Both the position numbers and the translations under genes were made by a program. A DNA stretch of 64,000 nt from Microglena sp. YARC (Eukaryota; Chlorophyta; Chlorophyceae; Chlamydomonadales; Chlamydomonadaceae): the NCBI GenBank assembly GCA_022414725.1, contig CM039465.1, positions 19,673,206 to 19,737,205 of the forward strand, read 5' to 3'. A model generated the notes under the pieces. The model was not told the DNA's origin. It did no database searches and worked only from the letters and a program-made list of their open reading frames with translations. Positions 1-64,000 of this stretch are shown here, piece after piece; positions within the stretch are counted from its first letter, which is position 1, and every line of letters starts with the position of its first letter.

Positions 1-1922
1 CCGTTGAAGTGTGTACAAAGACGGTTTGTACGTTGTGTACAGTATTGATTGACGCGGGAGGAAGGCAGGTTGTAGACTCTAATAGGCGCTAGAGGCAGAC
101 AGGCAGGCAGGCAGAATGTCAGCTAGACGCTACGGTAGAGCCCGTTTTGCTTGACGATGCCAATTCTGCCAATGGCTTCCGTCTTGCTTGGCCGAAATGC
201 CGTTGGCTCTCCTCGCATGGCGACGGCAACAGTCACGTGTTGGTTATATTGTTTTACCATCTTCGCACCCTGACGGACCCAATCCAACTGACTTCCTGAC
301 CATTCAAACCGACTGTTCGCCCATCTCCAAGGTGAATTCCAACCGTTACAACAGGCATTATAACTAACAGTCGCATTCGCCAACCGATTCTCTGTGATTT
401 CGACCATCCCAACCGACTTCTCGCGCGTTTCGCTAATTAACCGTTTTTTCTGGAAAGTTATCAAATTTCTATCGAAGCAGCCTGAACTGACTTTCCGTCT
501 ATTCCAACCGACTGGTCGCTCATTTCCGGCTCAGTATTCAACCGTTCTAACAGGCATTATAACCAACAATCGCATTCGCCAACCGCTTTTTCTGGAATTT
601 AACCACTTTCTACGATGTCGGTTAATTAACCAACATTTCGACCAATTTCTCAGTTACCATCGCATAGGTCAGCTCCTACGGGCCGACCAACGAGCCGGCA
701 GGTTTACGAGGGCGAAAATGGCTCTCACCACTGGCGCATTATCACAATATTCTTCTGCAGTTTGTCACCCATTCGAACCTCAGAGGCGTACAAAACTAGT
801 CTAGTATCACAAAAGGTTAATCTTCACGTTTCCATGTCCAGAGTTGTTCTGGTCTCTATTATCTCGCATCAGAAGACGCATGACTGAATAGGCAACGCAA
901 TTGCGCGCACAAACCTGTTAGTTCCAAATGTAAAACCCTCCCGAGGGCGAGAATACGGATTCCATGAGCATCCCAGGATACGAGCCACCATTATAACCGT
1001 ACTGCCCTGGGCACTACCTACGACAAGTGCTATAAACAATTGCATTACAGCGATCCTGGAAACTTCATGCGCCATCAGAATTCTCACGTGTGCTTGAAGG
1101 CAGTACCAGATTAAAGACCTGATGATTGAAGAGTTTTGAGGGGCACATTAGGGTCCAAGGGGCTCTGGACCCCAAGCCCCACCCAAGTACCCAACAATGC
1201 AATTTTGACGATTCTGATTTTCCATGTTCCAAACATTTCCGATGGTCACGACTCACGAGGCCAGCAACAATGGGCAGGCGTTTAAAAACCCTGCAAAATG
1301 AGCCATAACACTAAGTGGTGGCTGAGAGAATGGCTGTACAGTGCGTTTCGGAGGCTAAGGGATGAGGGGGGGGGGGCTGCTGAAAGGTGTCTTCCCAGTC
1401 TTGGGGGATGGGGTCTAGCAGTTTAGCTATAGGTGATAACGATTATTTTATTTATTGCTCGACCCAGAATGTAAGCAGAATCGTGCTGAGCGATTATTCA
1501 TGTTTCCATCTTCTCAAACTAAAGACCTGGGCATCGCGCAGCGCGATTATTTTAGTGAATGACCAAATCCTTCAACAAAACGCTGTCTAGCACTATTATG
1601 TTGCCCCCCCATTTAGCATAGGTGAAGATTCTCCGTGTAAAAATAAAAAAGCAGCAGGCATGTGATTGTTTGTTACACAATAAATTGATACGAAATAAAT
1701 AATGAATTTTGTCAACCCGTCGTGCCATACAATTGGTTTTGAATGGAAGGATTTCCAAGACAACAGTTGGAACCCCTTGCAGATACGATTAAATTTAATA
1801 TAAAATATAATTGCCTGAGTTAATAATTATAATTTATTTTACAAAGCAAGGTTAAAGAGTCTCAGTGTTTAAGTGAAGCAACTGCCTGGTATAGTTATGT
1901 CGCCTGCATCTGTCATTAACAT
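1..1922. other. No recognisable gene; intergenic
   Basis: Only short open frames with no recognisable protein pattern are present on either strand. The only structure I see is the diverged tandem duplication at about 294-604, listed separately, and an AT-rich stretch at 1660-1850. Confidence 0.5.
294..604. repeat. Diverged tandem duplication, period about 200 bp
   Basis: The stretch around 308-400 recurs around 508-600 with many substitutions. Shared anchors are 'aacaggcattataac' and 'cgcattcgccaaccg'. Function unknown. Confidence 0.6.
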
Positions 1923-2116
1923 CAGGGTACTACATGACGCACGCTATTGCACCACCGCACAAGGTTTTGAGGCCTGACTGCGCGATTGACGCAATTTTTT
2001 AAAATCCCTCTGGGTGCAGCACGCAGATTTCTGTTTTCAGTTGAGTCAAAAGCGCAACTCAAAAGGAGGCTTTTGCTACAAAAGCGCAACCCCAAATGAC
2101 AAAATGTAGCACCCAG
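1923..2116. mobile_element. Diverged MITE of the CAGGGTACTAC family
   Basis: It starts CAGGGTACTAC and ends GTAGCACCCAG, and has the internal layout of the better-conserved copies at 5951 and 48410. Flanks ATTAACAT and ATTAGCAA are an imperfect 8-bp target duplication. It is an old copy judging by its divergence. Confidence 0.6.
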
Positions 2117-2307
2117 ATTAGCAAACAGTTCAATTATATCCAAGTGATAAAATCATAAATTCTGTCCAAGTGATGAAATGATGAAATGGTGCAATGCAAA
2201 ACGGGCCTCATGTGAAGCATTCAATCCAATCTTGCAAGTCCGCTCAGCCGCTTATATACACATGCATGCATGCAGAACCCCCTCAAACCCTATCAACCAC
2301 TTATTCA

Positions 2308-2464
2308 TAGGGACCGGCATATCATACAATTTTGACCAATTTTTGACCAAATTGCACCATATGATATTGTATATAAATTGTAGCTTTAGCCTAGACAGAC
2401 TGCCAGTATCATATAATATCATTTGATGACATGATATCATATGATATCATATTTCCGTTCCCTA
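2308..2464. mobile_element. AT-rich MITE (TAGGGA..CGGCA family) inserted at a stop codon
   Basis: The element runs from TAGGGACCGGCA to CCGTTCCCTA and is rich in ATGATATCAT palindromes. It is flanked by a perfect 8-bp duplication CTTATTCA (2300-2307 and 2465-2472). The right-hand duplication contains the TAA stop of the minus-strand RSP2-like gene, so the element now forms the start of that gene's 3' UTR. Relatives are at 22009, 24718, 26548 and 49540. Confidence 0.85.
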
Positions 2465-2465
2465 C

Positions 2466-5400
2466 TTATTCATCCTCATCAGCATCCTCCTCTCCCTCCT
2501 CTCCCCCTTCTCCTCCGGCAGCTGCCTCCGCTGCCTCCTCCTCTGCCAAACGCTTTGCTTCAGCTTCCTCTTCAGCCTTCTTAGCCTCCGCCTCAGCCAG
2601 GGCAGCTTCCTTAGCCATCAGGGTCTTCGCAGTCTCCCCTAGCTGAGCTTTTAACCCTCTCAAGATCAACGCCCGTCTGGCCACCTTGCGCACCTGCTTG
2701 ATCCACATCATCAAGATAACCCCTACAAACGTATCAGGCATATCTGTTTCTAACTGCTTGGGTTCAGCCACCGCCTTGTATGCCAGCCTGGCATTTGCCC
2801 AAGCCGCCACGTCCCGCTCAGCATTCGCATCAAAGGCCACGATCTCATCAAACACCTCCTTAGTGAAATGTTCATACGCCCGCTTCCAGTTCGTAAAGCT
2901 CTGGGGGTCCTTGCCCAATATGAAGAACACCGCCTTGAGCACGTGGAAAGTGGCTTGGGCCACATTACCCATATGGCGAAGCCTGTACACCGCCTGCTTC
3001 TGCACAGTAGTCACAGCCTCTTTGATGCACCCCAGGGCGCCTTGCGCCAGCTCCAGTGATTTCGCTGCATCCACCTCCTCCTTTGTGAGCTTACCCACCT
3101 TCTTCTTCAGTGACTTCACTTCAGCTGACAGCGCACCCACTGGGTCGGCCTCGGGGTCAATCTCAGCACCCTCACCCTCCTCGCCCTCCTCAGCCTCCCC
3201 CTCGGCTGCAGCCTCAGCCTCACCATCTTCAGCTGGCTTGGCCTCTTCTTCTGTGGTGTCAGCCGCTGCCTCGGCTTCTTCTGTAGCCTCCTCACCCTCA
3301 ACAGGAGGCTTTGGCGGAGGAAAGTAAACCTTTAAAGTATTCTCCTTCAGCGCCTCTATGTCCTTGGCTGCAACCTTGCCTTCCGCCTTGGCCGCTGTTT
3401 GCTCGTCAATGGCTGAGAGCGAGGTGGAGGAAGCGGTTTAGGTTTTAGTGGTTAAGGATTAGTGGTTTAGGGTTTAGTGGTTAAAGATTTAGTTGTTTAG
3501 GGATTCGTGGTTCAGGGTTTAGGGATTCATGGTTTAAGTTTTTATTCAACGGTTAAGGGTTGAAGGGCTTTAGGGTTTACTTAAGTGCAGGCTAACTTCA
3601 GTGGATGCAAACTTCCTCATGCCTGAGAGCGCCTCCTGCAGTCCGAGGGTGAGCTCCCAGATGAAGTCTAGTTTCACACACACATACACACACTGTTTAC
3701 CTGAGAGCGCCTTCTGCAGTCCGAGGGTAAGCTCCCATATGAAGTCTAGATCCTCCTCACTCAATGGCTGCCCACCGCCTTCAGGGAACAAGGTATCTGC
3801 AGCAATAACCGCTTTGTACTCCTTCCTGGAGCCCATCTTAATTCCGCAGGCTGTATAGGCACCAATGCGGGGGAAGTTCTGCATGAACTTCACGCTGGGC
3901 TCAAAAGCAGCGTTGGGCGTGTACACCATGGGCATCCGCTCGTCCAGGATCTTGAAGGTGAATGGCGTGGGCTCAGGTTTGAAGTCCTCGTCCGCATCCT
4001 CTGGGGGCGGAGGGGGCCTCACCAGCTCAGCTTTAGCCATGAAGTCCTGGCCCTCCGTCATCACCATATATGACAGATATTTCTTGGAGTAGTCGATAGG
4101 GGCCTCGATCTTTGGCTTGACTTCCCCCTCAGCCTCCTCAGGGGGGGGCTCGTCCTCAGCATCTGCCCCCTCCTCACCCTCGGCGCCCTCCTCTCCTTCA
4201 ACAGGGTCTGGCTTGGGCTGGGGATCCTCCTCATCCTCAGACTCAACAGCTGCGGGGTCCTCCGGGTCTTCAGGAAGGGTCCAGTCAGGCTCCTCTGGGT
4301 CAGCTACCATAGCGGCATAGGCAGCTCCGGCAGAGGTATACCTGTGGGGTGATGCAGCAGGAATTGTTATTTAGCCAATCGTGGTGCTAACCCTGAAACC
4401 TACCAGCAGGATATTAAGAGTATCAGAAGCACCGGAAATACCAGAAGTATCAGAAGTATCAAAGGTTTTAGAAGTATCACAAGTGCCGGAAGTGAGAGAA
4501 GTACCAGACTATCATATCTAACGGAGGTATCAGAAGTATCAGATTTGTCAGTAGCCGGTCAGAAGTATCAGAAATATCAGAAGTTTCAAAAGTTTCAGAA
4601 AATCAGAAGTATGAGAAGCAGAAGAAGTAGCAGAAGTAGCAGAAGTAGCAGAAGAACCCGGCAGAATTATGCATGCAGGGCGAAGCGGCTGCGAGTGCTC
4701 TCTAGACATCTTACATGCAGAAGCACTTGCAGCCTGTAAAGTTCAACATCATGCTAGCAGGGCGAAGCGGCAGCAGTATCTGTATCTGTTGGTTAGTGAG
4801 TGGATTCACGTTTTCTATCCGCCACGGTCCGATGATTGCCCTCCCCAGTCCTGCTACCTACGGCTTTTGTTCCTTGCGATAGTAAAGGAGGTAGTTCTGT
4901 GCGTCCGTCCGACCGACCGACCGACCGACCAAAACTTTGAAGCCTGACACGTCAGCCAACTGTCTCATAACTAACTGGCTTCGGTCAGCTCGAGTCCGTT
5001 GCCACCAGAGGTTCCGTTGCCAACACACTCTGCCAATTTTCACTTTAACTCCCTCTGGCCCCCCCAGGGTCCCAGGAGTGAAGCCCTAAGTTCCCCCTGT
5101 GTCTCTCTCCGTTCCCCTTCTCTCCGTCTCTCCGTCTCTCCATCCATCCGCCGTCTGTCCGTGACTCAATGCCTCAGTCCAGGCTTTTGAACACTACCGG
5201 GCACCTCCACAACCAAACATTAAGCTCAAAGTTGAAGTGCGCACAACTACAGTTATCAGCATCGCAGCGGTCAATATCCTTTGCAAAAGTTGTTCAATGT
5301 TTTGTAGCTTTATTCGGCTACGAGTAGCTACTTTCTCCTCAGCTTTCAAACTCCATGCCCGGGACTGCTAAAGCGTTTTCCCGTGTCACGTGCGACACGC

Positions 5401-8400
5401 TCTTAGAACTTGTCCACGTCGCTTGCGACGCTGCATGGGACTTTTCAGCCTTGCTGATTAACTGATGTGATTATGTCACAGTTTCCTCTCTCCTGATTGT
5501 TTGAAGCTTTTTTTGAGAAGCTTCATACAATTCTTTCAAACAGCTTTGTCTCCCGCTACCAGTAGCGATCACTATCTGGGACCCTGTTTTGGCCAAACCT
5601 TCCGCTACCACGAAACTCCAATCTTGCCCGCGCCCCCTGCCCCTTTGGGCCGCCTACCCAAATCGCTACCAGGAGCCCAACCTTGAAATACACCAAATCC
5701 CTGATCGCTACCAGAAGAGACCCTTCCTGAAGAAGAAGAAACGCTCTGATCTTTCACCATTGTTTCCTATAGGAGCAAGTCCCTCTGTCTAATCTGCAAC
5801 CCCACATTCCAATGCGTACTGCACAAGCCAAAGGAAGAGTAATGCTCACTCACCCCGTAATAAGATTACAAGCTGTGGTCAGAAGCTCGCGGGGCTCTAC
5901 CAATGTCGACTGGGCAATACGTTGAATCACCAACTTTTTAATGTCCTCATCAGGGTACTACTAAGCGCGCGCGGTGCCGCGCTGCCTATTTGAGCCCCTC
6001 TGCGCGCTTCGTGCAGTTTTTCAACCCCCTGTGGGCGCAGCGCGCAGTTTTTGCGCTTTTTGCACTAAAAAGCGCTGACCAATTTGACGTTTGTGCGCTT
6101 TAAGCGCTGACCATTTTGGCAAGAAGTAGTACCCTGGTCCTCATCTTACTTCACCTTTTTAACCTTTCCAACCTTTTCTCGCCATAGTTTCAAAGTAGGT
6201 TTTTGTTCCTATTATACGCTACGTTGTATTGCTATGTTACCATGGGGCTCCCCTCTTGTACGATTTTACGTTTTTCCGTTATTGTACCCAGGTGTACAGG
6301 GTACTTCCATTGACCAAATTGGCCAGCGCTTTGGCGCACTTGAAAATTAAAAAACTGCGCTTTGTATTGCAAAAAGCGCAAAAATTGCTTGCTGCGCCCA
6401 CAGTGGTGTGCAAAAAACTGCGTGAAACGCGCAGTGGGGCTCAAAAAGGCAGCGCGCGATCGGAGCAATGTGCAAAAGCGCGCGATCGGAAGTACCCTGC
6501 AGTTGTACCCAACTTATGACAGGCAGAGAAAGGTAAAGAAACAAGGTAAGAAAAACTATTATATTGCTTTGCTATCAAATATGGGTAGGTCCCTCTTTCC
6601 TATCTGCCACCCCACATTTCATTTCGTACTGCACAATTGCACATGCCAAGGGAAGAGTCATGCACACCCACCCCTTAATTAGATAACACGCTGTGAAACC
6701 CCTTTCTGAAACGAAAAAAACAATCTCATCTTTCACCATTGTTTCCAATAGGGGCAAGTCTCTTTGTCTTATCTGCCACCCCACACTCCAGTGCGTACTG
6801 CACATTCCAGTGCGTACTGCACATTCCAAGGAAAAAGTAATGCACACTCACCCCTTGATAAGATTGCAAGCTGTGGTCAGAAGCTCGCGGGGCTCCACAG
6901 AGGTCGACTGGGCAATAGCTTGAATTGCCATCTTTTTTATGTCCTCCTCTTGCTTCAACTTATCTGACTTTTCTTGCTGCTCAGCCTGTGGTTATGGTGG
7001 TGGTGGTGAGAGTGGTGATAGTGGTGGTGGTGGTTATGGTGGTAAGAGAGGTGGTTATTGTGGTGGAGGGGAGGCATCCATGGGCAAGGACGATGAATAT
7101 GAATGCATGGAGCATGTGCGTAGTATACTAAGATGAGTAAGATTCCGGAATATGAGGAATATTCTGTAAGATACGAGTGAGTAGATGATGAATATGAATA
7201 CATTGCGCATATCAACATATGTGAGAATGTTACAGTCAAGGATTGACCAGGAGGTACAGACCATGAGGCAAATGTGAGTGACATTATTAGCACGATTCGG
7301 TAAGATATGAGTTTTTAGATGATGCATATGAATACATGGCACATATGTGAGAATGTTACAGTCCAGGAGTAGCAAGGAGGTACAGTCCATGAGGTACACA
7401 TGAATGACAGTATGAGTACGATTCTGTAAGATACAAGGTAATAGACAATGACTATGAATACATTGTGCATACGTGAGAAAGTAACAGTCCAGGAGGCAAC
7501 TATGAATGACATTATGAAGATGACCTTAAACCCTGACCCCCGACCCCTGATACAAGTTAAAAGAGGATTGAGATGGCGAGGTTGCAAAAACCTCAACTCA
7601 GGGTCTCGAGTCCGTGCAACCAATGGAACCCAACAGCACAACTGTATGATACCCCCCCCACACACACACCCACCCACACACACCCACCCAAACACACACC
7701 ACCTCCAGGCAGGCTTGCAGACGCTCCAGAGGGTATGGGCAGGTTCAGATAGTGACTAAGAGGAGATGGAGAATGATGTCACTGATGACATCAACACTAC
7801 CACACACACACACACACCACCTCCCTCCCTGCAGGCTTGCAGGCTCTCCAGAGGGTATTGGCCATGCAGGTTCAGATAGTGACTACGAGGAGATGGAGAA
7901 TGATGTCACTGATGACATCAACACTACCACGCACACACACCACCTCCTCCCTCCCTCCCTGCAGGCTTGCAGGCTCTCCAGAGGGTATAGGCCATCCAGG
8001 TTCAGATAGTGACTACGAGGAGATGGAGAATGATGTCACTGATGTCACCAACACTATCCCCCCCTCACACACGCACCCCCACCCCCCTCCAAGCACATCT
8101 CCCGCCTGCCCCACACTCCAAGCACACCCCAAAAGCGCACTAACCTCAACATGACCCCTTATGCTTCAGCTATCCTCTCACTACACCCAATCTCCCATGC
8201 AAAAGACCTCTCAGGCTAAGATATCCCCATCTCACTGTGTGCTGTCTGTTTCCTCCCCACGAGCACGCTCTGTGCCGAGCATGCCCCACCCGCCTCTACA
8301 AATGTCGCAACTGAACGGAAATGCTGTTCTCACCAGAGCCCTCCTCTTCCCTTCCAACTCTGCTCGCTTTTCCTGTAGAAACTGTCCCTCAGCTTGAGCC

Positions 8401-8739
8401 TTCTCCACGTAACTGCATGGGCAGGAAGGCAGTGGAAGTTACAGACTCGGCAAAACAGGCCGGGACCGCAAGAGGGGATTACCAAACCAGTACAACGCCT
8501 ATTATTGTATGAAATGCGACATCTAGTTATTGCATCCGATGCTACTGCATTGCATGAGTTGGCAACATCGACTTGTGAGCCAGCAATACCGACATGTCAA
8601 CTTGGGCAACTGACCTAAGCAGGTATCGGGCAGTGTACTCCACGGGATCGAGTGGGGACGTCTCTATGCATTTCGAGCATGCCCTGGACAACGCTTCCCC
8701 GACAGTCTCCTTCAAGTAGTTGGTATCGTGCAAAGGCAT
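2466..8739 (-). CDS. RSP2: RSP2-like radial spoke protein (Dpy-30 motif plus GAF domain), 4 exons
   Basis: Exons in transcript order are 8739-8590, 6985-6852, 4341-3701 and 3412-2466, giving 623 residues with consistent phases (0, 2, 1). Exon 1 holds a Dpy-30 dimerisation motif (residues about 8-42, with DPVEYTARYLL). Exons 2-3 hold a GAF domain (about 85-305) interrupted by an acidic Glu/Pro linker; NFPRIGAYTACGIKMG and IAADTLFP are the clearest GAF parts. Exon 4 holds another Glu/Ala-rich linker, then a region (about 400-560) resembling the dynein stalk microtubule-binding fold (ILGKDPQSFTNWKRAY, MMWIKQVRK), and a Glu/Ala coiled-coil tail. Chlamydomonas RSP2 has Dpy-30 and GAF parts in this order and is acidic and calmodulin-binding in the spoke stalk; the assignment by architecture is inference. 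The donor TCG|GTATTG for exon 1 was chosen over AG|GTCAGT at 8615 because only it keeps phase with exon 2. The first Met at 8739 opens the Dpy-30 motif. Confidence 0.78.
3413..3700 (-). repeat. RSP2-like intron 3: degenerate TTTAGGG-like repeats and a duplicated exon end
   Basis: The intron between exons 3 and 4 contains many imperfect 'gtttagggtttagtgg' units (3430-3570) that resemble degenerate plant-type telomere repeats. At 3618-3677 it also has a second copy of the last ~50 bp of exon 3. In that copy the donor GGTAAAC has become GGCATGA, so the first copy (donor at 3700-3699) is taken as the used site. Confidence 0.7.
4400..4660. repeat. Short tandem repeat, 'cagaagtat' type
   Basis: Some 25 imperfect 9-10 bp units of the form cagaagtat(c) lie in intron 2 of the RSP2-like gene, just upstream of the exon-3 acceptor. 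Confidence 0.8.
4890..5045 (+). repeat. Dispersed repeat with CCGA run and 'gacacgtcagccaac' core
   Basis: A (ccga)n run is followed by 'gaagcctgacacgtcagc' and 'aactaactggcttcggtc'. The same combination recurs at about 13790-13905, 19770-19960 (reverse) and 29165-29370, so it is a dispersed repeat family of unknown class. Confidence 0.7.
5500..5860. repeat. Dispersed repeat with 'agcgatcgctaccagaag' motifs, then intron-2 repeat
   Basis: 'gatcgctaccagaag', 'tgggtaggcggcc' and 'ttttggccaaac' motifs recur at about 13610-13700, 16040-16140 and 27170-27620 in either orientation. From 5755 on ('caccattgtttcctatagg' to 'gcgtactgcaca') the sequence matches 6570-6680 and 6735-6845. Confidence 0.6.
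5864..6165 (-). pseudogene. Duplicate of RSP2-like exon 2 split by a MITE
   Basis: On the minus strand, 5950-5864 is a diverged second copy of the 3' two thirds of exon 2. It encodes residues like IAQSTLVEPRELLTTACN and keeps a GGGTGAGT-type donor. The homology is interrupted by the MITE at 5951-6136 and resumes at 6137-6165, so the copy was cut by transposition after it was duplicated. It is probably not used, though its donor looks usable. Confidence 0.7.
5951..6136. mobile_element. hAT-like MITE, CAGGGTACTAC family
   Basis: It has CAGGGTACTAC/GTAGTACCCTG terminal inverted repeats and a perfect 8-bp target duplication GTCCTCAT (5943-5950, 6137-6144). The interior is rich in GCGC and AAAAGCGC motifs and has no coding capacity. 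The 8-bp duplication and CAGGG termini fit the hAT superfamily. Confidence 0.88.
6297..6499. mobile_element. hAT-like MITE, CAGGGTACTTC subfamily
   Basis: Termini CAGGGTACTTC and GAAGTACCCTG. Flanks CAGGTGTA (6289-6296) and CAGTTGTA (6500-6507) match at 7 of 8 positions. It is related to, but distinct from, the element at 5951; the closer relatives are at 48595, 48896 and 49195. Confidence 0.82.
6560..6851. repeat. Tandem copies of the sequence next to the RSP2-like exon-2 donor
   Basis: Two copies of a ~150-bp unit (about 6570-6700 and 6725-6860) share 'atctgccaccccacat', 'cgtactgcaca' and 'cacccaccccttaat/gat'. A third lies at 5755-5870. Each ends at or near the exon-2 donor, so donor plus intron start has been duplicated. 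Confidence 0.7.
6990..7510. repeat. GGT microsatellite and ~115-bp tandem repeats in intron 1
   Basis: 6990-7080 is a GGT/GGTGGT-rich tract directly upstream of the exon-2 acceptor. From 7150 to 7510 about three units share 'gatgaatatgaatacat', 'gagaatgttacagtc' and 'acattatgag'-like sequences. I see no coding signal. Confidence 0.65.
7640..8060 (+). repeat. Three-copy tandem repeat with an exon-like acidic segment
   Basis: A ~125-bp unit repeats three times. Each copy has a CA-rich tract, a run ending in CTGCAG (acceptor-like), and a segment reading on the plus strand as GSDSDYEEMENDVTDDIN. The frame is conserved across copies. It lies inside intron 1 of the minus-strand RSP2-like gene. It could be a relic exon of a plus-strand gene or a chance open minisatellite. 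Confidence 0.55.
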
Positions 8740-9270
8740 CTCGATAGCCGCTCGGCGAATACGATTAATAGTAGACTCTCAACTCGGTGTCGAATGCGTG
8801 GCTACGTTTGATAGTGACATGCGTAATCGCTCGCATAAGAGCGCACTCTTACGGAAGGAATGGAGTTTGCTTGCATTGGAAAATCTTGGAAGTTGGCGCT
8901 AGCTAGCACCTGTATATTGGGGTTTCGTGGTCATACCGCATGGAACCAGAACCGGAACGGTGATCGACTGTCAGTCCTGGCTAGGAAGCCTAGCCAGAGG
9001 CAGGTTAACAGAAGTGGGACCAACATTCGAACGACAACCGCAATTAGCGGGGCTTGACCTCAAGGTGCTAGTGCCCTTGAATTGTTATATCGTGTAGTTG
9101 TTCATAAGGCCGCCAGATAAAAAAACATAATCTACAACATTATGCCATTTATTTATTATGAAAGGAGTACCGGTACAACCCCAGGAGGTGGGTCTCCCTA
9201 CGTCTACGCGACGTAGGCAGTGGACTAGGGAACCTCTGGATAATCATCGTCTCCCTCCCGGGGCATGCAT
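8740..9270. other. Upstream region of the RSP2-like gene
   Basis: No protein pattern recognised. It should contain the promoter and 5' UTR of the divergently placed minus-strand RSP2-like gene. I see no clear TATA motif. From 9160 the sequence becomes a dispersed repeat ('caggaggtgggtctc') also found at 43245. Confidence 0.4.
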
Positions 9271-9275
9271 TATTA

Positions 9276-9362
9276 TCAGCGTGAACTACTCAGGATACAA
9301 GTACCTTATTGGCATCTGATCAGATGCCAATAACGTACTCTTGTCCTGAATAGTTCACGTTG
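9276..9362. repeat. Imperfect palindromic (fold-back) element
   Basis: Arms of about 40 bp meet at TTGGCATCTGATCAGATGCC. Outer ends are GCGTGAACTACTCAGGA and TCCTGAATAGTTCACG. It has the same core as the near-perfect palindromes at 15087 and 15361. Confidence 0.75.
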
Positions 9363-9739
9363 GCATGCATTATTATCGGCATGAACTACTCAGGGCAGTG
9401 GTTAGCGTGATGGGCCCATAACCTATCAGCTTGAAATCACTCCGGTAGAGTGGACAGTAGATTAAAGCAGCGGAACAGACGCACCAATCTATACACGGAG
9501 ACAAGGATAACGTTACAGACACAGGAGACCCATAAAGGGGCACCTGTGGTGAAAGGAGGCGGTAGACAGGAACCTAACAGGGTACAGATCAGACCGGAGA
9601 CGTAGGTGACAGGAAGCTGCCACTGAGTCATCTCAAGATGACTCAGTCCCACGGGAAGCTGGCTCAGGAGAGCCGATATTTCTAAGGGAGTACATAAGTA
9701 GTCACCAAGTCATAAAACGCGTGAGAGCACCGCTATACA

Positions 9740-9825
9740 TGCTGATAGACACGAGTACCTTATTGGCATCTGATCAGATGCCAATAAAGTAGTCGTGTCC
9801 TGAGTAGTTCACGCTGATACTACAC
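9740..9825. repeat. Partly truncated copy of the palindromic element
   Basis: It has the same GGCATCTGATCAGATGCC core. The right arm is full length to GAGTAGTTCACGCTGATA; the left arm is shortened to GCTGATAGACACGAGTAC. The rest of 9365-10200 shows nothing I recognise. Confidence 0.7.
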
Positions 9826-10199
9826 ACACCAGCGGCACCAAGGATTATGTTTGAATGGTAGTAGTGTGGTACTGACTCGTGTGGGATTGTCGTAGTTGTC
9901 ATGTCACACACAATTGCGTTCCAATTACTGAGTACTTCCAAAATCATATACGGTACATGTACAGCAGTCATCAGTAGACCCATTGGTACACAATTCAACG
10001 TGACAGCAACTTCTAAGCTCGCTAAGCAGCTCAGTGGGCGTGGACACTTTTGAGCTCCTCATGATATCATGGTTGGGCAAGTTGCTTGAGCCTATTTGGC
10101 TACCCCTGGACTTTAAAAACATACAAACACGAACTTAATAAAATGATCGGCATATATTTGGTGTTCATGTTACAGTCTCGGGGTTGCTTACTGCACCAT

Positions 10200-10380
10200 A
10201 ATGATAATGATAACGCCTGGTGGGGCGGGGTGTTAAGGGAGCCCATCGTACGCGGGTGTGGAGCGGTCTCCTACCTCAACTGGACAAGCTACCATCGCGG
10301 TTGACAACGACCTGCAACGCTAAGAGCGACCAAAGGGGGAGTCGTACCCCCGACTCTTCATCCTCAAGCATACTGCACCA
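10200..10380 (-). mobile_element. Diverged SINE-like copy (reverse)
   Basis: 'gataacgcctggtggggcgggg' followed by 'gttaagggagcccatcgtac' and 'ctaccatcgcggttgacaac' matches the reverse of the SINE copies at 27741 and 61782. The tRNA-like head is badly decayed. Confidence 0.5.
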
Positions 10381-10562
10381 AAAATATGCCGTATAACATG
10401 TTACGATGCATTATGTAGGCTTGCTAAATGTCACATGTTACGGGATGTTCATGTTATAGTTATAGCAGTTACCAAATAGGCCAAGGGGATCGGCAAAACC
10501 TCAAATACGGTAGTTCAGAGAGAGTCCAAGTGATCAGGATGGGCTGTTTCTAAACTCTGGAC

Positions 10563-10753
10563 TAGGGTACTACAAAGCGCGCGCGGCAGCGCGATTTCGC
10601 GCACGCTTATTGAGCCCCACTGCGCGTTTCGCAGTTTTTTCAACCCCCTGTGGGCTCAGCGCGCAGTTTTTGCGCTTTTTGTGCTAAAAAGCGCCGACAA
10701 ATTTGACGTTTGCGCTTTAAGCGCTGACCAATTCGACCAAAAGTAGTACCCTG
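10563..10753. mobile_element. hAT-like MITE, CAGGGTACTAC family
   Basis: The left end reads TAGGGTACTAC (C to T change) and the right end GTAGTACCCTG. Flanks CTCTGGAC and CTCTGAAC match at 7 of 8 positions. Its interior is close to the copies at 5951 and 48410. Confidence 0.85.
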
Positions 10754-11024
10754 CTCTGAACTGCAACTCTACTCGCTCTGCACATTCATGTGGGCACAAC
10801 AAGGTAAAAGCTAGGTACATTTACGTAGCATCATTCATGCGCATTTATGTAGCACCATGATTCGGCTCGCCCTGGACTGTAACAACATACATAAGGGAAG
10901 AAACCAGTGTTACATAGCACCATGTTACGTCACATTTACGTAGCAACATTCATGCATACACAACAAGATACACGCTAGGTACCCAAACACCCTGCTTCTG
11001 CCCAAATGCCTTTGATCAGTGGAT

Positions 11025-11095
11025 TCCCACCCCCTCAGGAGTTTCAAAGGGGAGGGTGACAGGGCCCTTAGCCGAGTCTACCCAAATGCCATTCA
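11025..11095 (-). repeat. Duplicate of the terminal coding segment of the tRNA-binding gene
   Basis: A second copy of the last ~60 bp of exon 5, including 'ggagggtgacagggccctta', lies just beyond the stop codon at 11096-11098. It is in the 3' flank and would not be translated. Confidence 0.75.
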
Positions 11096-14000
11096 TCAGT
11101 GGATTCCAGCCCCCTCGGGAATTTCACTAGGGAGGGTGACAGGGCCCTTAGCCGTCACCAAAGCAGTGCTAGACAGGGTTGCCTTGGAACTCTGCAGCAT
11201 GAAGAGAGCGGCACACAGGTCAGGAATGATACAAACATATAATACCATATGAACATACCGTACGTGCCTTAAGTATTGGCAAGATTGAGTATTGGCAAAT
11301 GTCTTCTCCCCCCTGAAACTGGGTCTCAGAAAAGCATGGCAAAATTAACTTGACAAAGGGGTCTATGGGTTTGACTGACTCAAGTTGAGACCTGAAATCC
11401 AGTTGGCAAATCGTCTTTTTGCTTACATGTTTTTGTTACATTTCCTTGTTACATGTTCACGAAGTAGTCTGCCCAAGCTTGCTGTAAAACCATGTAACAA
11501 TTCATACCAGGAGTATTAAATTTGCTAGGGCTTATTAACCAGACCAGTACACGGCTCCAGCCAGCCAAATTGCTGGCTATTGCCATGTAACCAGGTTCAA
11601 GGTCATGTTACCAATGGCGGAATCCTTTTTACTTTTCCCCCCAATGTAACCAGTTTCAAGTGTGACTCAAATTAGTTATTCTGGGCATACGCATCAACAA
11701 TATCATTGGCTTGAACATTTAACGGAGTGCTGCCTTTTAGGCAAGGTTGAAAAATTCAAACCGGTATACTGCAAAGCACCATGGTAACCGTAACTTGCTT
11801 TGGCAAAGGCCAACCACCTGGAGTGGTCCCAGGCTCGATCCTAATCCAATACTTACTTGCCAAGGCGCGTACGGTATAAATCAACAAATAAATACGTAGT
11901 ACGCCTTATTACAAGGCTTGAGGTTGAGGGGGCCAGCCCGTTTGCTTGCTCTGGGGCCAACCACCAATGCTTGGTGATAAAGAATAATAAAAAATAACGC
12001 CTGGAGGGGCGTGGTGTTAAGGGGACCCTCCCGTACGCCGCAGCTGGGGGAAGTCACCATGGCAGACATAGTAAGTGTCACCCTCCAGGCGGGAGGGACT
12101 CCATCATGCGACGTGTGGCAAGAATGCTGGTACAGGAGGCGATAGATTCTCTGTGCAGCTTAGAGATGAGTATGCTTGGTGATATGGAATCAGTACTGAA
12201 TGTTCTTGCATCTGTCAGCACTAAGTGTGCTTAAATGTTCTGACCTTGGTCGCTGCCACTTCTGATCATAATCCGATGCGTGTTGGGGATGCAAGTAGCC
12301 TTCAAATCACAACTCGTCAAGGTCTTCACATCATGGTCGTGGTATAACTTGCTAAGCCAAGCCACCCTTTAACAGTTGTGTGATAACTTGCTAAGCCAAG
12401 CCACACTTTACAATTTGCTGCAGCCAAGCTGTGATTGTTTGCAGCAAATTACTCAGCCTGCATGCGCGCTACAATTGTAAATAAAACAAATGTATCTATC
12501 TATTGTTTAAAAGAGTATTTGCCCCAGGGATTTTTATTTCCGCTTGATATAGCGATCGCTAGCTTTGAACCCGTTTCAGCGAAATTATCGCTACGTCAAA
12601 AATTTATTTGTTTTGCCCTCAATGGCCCTAAGAAGCTACAGAAAGCACTAAAAAGCTACAGAAAGCACTAAAAACCTACAGAAACCTGTAAAAAGCTACA
12701 GAAAGCACTAAAACGCTGTCCCTGGAGGAGGCTTGAAACCATTGAGCTAGGAGATACCCACTTCCAGATTTGAAAACAAAATCACTGATTTGCCCTACCT
12801 TCACAGCTAGCTCCGCTACAATACTCTTCCAGTCATCACTCTTCTAAGACTTCACAGCGGGGGTGGTGGGATAACTTGCTAAGCCAAGCCACACTTGATC
12901 TATTGTTTACTTGAGCCTCACATGAGCACAAATAAATTTGCTCTACCTTCACAGCAAGCTCAGCAACAATAGTCTTCCAGTCATCACTCTTCAAACTATT
13001 CACAGCAGTGGTGGTGGGATAACTTGCTAAGTCAAGCCACACTTTATCTCTTGTTTACAAATACAGTACAAATAATTGTGCCCTACCTTCACAGCAAGCT
13101 CCGCTACAATACTCTTCCAGTCATCACTTTTCATGGTCTTCACGGCGGTGGTGGTGGGAGCGCTCCCTTCTAAGTAGACCAGGTCTCCAGGTTCTGATCC
13201 CTCTGCACATGGTAGGGGGAAGCTGGTCAGCACTTGGGTGATCAGCACTTGGGTTTAGGTGGCTTAGGAAAGAAAGAGCTGACCAGCTTCCCCCTACCAG
13301 GACAGTTGGTAGGGGGAAGCTGGTCAGCACTTGGGATTAGGAGGCTAAGGTTTGGGTGGTTTAGGGTTTAGGTAGTGTAGGTGGTCAGGGTGAGTTTTTA
13401 AGTGGTGTAGGTGGTTAAGAAAAATAAGTCCTGAACAGTTAAGTGCTGACCAGCTTCCTCCTACCTGTGCATATCCTTCCTAGGTGTATACAAACAAGCA
13501 GGGTTAGAACAGCCTGATCCTCGCGTAAGGAAGAAATAAATGTCAAAGACAGTAGGTGAGCTAGCTTGTGCATTGTGTCTAGGGTGTGCCCTCAGAGCTC
13601 TTTTTTTCATTTCAGAAAGGGGGTCTTCTGGTAGCGATCAGGGATTTGGTGTCTTTCAAGGTTGACGATTTTGGTAGGTGGCTCAAAGGGCCGCCCTGCC
13701 GTGCTAGCCCGGGGGGGTTGGGGGGCATTGTGTCTAGGGTGTGCACTCAGAGCTCTTTTTTTGGCGCAGCCCCCCCTTCTGAGGAGCGGGAGCCCCCAGT
13801 GTTAACCATATGTCCGTCCATCCATCTGTCTGACCGTGATGAAGCCGACACGTCAGCCAAGGGTCTCGTAACTAACTTGCTTCCGTTGCCACCTGTCGCT
13901 CCCTTGTGATCACTCTCCGCCATTTCTTAGCGTCGCAGGCGACGCTGCATAGAACTTGTTCAATTCAGAAAGGGGTTTCGCAGCGTGTTATCTTATTAAG

Positions 14001-17000
14001 GGGTGAGTGGGCATTACTCTTCCCCTGGCATGTGCATTATGTAATGGAATGTGGGGTGGCAGATAAGTAGGGAGCGGCAAAAGACCGATAGGTCTATATA
14101 GATCTATCGTCTATATAGACCTATATATGTCTATCTCCGCGAAGCCGATAGATCTATCGATTTCCCTTGTCCGACGCCCCCCCTCGACCAGATAGGTCTA
14201 TGTTGGTATGATTCGTGCGTACACACACCGTCTGAGCTTCCTTCCTCTTGCGAATCGCTTTCGTATCACTGAATGAATCCGGCAAACAGCCTACGGGTAT
14301 TGCGGGCGAATTAGCTAAAAACGAATGGAAACCTGGCAATCGTTGAGAGATTCTTGCGGACGTTGCGCACACAGCTGTGCAGGACGGTTCATCAGCCGCA
14401 CCCATAGCATCGGCCTCAAGCGTTGTGACGTTCCCTGGCGACATAAAGCAGCGTGGTAAAGGCCGCAGCTTCATTGTAACGCTCAATATCGGGGGCGGAG
14501 TCCAGCCTGGTCTAAAGAGTCTTGTCCCGGCGAGCTCCCAGGTCGAACTGGAGGGATTTGACGCCAGCGATATGTCGGAGAATGAGTTATCTAGCTATGT
14601 TTCAGAGGAGGAGGACGAAGTATTCGAGCAAGATTTCCGAAGACGACTGGCATGAGGTCCTGCCAGAGGATAGCTACTGGGTACTCAGAGCCAGGGCCTG
14701 GGAGGCTGAGGCATGTCGAGCTCCTGGATGTAGACCCAGCCAGTGCTCCACTGATGTTCGTAGGGTTGAAGGTCTTGATTTCCTTGAGCTCTTACCCAAG
14801 AAAGCTGTGTCTGGCATAGTGAAGCTCACTAACGAGAGGGGGAAACATATGCACCTCCCTTCATGGACGTACACTCACCAACACACACACACACAAGCAC
14901 ACCAACACACACACACTTGCATGCATTGATATCATGTACCCTAACACATTCACACACACATACACATGCGCTTTGTCTCCCATGCAAACCCACATGCATG
15001 GACACACACACAAGCATAGACACACGCACACACATGCATGTAGGTGCGTGTACATGCCTGTGTGTGACACGTTGACACCAGCAACTTGTCAGCGTATACT
15101 ACTAGGACACGAGTGCCTTATTGGCATCTGAATCAGATGCCAATAAGGCACTCGTGTCCTAGTAGTATACGCTGACAATAATGCATGTCCCGGGAGGAGA
15201 ACAGATTACCCAGAGGTTCCACAAATCCACAGCCAAGCTCTCGGCTATGGTCTTACGATTGGGGGCAACGTAGTACTGATCAGATCCGCACACCGCCTGT
15301 ACACCGCGACCTTCTGGGGAGGATCGAACCCCCCCCTTTTCCTCCCGAGTCAGGCATTATTGTCAGTTGTACTACTAGGACACGAGTGCCTTGTTGGCAT
15401 CTGAATCAGATACCAATAAGGCACTCGTGTCCTAGTAGTATACGCTGACACAACTTCCCACACTCAAACACCACCCATCCACGAACACACACATACATGT
15501 AGGTGGATGTCCATGCAGGTGGGTGTATGACACCTTGACACCACTACCTTCCAACACATATACACCGATCACCCACAAACACAAATGCACACAGTGACCT
15601 AGAAAAAGTAAACGAATTAGACAGTTAAAAGACTCTTAAAAGACTTTCTGGATTGCTGATGGTGATGAACTGATGATTGTGTTGATGGGAGTAGGGGGGT
15701 GCTGGGCCTGGGTTGGTTTGGAGGCTACGTAGTTGGGTTTGGTGCGCGACCGCGCCAGTAACAAGCGACGCAAGTGATTTTTGATGCTTAAAAAAATCCT
15801 TTATTTTTTTTGAAGGTGCAGGGCACCCTGAAATGCAGCACAGGACATGTAAAAATAATACCAGATTTTTCAGAGGCCTCCTTGGTGTACCGATAGAGCA
15901 GATATAGGTCTATTTTGCCATATGTAGACCTATGTAGATCTATTGGCTGGGCCCACATAGACCTATTTGCCGCTCCCTACAGATAAGATATAGGGACTTG
16001 CCCCTAAAGGAAACGATGGTGAAAGATCAGAGCTTTTTTTCCGTTTCAGAAAGGGGATCTTCTAGTAGCGATCAGGGATTTGGTGTCTTTCAAGGTTGGG
16101 ATCCTGGTAGTGATTTGGGTAGGTGGCCAGAAGGGGCGCCCTGACGTGCCAGCCAGCCAGCAGGGGGTTTGGAGGTTTGCATCTATCTATCAAGTACCAA
16201 TACACACACCACCTCACCCAACACACACACACCTCCCCTTACCAACACACACACCACCTCACCCAACACACACACCACCTCACCCAACACACACACACCT
16301 CCCCTTACCAACACACACACCACCTCACCAAACACACACACACCACCTCACCCAACACATACACACCACCTCACCCAACACACACACACCTCCCCTTACC
16401 AACACACACACCACCTCACCAAACACACACACACCACCTCACCCAACACACACACACCTCCCCTTACCAACACACACACCACCTCACCCAACACACACAC
16501 ACCACCTCACCCAACACACACACACCACCTCACCCAACACAAACACCACCTCACCCAATACACACACATCACCTCACCCAACACACACACATCTTACCTC
16601 ACCCAACACACACACACATCTCACCTCACCCAACGCACCTGGTGGTACCAGAGCCTTCACTAGGGTGGAGCCGTCTGGCAGCTGCGTGTCAGCTGCCAGG
16701 ATCATAGCCTCGGACAACTGACCCGCAAGTTTTGCTGCCTTTAGGTTCAGCACAACTGTGACCAGGGAATTCAAGAGCTTGTCCTTGGCCACGTACTGCT
16801 TCAATCCAGCGCACACCTGTTGTTGGAGCCAGGCGCAGATGGAAATGTTGGTTTGGAAATGAAGCAGATTTTAGAGAGTACAGATGAGTCATTATAGCAA
16901 AATAAAAGCTATGGTGCTCACTTGTTAAAAACATTACTATAATTATTTTATATCCGCTACGAGCAGCAGCTTTTAGGCAGATCCCCTAGCTTGCTACCCA

Positions 17001-20000
17001 GCTAATCCTACTGTAACGTAGTGCAACTGGAAGCTGAATCAGAATAATTGTTCCAGTACTATCAAAATCTTGGGCCTTATGGAGCTGCCACTGGGGTAGG
17101 CAAACCAAAATAAGTTTAATAATAAATATAACAAGCGAGAACCGTTCAATGGATACAATAATAATAATAATAATAATCATCATCATCATAATAATAATAA
17201 TAATAATAATAATAATCATAATCATAATAATCATAATAAATATAACAAGCGCGAACCGTTCAATGAATACAATAATAATAATAATACTCATACTAATACT
17301 AATAATAATCATAATACATATAAAGAAGCGAGAACCGTTCAATGAAGAAAATAAGTGTTATAATAAATATAACAAGCAGTAACAGTTAAATGAATGAATA
17401 AGTACAACAATACATATAACAAGCGAGAACCATTCAATGAATCAAAAAAAGAGAATCGGATGACCCCCCAGATGCTTGGAGCGCCTCGTCTTAGATTAAT
17501 CTGCATATGAACATGTTGGCAATTTTCACTGTTTGTTTGTGTGCGGCGAGTCGCAAATTGAGTGACTCAGTGTGACGCGGTACCCTCCGAACCCGCCGGG
17601 GCTCCGCACTTCGCGCTCCACCCTATACCGTGCTACGCCACAATCCTGCATCAGCCTTGCATCGCAACTTTTGGACACAACTGGACCTACAGGAAGCTAA
17701 AAAAACAAAATGACAATTTGTTGGGAGGACGTGATCGGATCATCGGATCATCATATCATTGGATCATCGGATCATCAGATAATTTGATTGCAGCAGGCTG
17801 GCGGCAGGTGACTGATAAATTATCATGAGAAGACATGTGGAATAATATGCCGCTCTCATGCACACCAGGGTACTACTTCTTGCCAAATTGGTCAGCGCTT
17901 AAGCGCACAAACGTCAAATTGGTCAGCGCATTCTAGTGCAAAAAGCGCAAAAACTGCGCGCTGTGCCCACAGGGGGTTGAAAAAACTGCGCGAAACGCGC
18001 AGTGGGGATAAAAAAGCGTGCGCGTAAACGCACTGCCGCGCGCGCTTAGTAGTACCCTGATGCACACCAGGGGTGAGCGGGATGCTGCGTCCTGCGTCGC
18101 AGGCGCAACGTTGGGGGGTCCGTTGCGTCCGGAGACAAACCAGGGTTGCAGGGATATTATTTTCCGGAATATATTCCGATCGGAATACAAGACCCTGTTT
18201 TGGCCAAAATTGCCGGAATAAGAAACCTACAATTGTTTTTTGTTTTGACTGAAATTGACTAAAATGACCCTAATTGACCCAATTCGGAATAAGGATCCTG
18301 TTTTGGGAGGGAAAAAGGGAGGGGAATAATTAGAAGGAATCAGATTTCCTCTTTTTGAAAAAATGTATCCCTGCAGGGTTGTGCAGGATGCTGCGTCCTG
18401 CGTCACAGACGCAACGTTGGGGGGTCCGTTGCGTCCGGAGACGCAACCTGAGGAGGGTCCGTTGCGTCGCAGGACACAGGCTATAGGGTCTGTTATGGGT
18501 TCATTGCGGGTCGGTTGCGTCTCAGGACGCAGGCTATAAAATTGGTTGCGTCTCGGGACACAGAGGTGGGGGTCCTCCTGAACAACTCTTATACACACCT
18601 GCTTAGTTTCACCATCGCCAATGTCAATAACGAGCTTGTATAGCTTATCCGAGTTCTCCACTTCATCGACGGTGGTGACACGTGCAATCTGCAAGTGATG
18701 CGAGTTAGGTCAGTCAATGCATGAGTTCAATTAATCAAGTAATCAAGTTTGGTCAAGTTAGGAAGCTGGGTGGCTGGGTGTGGTGTGGTGTGGTGTGGTG
18801 GGGGAGGTGGTGGTGACACGTGCAATCTGCAAGTGATGCGAGTTAGGTCAGTCAATACATGAATTCAATTAATCAAGTAATCAAGTTTGGTCAAGTTAGG
18901 AAGCTGGGTGGCTGGGTGTGGTGTGGTGTGGTGGGGGAGGTGGTGGTGACACGGGCAATCTGCAAGTGATGAGAGTTAGGTCAGTGGCATTACAGAGCAG
19001 GGTTTAGGGTTAAGGGTCTTGGAAAAATAGTGCCAGAACAGTCTGATCCACGCTCAAGGAAGAAATCAATGTCAAAGACACAAGGTGAGCTAGCTTGTGC
19101 ATTGTGACAAGGGTGTGCATTGTGACGAGGATGTGCATTGCGGCCCTGTCCACCTCATCAACGGCGGTGACACGTGCAATCTGCAAGTGATGCGGGTTAG
19201 GTCAGTGGCTTGGCACAAATTACAGAGCAGGGTTTAGGGTTCAGGGTCTAGAAAAAGTAGCGCCAGTTGAGTCTGATCCACGATTAAGAAAGAAATCAAT
19301 GTCTTAGACACAATGTGTGCTAGCTTGTGCATTGTAACGAGGGTGTGCATTGTGACGAGGGTGTGCCTTGCAGCCCCGTCCACCTGATCGACTGTGGTGA
19401 CATGGGCAATCTGCAAGTAATGCAAGTTATGTCATTCAATAAATTAAATCAAGTAATTAAGTTTGGTCAAGTTAGAAAGCTGGGTGGCTGGGTGGGGTGG
19501 GGTGGGGTGGGGTGGGGTGGGGGAGGTGGTGGTGGTGTGTGTAATTAATCAACCAATTCATTCAATTTAATCAATTAATTAATCAGTGGCTTGGCAAGAA
19601 TTACAGAGCAGGACAAAAGGTAAAATATAATTTGAAACAAGTTGCGCAAAGCAGGAAATGGATACAAGGATAAATAGGCATAGGTGGGGATTATATATCA
19701 GCTATGCCAAATGTTATGTTTGGTGTGCCCTGGAAAACAAGCTCTATGCAGCGTTGCAAGCGATGCTAAAAAATGGTGGAGAGTGTTTGCGACGGAGCGA
19801 CAGGTGGCAACAGAAGCGAGTTAGTAACGAGACCGTTGGCTGATGTGTCAGGCTTCGTCTCGGTCAGACGGTTGGTTGGACAGTCGGTTGGACAAATGGG
19901 TAACCATGGGGGCTCCCACCCCCTTGAAGAGGGGGCTCCGCAAAAAAAGTTGTGAAACAAGTTGTTAAAAGCAGGATATGCAGTGATTGTTTTTCAAATC

Positions 20001-23000
20001 TGAAAGTGGGTTTCTTCTAGCTTCATGGTTTCAGGACTCCTCCAAGAACAGCATTTGAGTGCTTTCTATAGCTTTTTATAGCTTTTTGGGGCCATTTAGG
20101 GCCATTTCATTTTTTTATACTTTTTTTTATAGCAATAATTTTGCTGAAACGGGGTCAAAATGGTAGGGGGCCCTGGCGGGTCCCCTGGAGGTCGGCCCCG
20201 GGGGTTGGGTATGGAACACGATGGCTTCTGGGTTTGTAGTTCAGTTGTCTAAATTTGTTACATTTCTTGTTGAATGTTGAAAAATATGACAAAGTTGTCC
20301 ACGTGGGTATGCCAAGGTGAAACGACGTGCAGCGGGATACATTTGCTAATTGCAATCGCTAACAACTTGATCGTTTGAAATATTCAACGTAGATTGTCAT
20401 GTTATGTTTTATGTCTAGGCTTGGCATCCAATGGTATGCCTTTACTTGTAACTTGGAGAACTGTAAGAGAGCCGTTGAGGCGGATGCCTTCTTTCTTGGG
20501 CTGTTTCTGATGGATGTGGAAGATGGTTTCCGTGTGTCTACGATAAGAGCTTGTTAGTCAGCTGTTGTGTTGGACATGCTCCAGGTCCCTAGATTGAGTC
20601 CACAGGGCAGCAGGGAAACGACAAATGAAAACACCACGTCTACAGTCCGCAACCCTGAGATCCGTACGCGAAGAAGTGCTCTCCGGGGCAAGCTTTCCAC
20701 AGCAGGTTGGTTCCCAAAGTGCACCATTTTGCCGCAGGCACAGCAACTCCCAAGGAAGTTGAGAAGCGAAGTTGCTCTTCGACCATTGGAGTTGCTTTGC
20801 GGATATTGAAATTGCTTTCAGACTATCCAAACTGCTTTGCGACTATTGGACGTGCGAGGCTTTGCATGTACTGGTGTTGCGACTATTCAACTTGCTTAGC
20901 GACTAATAAACTTGCTTTGCGACTTTCGAAATCCGCAGCCCTGAGATCCGTACGCGAATGAGTGCCCTAAGAGAAATTAACACGGGTCTATTCCATACGA
21001 AAGAAGTCGGTTTAACCGTTTCTTGGGAAATGTGAAGATGTGAAGATGTGAGGATTTGAGGATTTGGGAAAACAGCCCGATTTCGCCTAAGTATCGCATA
21101 GGTCTGTCCCCCATAGGGAGCCGACCAACTAGCGATCGCTATATATAGCGGAAATAAAAATCCCTGAGGATATGGATACATGGATAACAGACATAGGTGA
21201 GGACTACATATCAGCTATGCCAAATGTTATGTTTGGTGTGCCCAGGAAAAAAGCCCCCAAATTCTCATGTATGTTATGCTTAGAAGACTTACACGAGGCT
21301 CAACTCAACGTTGTGTGTATGTTGTTACAGCCCAGGGGTAGCCAAATAGGCTTAAGGAACTTGTCCAACCATGCTATCATGAGGGGCAAAACAGAAAGAA
21401 CACTACTGAACTGAACCACAAACAATCGTTTTACCAATGGAGGCCGTGAATTCGTGCTACAGTGAACAACATGTTTTGCGATACTCACCACACTTTCTAA
21501 TATTGTTGCCAATTTTCAAATTGTGTGCGTCATAATGTGATCTGGTGTGATGAGAGCATGTGACAAATACCAAACACCTAGCCCAACATTATCCGCAACG
21601 AGCAGCAGCTTCTAGGCAGCTAACCCAACTTCCTATTCAGCTGAGCCTAATGCGACCTAGTGCAATTGGAAGCTAGCACAATCAGCTGTCCAGAAGCACT
21701 GTAATTTTTGGGTGTAGCGCAGTGGCTGGCTTGGAGAGCTGCCTAGAAGCTGCTGAAAAAAGTGGAAAAGAAAAGCCCTGATAATCCTCCTGGTGCTGTT
21801 TTGGTGGCACATTGATAGGGAAAGGCTATGTTAGTTAATATAAGTGAAAGAATAATATTAGTGAATGTTAGTTGATATTAGACGGACAGGCCGTCTAAAC
21901 AGAATTTTGAAGTTATTTGAGAAACAAATATTATTGTGACACTTTTATAATATTAGTTCATATTTGTTTTCAAACACTAATATTAGTTGCCGTTTCCAAC
22001 ACATAGACATAGGGTCCGGCACATCATATCATGTTGTCCAAAGGTGAGTATGATGTCCAAAGGTGATCATGCAAACTGCATCATATGATATTCTATATAC
22101 ATTGTAAATTTAGCCTGGTCAGACTGCCGGCATCATATGATATCACATTGCCGTTCCCCGACATATACAACATGCCAGCAAACTTGATTTGGTGACTTGC
22201 ATAGGTTGCTGTGACACATTTTAGGGTTGCCAAGCATGATGTCGTATATATATATATATGCATATATATATATGCATTGTATGATATATCAGAGATATCG
22301 TATGATATATATTGTGCAGTATCGTACGATATATCAATACACAGTACAATATATTGTACAATACATCGTACGATATCGTCTGATATATTGCCTGACAATC
22401 TTGGGGACCTGTACGATATTGATATCCCTACACATGCCTAATACATATGCCAGAGCCTTCTTTTTGGCTACTAGCTACTGTTGGCTGGTATACCCAGGAC
22501 TTTTCTTTACAGCTACTAGCTACAAGCTTCAGTTGGCTGGTATATCCAGGACTTTCTTTTCGTCTACTAGCCACTAGCTAATGTTGGCTGGTATACCCAG
22601 GACTTTTCTTTTTGGCTACTAGCTACTACCTACTGTAGGCTGTTATACCCAGGACTTTTCTTTTGGGCTACTAGCTACAAGCTCCTGTTGGCTGGTATAC
22701 CCAGGACTTTCTTTTCGTCTGCTAGCTACTGTTGGCTGTCATACCCAGGGCTTTTCTTTTCGGCTACCAGCAGCAACTTCTAGGCAGCTCCTTGAGACTG
22801 CCACTGGGCCAACCCCCAACATTCTAGGAGCCCTGGAAAGCAGATGATACCAGGATCTAGGTGCATGAGTTCCCTTTCGGTTTGGATGAAGAGAGAGCTC
22901 GGGGAGCTGCCTATAAGCTGATGCTCGTAGCTGAAAAGAAAAGCTACAACACAGGCTAAATAGCAGTTTGGTCGTTGGGACGTGCACATACCATGTGATC

Positions 23001-23506
23001 GTAAGTGCTCAATGGGCAGAATACCATGAATTTAGAGGGTCATTGTTACATAACATGACATTGTCATAGGCAGGCCAGTGTTGACCCACAATGCCCAATC
23101 CACACGTACATCAGGGGGGGGGGTCTTCCAACCATCCTCACAAAATCAACAGAATGTAGATGATGCAGGATAGATGTATATGAATCATACAATTTGTATG
23201 AGGGAGTTTCGACAAGTTTCAAACCTTCAACAAAGCTTTGCTGAACCTCTCCACAGCTGTGGCTCCTCCTGCTGGTGCCTCTGTCTTGGGAGATGCAGCT
23301 GGCTTAGCTTTAGCAGCCTTAGGTGGGGGCCCACTATTTTCAGGAGTAGCAGCTTCGGCTGCCTTGGCAGGGGTTTCCGCCTTTGGGGCCACTGCCCGGG
23401 GCTTGGGTGCCGTAGATGAGGCTGAAGCACCTGGGGAAGCGATGAGCGCATCTAGCTTGGCGATTGCCGCATCGAGGAGATCTAGAGCAGGGACTACGGT
23501 GGCCAT
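11096..23506 (-). CDS. EMAP-II/AIMP1-like tRNA-binding protein, 5 exons
   Basis: Exons in transcript order are 23506-23225, 18688-18599, 16816-16639, 13202-13087 and 11191-11096 (stop TGA), giving 253 residues with phases 0, 0, 1, 0. Residues 1-25 form a predicted helix (MATVVPALDLLDAAIAKL), followed by an Ala/Pro/Lys linker to about residue 82. The rest is a tRNA-binding OB fold: IARVTTVDEVENSDKLYKL, then VIDIGDGETKQ, VCAGLKQYVAKDKL, and NLKAAKLAGQLSEAMILAAD. This fold occurs in EMAP-II/AIMP1/Arc1, in MetRS and TyrRS C-termini, and in stand-alone plant proteins; it binds tRNA and assists aminoacyl-tRNA synthetases. Ending exon 3 at CCACCAG|GTGCGT restores VPPEGSEPGDLV across the junction, which fits the family; the alternative donor 12 bp on does not keep frame. 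In-frame ATGs upstream (for example at 23650) look like 5' UTR. Confidence 0.82.
11884..12105. repeat. Dispersed repeat: 'cagcccgtttgcttgc' module joined to a SINE-like tail
   Basis: 'gggggccagcccgtttgctt' is followed at 11993 by 'aacgcctggaggggcgtggt'. The first module recurs at 46672, 46970 and 60400 and the tail at 46490 and 48075. It lies in intron 4 of the tRNA-binding gene. Confidence 0.65.
12525..12785. repeat. Dispersed repeat with 'aagctacagaaagcac' units
   Basis: It starts near 'agggatttttatttccgc' and 'agcgatcgctagc', then tandem 'aaaagctacagaaagcact' units (12630-12710), then 'cacttccagatttgaaaac'. Reverse or partial relatives are at 19985-20180, 21130-21175 and 26993-27400. Confidence 0.65.
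12786..13086 (-). repeat. Two extra copies of exon 4 3' end plus donor (tRNA-binding gene)
   Basis: Downstream of the coding exon 4 (13202-13087), two more copies of its last ~65 bp follow on the minus strand, ending at about 12947 and 12798. Each encodes SDDWK...VAELAVKV and each keeps the exon-end/GTAG donor. 'gataacttgctaagccaagc' separates the copies. They could serve as alternative 3' exon parts or be inert. Confidence 0.8.
13200..13480. repeat. Inverted and direct repeats upstream of exon 4 acceptor
   Basis: 'ggtagggggaagctggtcag' occurs at 13211 and 13309, and its reverse complement occurs at about 13279 and 13447. The first copy forms the polypyrimidine tract of the exon-4 acceptor on the minus strand. 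The intervening DNA is 'ggtttagg'-rich. Confidence 0.7.
14377..14860 (+). pseudogene. Frame-broken coding remnant inside the 1.9-kb element
   Basis: One plus frame ends with an acidic stretch (ASDMSENELSSYVSEEEDEV); coding-like sequence then continues in another frame (DDWHEVLPEDSYW, LDFLELLPKKAVSGIVKLTN). A single frameshift near 14630 would explain this. An acidic N-terminus followed by this motif weakly recalls the start of piggyBac-type transposases, but the 8-bp target duplication does not fit piggyBac. I do not assign a family. Confidence 0.45.
15087..15177. repeat. Perfect 45-bp palindrome (fold-back element)
   Basis: Arm 15087-15131 and arm 15133-15177 are exact reverse complements with one unpaired base (15132). 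Outer ends are TGTCAGCGTATACTACTAGG and its complement. Its sister at 15361 and degenerate kin at 9276 and 9740 show it is a mobile or copied unit. Confidence 0.92.
15361..15450. repeat. Near-perfect palindrome, second copy
   Basis: Same sequence as 15087-15177 with a few changes (for example TTGTACTACT in the left arm and GATACCAATAAGG in the right). Between the two palindromes (15178-15360), 'acaataatgcatgtcccggg' at the left and 'cctcccgagtcaggcattat' at the right form an outer inverted repeat, so the pair may be one compound element. Confidence 0.88.
16196..16640. repeat. Microsatellite-like tract (acacaccacctcacccaac)n
   Basis: About 22 imperfect units of 'cacaccacctcacccaac' and 'cacctccccttaccaac' run up to base 16635. 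They touch the exon-3 donor of the tRNA-binding gene at 16639. The long open frames across this tract in all phases are low-complexity. Confidence 0.95.
16930..17105. mobile_element. Partial copy of the 'gcagcagcttctaggcagctcc' MITE family
   Basis: The left end 'ccgctacgagcagcagcttt' is clear and the interior matches other copies; the right terminal inverted repeat is missing or lost. Confidence 0.6.
17154..17335. repeat. (TAA)n microsatellite with duplicated flanks
   Basis: TAA/TCA trinucleotide runs are separated by four copies of 'ataacaagcgagaaccgttcaatgaa'-type sequence (17128-17445). Confidence 0.95.
17866..18059. mobile_element. hAT-like MITE, CAGGGTACTAC family (reverse orientation)
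   Basis: Ends CAGGGTACTAC and AGTAGTACCCTG, with a perfect 8-bp target duplication ATGCACAC (17858-17865, 18060-18067). Its interior is the reverse complement of the copy at 5951. Confidence 0.9.
18068..18580. repeat. Degenerate repeats of 'gttgcgtc(c/t)(g/c)(a/g)ggacgca' type
   Basis: Many 25-35 bp units with 'gggtccgttgcgtc' and 'gacgcaggctata' run up to the exon-2 donor of the tRNA-binding gene. Similar DNA is at 60810-61070 and 62160-62380. Confidence 0.75.
18689..19450 (-). repeat. Tandem copies of the exon-2 acceptor of the tRNA-binding gene
   Basis: Four more copies of 'gtggtgacacgtgcaatctgc' (exon start plus CAG acceptor) lie upstream of the used acceptor at 18689, near 18815, 18950, 19165 and 19395. 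Each is followed by the same intron sequence ('aagtttggtcaagttag', 'gctgggtggctgggtg'). All keep the CAG|ATTGC acceptor. Confidence 0.85.
19770..20180 (-). repeat. Two dispersed repeats in intron 1 of the tRNA-binding gene
   Basis: 19770-19960 is the reverse copy of the 'gacacgtcagccaac' repeat seen at 4890 and 29165. 19985-20180 matches the reverse of 12525-12785 ('tagctttttatagcttttt', 'gctgaaacggggtc'). Confidence 0.65.
20740..20945. repeat. Short degenerate tandem 'ttgctttgcgactat(t)' repeat
   Basis: About eight units of roughly 22-26 bp containing 'cttgctttgcgac' or close variants. The remainder of 20181-21120 shows nothing recognisable. Confidence 0.65.
21590..21775. mobile_element. 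MITE with 'gcagcagcttctaggcagc' terminal inverted repeat
   Basis: The left arm 'aacgagcagcagcttctagg' pairs with 'cctagaagctgctg' and 'aaaagaaaagc' at the right. No clear target duplication is seen. The family is also at 22748, 25168, 43392, 43620, 45891 and 60495. Confidence 0.75.
22009..22160. mobile_element. AT-rich MITE (TAGGG..CCGGCA family)
   Basis: 'ataggg' and 'ccggcacatcatatcat' at the left and 'tgatatcacattgccgttcc' at the right match 2308-2464 and 49540-49695. Flanks ACATAGAC and ACATATAC agree at 7 of 8 positions. Confidence 0.75.
22450..22747. repeat. ~55-bp tandem repeat 'ggctactagctac..gttggctggtatacccagg'
   Basis: About five units share 'ggctactagctact', 'gttggctggtatacccagga' and 'cttttctttt'. 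The last unit runs into the MITE at 22748 and shares its outer 'cttttcttttcggctac' end, so the array probably grew from a MITE end. Confidence 0.85.
22748..22946. mobile_element. MITE with GCTTTTCTTTTC ends
   Basis: Long terminal inverted repeat: 'cttttcttttcggctacc' followed by 'ttctaggcagctcc' at the left, reverse complement 'gagctgcctataagc' followed by 'gtagctgaaaagaaaagc' at the right. Confidence 0.85.
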
Positions 23507-24104
23507 GGCAGCGGACGATGAAGTGCGGTTGTGGGAGTAAAACTCGGGAGGGAGTAGTCTATCTAACGTCAACGACTGGAAGGAGCTTGCAGAGGTTGAA
23601 GATGGTGCAAGGTGCATGGCACATGGGGGGGGATAGGGGGCAGCAGTCATCAGTCATCATGTACTGCCTAGCACATGATCCCACGCCACCTTCGGCTTCT
23701 ACCTTCGGTTTCATTCTTCCCAGAGCGCATATCAGCAGACCTCTACCTCGGTGATGCTTCGCATTCTGACCCTGTGGCTTACTAGGATCAGCGACCGGTT
23801 CTCCAACCCCCTTTTTTAATCCTGTGCTTGCAGATCCGTTCTCTCACTAATAGAGTACCTCCTGAAGCCAAGCCTATTGGGTCGTCTTTCTCTCTTTGCC
23901 TTCTTTCCTCTTCTTGTCAGGAATGTTCCCTAGGTCCACTTTATGGATTCTGTGAGCATCTTGCTCATGAGCTTCTGCTCTCCTCAAGCCAAGCCCCCTG
24001 GCAACTGCCTTCTTTCTTTCGTCCATCTAGGAGCCTAAGCTGATTACAGGATCTGACAACATTTGAACAGCTACTTCCATCTCCTTCCTGTTAACGCATC
24101 CTCG
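23507..24104. promoter_or_regulatory. Divergent intergenic region between tRNA-binding gene and CCZ1
   Basis: The inferred start codons at 23506 (minus) and 24105 (plus) face away from each other across 598 bp. This region must hold both 5' UTRs and core promoters unless distal exons were missed. It is the longest repeat-free stretch in this part of the window. I see no confident TATA box. Confidence 0.6.
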
Positions 24105-27100
24105 ATGGCACCACCTGCTTCCTCTGGAGCAATAACATCCACTAGTCCTGTAGCAGCTTTCTTTAGGGATGGTTTCAAATTCTGTCTCAGCCTGTTTCAT
24201 AGCGAAAGGGGGCAGAAGGAGGGGGAGGAATTTGACCAGCTGCTAGGGTTTTACCCTACCACGGTCGCTCTTACTGTGAGGACGGCCATAGTTGGCTTGT
24301 CTCAGGCCGTGTCTGCATTCGCAACGTCATTCTCTGAGGTGAGCCTGAGTAGTAACCCCACACGTGTGTTCTATTGTATGAGTTTGATCGTTGCATATTA
24401 GCATGCATTTTTCAATGGTTTTGTTCAAGAGTTGATGTCTGTTTGTGTGTCTGCAGTATGTGTGTCTGTGTCCACAATGTGCATGTTTCTCTGCCGTTTG
24501 TGAGTGTATGCATTCAAGCTGAGGACCCATAGGGCAGTGTTGATTAGACTGTCGTCTGCTGCTTTAGCTGATACACCATGGGCAGCAGGCGTCTTAGGAA
24601 AGGTCTTATTCAACGGGAGCACCTCAGGAACCACTCATTTTTGTTAGGCTCACATTGCACTGTTCACCGTGTACTATTCTGGCTATTCAAGGGTATGCCT
24701 CTGCCTGTGCATATGTGTAGGGAACGGCAACGTGATATTATATGATATCATGTCAACATATGATATTAAATGATGCCGGCAGTCTGACTAGGCCAAAGTT
24801 ACCATTTAAATACAATATCATATAATGCAATTTGTATGATATCATATGATATCATACTCACCTTTGGCCAAAATCAAATGGTATGCCGACCCTTTCATGT
24901 GTGGGGGGCTGTTTCAAGTTATTTCAGGCTAATCAGGTTATTCCAGGCTATTCCAGGCTATTTTAGGCTGTGTGTGCTTATGTGTGTTTGAGACTGTACA
25001 AGTGTATTTGTCGGACTGTAGTTGGAAGCACTTACTCATGGCAAATACATTCCGGCAACATGATTTCTTCCAAAGAGTGAGTGCAGCCTTGAATGCTGGA
25101 GGCATGCTACCGAGTTCAAGTTAAAGTGCGTTTCCATGACTGGCTTTGTACCACAATCAGGCCATAGCTTTTCTTTTCCACTATGAGCAGCAGCTTCTAG
25201 GCAGCTCCTTGAGACAGCCACTGGGTTAAACCCCAAGATTCGAACAGTATTGGACAGATGATTTTGTCAGCTTTCAGATGCACAATGTTGCTTTAGATTC
25301 GGCTGGGAAGCAAGCCAGGGGAGCTGCGTAGACGCTGCTGCTGAAGGCAGAAAAAAAAGCTATGAAACAGGCGTATGCCTAATTTGGCACGCCCTAGCCA
25401 CTAGTATCGCATGCATGCCTTATGTTGCATTCCCTTCCACTTCCAAATTTCCAACTGCACGACTTCCTTCATCCTGAGGTGTTTTCAGTCGCAGGATGGG
25501 TTAGACTAAAAGGTCATAGAAGCAGAGCAAAACTAATGTGGCACGCACTTGCCACTAGTACCGCATGCATGCCTTATGTTGCATTCCCTTCCACTTCCAA
25601 ATTTCCAACTGCTCGACTTCTTGCATCCTGTGGTCTGTACCCACCCACCTGCCCGCCCGCCCGCCTGCCCGCAGTCGCAGAGGGCGGATATCAAGGTAAT
25701 GGCAGCTGAGCAAAAACTTTGGGTGATGTTTGAAAGCGAGAAGCATGCGTGCATGCCTTATGTTGCATTCCCTTCCACTTCCAAATTTCCAACTGCACGA
25801 CTTCCTTCGTCCTGAGATGTTTTCAGTCGCAGGATGGGTCAGACTTCAAAGTCATAGAAGCAGAGCAAAACTAATGTGGCACGCACTTGTCACTAGTACC
25901 GCGTGCATGCCTTATGTTGCATCCCCTGGGACCTCCAAAAATTCCAACTGCATGACTTCCTGCATCCTGAGGTCTTCGCAGTCGCAGGATGGGTCAGACT
26001 TCACGGTCATAGAAGCCGAGTAAAACTAATGTGGCACGCACATGCCACAAGTACCGCATGCATGCTGCATGTTGCATTCCCTTCCACTTTCAAATTTCCA
26101 ACTGCATGTCTTCCTGCATCATGTGGTCTGCACCCACCCACCACCCACCTGCCCACCCGCCCGCCCGCCCACAGTCGCAGGAGGGGGTGAACTTCAAGGT
26201 GATGTAAGCTGAGCAGATCCTATGAGCAGAATCTAATGTGGCAAGTTCTTGCCACTATTATCGCATGTACGCCTGATGTTGCATTCCCTTTGACCTCCAA
26301 CAGTTCCAACTGCATGAATTCCTGTATCCTGTGGTGTTCACCCGCCCACCCACTCACCCACCTACCTACCTACCCACCCACCCACCCACCCACCCACCCA
26401 TCCACAGTCGCAAGAGGGGGCGAACTTCAAGGTGATGGAGGCTGAGCAAAACCTGTGGGTGATGCTTGAGTGTGAGACGCATGTTTGGATTCTGCTGGTG
26501 AGTTGCTGCTGTCCCATGCTGTCCTATTCTCTTCTAAGGCAAATGCATAGGGAATAGCAATATGATGTAATATGATATCATATGATATCATATGATGCCG
26601 GCAGTCTGACTAGGCTTAGTTACCAGTTATATACAATATAATATTATGCAATTTGTATGACATCATATGATATCATACTTGCCTTTGGTCAACATCATAT
26701 GATATACCAGGCCCTAAAAATATGTTTGAGCTTCAGTTTGTAAAATAGTATTGGCAAATTGATAAAATGGCTTTGGTATTGGTAAAATGCGTCAGGTGGT
26801 ACTGCTGCTGTGGATGGTTTTTTTCCGACAAAGGCTGTTCTTGGCTAGGTGTGGGGCGTGGCGAGGCTAATTGGTCATCGAGTTTGTTTGCAGACCTGAG
26901 CCACACTGAATTTTTTCCAGCCACCAGCAGTAGGTTCTACGCAGATCCCTGAAACTGCCACTGGGTTCCGCCTAAAGATTCCAGGAGCACTGGAAACAGT
27001 GATTTTGTTCAAATCTGCAAGTGGTTGTTTTCTAGCTATATGGGTGTAGGCCTCCTCCAGGGACAGCTTGTAGGAGCTTGTATAGCTTTAATAGCTTTTT

Positions 27101-30100
27101 AGGGACATTTAAGGCAACAAAAAAAAAAAACCTTTTTAGCAACGTTGCATAGGACCTGTTTGTTTCAGAACGGGAGCCTCCTGGTTGCCCTCATCGATTT
27201 ATGCCTTTCAAGGGTGGGCTCCGGGTAGTGATTTGGGTAGGAGGCCCAAAGATCGTTCCCCCCAGGGACGTCGGGGGGTGGGGCCTATTCGATTTTTCCC
27301 CCGCTACATATAGCGATTGTACTTTTGACCCCGTTTAGGCCTAAATTGCCGCTATAAAAAAGAAAAGCTAGAAAAAACCCACTTTCAGATTTGAAAAAAA
27401 ACTGATTCAAGTCTCGGGTGAGGGTAGCAGAAGGTTTGGCCAAAACAGAATCCCAGGTAGCGATCGCTGTATGTAGCAGAAGTTTTTGCCAAAACAGGGT
27501 CCCAGGTAGTGATCGCTATTTGTAGCAGAATTTTTTGCCAACACAGGGTCCCAGGTAGTGATCGCTATTTGTAGCAGAAGTTTTTGCCAACACAGGGTCC
27601 CAGGTAGTGATCGCTATTTGAAGTAGAAGCAATAAACCCTGTAGCCCCCGTTAATTTTGGCAAGGCTCCCTCTACACTCATAAACGTATATGACAGCCCT
27701 GCAAGGTATATCACCACTTTATTTATAGACATACCAGGATATGTCCCCGTTCCGACGAATGGCTCAATGGTTGAGCTCCTAGAAAGAACAAAGAAGTTGC
27801 CGGGTTCGAATCCCCACGGGTGCGCTTTAGTGTTTGCGGTCGCTGTCAACCGCCATGTTAGCTTTGTCCTGGTAAAGTAGGAGCCCGTTCCCTACCGCCG
27901 TAAGACGGGGCTCCCTTAATACCAAGCCCCACCAGGTGTTATCATTACACACACGTATCTCACAGTTTGTTTTAGATTTTGACTGAGACGAGCGTGTGAA
28001 TGCACACATTTGGGGGGCAAGGAGGGGGGGGGGGGGGGGGGGGGGGCTCTGCGAGTGCCAATTCTCAGAGGGCTTTGAACAAAATTGGCAAAAATCGAGA
28101 ACAGGGACCACCATGCAGGCAGCGGGTGGCCAACAACCAGCTAGACACCCAATTGGGTGGTTCCCACGGTTGCAACCAACTAACCCAAATAATAAATAGG
28201 GCGGTCACCTCTAATTGGGGGTTGGGGGGGGGGGGGGACTCTGTGAGTGCCACGTAAACGCTCAGAGGGCTTTGAACAACTCAACCAGGCGTTATCATAA
28301 CCGCTATATTTATAGGCATGCCCGGATATGCATATTCGTTTTATATTTATTTCACCACCACCATCACCACCACCACCACCACTGCATCACCACCACCACA
28401 TCACCACCACATCACCACCACCGCCGCCACCACCACCACCACCACCATTGTGGAAGTTCAAAAGCTGGTGTATAGCTAACCGAGAGTGGCTAATGCCATG
28501 CACACCTAATATGTCAAGCAACCTCAAATTACACTCATGATAGCATATAACAGGCTCACGAGGTTTATTACCGCTTTATTTATACACATACCAGGATATT
28601 CATAGATATTTAGGTACTGGTATATTACTGGCATATTTAGGGACCGGTATATAACTGGCATTTTCAGGTACTGGTATATTTGTCGAACCACGATATCATA
28701 TATTTGTCCAACCATGATACCACCGCATTGCGGAAGTTCAAATTCTGGTGTTAAGCAAACTGAGAGTGGCCAATTTCATGCACGCCTAATTTGTAAAGCA
28801 GCCTCAATCTAGACACACGCGAGTATATGACAGGTTCACGAGGTATATTATTTATAGATATACCCGGATCCATACATATTTAGGTACCGGTATATTACTG
28901 GCATATTAGTATTACCGGTGTATTTGTCAACCCACGTTAAAGCCGCATTGCAGAAGTTCAAAAGCTGGTGTACAGCAAACCGAGAGTGGCTAATTCCATG
29001 CACGCCTAACATGTCAAGCAGCCTCAATTTACACTCATGATAGTATATGACAGGCCCATGAGGTATATTACCGCTTTATGTATAGATATACACTGATATA
29101 CATTAAGCGGCCAGGCATGCCCAAGCTTTCATGCAAAGGTATAAAGGACAGTTTAAAAGACATGTGGGATGTTTTTTTGGCGGAGCCCCCCCATCTGGGG
29201 GGCAGCATCCCCCAGGGTTACCCATTGTCCGTTTGTCCAACCGACCGACTGACCGACCGACCGACCGACCGAAGAATTGAAGCCTGACACGTCAGCCAAC
29301 TGTCTCAAAACTAACTAGCTTTGGTCAGGTCCATCGTTGCCAACAAACTCCGCCAATTTTCCGTGTCGCTTTTTGCTGCATAGGACTTGTTCTGTCAGCT
29401 GAAGATGAATATCAAATGAATAGGGTTGGGAAGCAAACATATATTTTTATTTTTATAAGCCGTATAAACGTATAAAAACGTATATACAAATTAGGCGCTT
29501 TTTGAAAAATACTTTTACATGGGTTTAAAGGTATTGCTGCGTAGCTAATTTCATTGGCATCACACAACAACTCTCAGAAAAATAATCTGGCGAGTTTAGG
29601 TTCTCCAAATCTCAGAAAAGAAATCACGACCAGAAAGCGCGTCGACCAAGAAGCGCAATGCCAATCTAAGAAAGCCATTAAATGCCAGTTGGTCTATTAT
29701 ATACATGCATAAGTGTATAATAATATAAGTACGTAACGGTATTGCAATATTGTCCATGTTCACATTGCACTAGGCTCACACCATCAATCCTTCAAGCCCA
29801 CGTAGGAGCACAGCTTGTGGAATGTAAGGCTAGGTGGCGCTCTGATATGTGTGCCATCCTGGCTATCTAGATCAACCTTTAGGCCAAATGATTATATTCT
29901 GGTGCATGTGAATGGTGAATTTTATTGCACATTGTGATAGTGGAGGTCAAAAGCTTTCCAATGAGCTATCTAAATCAAAGATATAATGGAAACCAAGAAA
30001 TTGAAGTGCCGGGACGTGTGCTGTACTTCTCAAAGTACAGACTACACGTTTTATACGACGTATATAAGATCGATTTGAGAAAAACCATACGGCGTACTTA

Positions 30101-31204
30101 TACGTATAAACGTATATTATACGATTATATGTCGGTCCAACCCTAAAAATGAAAGTAGCTGCGGCTGATTTGGACTTGGGCCTCGTAGTACGTAGTTTGT
30201 AGTTTGTACGCACAATTGTCAGGAAAAAATTCCTATGAAGAGCAGAATTGCCAGAATTCTCGATTCTCGACTGCCAAAAAGTGAGAAATCTCAGTCCAAA
30301 TTCTCAAGTTCGAGGTACGAACTACCAACTAGGAAGTGTTTCTAAAAACCAAATCCAAATCATCCGCTGAATGAAGAAGGGCCTCGGCCGGTAAAACAAT
30401 TGTTTGGGGTTCAGTTCATCAGTGCCTTTTCTGTTTAGCCTCGCCTGATATCATAGTTGAGTAATTCCTTTTAGCCTCCAGCATATTTTGATACAAATGC
30501 TTAGATTTTTTATTGCTTTGATAACGTTTGCATTTCCCGTGGTAACTAATTTTACTGCCGAATTTTACAGCAAGCAGCCATATTGCTGGCATGAGCTATG
30601 TAAGCAAGTTCAGATTCTGGACTGTAACAACATACACATGCGTGCTGAGCAGGTCATCAACAAGTCGTGGGTGGGCCCATCGTGTTGTCAGACGGCCGTT
30701 CGTGGATTCCTTCAATCCGCCTATGCCATGCTGGTAGCATTACACTCTCCAATAGAGAAACTGCTGGAACAGGTAAGCTGTGTTCTAAATTCAGGAATTG
30801 AAGGATAAATTCAAATTCAAATTCAAATTATATCCAATAGAGAAACTGCTGGAGCAGGAAAGCAATGTTCTGAATTCAGCTATCAAAGGATAATTTTAAA
30901 TTCAAATTCAAATTCCATATAATAGAGAAACTGCTGGAACAGGTAAGGTGCATTCTGAATTCAGCTATCAAAGGATGTTTTCAATTTCAAATTCCACCCA
31001 ACACTCTCCTGAACATATGTTACTTTTTCTGGGTTGTTTTGCCTAAGTTTGGCTCAATTAGTTGAGCCCTACTAGGGCTAATTTAGCTATTTTCACTACT
31101 AAGGCTAATTTGGTCAGCATTAAACCATTACCTCCGAACCCTAATTATAATAATTATTATTACCGTACTAATATTTATATTAATCTCATTATTATTATTA
31201 TTAT

Positions 31205-31248
<44 letters not shown>

Positions 31249-34200
31249 TTATTATGATTATTATTATTGTTGTTGTTGTTGTATTTGAATGCCTCACCTG
31301 CAGGATCCCACAGTCTCGTCAGCCTGCCGCCTTCTCCAGCCATACATGGATGAACTATTTTTTTGTGTGCGATGCATCGCCATTCCGTCACTGCATGGCA
31401 ACGCATGGGTCTGACTAAACTAGTCAGAAATGCCCCCCGGACCCCCCCCGGCTCTGCGCTTTGCGGGGTTCGGGGCAGCGCGTAGCACTGGGGTCGCACC
31501 AAGTCACTCAATATGCTACTTGAGGCACACAAAACAAACATTGGCCTTCTCAAGCATTACTTGGACGAACTGGAATCTCCCTCGCTACGCCCAGAATGCA
31601 AAGAGCTATTGAATCCATTTTGAAATTGAATTTGAATTTGAAATTGAAATTGAAATTATAATCATGGTTCGTCCTTCAATGCCTATGCTACAGGATCCTA
31701 CCGCCTGGTTTTTCTGCCGCCTTCTTCGGCCATACATAGACAAACTGGGATTTTGCTCGCTGCGCCCAGAATGCAAGGAGCTGTTGAAACCAAATATGAA
31801 TTTGAATTTGAAATCGTAGTCATGGTTTGTATTTGAATGCGTATGCTGCAGGATCCCACCGCCTCGTTGGCCCGCCGCCTTCTCCAGCCTTACATGGACG
31901 AACTGGGATCTCGCTTGCAGCGCCCAGATTGCAAGGAGCTGTTGAAGCCAGATTTGAATTTGAATTTGAAAGCATACTCATAGTTTGTGTTTGAATCTTT
32001 ATGCTGCAGGATCCCACCGCCTCGTTGGCCCGCCGCCTTCTCCAGCCTTACATGGACGAACTGGGATCTCGCTTACTGCGCCCAGAATGCAAGGAGCTGT
32101 TGAAGCCAGATTTGAATTTGAATTTGAAAGCATTCTCATGGTTTGTATTTGAATGCATATGCTGCAGGATCCCACCGCCTCGTTGGCCCGCCGCCTTCTC
32201 CAGCCTTACATGGACGAACTGGGATCTCGCTTACTACGCCCAGAATGCAAGGAGCTGTCAAACTTGGGCAATCCACTTGGGCGCCATGTGGGCCTGCCTC
32301 TTCTCCCTACTCCTAGGCAGACATTTCTCAGTAAGTTGCTGCGTGCTGCACCCACTCCTGTTATCATGTCATCCAGGTGTCTAGAGCTTGGTGAACAGCT
32401 TGTTAGCGTGTGCGTTCATGCCTTGTTTCCCAGGACATTCGTTTCTCAGTAAGTTGCTGCGTGCTGCACCTACTCCCGTTATAATATCATGCAGGTGTCC
32501 AGTGCTTGGTGAACAACTTGTTAGGGTGTGAGTTGGGAGGCACCTCAGGCCTACGCTCAAGCAGATTTACACATTGAAAACTCAATTGTTGAATGGCCCA
32601 TGTGCAAGCAAACTGGTTGGCCCCCTCAACCTCACGCCTCATAATAAGGTGTACCCTTTATTTATTAAATTAAATTTATTTTTATTTGATTTAATTAATT
32701 GTATTTAATTTTGCATGCCTGACTTGCCCCCAGGTGTCCAGTGCTTGGCAAACAACTTGTCAGTGTGGGATGCACCCCATGCATCACACGTACATGCTAA
32801 CATGTAGATTGATTTACTGACACATGCCTACCCTTCCTTGCGCCCAGGTGTCCAGTGCTTGGTGAACAACTTGTTAGTGTGTGCGTTGGGAGGCGCCCGA
32901 CTGCTTCACGGTGTCACTGTCAGCTGGCATGGCCACCTCCTGTGGAGCTCCTTTGCACCTGCCGACTCCACTGCTCTGCACCATTTCTCTATCAGGGCAC
33001 TGTTGCCGGCTGCTGACATCAGCACGCTAAAGGTACGCCACAATTGAGCACAGCACAAATGTTTTTTCATTCAATTGCTTCTCTGAACGGCAAACACACG
33101 GCTTGGTTATAGCAATTCAGGGGATGAACTGGACAAACGTTTCGTACTTCATCGTGAATTGTCGAGAATTCCAGGCCAAATTGTTGAGAATTCTCGGATT
33201 TCCAGGCCAAAATTCTCGACAAAGTACGAAGTACGAGTTCTCGCAGAAACGGTCTGTCCAGTTCATCCCCTGAATTGCTATAATTGGTTGCTTGGATGGC
33301 CACCACCTGTGGAGCTTCTTTGCACCTGCCAACTCAGCTGCTCTGATCCAGCTCGCCGCAACTGAGCAAAAAAAGTTTTTTTCCATTTAATAGCTTCTCT
33401 GAATGGCAAATACAGGGGCTGGTTGATTGGTTGCTTGGCTGGCCACCTGCTGTAGAGCTCCTTTGCACCTGCTGACTCAGCTGCTCTGCACCAGTTCTCT
33501 ATCAGGGCACTGTTGCCGGCTGCTGACCACAGCATGCAGAAGTTTTTTTTTGCGACGCGTCGCCATTCCATCGCTGCATGGCGACGCATGGGGGTCCAGC
33601 TAAACTTGTCAGAAATGCCCCCCCGAACCCCTCAGGCTCTCCGCTTTGTGCTCCGTGGGGTTTGGGGGGCAGCGCGTCGCAATGCGGTCGCACCGAGTCG
33701 CTCAATTTTGCAATGCGTCGCACACAAACAAGGAAGAGTGCAGCATGCAGAAGGTATGGAGTTGCCTAGCAGTCTGCTAGGAGTCTAAGAGCCTAGGAGT
33801 CTGCACTAGGTTTGATCCGTGTGTGTTGTGTGCAGTATGTGTAGTTGATTCCTTGGTTTGTTGATTGGTTGTTTGGCTTGCTATCAGGGCACTGTTGCCT
33901 GCTGCTGACATCAGCTAGCAGAAGGAAATTAGCTGCCTAGCAGTCTGCTGAGAGTCTGGACTAGGACTGAACTGTGTGTACTGTATGTGGTTTTTTATGC
34001 AGTTGCTTTGATGATCGGTTGCTTGGCTTGCTGGCTGGTTGGTTGACTGCTTGGTGGGGGCCACAAATGCGCAGCCCTCAGCCCTTCTGCCCCTCCCCCA
34101 GAGCTGTTCCTCTCAACCCCACCAACTGACCTACCGACCCTCCACACAATCCACCCTTGCCCCCCACAGTCCACCAGCAAGATCAACCCCCTCACAGAGT

Positions 34201-37200
34201 CCCTTCTGTGCTCAAAGCAATGGACAGCAGTCCCCCCTCCCAAGTTTGGGGCCACGAATGCGCAGCCCTCTGCCGTCTTTCCACTTCCCACTTCCACACC
34301 GCCAGAAGTGCACCTCTCAAGAACTTCGTCCGCTGTAGACCACCTGTCCCAGCAGGGTTCACGATCGACATCATCCAGCTCACCGCGCGTTGCCTATTCA
34401 GGCAGGCCCGCGGCGTCCAGTTGCGCGCCAGCTCAGCAGCATTTCCCCGCTGAGGGCTACTTGGTTCCGCGGCTGCGCCAGACTGTCATTGGTAACACTG
34501 CTAGCTGGCAGGTGGGCGGCTCAGCAGGAGATCTCGCGGGAACCTCTCACTCCCAACAACCAGAGGTCGTCAAAAGCACAAGAGTCTGGTTGCAGGTAGA
34601 ATTTGAATTTGAATTGTTACTTTTAATGGTTAATTGTTAATCTGAACCAGAAGCTGCGAAGAGCACAAGCGTCTGGTTAGAGTTAGAATTTGAATTTGAA
34701 TTGTTACTTTTAATGGTTAATTGTTAATTTGAACCAGAAGCTGCGAAGAGCACAAGAGTCTGGTTGGAGGTAGAATTCGAATTTGAATTGTTACTTTTAA
34801 TGGTTAATTGTTAATTTGAATCAGAAGCCGTGAAGAACACAAGAGTCTGGTTGGAGGTAGAATTTGAATTTGAATTGTTACTTTTAATGGTTAATTGTTA
34901 ATTTGAACCAGAAGCCGTGGAGAGCACAAGAGTCTGGTTGGAGGTAGAATTCGAATTGGAATTGTTACTTGTAATGGTTAATTGTTAATTTGAACCAGAA
35001 GCTGCGAAGAGCACAAGCGTCTGGTTGGAGTTAGAATTTGAATTTGAATTGTTACTTGTAATGGTTAATTGTTAATTTGAACCAGAAGCTGCGAAGAGCA
35101 CAAGAGTCTGGTTGGAGGTAGAATTTGAATTTGAATTGTTACTTTTAATGGTTAATTGTTAATTTGAACCAGAAGCCGTGAAGAGCACAAGAGTCTGGTT
35201 GGAGGTAGAATTCGAATTTGAATTGTTACTTTTAATGGTTAATTGTTAATTTGAATCAGAAGCCGTGAAGAGCACAAGAGTCTGGTTACAGGTAGAATTT
35301 TAATTTTAATTTTGAATGATTAATTTTAACCAGAAGCCGTGAGGAGCGCAAGTGTCTGGTTGCAGGTAGAAGTTGAGTTTGAATTGTAAATTTTTAATTT
35401 CCAGTCATTAATTTTAACCAGAATCCGTAAAGAGCACAAGAGTCTGGTTACAGGTAGAATTCGAATTTGAATTGTTGATTTAAATCGGTGGAAAATCATG
35501 CCCCTCCTTATGCCCCACACCACCAGCCACCACACCACACCACCCACAACCACCCACAACCACACACAACCACCCACCACACAACCACTACCACCCACCT
35601 CTCACTCCCAACAGTTAGAAGCCATTTTGAGCACAAGAGTCTGGTCGCAGGTAGAATGTGAATCAGAGTAAAATCATGTCCCTCCATCCCCACCACCAGC
35701 CACCACCACCCACTACCCACCATACACCACCACCCACCTCTCACTCCCAACAACTAAAAGCCGTATAGAGCACAAGCGTCTGGTTGCAGGTAGAATTTGA
35801 ATTGGTGTAAAATCATGCCCCTCCTTATTGCCCACCACCAGCTACCACCAGCCACCACACCACACCACCTACCACTACCCATGACCAACCATCACAGACC
35901 ACCACCCACCTCTCACTCCCAAAAACTAGAAGCCGTCCAGATCACAAGAGCCTAGCTGCAGGCAGAATTTGAATCAGTGTAAAATCATGCCCCTCCTCAT
36001 TCCCTACCACCCACCACCACCACCACACACCACCACACACCACCACACCACCATACACCATCACCACACACCACTAACAACACACACCATCAACAACACA
36101 AAAAGCACCCCAGATATCAAAAACATTACAGTACCTTCTCAACCCGGTTCCTTACTCTGCAGGGTGCCCAAGAACACAAAAAGAACTAACACAAAATCCA
36201 GCAACACAAAAAGCAGCAACAGTAAAAGGACCAACACAAGAAGGACCAACACGAAATGCAGCAACGCCAAACGCAGCTACACAAACATTACTGAAATACC
36301 CAAGACACCACAATACCTTCTCAACCCTGTTCCTTGCTCTGCAGGGTGCCCAAGAACACTTCCAGATGCTCCCCTACTACAACGGCTCCCTTTGTGTGCT
36401 GTTGGTGCTGCATGATGAGGTTTCAGCCAACACCAACACAAAAAGCACCCCAGATATTCAATACATACACCGCAATACCTTCTCAACCATGTTCCTTGCC
36501 CTGCAGGGTGCCCAAGAACACTTCCAGATGCTCCCCTACTATAATGGCTCCCTTCTCGTGCTGCCGGCACAGCATGATGAGGTTTCAGCCAACACTAACA
36601 CAAAAAGCACCCCAGATATTCAATACATACACCGCAACAACACAAAATGCAGCACCACCAAAAGCAGCAACACTATCATAACTTCGAAATCCAAGGCACC
36701 GCAACACCTTCTCAACCCTGTTCCTTGCTCTGCAGGGTGCCCAAGAACACTTCCAGATGCTCCCCTACTACAACGGCTCCCTTCTCGTGCTGCCGGCGCT
36801 GCATGACAGGGTTTCAGCCAACGCCAACACAAAAATCACCCCAGGTATCCTACACACCACAGGACCTTACCAACCCGGTTCCTTCCACTGCAGGGTGCCC
36901 AAGAACACAAAAAGGTCCAACTCAAAATGCAGTAACCAAAAAAGCAGCAGCACATAAAAGACCAACACAAAAAGGGCCAACATAAAATGCAAAACCACCA
37001 AAAGCAGCAACACAAACATGACTAATATATCCAATACACCAAAACACCTTCTCAACCCTGTTCCTTATTCTGCAGGGGCCAGAGCACATAAAGGACCAAC
37101 ACAAAAAGGACTAACACAAATAAGACCAAGCAAAAAACAAAAACTGTTCCTTGCTCTGCAGGGTGCCCAAGAACACTTCCAGATGCTCCCCTACTACAAC

Positions 37201-40200
37201 GGCTCCCTTCTCGTGCTGCTGGCACTGCATGACGGGGTTTCAGCCAACCAGGAAGTCCTCACTATCCTCAACGAGGTCCTTTCGCGGCAGTGCCCTGTTG
37301 CAATTGCCAGCCTCAACGAAACGGTACCACTCCGCAACCTGTGGCACGTCCCTGGATACCGCTACAGCTATTCAGACACTTCCATCAATGCAACGAGGTA
37401 GGATATCCCACGCATGCTTGTACTGAAGGTGCTACTTATAGCACTAGTGCCAAATTACGTACAGGCAGTGCGCGGTTGTGATTACTAGCCTCAGCGAAAC
37501 AGTACCTCTTTGGAACCTGTGGCACGTCCCTGGATACCGCTACAGCTATTCAGACACTTCCATCAATGCAACGAGGTAGGATATCCCACGCATGCTTGTA
37601 CTGAAGGTGCTACTTATAGCACTAGTGTCAGATTACGTATAGGCAGTGCGCGGTTGTAATTACTAGCCTCAGCGAAACAGTATCTCTTTGGAACCTGTGG
37701 CACGTCCCTGGATACCGCTACAGCTATTCAGACACTTCCATCAATGCAACGAGGTAGGATATCCCTCGCAGGCTTTAATTTAAGGTGCTACTTATAGCAC
37801 ACGTGCCAAATTACGTACGGGCAATGCGCGGTTGCGATTACTAGCCTCAACGAAACAGTACCACTTTGGAACCTGTCGAACATCCCTGGATACCGCTACA
37901 ACTATTCAGACAAATCTACCAATGCAACGAGGTAGGATATCCCTCGCAGGCTTTAATTTAAGGTGCTACTTATAACACAAGTGCCAAATTACGTACAGGC
38001 AGTGCGTGGTTGCGATTACTAGCCTCAGCGAAACAGTACCACTTTGGAACCTGTCGAACATCCCTGGATACCGCTACAACTATTCAGACACTTCCATCAA
38101 TGCAACGAGGTAGGATATCCCTCGCAGGCTTTAATTTAAGGTGCTACTTATAGCACAAGTGCCAAATTACGTACAGGCAGTGCGCGGTTGTGATTACTAG
38201 CCTCAACAAAACAGTACCACTTTGGAACCTGTGGAACATCCCTGGATATGCGTCCGACAATGTTTGAAGTTGCATGCACTGCAGAGAAAACCGTTTTGCA
38301 ACCCAGCCCAAAACAGGTGTGGTCAACGGGAGGGAAGGGGGGAGGGGGCGGATAATGGTTTGGTGGTGGTGGTGTGTGAATGGGGTGGGGTGGGGGGGGG
38401 TGGGGGGGGCTTCAAGTGTAAACCATTACGTAACCAGCCCCAAATAGCTGTGGCCAAAGGCCAAACGGGCACCATACTATGATTGGGGTGGGGGGGTGGG
38501 GGGGGGGGGGGGGGGGGGTCTTCGTGAGAGTAGGTGTGGCCACCGGCCACACGGGCTACCGTACTAGTACATACATACATACATACATACATACATACAT
38601 ACATCTATGTATATGTAGACATACATGGATTTCACGCGATTTTTTCGTTCCTCGTGTCAAAGGGGGGCGAGGGGCACGGACAATTGTAGTACTCGAAGGA
38701 CATCGGACAGCGTGTCCGATGTCCGCTGTACTGTACTGTATGACTGGGGGAATTCGTGCAAATTTCGAATCTCACCTTCTGCGCCCTTCGCTTTGCTTCT
38801 CCTTTGCCCTTCGCCTCTCCGAGACCTTCACACACAGCCTTACCTTTCACGTTCACGCACCACAATTGTCTTGCTGTCGTGGTCTACTTTTCTTAACATG
38901 CCGGAAACAAAAATTCAGCCACTCAGCGGGCAAGCTGTTTACCGCCCTCAATGTAGGACAGAGTCCAGAGTTACACAAAGTTACACCGAGGCCGACCGAA
39001 GCCAGCCGTTTCACTGGTGGAGCAATTGAACCTAAAGGGTTCGCGTCGGTTGAGCCATCCGTTCCAAGCCAACTGCCCATGCCTGAAGAGCAAATTCCGA
39101 CCCAAATGACCTGCCGTCCCGCATTCCTGCAAAACTGCGGACATGCTGCTTGCGAACGTGTAAATTGCGCATTTGCCAACCTTCGAGCTCTTAAGAGTTC
39201 AGACCGACGAGCCATGCAAACCAGCGTCGGCGTTGAACAGATGCTGCTAACCCACAGCAGCGCGCGACTTACAACCAGGCCAGGCGGGAAGCTCATGCAA
39301 CCAGTCGTGAAAATCAACGCCAGGTTAATAATCAGACAAGACGTGAACCTCATGCTGCGAGGCCGGCTGCCGCGCGCAATTCGCAACATATCATCCTCTG
39401 CATCAACGTCATGCCATCGCATGGTCTGGTCGGCAGGCAATTATTGTGAGATATTTTTGAATTTCTTCAAACCTCAACTCACTGGCATTACCTACCCTAC
39501 GCGATATGGCCCTTGCAACCCTCATCCAATATATTTTCATTGTTGCAAGCATTGATACATCGGTTGCTTAGCATGTTGCGATGTAAGACTGGCTGATATT
39601 TCCTGGTCAAAACAACAGCTGCAGACCCAAATATGTTCCGCGCAAAGAAAAAGATGCAGGTATGTCGCTTTTGATTGCGCATGCCCGGTATTCTCAGCGG
39701 GGTCGGCTTTCGCAAGCTATTGGCAGGTTGGATCCGCAGCCTGCTCTTTATCCACTTCGTACTTCTGCATGATCTAGGCCCACAGCTGGAAGGGATGAGG
39801 TAGGGAGAAGGGGATAACGCATGCGTGCCGGTGGTTCAGGAAAGAGAGGGTGGGGGGAAGGATCGAGGGTGGCCCACCATGGGTGGAAATGACTGGGGAG
39901 AGGGAGAAAGAGAAAGAGTGTAGATGGGGTGGGAGGGGGGAAGGGGGGCATTTGGGTGGTGTGGAGATGGCTGGGGGGTAGGGGGGTATATTAGGGTGAT
40001 GTGGAGATGACTGGGGTTAGGTGGGGTGCAAGGGGGATAAACAGAGTGTGTGTCAAGGGGGTGGGGATGGGGGGCAGGAAGATTTAGGGGGAAACAGGGA
40101 TCATGTTGGTCCTGGGGGCTGGGGGTGGGGGGTATATTTATAGTAGGGAAAGGAAGGGGGCATGTGTTGGATATTTTGCAAAGGGGGAAACGAGGGGGGG

Positions 40201-43200
40201 GGCAAGAAAAAAGATTTCATACCGCATGTTAGATATGGATAGAAAACCTCGAGCAATAGTTGATACAAAAAAAATCAAGTCGATACAACCACGGACGGCC
40301 GAGATAGAGGGGGGGGGGGGGGGGGGGTCCGACCGTTTTCCCAATTTTGTTTGTGCGGTACTTCGTGTAACTTTCTTGCCAGTGCGAATTTTCGAGCGTT
40401 AAGAGCACCATCGAGAAGGGCTCGACGAGACGAGTACGAATCTGCAATCGTTAGTTGGTTACACCCAGTGTGTAATTGGTGGGTGCCCAGGAAGGCACAT
40501 CCAGGCTGGATGCCAGGCTGGACATCACCTACACCTTCGCGCCCAGCGTCGCACGAGCGGCAGTTAGGCTGAAAAACGCGCGCGCGAAACGTGTTCGTAT
40601 GCGCGTTCTGAATTATGGGCTCTGACGAGGTTCCTAAAGCAGTCGAGCCTGGGGTCTAGCCCCCCCCTCACACCCTCCTCCCCACCCACCACACACACAC
40701 CATCAACCCCACCCACCCCCACCACACCCGAGCAGACCCTCAGGCTCTAGAATACAATTTGAGTGAAATAAAAACATGACAATGATGGTGATAATGATAG
40801 ATAGACAGACAAATAACGCCTTCAGTCCTTTTCATACCTGGGTGATCTCCTCCAAGGGCACGGACTACTAGGGTACCCAAGAAAGTTGTACAAATACTGA
40901 AACCTGAATAACTTGTCCAAACTTAATATTTTTTGCTTTTGGTTGTATGGTTGGAAAGGTCTTGTCGACATGATGCTCATGGACCCCCCTTTCACTATGT
41001 AATACTGCCTGGGTGTCCAGATATGAAGCCTCGGGGGGGTAGGTGGGTGATCGGGGGGAAAAAACAATTTCCGGACATGCGGTCTGCAAACTTTATTCTT
41101 GCCCCCCCCCCCTGGGGGGAAATATCTTGATTGTGTGCATGTGAGTAAGGGGGGGGGGGGGGGGGGGGGGGGGGGCGGGGACATTCAAGGGCGTTGCACG
41201 TTATGTAACCCAGGCCAGAACAGGACCCAGGACCTGGGTGGGTGGGGTGGCGGGTGGCCTCCGGCCACACGGGCAATGTACTAGTACATACATACATACA
41301 TCTATATACATGTAGACATACATGGATTTCTGAGAAAAGTTCGCGAACTTTTCGTTCCCCGAAACTTTTCTTTCTGGCGCTAGCTGGCTTTCAACTTAAT
41401 TAGCGTTACTAATAGCGAATCACCCAACAACCCTCCCTGGCTAGCGGCTGAATTCGCGGGTTAGTAATAGCGTATCTCCCATCTCCCCAGTCCCCACACA
41501 GATTTGGAAGAAAGAGCTGATGAATGCAAAGCCATAAATCTCCTTCCGCATTCCCAATTTTCGAACTGACAAAGCAGATGAATGCGAATCGATCAATTTT
41601 CTTCCGCATTCGATCTGAGCGCCACTGTAGCTCAGACTCATTGTCTACAATCTTTTGCTACTATATGCGCTCAGACTCATTGTCTACAATCTTTTGCTAC
41701 TATATGCATGCATGCGCACAATCAACCAGATTTAGGCAGAAGGCGACGAATGCAGCCAGCAAACTTCTCGATGCGGTCTTCTGCTCATGCTCCACGATGC
41801 GTGCCAACGGTCCTAATGGACATGAGGGCGCGCAACACCGCCAGCCAGCGCTCAAAGTGAGCTTGCCAGAGCAGGAGAGGAAGGGCTAACAATAATTTCC
41901 ACGATTCTACCATTGCCATTTATTTATATCACCATGCTTCTTTTCCTGCGAGCGTAGCCACCATTCGTTTCACGCTTGCGCACTTTCACCATGCCTGTGC
42001 ATCAATTGTGTCACGGTTGGCATCCAGTGGATGCGAGCAGCCATTTCCTTCCCATTTCTCGCACTTGGACCGCTCATCCTATCTACGCAATCTCTTTTCA
42101 TTGTATCGATGATCGTTAAGCACGACGCTGCGATATTATGATTCAGCAGGTGTTGACCGGACGGAAGTCGTAGATGTATACCATATAATCAGGAAACATG
42201 TCCCACGCAGTATGCTGTACCGAGGGCAGAGAGCAGAGTTGGCTGAATGAGGTATTTTGAGGTCAAACAGACATATCCCTGGCCCAATTGCATGTAAAGA
42301 AGATGCTGCAGGCAAGTCGTAATGCGGCGTGAGCCCAGTTTTCTCCGCGGGATTCAATCGTTCGCAAATCTGTGGATTGGATCCGCTTGGTTAAATCACC
42401 CACAGGTCTGCCTTTTGTCCCCCCTTAGTCTTCTTCCCAATCAAACCTCGCAGCTAAAGTGGCAGGGTAGGGAGCGGTAGGGAGAAGAAGGGAAGACTGA
42501 TGAGTGTGTTTGTTTTTGTGGGTTTTGGGCCTTGGGGGTGGGCAGGGGGAGGAGAGAGAGATGGGGAGCAGGGGACGTGTGTGTGTGGTGTGTGTGTGGG
42601 GGGGGATAGATGGAGAGAGGGAGGGTGGATGGGAAGTAAGGGAGGGGGGTTGGAGACAGAAAATAGGAAGGAGGCATGAAGGAGGCGAGAGGGAGGGGCA
42701 AAGAAAGAGGGGAGGAGGGACTGAGGGAGGAGTGTGTGTGTAAGGGGGCGTGGAGGGGTGACATGAGGCATTTTGCTATACGTGCCTCCAGTTTTTGTGT
42801 TTAAAATGCACAAGATATTCATGCTCACACCGGAAATTTCATGTATATACAAATGTTCATCAGGTTTTGTGGAGAAAGAATGAGCCGAAATTGCCCTTAT
42901 GCAGGTTTGCATGGGTTGGAGGGGTGGCGGGTGGCCTCGGCCACACGGGCAATGTACTAGTACATAAATACATACATACATACATACATACATGCATGCC
43001 CCATGCAGATCCTCACCAGCCAAGAAGTCCTCGGCCCTGCCTCCACACCTAACACGGCTTACCTCTAATATCAGAGACAACATGGACAGCTGTTCAGATA
43101 TTGAAGGAGGTGAGACTGTTTAGCTTGTGGTTTGTGTTGGTGTTGGTTGTGTTGGTGTTGGTTTGTGTTTTATGTTGTATTTGTGTTGGTTTTTGTTTGT

Positions 43201-46200
43201 GTTTGATAACATTGTATTTCGTTATGAAAGGATTTTCACCCCAGGAGGTGGGTCTCTCGACACAAAGCAGTGGCGCCGAGGATTTAGTTTGAATGGTGTT
43301 GCCACTCCTACAAAAGAGTAGGCGCAGCCTTTAGCCTTCAGCCTTCAGGCTGCTCACCGACGGCGGCCAGAGTCAGCAAGGGCAGCCCTGATTTTATTTT
43401 CAGCTACAAGCAGCAGCTTCTAGGCAGCTCCCCTGGCTGACTAGTAAGCCAAACCTGATGCAACCTCGTGCACCTTGAAGCTGGCGCAACCAGATTTCCT
43501 GTCCTGTCAATATCTTGGGGCTTGGTACAGTTGCTGGCGCAGGGAGCTGCCTAGAAGCTGCTGCTCTTAGCTGAAAAGAAAAGCTACAAAGTTTAATATA
43601 CACGCTACTCAGCTAGTGTTTCTTTTTTGTGCTATGCATGGCAGCTTCCAGTCAGCTTCATAGGCCAGCCACTGGGTCAATCCCAAAGCTTTCAGCTGCA
43701 TTTTAATGCACTCTATATCAGCTCCCAGGCACACTAGCTAGCTTCAGATTTGGCTCAGGGTCAGGGAAAGGGGGCTGCCTAGAAGCTGCTACGCCTAGCC
43801 CCAAAAGAAACAGTGACTACACCACTATCCTGAGTACATAATAGAATCCCCCCCCACACACACACACAAACACACACCACCACCACTGTCCACCACTATC
43901 CTGAGTACATAATAGAATCACAGGTCTGAAGACAGTTAAAAGACGTGCCCAGGTTAGCTTCTAGACAAGGCCAATTTGGGTGACCAACAGGTGATGCAGG
44001 TGATGTAAAGTGATGCAAAAACAAGTAATGATTTGGGTGATTCTGGTGATTCAAGCGATTCAGGTGATGCCAAGTGATACAAAAACAAGTAGTGATTCAG
44101 GTGATGCAGGTGATGCAAAGTGATGCAAAAACAAGTAATGGTTTGGGTGATTTACACGTGATGCAGGTGATGCAAAGTGATGCAAAAACAAGTAATGGTT
44201 TGGGTGATTTACACGTGATGCAGGTGATGCAAAGTGATGCAAAAACAAGTAATGGTTTGGGTGATTTACACGTGATGCAAGTGATGCAAAGTGATGCAAA
44301 AACAAGTAATGGTTTGGGTCATTTACACGTGATGCAGGTGATGCAAAGTGATGCAAAAACAAGTAATGGTTTGGGTGATTTACACGTGATGCAGGTGATG
44401 CAAAGTGATGCAAAAACAAGTAATGGTTTGGGTGATTTACACGTGATGCAGGTGATGCAGGTGATGCAAAGTGATGCAAAAACAAGTAATGGTTTGGGTC
44501 ATTTACACGTGATGCAGGTGATGCAAAGTGATGCAAAAACAAGTAATGGTTTGGGTGATTTACACGTGATGCAGGTGATGCAAAGTGATGCAAAAACAAG
44601 TAATGGTTTGGGTGATTTACACGTGATGCAGGTGACGCAAAGTGATGCAAAAACAAGTAATGGTTTGGGTGATTTACACGTGATGCAGGTGATGCAAAGT
44701 GATGCAAAAACAAGTAATGGTTTGGGACATTTACACGTGATGCAGGTGATGCAAAGTGATGCAAAAACAAGTAATGGTTTGGGTGATTTACACGTGATGC
44801 AGGTGATGCAAAGTGATGCAAAAACAAGTAATGGTTTGGGTCATTTACACGTGATGCAGGTGATGCAAAGTGATGCAAAAACAAGTAATGGTTTGGGTCA
44901 TTTACACGTGATGCAGGTGATGCAAAGTGATGCAAAAATAAGTAATGGTTTGGGTCATTTACAGTTGATGCAGGTGATGCAAAGTGATGCAAAAACAAGT
45001 AATGGTTTGGGTGATTTACACGTGATGCAGGTGATGCAAAGTGATGCAAAAACAAGTAATGGTTTGGGTCATTTACACGTGATGCAGGTGATGCAAAGTG
45101 ATGCAAAAACAAGTAATGGTTTGGGTCATTTACACGTGATGCAGGTGATGCAAAGTGATGCAAAAATAAGTAATGGTTTGGGTCATTTACAGTTGATTCA
45201 GATGATGCAGGTGATACAAAGTGATACAAAACACGCAATGATTTGGGTGGTTTACAGGTGATGCAGGTGATGCAAAGTGATACCGGAAAAAGTAATGATT
45301 TGGGTGATTTACACGTGATGCAGGTGATGCAAAGTGGTACAAAAGAAAAGCAATGGTTAGGGTGGTTTACAGGTGATGCAGGTGATGCAAAGTGATACAA
45401 AACAAGTAATGAGAACGCGTGGTGGGGTATGGTATTAAGGGAGCCCCGTCTTATGGCGGTGGAAAACGAGCTGCTAAGTGGACACAGCTACCATGGCGGT
45501 TGGCAGCGACCACGAACACTGACCGCTCACCCATAGGGTTTCGAACCCAGCACTTTCATCTGTTCAACGAGCTCAACCATTGAACCATTCGTCGGAACAG
45601 GATAGTTCGCAAAGTGATAACAGGTGATTCAGGTGATAGAAGCAAATACGGAGTGGTGTGTTCCTAGCTTCTAGCTGCCCAGTCTGGAGGGCGGTATGGT
45701 TAAGACCCCGTCGTTAAGGCTTTGGCGACGGGAGTTCTAGCGCCGCTGCAGGAAGACATTGGGTGATTTCTCGAGTCTGATTATTGGGCGGTGTTGTTTC
45801 GCTGCTAGGACATGAGCCCCTTGTAATCTTTCCCTCTAGCTAGCCTTGTGATAGTGTGGTCCCTGCTTTAGCTCAAGACGGCCCCCTCATGGCCTTTCTT
45901 TCCTGCTACGAGCAGCAGCTTCTAGGCAGCTCCCGGGCTCTCTCCTCTTCCAAACCTTAAACAACTAAGTGCACCAGGAAGCTGATATCGTCAGCTTTCC
46001 GATGCTGTAGTCATCTTTGGCTTGGCCCAGTGGCAGTTCCAGGGAGCTGCTTAGAAGCTGCTGTTGGTAGCCAAAAAGAAAAACAGAGTTGAGCCAAAAC
46101 TGATGACCCCCCCACCCCCCACCCAATGCTGTATCACCATACCACAGATTGGCACACCCACCACCACCACCATCACCCACCCACCAAGCAGGTCCACAGA

Positions 46201-47819
46201 CTCACCAACCCACTGTCCTGGGCCCACTAGAGATGCCCCGCACCAGTGGCACAGAAAATTCCCTGGCTGAAACCAACCAACCCTAACCAAATCCAAATAA
46301 GCCTAACAATAGCCAACAATCACACAGGGACAACCAGTAAGCCCCAGGCAAGACTGCGATCGACAACCGAAACGAATATACTGCTACGCTTAGAATTACA
46401 TTACAATGCACTGCACAGGGGGGCGCAGGTCGTCCTGTGGGATGACGTGGGTCATCCAATAACACAGCGCTTAAAAAGCTTTTACAAAAATGCCTGGAGG
46501 TGCGTGGTGTTGAGGGGACCCTTACGTACGCCGCAGCTGGGGAAACTCACCAGGGCTATCACTGGCTACTTTCTCGGACTTGAGTGTGTGCATATCAATC
46601 AATACATAAATAAATAAATGGTTGTCCCCGTTTGCTTGCACTGGGGACAACCACCAAGGGTATAAAATAAATAAATAAGTCAATAGTATGCCTTAGTACG
46701 AGGCTTGCGATAGAGGGGGCCAGCCCGTTTGCTTGCATGGGGGGCAACCACCAAAGTATGAATATATGAGTCTATACTATGGTTTGCCGCCCAATAATAC
46801 TATTTGTTGTAAGAGTAAGTTTGGTCTCAACTTGAGGGACTGGTGTTTTTTACAATCGCCGCGACTCCTCGGTGCAGCGATCCTTTACAGTCCTTCAAGA
46901 TGCCCTTTTATTGTAGACGGACACGGCATAAAAATGAAGATTCAAAACAAGACAATATTCAAAAGAATTTATTACGAGGCTTGCGGTACTGGGGGCTAGC
47001 CCGTTTGCTTGCATGGGGCCAACCACCAATAACCAAACCAAAGCTGCTTCTGTGTGTATGTATGTTACAGTCCGGGGGTTGGCCAAATAGGCTTAAGGGA
47101 CTTGCCCAACCGTGATAAAAAGGGCTAAAAAGACAAAGCATTGATGAACTGACCCCCCCCCCCCCCCCTTAAAACAAACTCTGTATCGTGTGTGCAGAAG
47201 ATACGCTGGAGGTGATTTGCCAGGCTGGAGGTGATGTGCCAGGCTGGAGCGGGGGATGGGTGTGTGCTCAACAATTGGGCCCCCATAACCTAATCAAACC
47301 TACCTATGTTGCATGTTTGCAGGAGACACGATGGAGGTGATGTGTCAGGCTGGAGCGGGGGGATGGGTGTGTGCTCAACAATTGGGCCCCAATAACCAAA
47401 CCAAACCTACCTATGTTGCGTGTTTGCAGGAGACATGCTGGAGGTGATGTGCCAGGCTGGAGCGGGGGGATGGGTGTGTGCTCAACAATTGGGCCCCCAT
47501 AACCAAACCAAACCTACCTATGTTGAATGTTTGCATGAGATGCGATGGAGATGATGTGTCAAGCTGGAGCGGGGGGATGGGTGTGTGCTTGACAATTAAG
47601 CCCCAATAACCAAACCAAAACTACCTATGTTGCGTGTTTGCAGGAGATGCGATGGAGGTGATGTGCCAGGCTGGAGCGGGGGGATGGGTGTGTGCTCAAC
47701 AATCGGGCCCCCATAAGCTAGTGGTGACCTTGGAGCAACCGCCGAAGCCAACTCTCGCCGGAGTAGATGCCCATGTGCAACGTCTCAAAAACACGGTCAT
47801 CAGCGGGGCCTTCATTTAA
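24105..47819 (+). CDS. CCZ1: CCZ1-like subunit of the Mon1-Ccz1 Rab7 exchange factor, 9 exons
   Basis: Exons are 24105-24338, 26408-26497, 30653-30772, 32168-32330, 32848-33032, 34353-34595, 37162-37397, 43075-43109 and 47644-47819 (stop TAA). The phases (0,0,0,1,0,0,2,1) match at every join and give 493 residues, close to the ~500 of plant CCZ1. Family-like blocks follow in order: FKFCLSLFHSERGQKEGEEF and the LGFYPTT longin start (exon 1); FKVMEAEQNLWVML (exon 2); FLQSAYAMLVALHSPI (exon 3); LLHGVTVSWHGHLLWSS (exon 5); STRVWLQ joined to GAQEHFQMLPYYNGSLLVLL (exons 6-7); WHVPGYRYSYSD (exon 7); and a C-terminal domain with LVVTLEQPPKP (exon 9). With Mon1, CCZ1 activates Rab7 on late endosomes, autophagosomes and vacuoles. 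Oddities: 1.48 kb of coding sequence is spread over 23.7 kb, exon 8 is 35 nt, and nearly all splice junctions are tandemly multiplied. The match to plant CCZ1 is from memory of the family, not a database search. Confidence 0.88.
24718..24894. mobile_element. AT-rich MITE (TAGGGAACGGCA family)
   Basis: Starts TAGGGAACGGCAAC and ends near TGCCGACCCTT, with several ATGATATCAT palindromes inside. Flanks CATATGTG and CATGTGTG are a 7/8 target-duplication match. It lies in CCZ1 intron 1. Confidence 0.8.
25168..25366. mobile_element. MITE with GCTTTTCTTTTC ends, CCZ1 intron 1
   Basis: 'gcttttcttttccactatga' with 'gcagcagcttctaggcagct' at the left; 'gggagctgcgtagacgctgc' and a run of A then GC at the right. 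Confidence 0.8.
25390..26407 (+). repeat. Six-unit tandem array at the CCZ1 exon-2 acceptor
   Basis: Units of about 150-180 bp carry 'gcatgccttatgttgcattc', 'cttccacttccaaatttcc' and an acceptor-like 'cagtcgcag(g/a)'. Exon-like starts occur near 25489, 25669, 25826, 25978 and 26172 before the used acceptor at 26407. The unit at 25669-25740 keeps the exon best, but with changes. CCCACC-rich tracts are embedded near 25630, 26140 and 26340. Confidence 0.85.
26548..26716. mobile_element. AT-rich MITE (TAGGGA family), CCZ1 intron 2
   Basis: 'tagggaatagcaatatga' at the left and 'tatgataccaggccctaa'-like end at the right, with 'gccggcagtctgactaggc' inside as in the other copies. No clean target duplication. 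Confidence 0.75.
26915..27640. repeat. Repeat-filled part of CCZ1 intron 2, including a 49-bp tandem repeat
   Basis: 26915-27000 is the left half of the 'agcagtaggttctacgcag' MITE family. 26993-27140 and 27280-27420 match 12525-12785 in part. 27425-27625 is a ~57-bp tandem repeat of about four units with 'aacacagggtcccaggtag' and 'tgatcgctatttgtagcaga'. Confidence 0.75.
27741..28020 (+). mobile_element. tRNA-derived SINE
   Basis: The head has tRNA-like internal promoter boxes: A-box-like 'tggctcaatggttgagctcc' and B box 'gggttcgaatcccc'. The body contains 'cggtcgctgtcaaccgccat' and 'cggggctcccttaatacc', and the end 'caccaggtgttatcatt'. The copy at 61782 matches over roughly 270 bp including the 'ttttagattttgactgagac' segment; a reverse copy is at 45418-45607. 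Not a functional tRNA: no cloverleaf with a plausible anticodon stem can be drawn. Confidence 0.8.
28021..28455. repeat. Poly-G tracts and CAC/CCA microsatellite
   Basis: Near-pure G runs at about 28022-28046 and 28226-28238 are each followed by 'ctctg(c/t)gagtgcca'. 28345-28448 is a (CAC)n tract. Confidence 0.9.
28446..29110. repeat. Three ~215-bp tandem units in CCZ1 intron 2
   Basis: Units near 28446, 28730 and 28950 share 'gaagttcaaaagctggtgta', 'ccgagagtggctaat' and 'gcttta(t)ttatagatataccggat'-like stretches. No coding signal. Confidence 0.75.
29165..30480. other. Rest of CCZ1 intron 2: one dispersed repeat, otherwise nothing recognised
   Basis: 29165-29370 is the 'ccgaccgacc ... gacacgtcagccaac' repeat in plus orientation. 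29400-30480 is AT-rich with 'acgtataaacgtata'-like stretches. Around 30395-30470 it resembles a dispersed sequence ('gttcagttcatca') seen again near 62820 and, reversed, at 47070. Confidence 0.5.
30749..31000 (+). repeat. Three copies of the CCZ1 exon-3 end and donor
   Basis: 'agagaaactgctggaacag' plus 'gtaag' occurs at the used donor (30772/30773) and again ending near 30857 and 30945, period about 86 bp. The middle copy has GAAAG in place of GTAAG, so its donor is dead. The third keeps GTAAGG. Confidence 0.88.
31140..31280. repeat. Trinucleotide microsatellite (TTA/TAG/TTG)
   Basis: A run of TTAT, then (TAG)n, then (TTA)n and (TTG)n lies just upstream of the first exon-4 copy. Confidence 0.95.
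31290..32167 (+). repeat. Four extra copies of CCZ1 exon-4 5' half with acceptor
   Basis: 'gctgcaggatcccaccgcct' (acceptor plus exon start) recurs near 31302, 31690, 31849 and 32008 before the used acceptor at 32167, period about 158 bp. Each copy runs for about 90-100 bp of exon to 'aaggagctgttgaa', then switches to 'atttgaatttgaatttgaaa' intron sequence. Copies 3-5 are nearly identical. Only the last continues into the rest of exon 4 and a donor. Confidence 0.9.
32321..32847 (+). repeat. Array of exon 4-intron-exon 5 junction units
   Basis: The unit 'acatttctca|gtaagttgct' through 'cag|gtgtc(c/t)ag' holds an entire 45-nt intron with both splice sites. Donor copies are at 32330 and 32449. 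Acceptor/exon-5 starts are near 32376, 32495, 32734 and 32847. Exon 5 was taken from the last acceptor because only that copy continues into a long CCZ1-like reading frame. Confidence 0.82.
33033..33990 (+). repeat. Repeated 3' parts of CCZ1 exon 5 and interspersed repeats
   Basis: Pieces of exon 5 ('gctctgcacc', 'ttctctatcagggcactg', 'ttgccggctgctgac') recur near 33290-33357, 33430-33545 and 33880-33930. An inverted repeat with 'gaattctcggatttccaggc' lies at 33110-33280. 33548-33720 resembles 31370-31510 ('cgccattc', 'gcatggcaacgcatggg'). Confidence 0.75.
34050..34352 (+). repeat. Duplicated sequence upstream of CCZ1 exon 6
   Basis: 'gccacaaatgcgcagccctc' at 34060 recurs as 'gccacgaatgcgcagccctc' at 34250, both followed by C/T-rich DNA. 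Part may be polypyrimidine tract for the acceptor at 34352. Confidence 0.65.
34575..35965 (+). repeat. About 13-copy array of the CCZ1 exon-6 end and donor
   Basis: The unit (~87-95 bp in the regular part) contains the exon end 'gagcacaagagtctggttg' plus AG|GTAGAA and intron 'tttgaatttgaattgttac', 'ttaatggttaattgttaat'. The first copy (donor 34595/34596) is used. Later units to 35960 keep the AG|GTAG donor but drift and acquire CCACCA-rich spacers. 'gaaccagaagc' marks the start of each duplicated exon piece. Confidence 0.92.
36000..37161 (+). repeat. Six-copy array of the CCZ1 exon-7 acceptor and 5' exon
   Basis: 'ctctgcagggtgcccaagaa' recurs near 36160, 36343, 36506, 36735, 36890 and, used, 37161. 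Copies 2-4 carry up to ~95 bp of exon 7 (through 'gtttcagccaac') before switching to 'accaacacaaaaagc' intron repeats. The start is a CCACCA/CACCA microsatellite at 36007-36100. Confidence 0.9.
37290..38265 (+). repeat. Six-copy ~175-bp array of the CCZ1 exon-7 end and donor
   Basis: Each unit carries the 3' half of exon 7 ('acctgtggcacgtccctgga', 'taccgctacagctattcag', 'atcaatgcaacgag'), the donor GTAGGATATC, and about 75 bp of intron ending 'attacgtacaggcagtgcg'. The first copy (donor 37397/37398) is used. The last copy breaks off in the exon at about 38250. Confidence 0.93.
38320..38640. repeat. Poly-G tracts and 'ccacacgggc ... tactagtacatacata' repeat
   Basis: G-runs at 38383-38410 and 38484-38519 flank 'gtggccaccggccacacggg', followed by (CATA)n and 'gtagacatacatggatttc'. 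Related stretches are at 41150-41335 and 42900-42998. Confidence 0.8.
38641..40820. other. CCZ1 intron 7, uncertain transposon debris
   Basis: 38860-39560 has long open frames on both strands. On the plus strand one frame is Arg/Gln/Ala-rich with repeated 'RRE'-type patterns (39240-39400), reminiscent of transposon-encoded proteins, but no domain is recognisable. 39740-40200 is GGGGT-rich low complexity, and 40311-40327 a G run. No gene is called. Confidence 0.4.
40821..43074. other. CCZ1 intron 7, low-complexity and dispersed repeats
   Basis: 41147-41177 is a long G run. 41240-41335 and 42905-42998 carry the 'cacacgggcaatgtactagt' plus (CATA)n module. 41625-41705 holds a 46-bp direct duplication ('cagactcattgtctacaatc'). 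42440-42770 is purine-rich. Nothing else is recognised. Confidence 0.5.
43206..43290. repeat. Dispersed repeat 'ccccaggaggtgggtctc'
   Basis: Matches 9160-9225 and, in part, 9830-9860 ('gcggcaccaaggattatgtt'-like). Class unknown. Confidence 0.6.
43392..43588. mobile_element. MITE with 'gcagcagcttctaggcagct' ends, CCZ1 intron 8
   Basis: The terminal inverted repeats 'cagctacaagcagcagcttc' and 'agaagctgctgctcttagct' are well preserved, followed by 'gaaaagaaaagc'. A more diverged relative is directly adjacent at 43620-43812. Confidence 0.85.
43620..43812. mobile_element. Diverged copy of the same MITE family
   Basis: 'tgctatgcatggcagcttcc' at the left and 'gggggctgcctagaagctgc' at the right. 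The interior ('agctgcattttaatgca', 'ctagctagcttcag') matches the copy at 60495. Confidence 0.75.
44090..45300. repeat. 57-bp satellite, about 20 units
   Basis: Unit 'gtgatgcaggtgatgcaaag' + 'tgatgcaaaaacaagtaatg' + 'gtttgggtgatttacac'. Because 57 is divisible by 3, long open frames run through on both strands; I treat these as non-coding. Sub-repeat 'gtgatgca(g/a)' is nested inside. Units at both edges are degenerate. It lies in CCZ1 intron 8. Confidence 0.97.
45418..45607 (-). mobile_element. tRNA-derived SINE (reverse copy)
   Basis: On the minus strand the head reads 'gaatggttcaatggttgagc' with B box 'gggttcgaaaccc', then the same body as at 27741 and ends at the 'accccaccacgcgttctc' side. 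Confidence 0.75.
45891..46082. mobile_element. MITE with 'gcagcagcttctaggcagct' ends
   Basis: Left 'ctgctacgagcagcagcttc' and right 'gagctgcttagaagctgctg' are inverted repeats; the interior has 'aagctgatatcgtcagcttt'. Confidence 0.8.
46380..47165. repeat. Dispersed modules: SINE-like tail and 'cagcccgtttgcttgca' units
   Basis: 46490-46560 has 'tgcctggaggtgcgtggtgt'. 'cagcccgtttgcttgcat' occurs at 46724 and 46996, each preceded by 'gtacgaggcttgcg' or 'attacgaggcttgcgg'. 47070-47165 is a reverse copy of the 'gccaaataggcttaag' sequence (also 21333) and ends in a C run. Confidence 0.65.
47195..47643 (+). repeat. Five-copy array of the CCZ1 exon-9 acceptor and exon start
   Basis: 'gcaggaga(c/t)(a/g)cgatggaggtga' through 'gtgtgctcaacaattgggcc' recurs near 47198, 47323, 47431, 47538 and, used, 47643; period about 107 bp. 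Only the last copy reads on into the terminal exon. Confidence 0.9.
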
Positions 47820-48000
47820 ACACACACACACACACACACACACACACGGGAGTAGATACCCATGTGCAACGTCTCAAAAACACGGTCATCGGTGGGGCCT
47901 TCATTTAAACACACACATACACACACACATACACCGGAGTAGATACCCATGTGCAAAGGCTCAAAAACACGGTCATCAGCGGGGCCTTCATTTAAACCTT
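47760..48000 (+). repeat. Three copies of the CCZ1 coding end
   Basis: 'gagtagat(g/a)cccatgtgcaa' through 'ccttcatttaaa' recurs at 47761, 47850 and 47936, separated by (CA)n tracts. The stop codon of the first copy ends the CDS at 47819; the other two copies are in the 3' flank or UTR. Confidence 0.9.
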
Positions 48001-48409
48001 GGTTTGCTTTCTCGTTCGATCAGTCTGGATCAAAAGTATATTTTGATAATAATTCTGACTTTTCCCAGCTGCACCGTACGGGAGGGTCCCCTTAAAACCA
48101 CGCCCCTCCAGGCGTTATCTTTTTTTGATAAGAATGATGATTAAAGCTTGGGTTGCCGTCTTTCACTTAGATAATGATGATGAGGAGGAGGATGACATTT
48201 CTCTGGTGCCTTACTGGACTCCAAATGTTTTACAATATATTCACATTGCTTCATTAGGAGTCAACTGACTGTAAAGTGCGCGTGGGAAACCCTAACAGTG
48301 GATTACTGTAGGTTACCCGGCACTACACTGGAGGACACGGGAGAACTATCAGTGCCTGCGGCTTTGCGGAGTCAAGGAGGACTTAGGAACATCATTATAG
48401 TACCCCATC

Positions 48410-48797
48410 CAGGGTACTACTAAGCGCGCGGTGCCGCGCTGCCTTTTTGAGCCCCTCTGCGCATTTCGCGCAGATTTTTCAACCCCCTGTGGGCGCAGTG
48501 CGCAGTTTTTACGCTTTTTGCACTAAAAAGCGCTGCCCAATTTGACGTTTGTGCGCTTTAAGCGCTGACCAATTTGGCAAGAAGTAGTACCCTGCAGGGT
48601 ACTTCAAATGGCCAAATTGGCCAGCGCTTTAGCGCACTTGAAAACAAAAAAACTGCGCTTTGTATTGCAAAAAGCGCAAAAATTGCTTGCTGCGCCCACA
48701 AGGGGTTGCAAAAAACTGCGCTTAAAGCGCAGAGGGGGTCAAAAAGTCAGCGCTCAAAAGCGCAAAAGCGCGCGCTTTGAATTACCCTGGTACCCTG
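48410..48797. mobile_element. hAT-like MITE (CAGGGTACTAC family) carrying a nested MITE
   Basis: The outer element starts CAGGGTACTAC at 48410. Its right terminus was split by a second element (48595-48789) so that GTACCCTG is duplicated (48587-48594, 48790-48797). Outer flanks ACCCCATC (48402-48409) and ACCCCATA (48798-48805) match at 7 of 8 positions. Confidence 0.9.
48595..48789. mobile_element. hAT-like MITE, CAGGGTACTTC subfamily, nested
   Basis: Inserted in the terminal repeat of the outer MITE, with a perfect 8-bp target duplication GTACCCTG. The interior 'gcgctttgtattgcaaaaag' matches 6297-6499. Confidence 0.92.
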
Positions 48798-48895
48798 ACC
48801 CCATATGTTTTTACTGTCCGTTGTCAGATGGAGAATGGTGCGTTGTCCTTTCATTTCTTTCGGGCTGCCCACTTTTTTAAATAAGTGGTGCAAAC

Positions 48896-49082
48896 CAGGG
48901 TAATTCAAAGTGCGCGCCTTTGAGCGCTGACTTTTTGACCCCCTCTGCGCTTTAAGCGCAGTTTTTTGCAACCCCTTGTGGGCGCAGCAAGCCATTTTTG
49001 CGCTTTTTGCACTACAAAGCGCAGTTTTATTGTTTTCAAGTGCGCTAAAGCGCTGGCCAATTTGGCCATTTAAAGTGCCCTG
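48896..49082. mobile_element. hAT-like MITE, same subfamily, reverse orientation
   Basis: Ends CAGGGTAATTC and AAAGTGCCCTG; perfect 8-bp target duplication GTGCAAAC (48888-48895, 49083-49090). Confidence 0.92.
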
Positions 49083-49194
49083 GTGCAAACTCCACGAACC
49101 TTATTTTAAGGCGGGCCAATGTCCTTACTTTTTCTTCGGGCAAGTTTAGAGCCCGCCTTAAAATAGGGGTAAAGCTTTCTACAATAGTTATCAT

Positions 49195-49381
49195 CAGGGT
49201 AATTGAAAGCGCGCGCTTTTGAGCGCTGACTTTTTGACCCCCTCTGCGCTTTAAGCGCAGTTTTTTGCAACCCCCTGTGGGCGCAGCAAGCAATTTTTGC
49301 GCTTTTTGCACTACAAAGCGCAGTTTTTTTGTTTTCAAGTGCGTTAAAGCGCTGGCCAATTTGGCAATTTGAAGTACCCTG
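49195..49381. mobile_element. hAT-like MITE, same subfamily, reverse orientation
   Basis: Ends CAGGGTAATTG and GAAGTACCCTG; perfect 8-bp target duplication GTTATCAT (49187-49194, 49382-49389). Together with 48896 it is a close tandem pair of independent insertions. Confidence 0.92.
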
Positions 49382-49539
49382 GTTATCATACTATTTAGCC
49401 TGCCACTATTATCATTGAATAACTTGAACATGAACTTTGGCTGCCCGCAGTAATTCGGCAGTAAAATAAATTACCAGGGAAAATGTAAACGTGAACAAAA
49501 GCAATCAAAAGCAATCACTAATATAAGCGATGTTATTTG

Positions 49540-49695
49540 CAAGGATCGGCAAGTCATATGATGTTGACCAAAGGCGAGTATGATATCATACAAAATGCAT
49601 CATATGATATTGTACCGGTATACAAATGGTAACTTTAGCCTAGTCAGACTGCCGGCACCATATGATATCGGATGATGTCACATTGCCTATCCCTG
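49540..49695. mobile_element. AT-rich MITE (CAAGGATCGGCA end)
   Basis: Ends CAAGGATCGGCA and TTGCCTATCCCTG; perfect 8-bp duplication GTTATTTG (49532-49539, 49696-49703). Same family as the element at the RSP2-like stop codon. Confidence 0.88.
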
Positions 49696-49851
49696 GTTAT
49701 TTGTCCCGCCTTTATTCTCATTGATGCTAATAAGAGCACTGTAGATGCAGCTTGCATACTGCATCACACAGTGGAGTTGTCCCAATCACGAAAAACTGTT
49801 TACTGTGTTTTCATAGACAAAGAAGGCTTGTGATAGTGTCAACAGAAACAT

Positions 49852-49940
49852 CCTTAGCCAGGGAATAACGTGGTCAAGCCAGGGAATAACGGGATCAAGC
49901 CAGGGAATAACGGGATCAAGCCAGGGAATAACGGGATCTG
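49852..49940. repeat. 21-bp tandem repeat 'agccagggaataacgggatca'
   Basis: Four units, the first with 'gtggtca'. The surrounding 49705-50945 has no recognisable gene. Confidence 0.9.
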
Positions 49941-50949
49941 AGAAAACAGCACGATTTCGTTTTAGTATCGCATAGGTCTGGCCCCAAAGGGGGGCGACCA
50001 ACGGTTTGCAAGTTCTGGCCCTGGCCCCGGGTGCAGTACCCCTCGCTTGTACGTGCAACGTACGAGCCAGCGACTACTTGTACCTGAGAAGTTGCGATGC
50101 CAGGTTTCCCTCACGGCAATCTCGTTCGACCGGAAGGAACCCGAACCGGAAGCTGCCGAGTAGGCGCAAGGAGACGTTGACGCGTTTTTGGGGTGTAAAA
50201 ACGGGCAAAACAACGACAAAATTCGGAGAAAACAATTACAGGTATATAAAACGGACTAAACAACGAAAAAATCGGATAAAAATCATATTACAGTCGTGTG
50301 GTCGTGTGCGCGTACACTGTGCAGGACTGCCGAACAGATTCTGAGCCGCGCTGCCAACCATCCATGAATGCATCCTGTTACACCACGATTATAATATCTG
50401 GAGTTACACCATCGAAAGCGCATTGGTTGTAATCCATCTAATCGAGGGGCCCAAATACGTTAAGACAACCTTATTATAGATAGTCTATAAGACACACGTT
50501 AGACACGACTTTCTTTTTCTTTCTGTTGCCATTTCCTGTGCATCCCAAATCAAGAGGTGCAAGCGCGCAGGCTCTCAATAAGGCGCCATCCTAAGTTTCT
50601 AACCTCCGTCCTCTCCAAGTGATTGTTTTTCAAATGCCTGCCACGATATTCACCTGCCCCACCGAGGCATTCAAGCACCTGCGAAAGCAGCAGGACAAAT
50701 CACTGTGATACTCGAGCGAACTGAACCGTTGAGAGGGCCAACTTAACTCCAGGACCCTAAGGTGCGTTGTGATGCGACTCTGTCGTGTTTTCGTTTATTC
50801 TGGCATTTCATTTGAACCAACTTCGAAAGGCCATCGCTCTTGTCCCGAGCGGTGCACCGCGTCTGCACGGATTCGCAGCTTAATCGGAAACGTTGCAAGG
50901 TTTGAGTGATGAGGGACGCTGCCTACTGGCCAGCCTCGGCGGTTCATAC

Positions 50950-51244
50950 TGTGGTATATGAATACCTTGTAACACGGAGTGTCTTGTAACTGGAAGCCTA
51001 AGAAATGATCTCAGGAGTTTAGACGGCCCTAAGAGTCAGAAGCACGGCTTAAGACTCCCTTCCCGCTTCCAGCGCGTCTAGACCCTAATGGAACCCTCGT
51101 TTTAGGTATTCCCGAGTAGCTGATCAGACACTGATCAGTAGGTCAATTCGCTTGGTTTCAACTGCCTACAGAAGTCGTTCGTCATCTGTCGGAAAGTCGT
51201 CACCACCGCGTGGCAACTCAGTGGGAGGATCGTTATCCACCACA
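50950..51244 (-). repeat. 3' LTR of the retrotransposon
   Basis: Starts TGTGGTATATGAATACC and ends ATCCACCACA on the plus strand. Contains 'agctgatcagacactgatca', a short palindrome. Almost identical to the other LTR (for example gcttgg versus gctcgg), which suggests a fairly recent insertion despite the coding damage. Confidence 0.95.
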
Positions 51245-51315
51245 ATTCCCCCCTTCTCTAGCCCTAGCCTTCTCCTGAAGTCTAGTACTCTTTCGAATGA
51301 GAAACTCATCAGGGG

Positions 51316-53515
51316 TTACAGTCGCATAATCCCTGTGAGTAGGTTTTTTAACCGTTTTAGGTTCGGGTCGTTGGCACCTATCACGGGTCGTACCCGAGAA
51401 GGGTGTTGTCTCCAATACAAATCGATTTGTTCAGAGCACATAGGTAACAACTCTTCTTCGAGTTCCCAAGAGTGAACATGGTCTGAGTGTAACCATTGTA
51501 CATAGTAATACACCGTACCAGACTGTATCTTGTGATCAACAACGTTGCTAATCTCGTAGATAGGTTCACCGCATGTGCGTAACAATTCCGGATTTGGTCT
51601 AATAAACCCAGTCCCGTCGGATAGGTATTCTTTTGACAAGAGATACGTGAAACGTTGGATGAATCTTCCATCCTTCGGGGAGGGATAGAGTCACTGCAAT
51701 GGTCTCCCCCCTCTTTTGGATAGTGTGAGAGATTTCGTAGGGACCAACGAATCTGGGCATGAGCTTCCGAGTCATACCAGGCCAGTATTTGATGTTCTTC
51801 GAGTTCAACAAAACTTCCTGACCGTGAGTATACTTCACGGTGCAAGTCTGCATACGTTTTTTGACGATCCTTCGCGGATTTAAGCGCTGCCTTGGCCGTG
51901 TCATATGCGTTATTCATATGCTCGACCCAGGACAGGGCTGGTTGATGTGCCGTAGCGATGACATCATCTGATGGTTGTAGTGCCACTCGAGGGTATCTAC
52001 CGTACAGCAACCGAAACGGAAAATCTCGAATGCTTCTGTTGTACGAGTTGTTGATGGCGAATTGTGCATTCGGCAATAGACTGGCCCAATTTTTCTGATT
52101 CGCAGAGGAAAAATGGCGAAGAGTGTCTTCGAGAACACTGTTCATACGTTCTGTTTGACCATCTGTTTGTGGGTGAAATGCAGTCGACATTCCAGGGCGG
52201 ATAGCGCACAGAGTTAATAGTGTTTGCCAAAACTTACTCGTGAACTTAACATCGCGATCAGAGATGATGGAAAGCGGATGGCCTTGTTCGCTGAGCACGC
52301 GCTCGTGGAACAGGGTAGCAATATTTTCAGCATCGTCAGTCGTTTTGCATGGGATAAGTTTGACCATCTTCGCAAGGCGATCAACGATCACGTAGATCTG
52401 ATCAAAACCATTCGATTTCGGTAGCCCAACGATGAAGTCCAAGGACAGTGAATCGAAGGGGGCGGTCGGAATCGAAAGGGGTTGAAGGTTACCCTGCGGG
52501 TTCTGATGTGAAATTTTTACCCGTTGGCAAGAATCACAGTGGCGTACGTAATCAACGACATCGAGTCGCATGGCAGGCCACCAATAGTAGCGTGCAACAG
52601 ATCGAAAAGTTCGGTCGATGCCTCCATGTCCACTTCGTTGGGGATCGTGGAAAGCAAACAAAATCCGAGCTTTGAGCGAATTACCATTTGGTACAACGAT
52701 CTGCGACTCAGATGCTGCTCGTATGGATTTGCCGGTGCCAACCCAGAAACCATCTGCCCGTTTGGAGAGGTACTTGGTATTGTGCGGATTATCGAACCAC
52801 AAGTCTTCCGTGTAACCATGCAGAATATCTGGGGCTATTTCGCGCATGTGGAGTGGGTCATTTGCGGACAGCCTCTGAATGAACAAAGCCGTAGCCTCTG
52901 AGAAGGCTGGATTCCTACTCAGAGGGTCAGCTACGTTAGTACGGCCCGCAATATGAGCCCACTTCATGTTCGTGAAGCGCGAGAAAAACTCAAGATATCG
53001 TGCCTGCTTTCTGCTCAGCATGGGCTGATTTGCAAGGTAGACGAGGGGTTCGTGGTCGGTGTCAAGTTCGAACTTGCCAGTGCAACCTTCGAGGTAGCAT
53101 CGCCATTCTTTCAAGGCCAAGTACACTGCGAGTAATTCTTGCTCGCCCGTGGAGTAGTTTCGTTCAGCGCTTGAGAATTTGTGAGAGTGGTACGCGATGG
53201 GTCGCCCATCTTGCATGAGAACGCCCCCTGTACCAACGACAGAAGCATCGGTTACCGCCCGATAGTCCTTCGCTGGGTCAGGGTGTGCAAGCAAAGGAGC
53301 CTTCGTAAGACTTTCTTTGATGCCGAGGAATGCCTCCTGGCAGGCTTGGGTCCAAACATTTTGAAATGCAGGTCCCTTGAGCCCTGCCTGTCGTTTTCCG
53401 AGTGGTTTCGGACTTGGTGTCACCGTCGGTGATTTTGTCAGTCCTGGCGGTTTCAATTTCGGTGAAATCGGTGCTGGCCTGTCTGTTAGATTCGAAATCT
53501 GGATTAGAGGGCTGC
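51316..53515 (-). pseudogene. RNase H - integrase - chromodomain part of pol, frameshifted
   Basis: The RNase H region (53400-52990) has TDASVVGTGGVLMQDG and TDHEPLVYLANQPM. The integrase has an H-C zinc motif (H..GHGGIDRTF to HCDSCQRVK) and core DFIVGLP / ISDRDVKF / TERMNSVLED. The C-terminus has a GPYEISHTIQKRGETIAV segment and a chromodomain-like block (EPIYEISNVVDHK, YYVQWLHSDH, WELEEELLP). It is separated from RT by a stop near 53505 that a single-base shift explains. It is broken again near 51850, where seven bases present in the inverted copy are missing, and once more near 51640. Confidence 0.9.
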
Positions 53516-54403
53516 GAGCGTCGAGTAACCTTGGATAAACTTTCTGAAAAAGTTAGAGAGTCCTAGGAACTGCTGAACTTCCTTCGAGGAGGTAGGTGTG
53601 GGCCAATCTGCAACTGCTTTCACCTTCGTTTCGTTGACTCGGACGCCTTCACCGGAGAGCACATGCCCTAGGTATTTGACTTCCGGTCTATAGAAGAAAC
53701 GCTTTTCTCGTTTAAGAAAGAGGTGGTTATCTTCAAGACGTTGTAACACAATTCGAATGTGTTTTTCGTGTTCTTCATCATTACTGCTGTAGATGAGAAT
53801 ATCATCCAAGTAGATGACGACGAATTTGCCAATTAAATCTCTGAACACGGTGTTCATGACTTTTGTAAAGGCCAAGGGTGCATTTGCTAGCCCAAAAGGG
53901 AGAACCTTGAATTCATAGAGTCCCATCGGGGTTATGAACGCAGTTTTCGGGACGTCTGAATCATTTAACCGTATGTTGTGGTATGCATTACGTAAATCCA
54001 GATTTGAGAACACACTAGCTCCTCGAACTGAGTCAAACAGATCGTCAATTCGTGGGAGTGGATAGCGATTTGGTACCGTGACCTTGTTCAATTTACGATA
54101 GTCGATAGCCATCCTCCAAGAGCCATCGGGTTTGGCGTTGAAAAGGACTGGTGCGCCCCACGGGCTCGAGCTAGGGCTGATGTAGCCTTTGGCCAACAAG
54201 TCTTTAACTTGGTTTTGGACCTCTAGCAGTTCTGCGGGGGACAACCTGTGTCCTCGAGAGAATTGTGGGGATGCCGCCTCCGTGAGGGGGCATACGAATG
54301 GGGTGTCAGCCCTAAGGTCAGAAATCTTGTCTGCCGGGGCGGAGACCTTTTTAAAGTCCGTTTCGCAACCCGAGATTATCCGTTCGTGTTTCGTTTGTTT
54401 CAG
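53504..54403 (-). pseudogene. Reverse transcriptase part of pol
   Basis: Classic Ty3/gypsy RT with LLAKGYISPSSSPWGAPVLF, RMAIDYRKLN, LPFGLANAP and the catalytic YLDD box (about 53800), then KVKAVADWPTPTSSKEVQQF at the RT/RNase H border. The 5' part of the RT frame is cut by the inverted segment that begins at 54404, so the open frame's apparent first ~14 residues are foreign. A stop at 53504-53506 ends it early. Confidence 0.92.
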
Positions 54404-55568
54404 CTGCGAATCAGAAAAATTGGGCCAGTCTTTTGCCGATTGCACAATTCGCCATCAACAACTCGTACAACAGAAGCATTCGAGATTTTCCGTTTCGGTT
54501 GCTGTACGGTAGATACCCTCGAGTGGCACTACAACCATCAGATGATGTCATCGCTACGGCACATCAACCAGCCCTGTCCTGGGTCGAGCATATGAATAAT
54601 GCATATGACACGGCCAAGGCAGCGCTTAAATCCGCGAAGGATCGTCAAAAAACGTATGCAGACTTGCACCGTCGACCGGTGAAGTATACTCACGGTCAGG
54701 AAGTTTTGTTGAACTCGAAGAACATCAAATACTGGCCTGGTATGACTCGGAAGCTCATGCCCAGATTCGTTGGTCCCTACGAAATCTCTCACACTATCCA
54801 AAAGAGGGGGGAGACCATTGCAGTGACTCTATCCCTCCCCGAAGGATGGAAGATTCACCCAACGTTTCACGTATCTCTTGTCAAAGAATACCTATCCGAC
54901 GGGACTGGGTTTATTAGACCAAATCCGGAATTGTTACGCACATGCGGTGAACCTATCTACGAGATTAGCAACGTTGTTGATCACAAGATACAGTCTGGTA
55001 CGGTGTATTACTATGTACAATGGTTACACTCAGACCATGTTTCACTCTTGGGAACTCGAAGAAGAGTTGTTACCTATGTGCTCTGAACAAATCGATTTGT
55101 ATTGGAGACAACACCCTTCTCGGGTACGACCCGTGATAGGTGCCAACGACCCGAAACCTAAAACGGTTAAAAAACCTACTCACAGGGATTATGCGACTGT
55201 AACCCCTGATGAGTTTCTCATTCGAAAGAGTACTAGACTTCAGGAGAAGGCTAGGGCTAGAGAAGGGGGAATTGTGGTGGATAACGATCCTCCCACTGAG
55301 TTGCCACGCGGTGGTGACGACTTTCCGACAGATGACGAACGACTTTTGTAGGCAGTTGAAACCGAGCGAATTGACCTACTGATCAGTGTCTGATCAGCTA
55401 CTCGGGAATACCTAAAACGAGGGTTCCATTAGGGTCTAGACGCGCTGGAAGCGGGAAGGGAGTCTTAAGCCGTGCTTCTGACTCTTAGGGCCGTCTAAAC
55501 TCCTGAGATCATTTCTTAGGCTTCCAGTTACAAGACACTCCGTGTTACAAGGTATTTTATATACCACA
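54404..55568 (+). mobile_element. Inverted internal copy of the element's 3' end (integrase C-terminus plus LTR)
   Basis: 54404-55568 is the reverse complement of about 50950-52107, including a third LTR at 55273-55568 and the adjoining polypurine tract. Integrase/chromodomain coding here reads on the plus strand and lacks the seven-base loss seen in the native copy, but has its own one-base insertion near 55043. It interrupts the sequence between protease and RT. Confidence 0.93.
55273..55568 (+). repeat. Third, inverted LTR copy
   Basis: Reverse complement of the flanking LTRs from TGTGGTGGATAACGATCC to TATATACCACA, 296 bp, with 'attttatatacc' where the flanking LTRs have 'attcatatacc'. 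Confidence 0.93.
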
Positions 55569-56310
55569 ATTGTGACTAGGACTTCGAAACAATTGAGTTT
55601 TTGTTTTGATTTGCGGATAAACTTTTTAAGTGCTCTGTTCGACAGGACTCCTGGCGTTTTTCGCTGTGCTGTGTCAAAAAATTCGATACGTGCCAAAGTA
55701 TAAGCAACCAATTCCTTGATGGAGAGAGGTTCCGACTCGAGTCGGGTGGAGTACAGTTCGACTGCTACTCTACGTTTATGCTTTTTAGCTATTTTGAAAC
55801 TGGCTCTGAGACGTGTCTCTTCAAAACCAATGCAGCACCCCGTCTGCATCATCCAACTTCTTCCGAGAAGTGCGGTGGTGCCGGGCCCTAGCGTAGGGAG
55901 GACATAAGCAGATTTAATTTCTGACCTATGTTTGCCTGACCTAAGTTCACGACAAAACTCGTTCTCGTAGTAGTGAGGACTTGGGATCCATCAGCTACCC
56001 GCACCATGACTGGTGAGCCCGTAAAGGTGGCTAAACCTGCCCTAGCACAGAATTCTGCGTCTACGAAGACAGAGTCTGCTCCACTGTCAATGAGAACTTT
56101 GCCAGATACCCCCGATAGGGTGGCCTCAAAGTGTGCGGTAGCTTGGTCCGCGTGGACACAAGCTGTTGTGCAAGCAGATATGCATGGAATGGCAGGAGGC
56201 GGGGGCAGGGTCGGAAGGCAAGGAGGGGATGTGGTCTGTGCTGTAGATGGTGTTACACAGATAGTAGGGGACGGAAACTGAAAAAAGAACATCCCTATCT
56301 ATGTCTACAA
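55569..56310 (-). pseudogene. Protease and spacer region of pol
   Basis: On the minus strand, 56292-55888 encodes an aspartic protease with the active-site motif LIDSGADSVFVD followed by MVRVADGSQVL and SFVVNLGQANIGQKL. Downstream, 55852-55570 is a basic stretch (KIAKKHKRRVAVELY) that is probably part of the protease-RT spacer before the inverted segment. Confidence 0.82.
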
Positions 56311-56316
56311 GCAGAC

Positions 56317-57945
56317 CTACATCCTACTTCCTAACGGTAGGGCAGCTAGGGCACTTGGAGGGGCAGTGGCTGTAGCGGCCGTGCGCTTCGTACCACACTT
56401 GTAACATAAGTTACCCTTCTTAGCTAGTTTAATAGCATCCTGTGTCCAGGGCTGACCGTCAGCCTGCTTCCACTTATGCTTTTCAGCAAATTGTAGCTGT
56501 CCCGCAGGGCTGGAAAAGGGCGGCGGGCCCGTTGCAGCTGGAGTCTGGGCCGTGCCCTTCTTGTGCTTGTGCTGGGTGGACCCCTCGTGAGGTCCACCAG
56601 GCCGTTTGCCTTTTGCCTGGACGTACATGGCCGAGGTAGGGGTTGGTGTTTTGGTGGCAGCAAGTTCAGTTTCAATGGCAGCAGCATGTTCGACAAGCTC
56701 GTCTAAAGAGGGAAATCGGCCTCCTTGTGCAGCAGTACGTCTGCGGCATCGTGCCTCGATGGTTGGAATCAGACCAAACCGAAACAGAACTAGCTGATCA
56801 TCCAATTGCATACCCCCGGCAATGCGCACTTCGTTTTGGAAAGCCATAGCGTAATGCCTAACCGTCGAGGTCTGCCGAATCGAGTTGGCATGCAGCCGTT
56901 GGCGTGCATTGATGTCGTCGTCAGCATGGTAGGGGTCATAGAAGTTTAGGAACTGAGTTTTTATCTCAGCCCACGTAATGGCCGGTGACGCGGTCATGAG
57001 GTGGTCTAGCCACTCGGCAGCTACCCCACCAAAGAAGTTTGGTATGTTGGATGGTACTAACATATGGTGCAACGTGCAATATGACTCTAGCAACTTCCAC
57101 CAAATCCTACCCCTCGGAGCTTCTTATCTTCTACCCCAGTCCAAAGGGATGGACGTTCATACTTGCCAACTAAGGGCCTCGGGACCAAGGGCAAAACATG
57201 TGACTCTACCTTAGCTGCCGCAGCTTGTAGCTCAGCCACTTTGGCCTTGGCCTCCAGCAGCTCAATCTGGGCACGTAGAGCCATTAAAGCGTCCGAATGA
57301 GGTCCAGCGGGAGGGCCAACAGCGGGCGGTCCTGCAGCGGGCGCTTCAGCAGCGGGCTGGCCAGCAGCAGGCGATCCATCAGCAGGGGGGGCCCGCAGGC
57401 AGTCCAGCTGTGGGGGCCGCGGGTTGTCCAGCGGGGGCGGGGGGCGTTGCAGGCGATCCAGCAGCGGGGCCCTCAGGTGGTCCAGCGGGGGGCGTTTGCT
57501 GGGCCTTCAGGAGAGCGGAAACTCGAAGTGTCTCCTGTTCGGCATCCCTCATTCGCATTTGGAGCCGAGCCATCTCCTCAAGGTGCTTGGATGCGGTGGC
57601 CTCGGCCTCGTGATGGTGAAGAAGTTTGAGGCTAGCGATAACCCTGTCCTTCTCCACGAGGGCAACGTGCGCGGCAGCCTTGCCAAGCGGCGTGGAGTCA
57701 GGCCTTGTGGCGACCTTCTTGCCATTGACTTTGACAGCCATCCGCGCTTCCTTCAGCTCCTTCTCGGTAGCTGAAAGGTCGGGAGGCGAAGGTGCTGGCC
57801 CTCCAGCGCCTTTTCTTTTCTCCTTGGAGAGCTTGTGCAGCTCCCAAGCCTTGACTTGCTGGACGAGCTCCTCGTGGTCCATGTCGTCAACATCCGGGAC
57901 CTCAGAAGGTGGAGCCGCAGCAGCTTGGGCTGACGAAGAGGCCAT
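56317..57945 (-). pseudogene. gag region, broken frames
   Basis: The N-terminal part (57945-57379) starts MASSSAQAAAAPPSEVPDVD and continues as a charged helical region (EKDRVIASLKLLHHHE, LQMRMRDAEQET) and a Pro/Ala-rich run. The frame is interrupted near 57380 and again near 57100. 57093-56317 encodes the Ty3/gypsy-like gag core (FFGGVAAEWLDHLM, FLNFYDPYHADDDINARQRL) and a zinc-knuckle start (NLCYKCGTK), whose remaining Cys/His residues are lost in the present frame. Confidence 0.85.
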
Positions 57946-58036
57946 ACTCGGTGATGGTGGGCTCGAGGGGACGTCGGGGGTGGGGAGTAAAGCGAGTGGC
58001 GCGGTTTGAAAGCGCGACCAGGCTCAAGAAACCAAT

Positions 58037-58331
58037 TGTGGTATATGAATACCTTGTAACACGGAGTGTCTTGTAACTGGAAGCCTAAGAAATGATCTCA
58101 GGAGTTTAGACGGCCCTAAGAGTCAGAAGCACGGCTTAAGACTCCCTTCCCGCTTCCAGCGCGTCTAGACCCTAATGGAACCCTCGTTTTAGGTATTCCC
58201 GAGTAGCTGATCAGACACTGATCAGTAGGTCAATTCGCTCGGTTTCAACTGCCTACAGAAGTCGTTCGTCATCTGTCGGAAAGTCGTCACCACCGCGTGG
58301 CAACTCAGTGGGAGGATCGTTATCCACCACA
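58037..58331 (-). repeat. 5' LTR of the retrotransposon
   Basis: Same ends and length as the LTR at 50950. The retrotransposon is transcribed leftward from here. Confidence 0.95.
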
Positions 58332-58512
58332 CATACTCCCCATGTAGTCCAACGTGTTGAGTGCCTCGATCAGTTATAGTTCGTACCGTATGGCATTATC
58401 CTGCGCATGAGTAGGATCATCGAAACCAGCAGTGGCAGGAGATAATGCACAAGGTGCTGGTGAGGGGGCGAGGGGGTGGGTAAGGGTGCCAGTTGGGTAA
58501 GGGGCTGAAGGG

Positions 58513-59328
58513 GTGTGCGAGGTACGAGGACGAACAACATACCGAACATCAATCTCCAACTCCATGCCTGCCCCCATGCATACTTGCAGGAAGTTCTGGA
58601 TATCTGCTTATTACGGGATACCGCTGCCCCCAAGTTGCTCCACTTCAACGAGTGCTCTCGCGATTGTCACAAGCAGCATGGCCGACGAGGACGCTCCTCC
58701 ATCCAAGCTTGCCAGCTTCTTCCGCACTCTTCTATGTTCAAGCGGCTCTGTCAAATGCTTGAAGGACGAGGGGTCTGACTACCATGTCGACACGGCGGCT
58801 GAGTTGAAGGAAGGTTGGACTCGGACATGTGGCCACAACCACGAGTGGACCAACGTAGTCCTGACCAAGATCCGCACAAGCGACGATAAGTGCCCAAACT
58901 CATCGTCCCCAGCAAGTGGCAAAACTCAGAGGCAGCTTCAGCGCTTCGCCAGCGCGCCTTTGCATTCGGTAAACTCTGGCCTCGATAAGCCAGCAGGCGC
59001 ACACATGTCCTTTCCGTTTGGTGGCACCCGCACCTTCGGAGAGGAGCCCTCATGCCCCTCATTTCATGAAAAAGACGTGCATGCAGATCAAGAGGCAAGA
59101 ACGCTCTTTGTAGGAGGCAGGCACCGCACTCCACCTAGAGAGCAAAGCCTGCAACATCTGCCGACAGGCAATGGCATGCATTTTCCTGCTCGTAGTTTGC
59201 GCCGTCCCATTGATTCCATGGGCCATGCTATGGTTGAAGCGAGCCAGGTGTCCAGCAACTGGGTTGCCAGTCCAAGTCGTCGCCTTCGAATGTCGTTGGA
59301 TAGTGCCGGCGGTAGAGCTTCGTCTTAG
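58513..59328 (+). CDS. Hypothetical protein with a possible zinc-ribbon motif
   Basis: The open frame is 271 codons. The most plausible start is the internal Met at 58678 (MADEDAPPSKLASFFRTLLC). Residues just downstream contain GWTRTCGHNHEWTNVV and DDKCPN, which resemble the C-x-x-GHEW ... CP pattern of short zinc-ribbon repeats, though only one unit is seen and it lacks a second CxxC. The C-terminal half is Ser/Arg/Pro-rich without recognisable domains. It may be a single-exon gene, an exon, or a relic. Confidence 0.35.
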   Translation: MCEVRGRTTYRTSISNSMPAPMHTCRKFWISAYYGIPLPPSCSTSTSALAIVTSSMADEDAPPSKLASFFRTLLCSSGSVKCLKDEGSDYHVDTAAELKEGWTRTCGHNHEWTNVVLTKIRTSDDKCPNSSSPASGKTQRQLQRFASAPLHSVNSGLDKPAGAHMSFPFGGTRTFGEEPSCPSFHEKDVHADQEARTLFVGGRHRTPPREQSLQHLPTGNGMHFPARSLRRPIDSMGHAMVEASQVSSNWVASPSRRLRMSLDSAGGRASS

Positions 59329-59381
59329 GCGGTTTCTCCAAGGCCAGCATGGCAGCAAAAAGCCGTTCTCACCACTCGTCT

Positions 59382-59738
59382 TCAGAATAGTCGCGTGGGT
59401 AGGCTTCTAGAGTTGCAAGCGGAAAGCTCTTCTTCCTCGACGAGAACCATATCATCCGGGTCCTTCGTACTCCCCTCTTCGCCCAGTCCGTCCCGACAAC
59501 CCTCCATGTCAAGTTCCTCTGAAGTACCCGCGTCCCACAGCCTTAACGCGATGAAGGCAAGTAACCAAGATTTGCGAAAAAGCCGTTCATGCATCAGCAC
59601 ATCTGTTGGCAAACCTTCCCTAGCCTCCAGTAGCCTCCGAGTGGACGGGGGCAGGGGAATCATCGGGGCAGGGGAATCATCACCTGATGAATTGCTATAA
59701 TGCACTCCGGGGCGATGGCCTCTTAGCAACACCAGCAC
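59382..59738 (-). CDS. Hypothetical acidic protein fragment
   Basis: A 118-codon minus-strand frame with PLPPSTRRLLEAREGLPTDV, SWLLAFIALRLWDAG and an acidic tail (DPDDMVLVEEEELSA). Amino-acid composition looks coding-like, but the opposite strand is also open here and no family is recognised. Confidence 0.3.
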   Translation of the reverse strand: MLVLLRGHRPGVHYSNSSGDDSPAPMIPLPPSTRRLLEAREGLPTDVLMHERLFRKSWLLAFIALRLWDAGTSEELDMEGCRDGLGEEGSTKDPDDMVLVEEEELSACNSRSLPTRLF

Positions 59739-59747
59739 AATAGCAAC

Positions 59748-60300
59748 TACACTTCAGATACTTGGTCCGTTCCTTGAGTGAGCAGCTACACTTCAGATAC
59801 TTGGTCCGTTCCTTGAGTGAGCAGCTACACTTCAGATACTTGGTCGGTTCCCTTAGTGTGCAACTACTTTTCAAAACTTGGTTGGTTCCCTGTGTGAGCA
59901 ACTACTATCCAGATACTTGGTCGATTGCCTGGGTGAGCAACCACACTTCAGATACTTGGTCAGTTTCCTGAGTGAGCAACTACTATTCAGATACTTGGCC
60001 AGTTCCCTGAGTGAGCAACTACTATTCAGATACTTGGTCAGTTCCCTGAGTGAGCAACTACTATTCAGATACTTGGTCAGTTCCCTGAGTGAGCAACTAC
60101 TATTCAGATACTTGGTCAGTTCCCTGAGTGAGCAACTACTATTCAGATACTTGGTCAGTTCCCTGAGTGAGCAACTACTATTCAGATACTTGGTCAGTTC
60201 CCTGAGTGAGCAACTACTATTCAGATACTTGGTCAGTTCCCTGAGTGAGCAACTACTATTAAGATACTTGGTCAGTTCCCTGAGTGAGCAACTACACTGT
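59748..60300. repeat. 39-bp satellite, about 14 units
   Basis: Unit 'gtgagcaactactattcaga' + 'tacttggtcagttccctga'. The central units are identical and the edges diverged. Period divisible by 3 gives open frames on both strands (repeats such as SSLSEQLLFRYLV), which I regard as non-coding. Confidence 0.97.
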
Positions 60301-60394
60301 TTCATTTACAAAAAGAAACAGTGACGCTTGACTCAATGTCAACCCTAATCTTCCTCAACCTTGATGAACTCTGGGGCGATGACCTCTTGGCGAA

Positions 60395-60692
60395 TAAATA
60401 TATAGTACGCCTTATTACGAGGCGTTAGGTTCAGGCTGTCGGCCGGTTTTCTCTCACTGGGGCCGACAACCCTACCTCTTAGCGCACAGCTACACTGTTT
60501 CAGTTTTGGGCTTCTTGTGGCAACTTCCCGCCAGCTCCATTAGCTAGCCACTGGGGCAAGCCCACAGCTTTCAGCTGCATTTGAATGTATGTCATATCAG
60601 CTTTCAGATGCACTAGCTAGCTTAAGGTTTGGCTCAAGGGGAGGGGAGGGAAGCTGTCTAGAGGCTGCTACTCGTAGCTGAAAAAAGAAACT
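60395..60692. repeat. 'ccttattacgaggcgt' dispersed module followed by a MITE copy
   Basis: 60400-60480 resembles 11884-11966 and 46672-46757. 60495-60692 is a diverged member of the 'agctgctgctcgtagctgaaa' MITE family ('gaggctgctactcgtagctg' at its right end). Confidence 0.7.
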
Positions 60693-60809
60693 TCAGCACC
60701 ACTACTTGCTGGATGGGCTCAAAGAAACCTAGTTTGAAAGTCCGAATAATTGATCCTGGAACACCATGAACTGAAAATGAACCCTAGAAGGGGTGCTGAG
60801 ATGCACGCC

Positions 60810-61075
60810 TCGGTACCAGGGTTGTTCAGGACACTGTGGCCTGCCTCGCAGATGCAACGACGAAGGCTCCATTGCGTCCTGAGATAAACGGGGTGAGGGT
60901 CCGTTGCATTGCAGGTGCAGTTTCAGTGGGTTAGTTCTGTCGCGGGATGCAGGCTATGGATCGTGTGCAGGTCGGTTGCATCTCCGGACGCAGGCTATGC
61001 TGGTTCGGTTGTGTCTCAGGGTGCAGGCTATGAAATTGGTTGCTTCTCAGGACGCAAAGCTGGGGGTCTTCCTGA
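60810..61075. repeat. Degenerate 'ggacgcaggctat' repeats
   Basis: Units containing 'ggtcggttgcatctccgg' and 'cgggatgcaggctatgg', like 18068-18580. Confidence 0.7.
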
Positions 61076-61215
61076 GCAACCCTGCTCGGTGCCACAAACT
61101 CTAATCATACAGCGTTCCCTTTATTAGGTGTTTCTCTACGTCAGGTTTTCCTATGGGTTTGGCCTATAGTTGTTTTTGTTATCTAGCCGTTCACATACCG
61201 TTAATTTGGAGGACC

Positions 61216-61362
61216 ATTTATTGACAGGACAGTGTATTGACAGGACAGTGTATTGACAGGACAGTGTATTGACAGGACAGTGTATTGACAGGACAGTGTA
61301 TTGACAGGACAGTGTATTGACAGGACAGTGTATTGACAGGACAGTGTATTGACAGGACAGTA
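61216..61362. repeat. 16-bp satellite 'attgacaggacagtgt', about 9 units
   Basis: Perfect 16-bp head-to-tail units ending with one 'gacaggacagtatcctgg' variant. Confidence 0.98.
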
Positions 61363-61775
61363 TCCTGGTTACCAGGGTAGTTCAACATGTACGTGTCTGC
61401 GTGCCAACACGCATACTAGAGAGAGGGTTTGTTACATAAACTCAGCAAATCACTGCCGAGACTGGACGGCAGCACAGCCTGCCGACCATCCAATTTTATA
61501 ACACGGTAGCACGAGGGTTTTGAAGGCACCCCCACAAACCTGAAAATAAACTAGGTCAAGTACCCAAAAAGGAAACAAACTAGAGGCGGAAAGAAGAGCG
61601 GAAAGGGGAGCGTGAAGGGGAGGGATGCTGAGGCAGGCAATCCAGAGCACCAAGCCCAACAAACACAGGAGAAGAGGGCTGAGCCAAAAGAGGTAAAGAC
61701 CAATACTCATGCATACTCCACAGGGGTGAGTGCATGTTTCACGCACACTTTGCTTTGAATGGGATGTGTTTTTCT

Positions 61776-62055
61776 ACACACACGTATCCCCGTTCAACGA
61801 ATGGCTCAATGGCAGAGCTCCTTGAACAACGTAGGTCCCGGGTTCGAATCCCCACGGGTGTGCTTAAGTGTTCGCGGTCGCTGTCAACCACCATGGTAGC
61901 TTTGTCCAGGTAAAGTACCAGCCCGTTCCCTACCGCCTTAAGCCGGGGCTCCCTTAATACCACGCCCCACCAGGTGTTATCATTCCACACACATATGTCG
62001 CAGTTTGTTTTAGATTTTGACTGAGACGTGCGTGTGAATACACACATTTGGGGGC
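61776..62055 (+). mobile_element. tRNA-derived SINE
   Basis: A-box-like 'tggctcaatggcagagctcc' and B box 'gggttcgaatcccc', with body and 3' end as in the 27741 copy, including 'cgccccaccaggtgttatca' and 'ttttagattttgactgagac'. It is followed by a G run at 62055-62073, as in the other copy. Confidence 0.82.
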
Positions 62056-62159
62056 GGGGAGGGGGGGGGGGGGAAGGCTGCGGGTGTGCATAACAGACTG
62101 AGAGGGTCTGGGTGCGTCGCTCCCAGATTTGGGGGGGGTTGTTGAGTCAGACACATATT

Positions 62160-62400
62160 TTGAAAACGGTTGTGTCGCAGACGCAAAATATTGGGGATCC
62201 GTTGCACCTCTGGGTGCGTCACAGACACAGTTTTGGGGGGGTTCTTTGTGACAGACACAGTTTTGGGGGGGGTCTTTGAGTCACATACACAGTTTCCTTG
62301 CGTCACACACACAGTTTTGGGGGGGGTCTCTGCATCACAGGCACAGATTTTGAAACAGGCTGCATCTTGAGAAGCAGATTTTGGGTCCTCCTGAACAACC
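62160..62400. repeat. 'cacagttttggggggg' degenerate repeats
   Basis: About six units of 33-40 bp with '(t)cacagacacagttttggg' and 'gtctttgtgac/gagtcac'. Same wider family as 18068-18580. Confidence 0.8.
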
Positions 62401-62894
62401 CTGGAAGTTGAGTACCCGAGGGTGAATGTAGACAGTAGTTGCCACACAATAACGCTTGATAATGTGTGATACCTGAGTGTGATAGCCCCTGTTCTCTTTG
62501 GTGCTAATTTTGCAAGTATTGGCTTTGGATTGTTGCATGTTTTTTCAGCTAACTCTGGGCTGCTCACTGTCTTCAAATTCCGAGTTATTAATTCAGCTAT
62601 TAGCCATATTAGGGCTCATTTGGTCAGCGCTTGGCCACAACCACCGAACCCTAATTACATGTATGTTATGTTTGTACATGTGTGTGTTTTAATCTTGATG
62701 TTGCAGGTTTCGAAACTGGCACGTCTACCATCTATATGCCAACAAATATGTGTTTGACAACGCTGCTTGATTCATAGCTTTATTTGTAGCATGAACTCAG
62801 GTCCCCCGTCAGTAAAACGATTGTTGGGGGCTCAGTTCATCAATGCTTTTTTTAAGCCCTTCCTGTTTCGATTTGGCAAGTTCCTTTAGCCTAT

Positions 62895-63725
62895 TTGGCC
62901 TACCCTTGGACTGTAACATGCATGTACCCCTGTGGTGATACCATCTTTAGTATTTTTCGGTGGTGGCTCACTCCATATGCCTCAGACGCATGGGCCCAGT
63001 GGCTCATACTATGGAACATCATCATAGCGGGGTGGGCATTAGCCACCACATGCATCTACCTGACCCTGCCAGACTGCCCCCCCCGTACCCTAAACAGAGC
63101 TACTAGACGTAGACAGGGGAGAGGCAGCAAGGCTCCTGTCTTTAAGGCACGGAGACGCCCATGTAAAAAGACGTGGTTCCCTGCCCCCTGCCTCATCGGC
63201 ATTGGAATCTCCCTGCTCTTATACCACCTCCCGGTTACCACCTGCTTGTATCACCTCATGGCCCCCCAGGCCATCACCAACCTCATCCACCTCACCATCC
63301 TCACTAGCCTAATCACACCTCGACCCTCTTACCTGCCCCCCCACCCCACCTGTAGGGGAAGGGGTCAGACCTCGCCCCCACTCCACACCCCCCTACCCCC
63401 GCCCCACCCCTCATACTGGGAACCTCAAGTATTCGACCTCTGCCAGGCCCACTCTATAAATAGCCAACACGGGGGTCCCCAGGCCACCAACAGCTTCCCC
63501 CACCCAGCCATCCCCACCAGCCTATACACATCCAGATCCAACTTCCCACCCCCCACCCCACGTGTAGAGGAGGAGACCAACCCCCTCTCCCCCTCCCTCT
63601 TCCCCTCCCAACCCCACCTCCCATACTGGGAACCCCAAGCATATAATTTTCTGCCAGTCCCACGCCATAAATACCTACCTAGGAGGTCCGTACATAGAAC
63701 CCCTAGCTATCCTTGCATATGCTGA
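62895..63725 (+). CDS. Hypothetical protein, possibly membrane-associated or transposon-encoded
   Basis: The 276-codon open frame has two hydrophobic segments (about residues 30-58, WLILWNIIIAGWALATTCIY; and about 95-145, CLIGIGISLLLYHLPVTTCL) with a basic stretch between them (RATRRRQGRGSK). The C-terminal half is Pro/His/Ser-rich with an internal duplication (PSYWEPQVFD and LPYWEPQAYN) that reflects a ~225-bp tandem DNA duplication. No family is recognised. It begins next to a dispersed repeat end at 62820-62930. Confidence 0.35.
   Translation: MAYPWTVTCMYPCGDTIFSIFRWWLTPYASDAWAQWLILWNIIIAGWALATTCIYLTLPDCPPRTLNRATRRRQGRGSKAPVFKARRRPCKKTWFPAPCLIGIGISLLLYHLPVTTCLYHLMAPQAITNLIHLTILTSLITPRPSYLPPHPTCRGRGQTSPPLHTPLPPPHPSYWEPQVFDLCQAHSINSQHGGPQATNSFPHPAIPTSLYTSRSNFPPPTPRVEEETNPLSPSLFPSQPHLPYWEPQAYNFLPVPRHKYLPRRSVHRTPSYPCIC
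63360..63700 (+). repeat. ~225-bp imperfect tandem duplication
   Basis: 'catactgggaacctcaagta' at 63411 recurs as 'catactgggaaccccaagca' at 63622, with similar C-rich DNA before each. 63726-64000 continues C-rich, with no gene recognised before the window ends. Confidence 0.75.
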
Positions 63726-64000
63726 ACACCTCCACACCAGCCGCCGTAGAATTAGGGACGAGCACTACACAACTGGACACACGGCCAGGGCAAACTTCTC
63801 AGTCCCCCTGCTTAGCTCATTCCTGCATCTACACCACCCCATTGTGGGCATCCTCACCCCGTTGTATAACCCCCCTTACACCCCTGCTCAGCTTACCCTT
63901 CCTAACCATGGACATCGAGAGACATACCCCAAGGGCATCATGCCGGGTAGCACAAAGGAACAGATATTAGAGCGCCTCCACCCCCACCAGGCATGCATAC

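Follow-up and report, generated by a model that had tools for sequence, protein, structure and literature searches.

In 1995 the human 6-16 gene was reportedly found to contain a minisatellite with multiple splice donors, each unit of a tandem array holding one, which places several near-identical donors in a row. The same arrangement is present in the green alga described here, in which repeat units include the splice site together with the exon edge, the first trait of a minisatellite of the 6-16 type. The human example is one array in one gene, whereas here about four in ten of the examined exon edges are affected, at donors, at acceptors and at some stop codons. The difference is one of scale, splice sites inside a minisatellite being already known for one gene. 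In potato, a tandem duplication crossing an intron-exon boundary is reported to have produced an intron; it shares with our arrays the duplication across such a boundary, but the new potato intron lay inside the duplicated region, while our arrays lie at the borders of existing introns, and in CCZ1 no intron gain of the AGGT type is evident. Introners (PMC9860276) are likewise repeated DNA which alters intron content genome-wide, but they are dispersed copies of one element, whereas our units are mostly private to one junction and carry exon sequence. For Chlamydomonas relatives, passages of PMC8226300 give median intron lengths of 198-343 bp and make no mention of junction arrays. No report of genome-wide junction arrays was found in the literature, which was covered mostly at abstract level and with few subscription journals.

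Arrays across the exon borders of CCZ1

We rebuilt CCZ1 in the window, by which we mean the whole analysed stretch of 64,000 nucleotides from Microglena sp. YARC (on contig C4, 57.6 Mb, of an assembly of 568 Mb in 2,390 contigs), as nine exons whose phases agree and whose borders are GT..AG (Table 1). Once joined, the exons give matches to Pfam Intu_longin_1 (E 2.3e-12) and to solved CCZ1 chains (best E 7.2e-5), and the nearest named CCZ1 is a Pleodorina starrii protein with 42% identity over 45% of the query. The start of exon 3 was shortened by alignment with the Pleodorina protein and an ENA protein, which removes 26 codons and leaves the phases unaffected, as reckoned from the codon count rather than from retranslation. 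A EukProt protein, P0001, shares 99% identity with CCZ1 across exons 4-7; it is apparently an automatic gene model from the same organism, and three of the inner exon-7 start copies appear in it as additional exons. Each CCZ1 segment is single in two other aligned relatives.

Table 1. Positions in the window of the CCZ1 exons, of the repeats at their borders and of two other arrays
Feature	Position	Strand	Description	Source
CCZ1 exon 1	24105-24338	+	begins with ATG; donor without copies	
CCZ1 exon 2	26408-26497	+		
CCZ1 exon 3	30653-30772	+	start set by homologs	
CCZ1 exon 4	32168-32330	+		
CCZ1 exon 5	32848-33032	+		
CCZ1 exon 6	34170-34595	+		
CCZ1 exon 7	37162-37397	+		
CCZ1 exon 8	43009-43109	+	both junctions without copies	
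CCZ1 exon 9	47644-47819	+	ends with TAA, 47817-47819	
Acceptor-2 array	25379-26483	+	diverged copies of exon-2 acceptor region; ends within exon 2	TRF, alignments
Donor-3 array	30748-30994	+	85-bp unit, about 3 copies, about 25 bp into exon 3	TRF, alignments
Acceptor-4 array	31544-32258	+	158-bp unit, about 4 copies; functional copy last	TRF, alignments
Donor-4/acceptor-5 repeats	32324-32897	+	copies in short intron 4; narrow exon edges (7 bp of exon 4)	
Donor-4/acceptor-5 blocks	32324-32416, 32442-32544, 32723-32770, 32837-32897	+		
Donor-6 array	34542-36079	+	87-bp unit in main part	TRF, alignments
Acceptor-7 array	36087-37248	+		alignments
Donor-7 array	37286-38248	+	178-bp unit, about 5.4 copies; functional copy first	TRF, alignments
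Acceptor-9 array	47171-47720	+	107-bp unit, about 4.6 copies	TRF, alignments
CCZ1 stop-codon array	47758-47997	+	89-bp unit, about 2.7 copies	TRF, alignments
Intron 8 array	43974-45412	+	57-bp unit x 25, off every junction (comparison case)	TRF
Array at putative AIMP1-like exon	18657-19534	-	over upstream end of the exon (18694-18569)	

As determined by an ungapped comparison (50-bp windows, identity of at least 76%, at most 3 kb away), local copies extend across the border at nine of the 16 CCZ1 junctions, namely acceptors 2, 4, 5, 7 and 9 and donors 3, 4, 6 and 7. These are exactly the nine named in an earlier note on this DNA, although its wording that nearly every junction is expanded goes too far, since seven of the 16 are not. 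A stricter gapped BLAST comparison, which demands about 15 bp on each side of the border, found seven of 16 straddled. The two junctions lost are probably the exon-4 donor, because its repeat block reaches only 7 bp of exon (32324-32330), and the exon-5 acceptor, because its block reaches only 11 bp of intron (32837-32847). By the ungapped comparison 366 of 1,017 CCZ1 intron positions (36%) also have local copies, against 56% of junctions, the intron figure counting inner copies of the junction arrays too; junctions thus exceed the intron background, though not by far, and the background is very high.

The repeats form tandem arrays of the minisatellite kind, with head-to-tail units of tens to a few hundred bp, as seen by TRF and in alignments. 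In these alignments the unit crosses the border, the copy continuous with the exon stands outermost and the others lie on the intron side; the claim that the arrays straddle the borders and that the exon-continuous copy yields a CCZ1-like protein was upheld. The donor-6 array holds 11 further copies at 76% identity or more and one decayed copy at 35941, and the acceptor-7 array has seven TGCAGGG acceptor copies including the functional one, which is the last. The stop-codon array lies at a coding end which has no splice site. Families that contain an intron's own donor or acceptor cover nearly all (99%) of intron 6 (2,566 bp); their share is 66%, 50% and 49% in introns 3, 1 and 4, but 15%, 11%, 3% and 1% in introns 7, 8, 5 and 2, respectively; diverged parts of exon 5 reappear in intron 5.

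In the donor-6 and donor-7 arrays the inner copies are mutually alike and the functional copy is different, a pattern which suggests that the first duplication predates amplification of the inner copies. The arrays had been described as independent expansions, which is incomplete: the expansions at donor 3, acceptor 4 and donor 6 may not be fully independent because an (AATTTG)n spacer motif is common to all three. We considered this motif as a shared driver and rejected it, as its 26 overlapping pattern matches all fall at 30810-35124 of the window, in those three CCZ1 arrays, with none elsewhere in loci L001-L069.

Recurrence in kinesin and TCP1 genes

We surveyed exons that were picked by protein family, independently of repeats. 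Kinesin motor exons gave 128 genome matches, several of which are tandem partial copies of one exon, and TCP1 (chaperonin) gave 64; 61 and 46 of these, respectively, were entered. The survey took all entries with loci except L038 and L043, which are single-frame near-full-length matches, and among entries without loci the weak, duplicate and isolated ones were omitted. Splice sites close to the end of each match were assigned with a simple score, which is poor for some of them. Domain-end edges were excluded from the count, the L041 donor edge had no site, and one of the 43 introns inferred, a 24-bp gap, was left out.

Repeats straddled 41 of 100 exon edges in 58 loci (28/49 in kinesins and 13/51 in TCP1), a count in which some loci overlap and the near-identical paralogs L014 and L028 contribute one acceptor twice. 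The proportion was 14/38 at edges for which the neighbouring exon was found and 27/62 otherwise. Among 20 further acceptors with a neighbouring exon, ten were straddled (kinesin 9/15, TCP1 1/5); 19 of the 20 satisfy the neighbour rule, and L074 overlaps its neighbour slightly more. The arrays recur beyond CCZ1 and are real and general in the genes examined. An assembly artefact is unlikely, as the units differ from place to place, the copies are diverged (median identity about 82%) and the largest contig measures 195 Mb.

When all 48 junctions including those of CCZ1 were aligned, 149 of 151 copies lay on the intron side, and the repeats reached a median of 78 bp into the exon (quartiles 59-92). 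Along the edges of kinesin matches, repeat coverage rose from no more than 0.02 within the exon (125-150 bp from its edge) to about 0.5 nearer the edge (50-75 bp) and 0.6-0.7 at the border itself; more than 800 bp out it was 0.37-0.50. For 36 of the 48 border units no match was found in any other examined locus; the other 12 matched another locus, in some cases an overlapping or neighbouring one. An introner-like family, which would consist of dispersed near-identical copies, was rejected on this count of private units. Paralogs L014 and L028 are 98% identical over 1.7 kb and divergent beyond, where a 114-bp unit is repeated about 13 times in L028 and a related, diverged array of about three copies takes its place in L014; this pair makes change over time visible.

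Two side observations concern the surveyed families. At L014 1500-1910 a 128-bp duplication of exon sequence begins exactly at CAG|GT, and the donor bases +3 to +6 derive from the duplicated exon start. The exon end is putative, and this is one candidate for a donor made, and an intron gained, by tandem duplication. In addition, 14 weak matches to the kinesin profile (from about 1-44 to 239-243 of the profile) are single-frame and spread over contigs (C505, C1 at 73349473, C3 at 17624994, C846 and others), unlike the multi-exon kinesins, and may represent a gene family that has dispersed or a mobile element.

Junctions compared with background DNA

By density, the expectation of the earlier note that tandem arrays would be more frequent at junctions than elsewhere in introns was hardly borne out at the kinesin and TCP1 loci. 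The straddled fraction was 0.57 (kinesin) and 0.25 (TCP1) at junctions; intron positions lying 150-1400 bp away in these loci gave 0.48 and 0.27, figures that take in inner copies of junction arrays, so that any junction effect is understated. In 60 kb of random DNA 31% of points were straddled, and repeat coverage in six random 10-kb stretches ranged from 0.02 to 0.56. Exon centres were straddled in 4% (kinesin) and 8% (TCP1) of cases. With the low-complexity filter off, junctions were unchanged, introns rose to 0.55 and 0.32 and random DNA to 0.41. When only repeats of at least 85% identity were counted, junctions gave 0.24 and 0.16, introns 0.16 and 0.09, and random DNA 0.14. Junction arrays (n = 51) and off-junction arrays (n = 95) have a unit size in common, with medians of 185 and 173 bp (KS p 0.35), and are alike in identity (medians 82 and 80%).

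Repeats also straddled the stop codon in five of 13 genes (CCZ1, L049, L060, L092 and L095), or in four of 12 without CCZ1, which had prompted this comparison. Here the stop was taken as the first in frame past the match, and the stops of L041 and L093, scored as not straddled, are uncertain; L096 was dropped, as its stop lies within the match, and L038 and L043 were omitted (0/2), the L043 repeat entering the frame by 13 bp.

These results bear on a mechanism aimed at splice junctions, such as AGGT/CAGG slippage, R-loops or RNA-templated repair, which had been proposed for CCZ1. The straddling of nine of 16 CCZ1 junctions and of 41 of 100 surveyed edges is what such a mechanism would produce, but the density of arrays is much the same in nearby introns of these loci and in random DNA, off-junction arrays are alike in unit length and identity, stop codons are straddled about as often, albeit in a small number of genes, and the repeats mostly start 59-92 bp inside the exon, away from the AG or GT. 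We consider this mechanism highly unlikely.

It had also been proposed that redundant splice sites are kept by selection, which would predict that splice dinucleotides of the copies are retained in preference to neighbouring bases. In 73 copies at 21 junctions, no preferential retention of donor GTs was noticed: identity was 132/146 at the GT, against 1093/1238 for exon and 863/1020 for intron bases (0.904 vs 0.883 in exon; difference 0.014, bootstrap -0.066 to 0.086), and the donor GTs of copies thus vary like the bases around them. At acceptors (106 copies, 36 junctions) the AG was identical at 204/212 positions, against 1617/1789 in exon and 1288/1565 in intron (0.962 vs 0.904 in exon; mean difference 0.057, bootstrap 0.017-0.09). 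This acceptor excess speaks for selection, but it is weak evidence of retention because the copies are non-independent and synonymous change in the functional copy lowers the exon identity which serves as yardstick. We consider selection for redundancy very unlikely, the least probable of the explanations weighed here.

Array starts were counted as well. Between 50 and 125 bp from the exon edge, on the exon side, there were 7-9 per kb, the outermost bin taking in arrays that had begun before the counted stretch; over the final 50 bp of the exon the rate was 1.4-3.4. The first 100 bp of the intron had 3-5 per kb, the intron further in 1.3-2.4 and random DNA 1.36; in verified introns alone, exon-end starts were 1.5-10 per kb by bin (n = 16 starts). 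Junctions are thus hardly special by density, and perhaps special by array starts. We further simulated uniform duplication, with whole-exon events purged and exons changing more slowly. The uniform neutral simulation straddled 6-22% of junctions at intron coverage of 0.16-0.70, and 7-8% and 16-21% near the observed coverages of 0.28 and 0.55, against the observed 25% in TCP1 and 57% in kinesins. A fourfold edge bias raised the simulated value to 46% (coverage 0.66) and an eightfold bias to 67%. The excess over simulation, about threefold at matched coverage, may indicate a bias to coding ends, but is a lead and no result because the simulation omits rate heterogeneity, repeated re-amplification and base composition.

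Such a bias would mean that the duplication process itself favours coding ends, for example through strand invasion or template switching that needs homologue-conserved sequence, or through replication or nucleosome boundaries at exons, and that introns grow from their borders by biased mutation. Besides the threefold excess, which is seen in kinesins and TCP1 alike, the denser array starts in exon ends argue for it, as do the involvement of stop codons and a median unit of 185 bp, close to the nucleosome repeat length. Against it, the simulation is a toy with uniform rates, junction density equals that of nearby introns and off-junction units are no different in length. We regard a coding-end bias as unlikely on balance, though far less so than either of the two preceding explanations.

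Duplication probably tolerated, its consequences and other features of the window

The best explanation in our judgement, with a probability of about two in three, is pervasive local tandem duplication that is tolerated at exon edges. Under this explanation a very high rate of local tandem duplication would act genome-wide, with units mostly of about 100-300 bp. Duplications within or across whole exons would enter the mRNA and be purged by selection, and the low coverage of exon centres fits such purging. Where one breakpoint falls in the exon end and the other in flanking noncoding DNA, a complete exon-proximal copy would remain. Exon definition pairs the two splice sites that lie closest to each other on either side of an exon; the exon-proximal copy would then win in donor and acceptor arrays alike, and if splicing uses that copy the duplication would be nearly neutral. 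Inner copies could then amplify and decay freely, and introns would lengthen outward from their exons. The arrays themselves, their presence in further genes, the placement of copies on the intron side, the unit size in common with off-junction arrays and the like pattern at some stop codons are observed; we infer this neutrality and choice of splice site, as we do the duplication mechanism, which could be replication or repair slippage or unequal exchange. Against this explanation count the low values of the uniform simulation, the array-start rates in exon ends, the junction fractions somewhat above those of introns among repeats of at least 85% identity, and the slight excess of intact acceptor AGs. 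A bolder combination, in which decaying copies of their own junctions make up most of the introns in this lineage, the bias to coding ends is about threefold and the spliceosome picks the exon-proximal site among up to a dozen near-identical ones, is possible but rather doubtful.

About 40% of examined exon edges lie in arrays of border copies. If this is true genome-wide, there would be thousands of natural arrays (an extrapolated, uncounted figure) whose donors or acceptors are distinguished chiefly by where they lie, and the proximity rules of exon definition would be readable from one cDNA data set. The border arrays also offer introns a direct way to lengthen, give rise to doubtful exons in gene models, as with the three in P0001, and may supply raw material for intron gain.

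Some other features of the window were noted. Between 16640 and 23653 on the minus strand lies a probable gene with a tRNA-binding domain like that of AIMP1/EMAP II (tblastn E 5.6e-7 at 16816-16640), of which the putative exon listed in Table 1 is a weak second piece (E 0.077). Long open frames at 51384-57123, also on the minus strand, resemble gag and pol of an LTR (Ty3-like) retrotransposon, a label given by eye. Three repeats of about 190 bp occur within 1 kb, at 48409-48594, 48895-49084 and 49195-49383, and a similar translation is found near 6316-6396.
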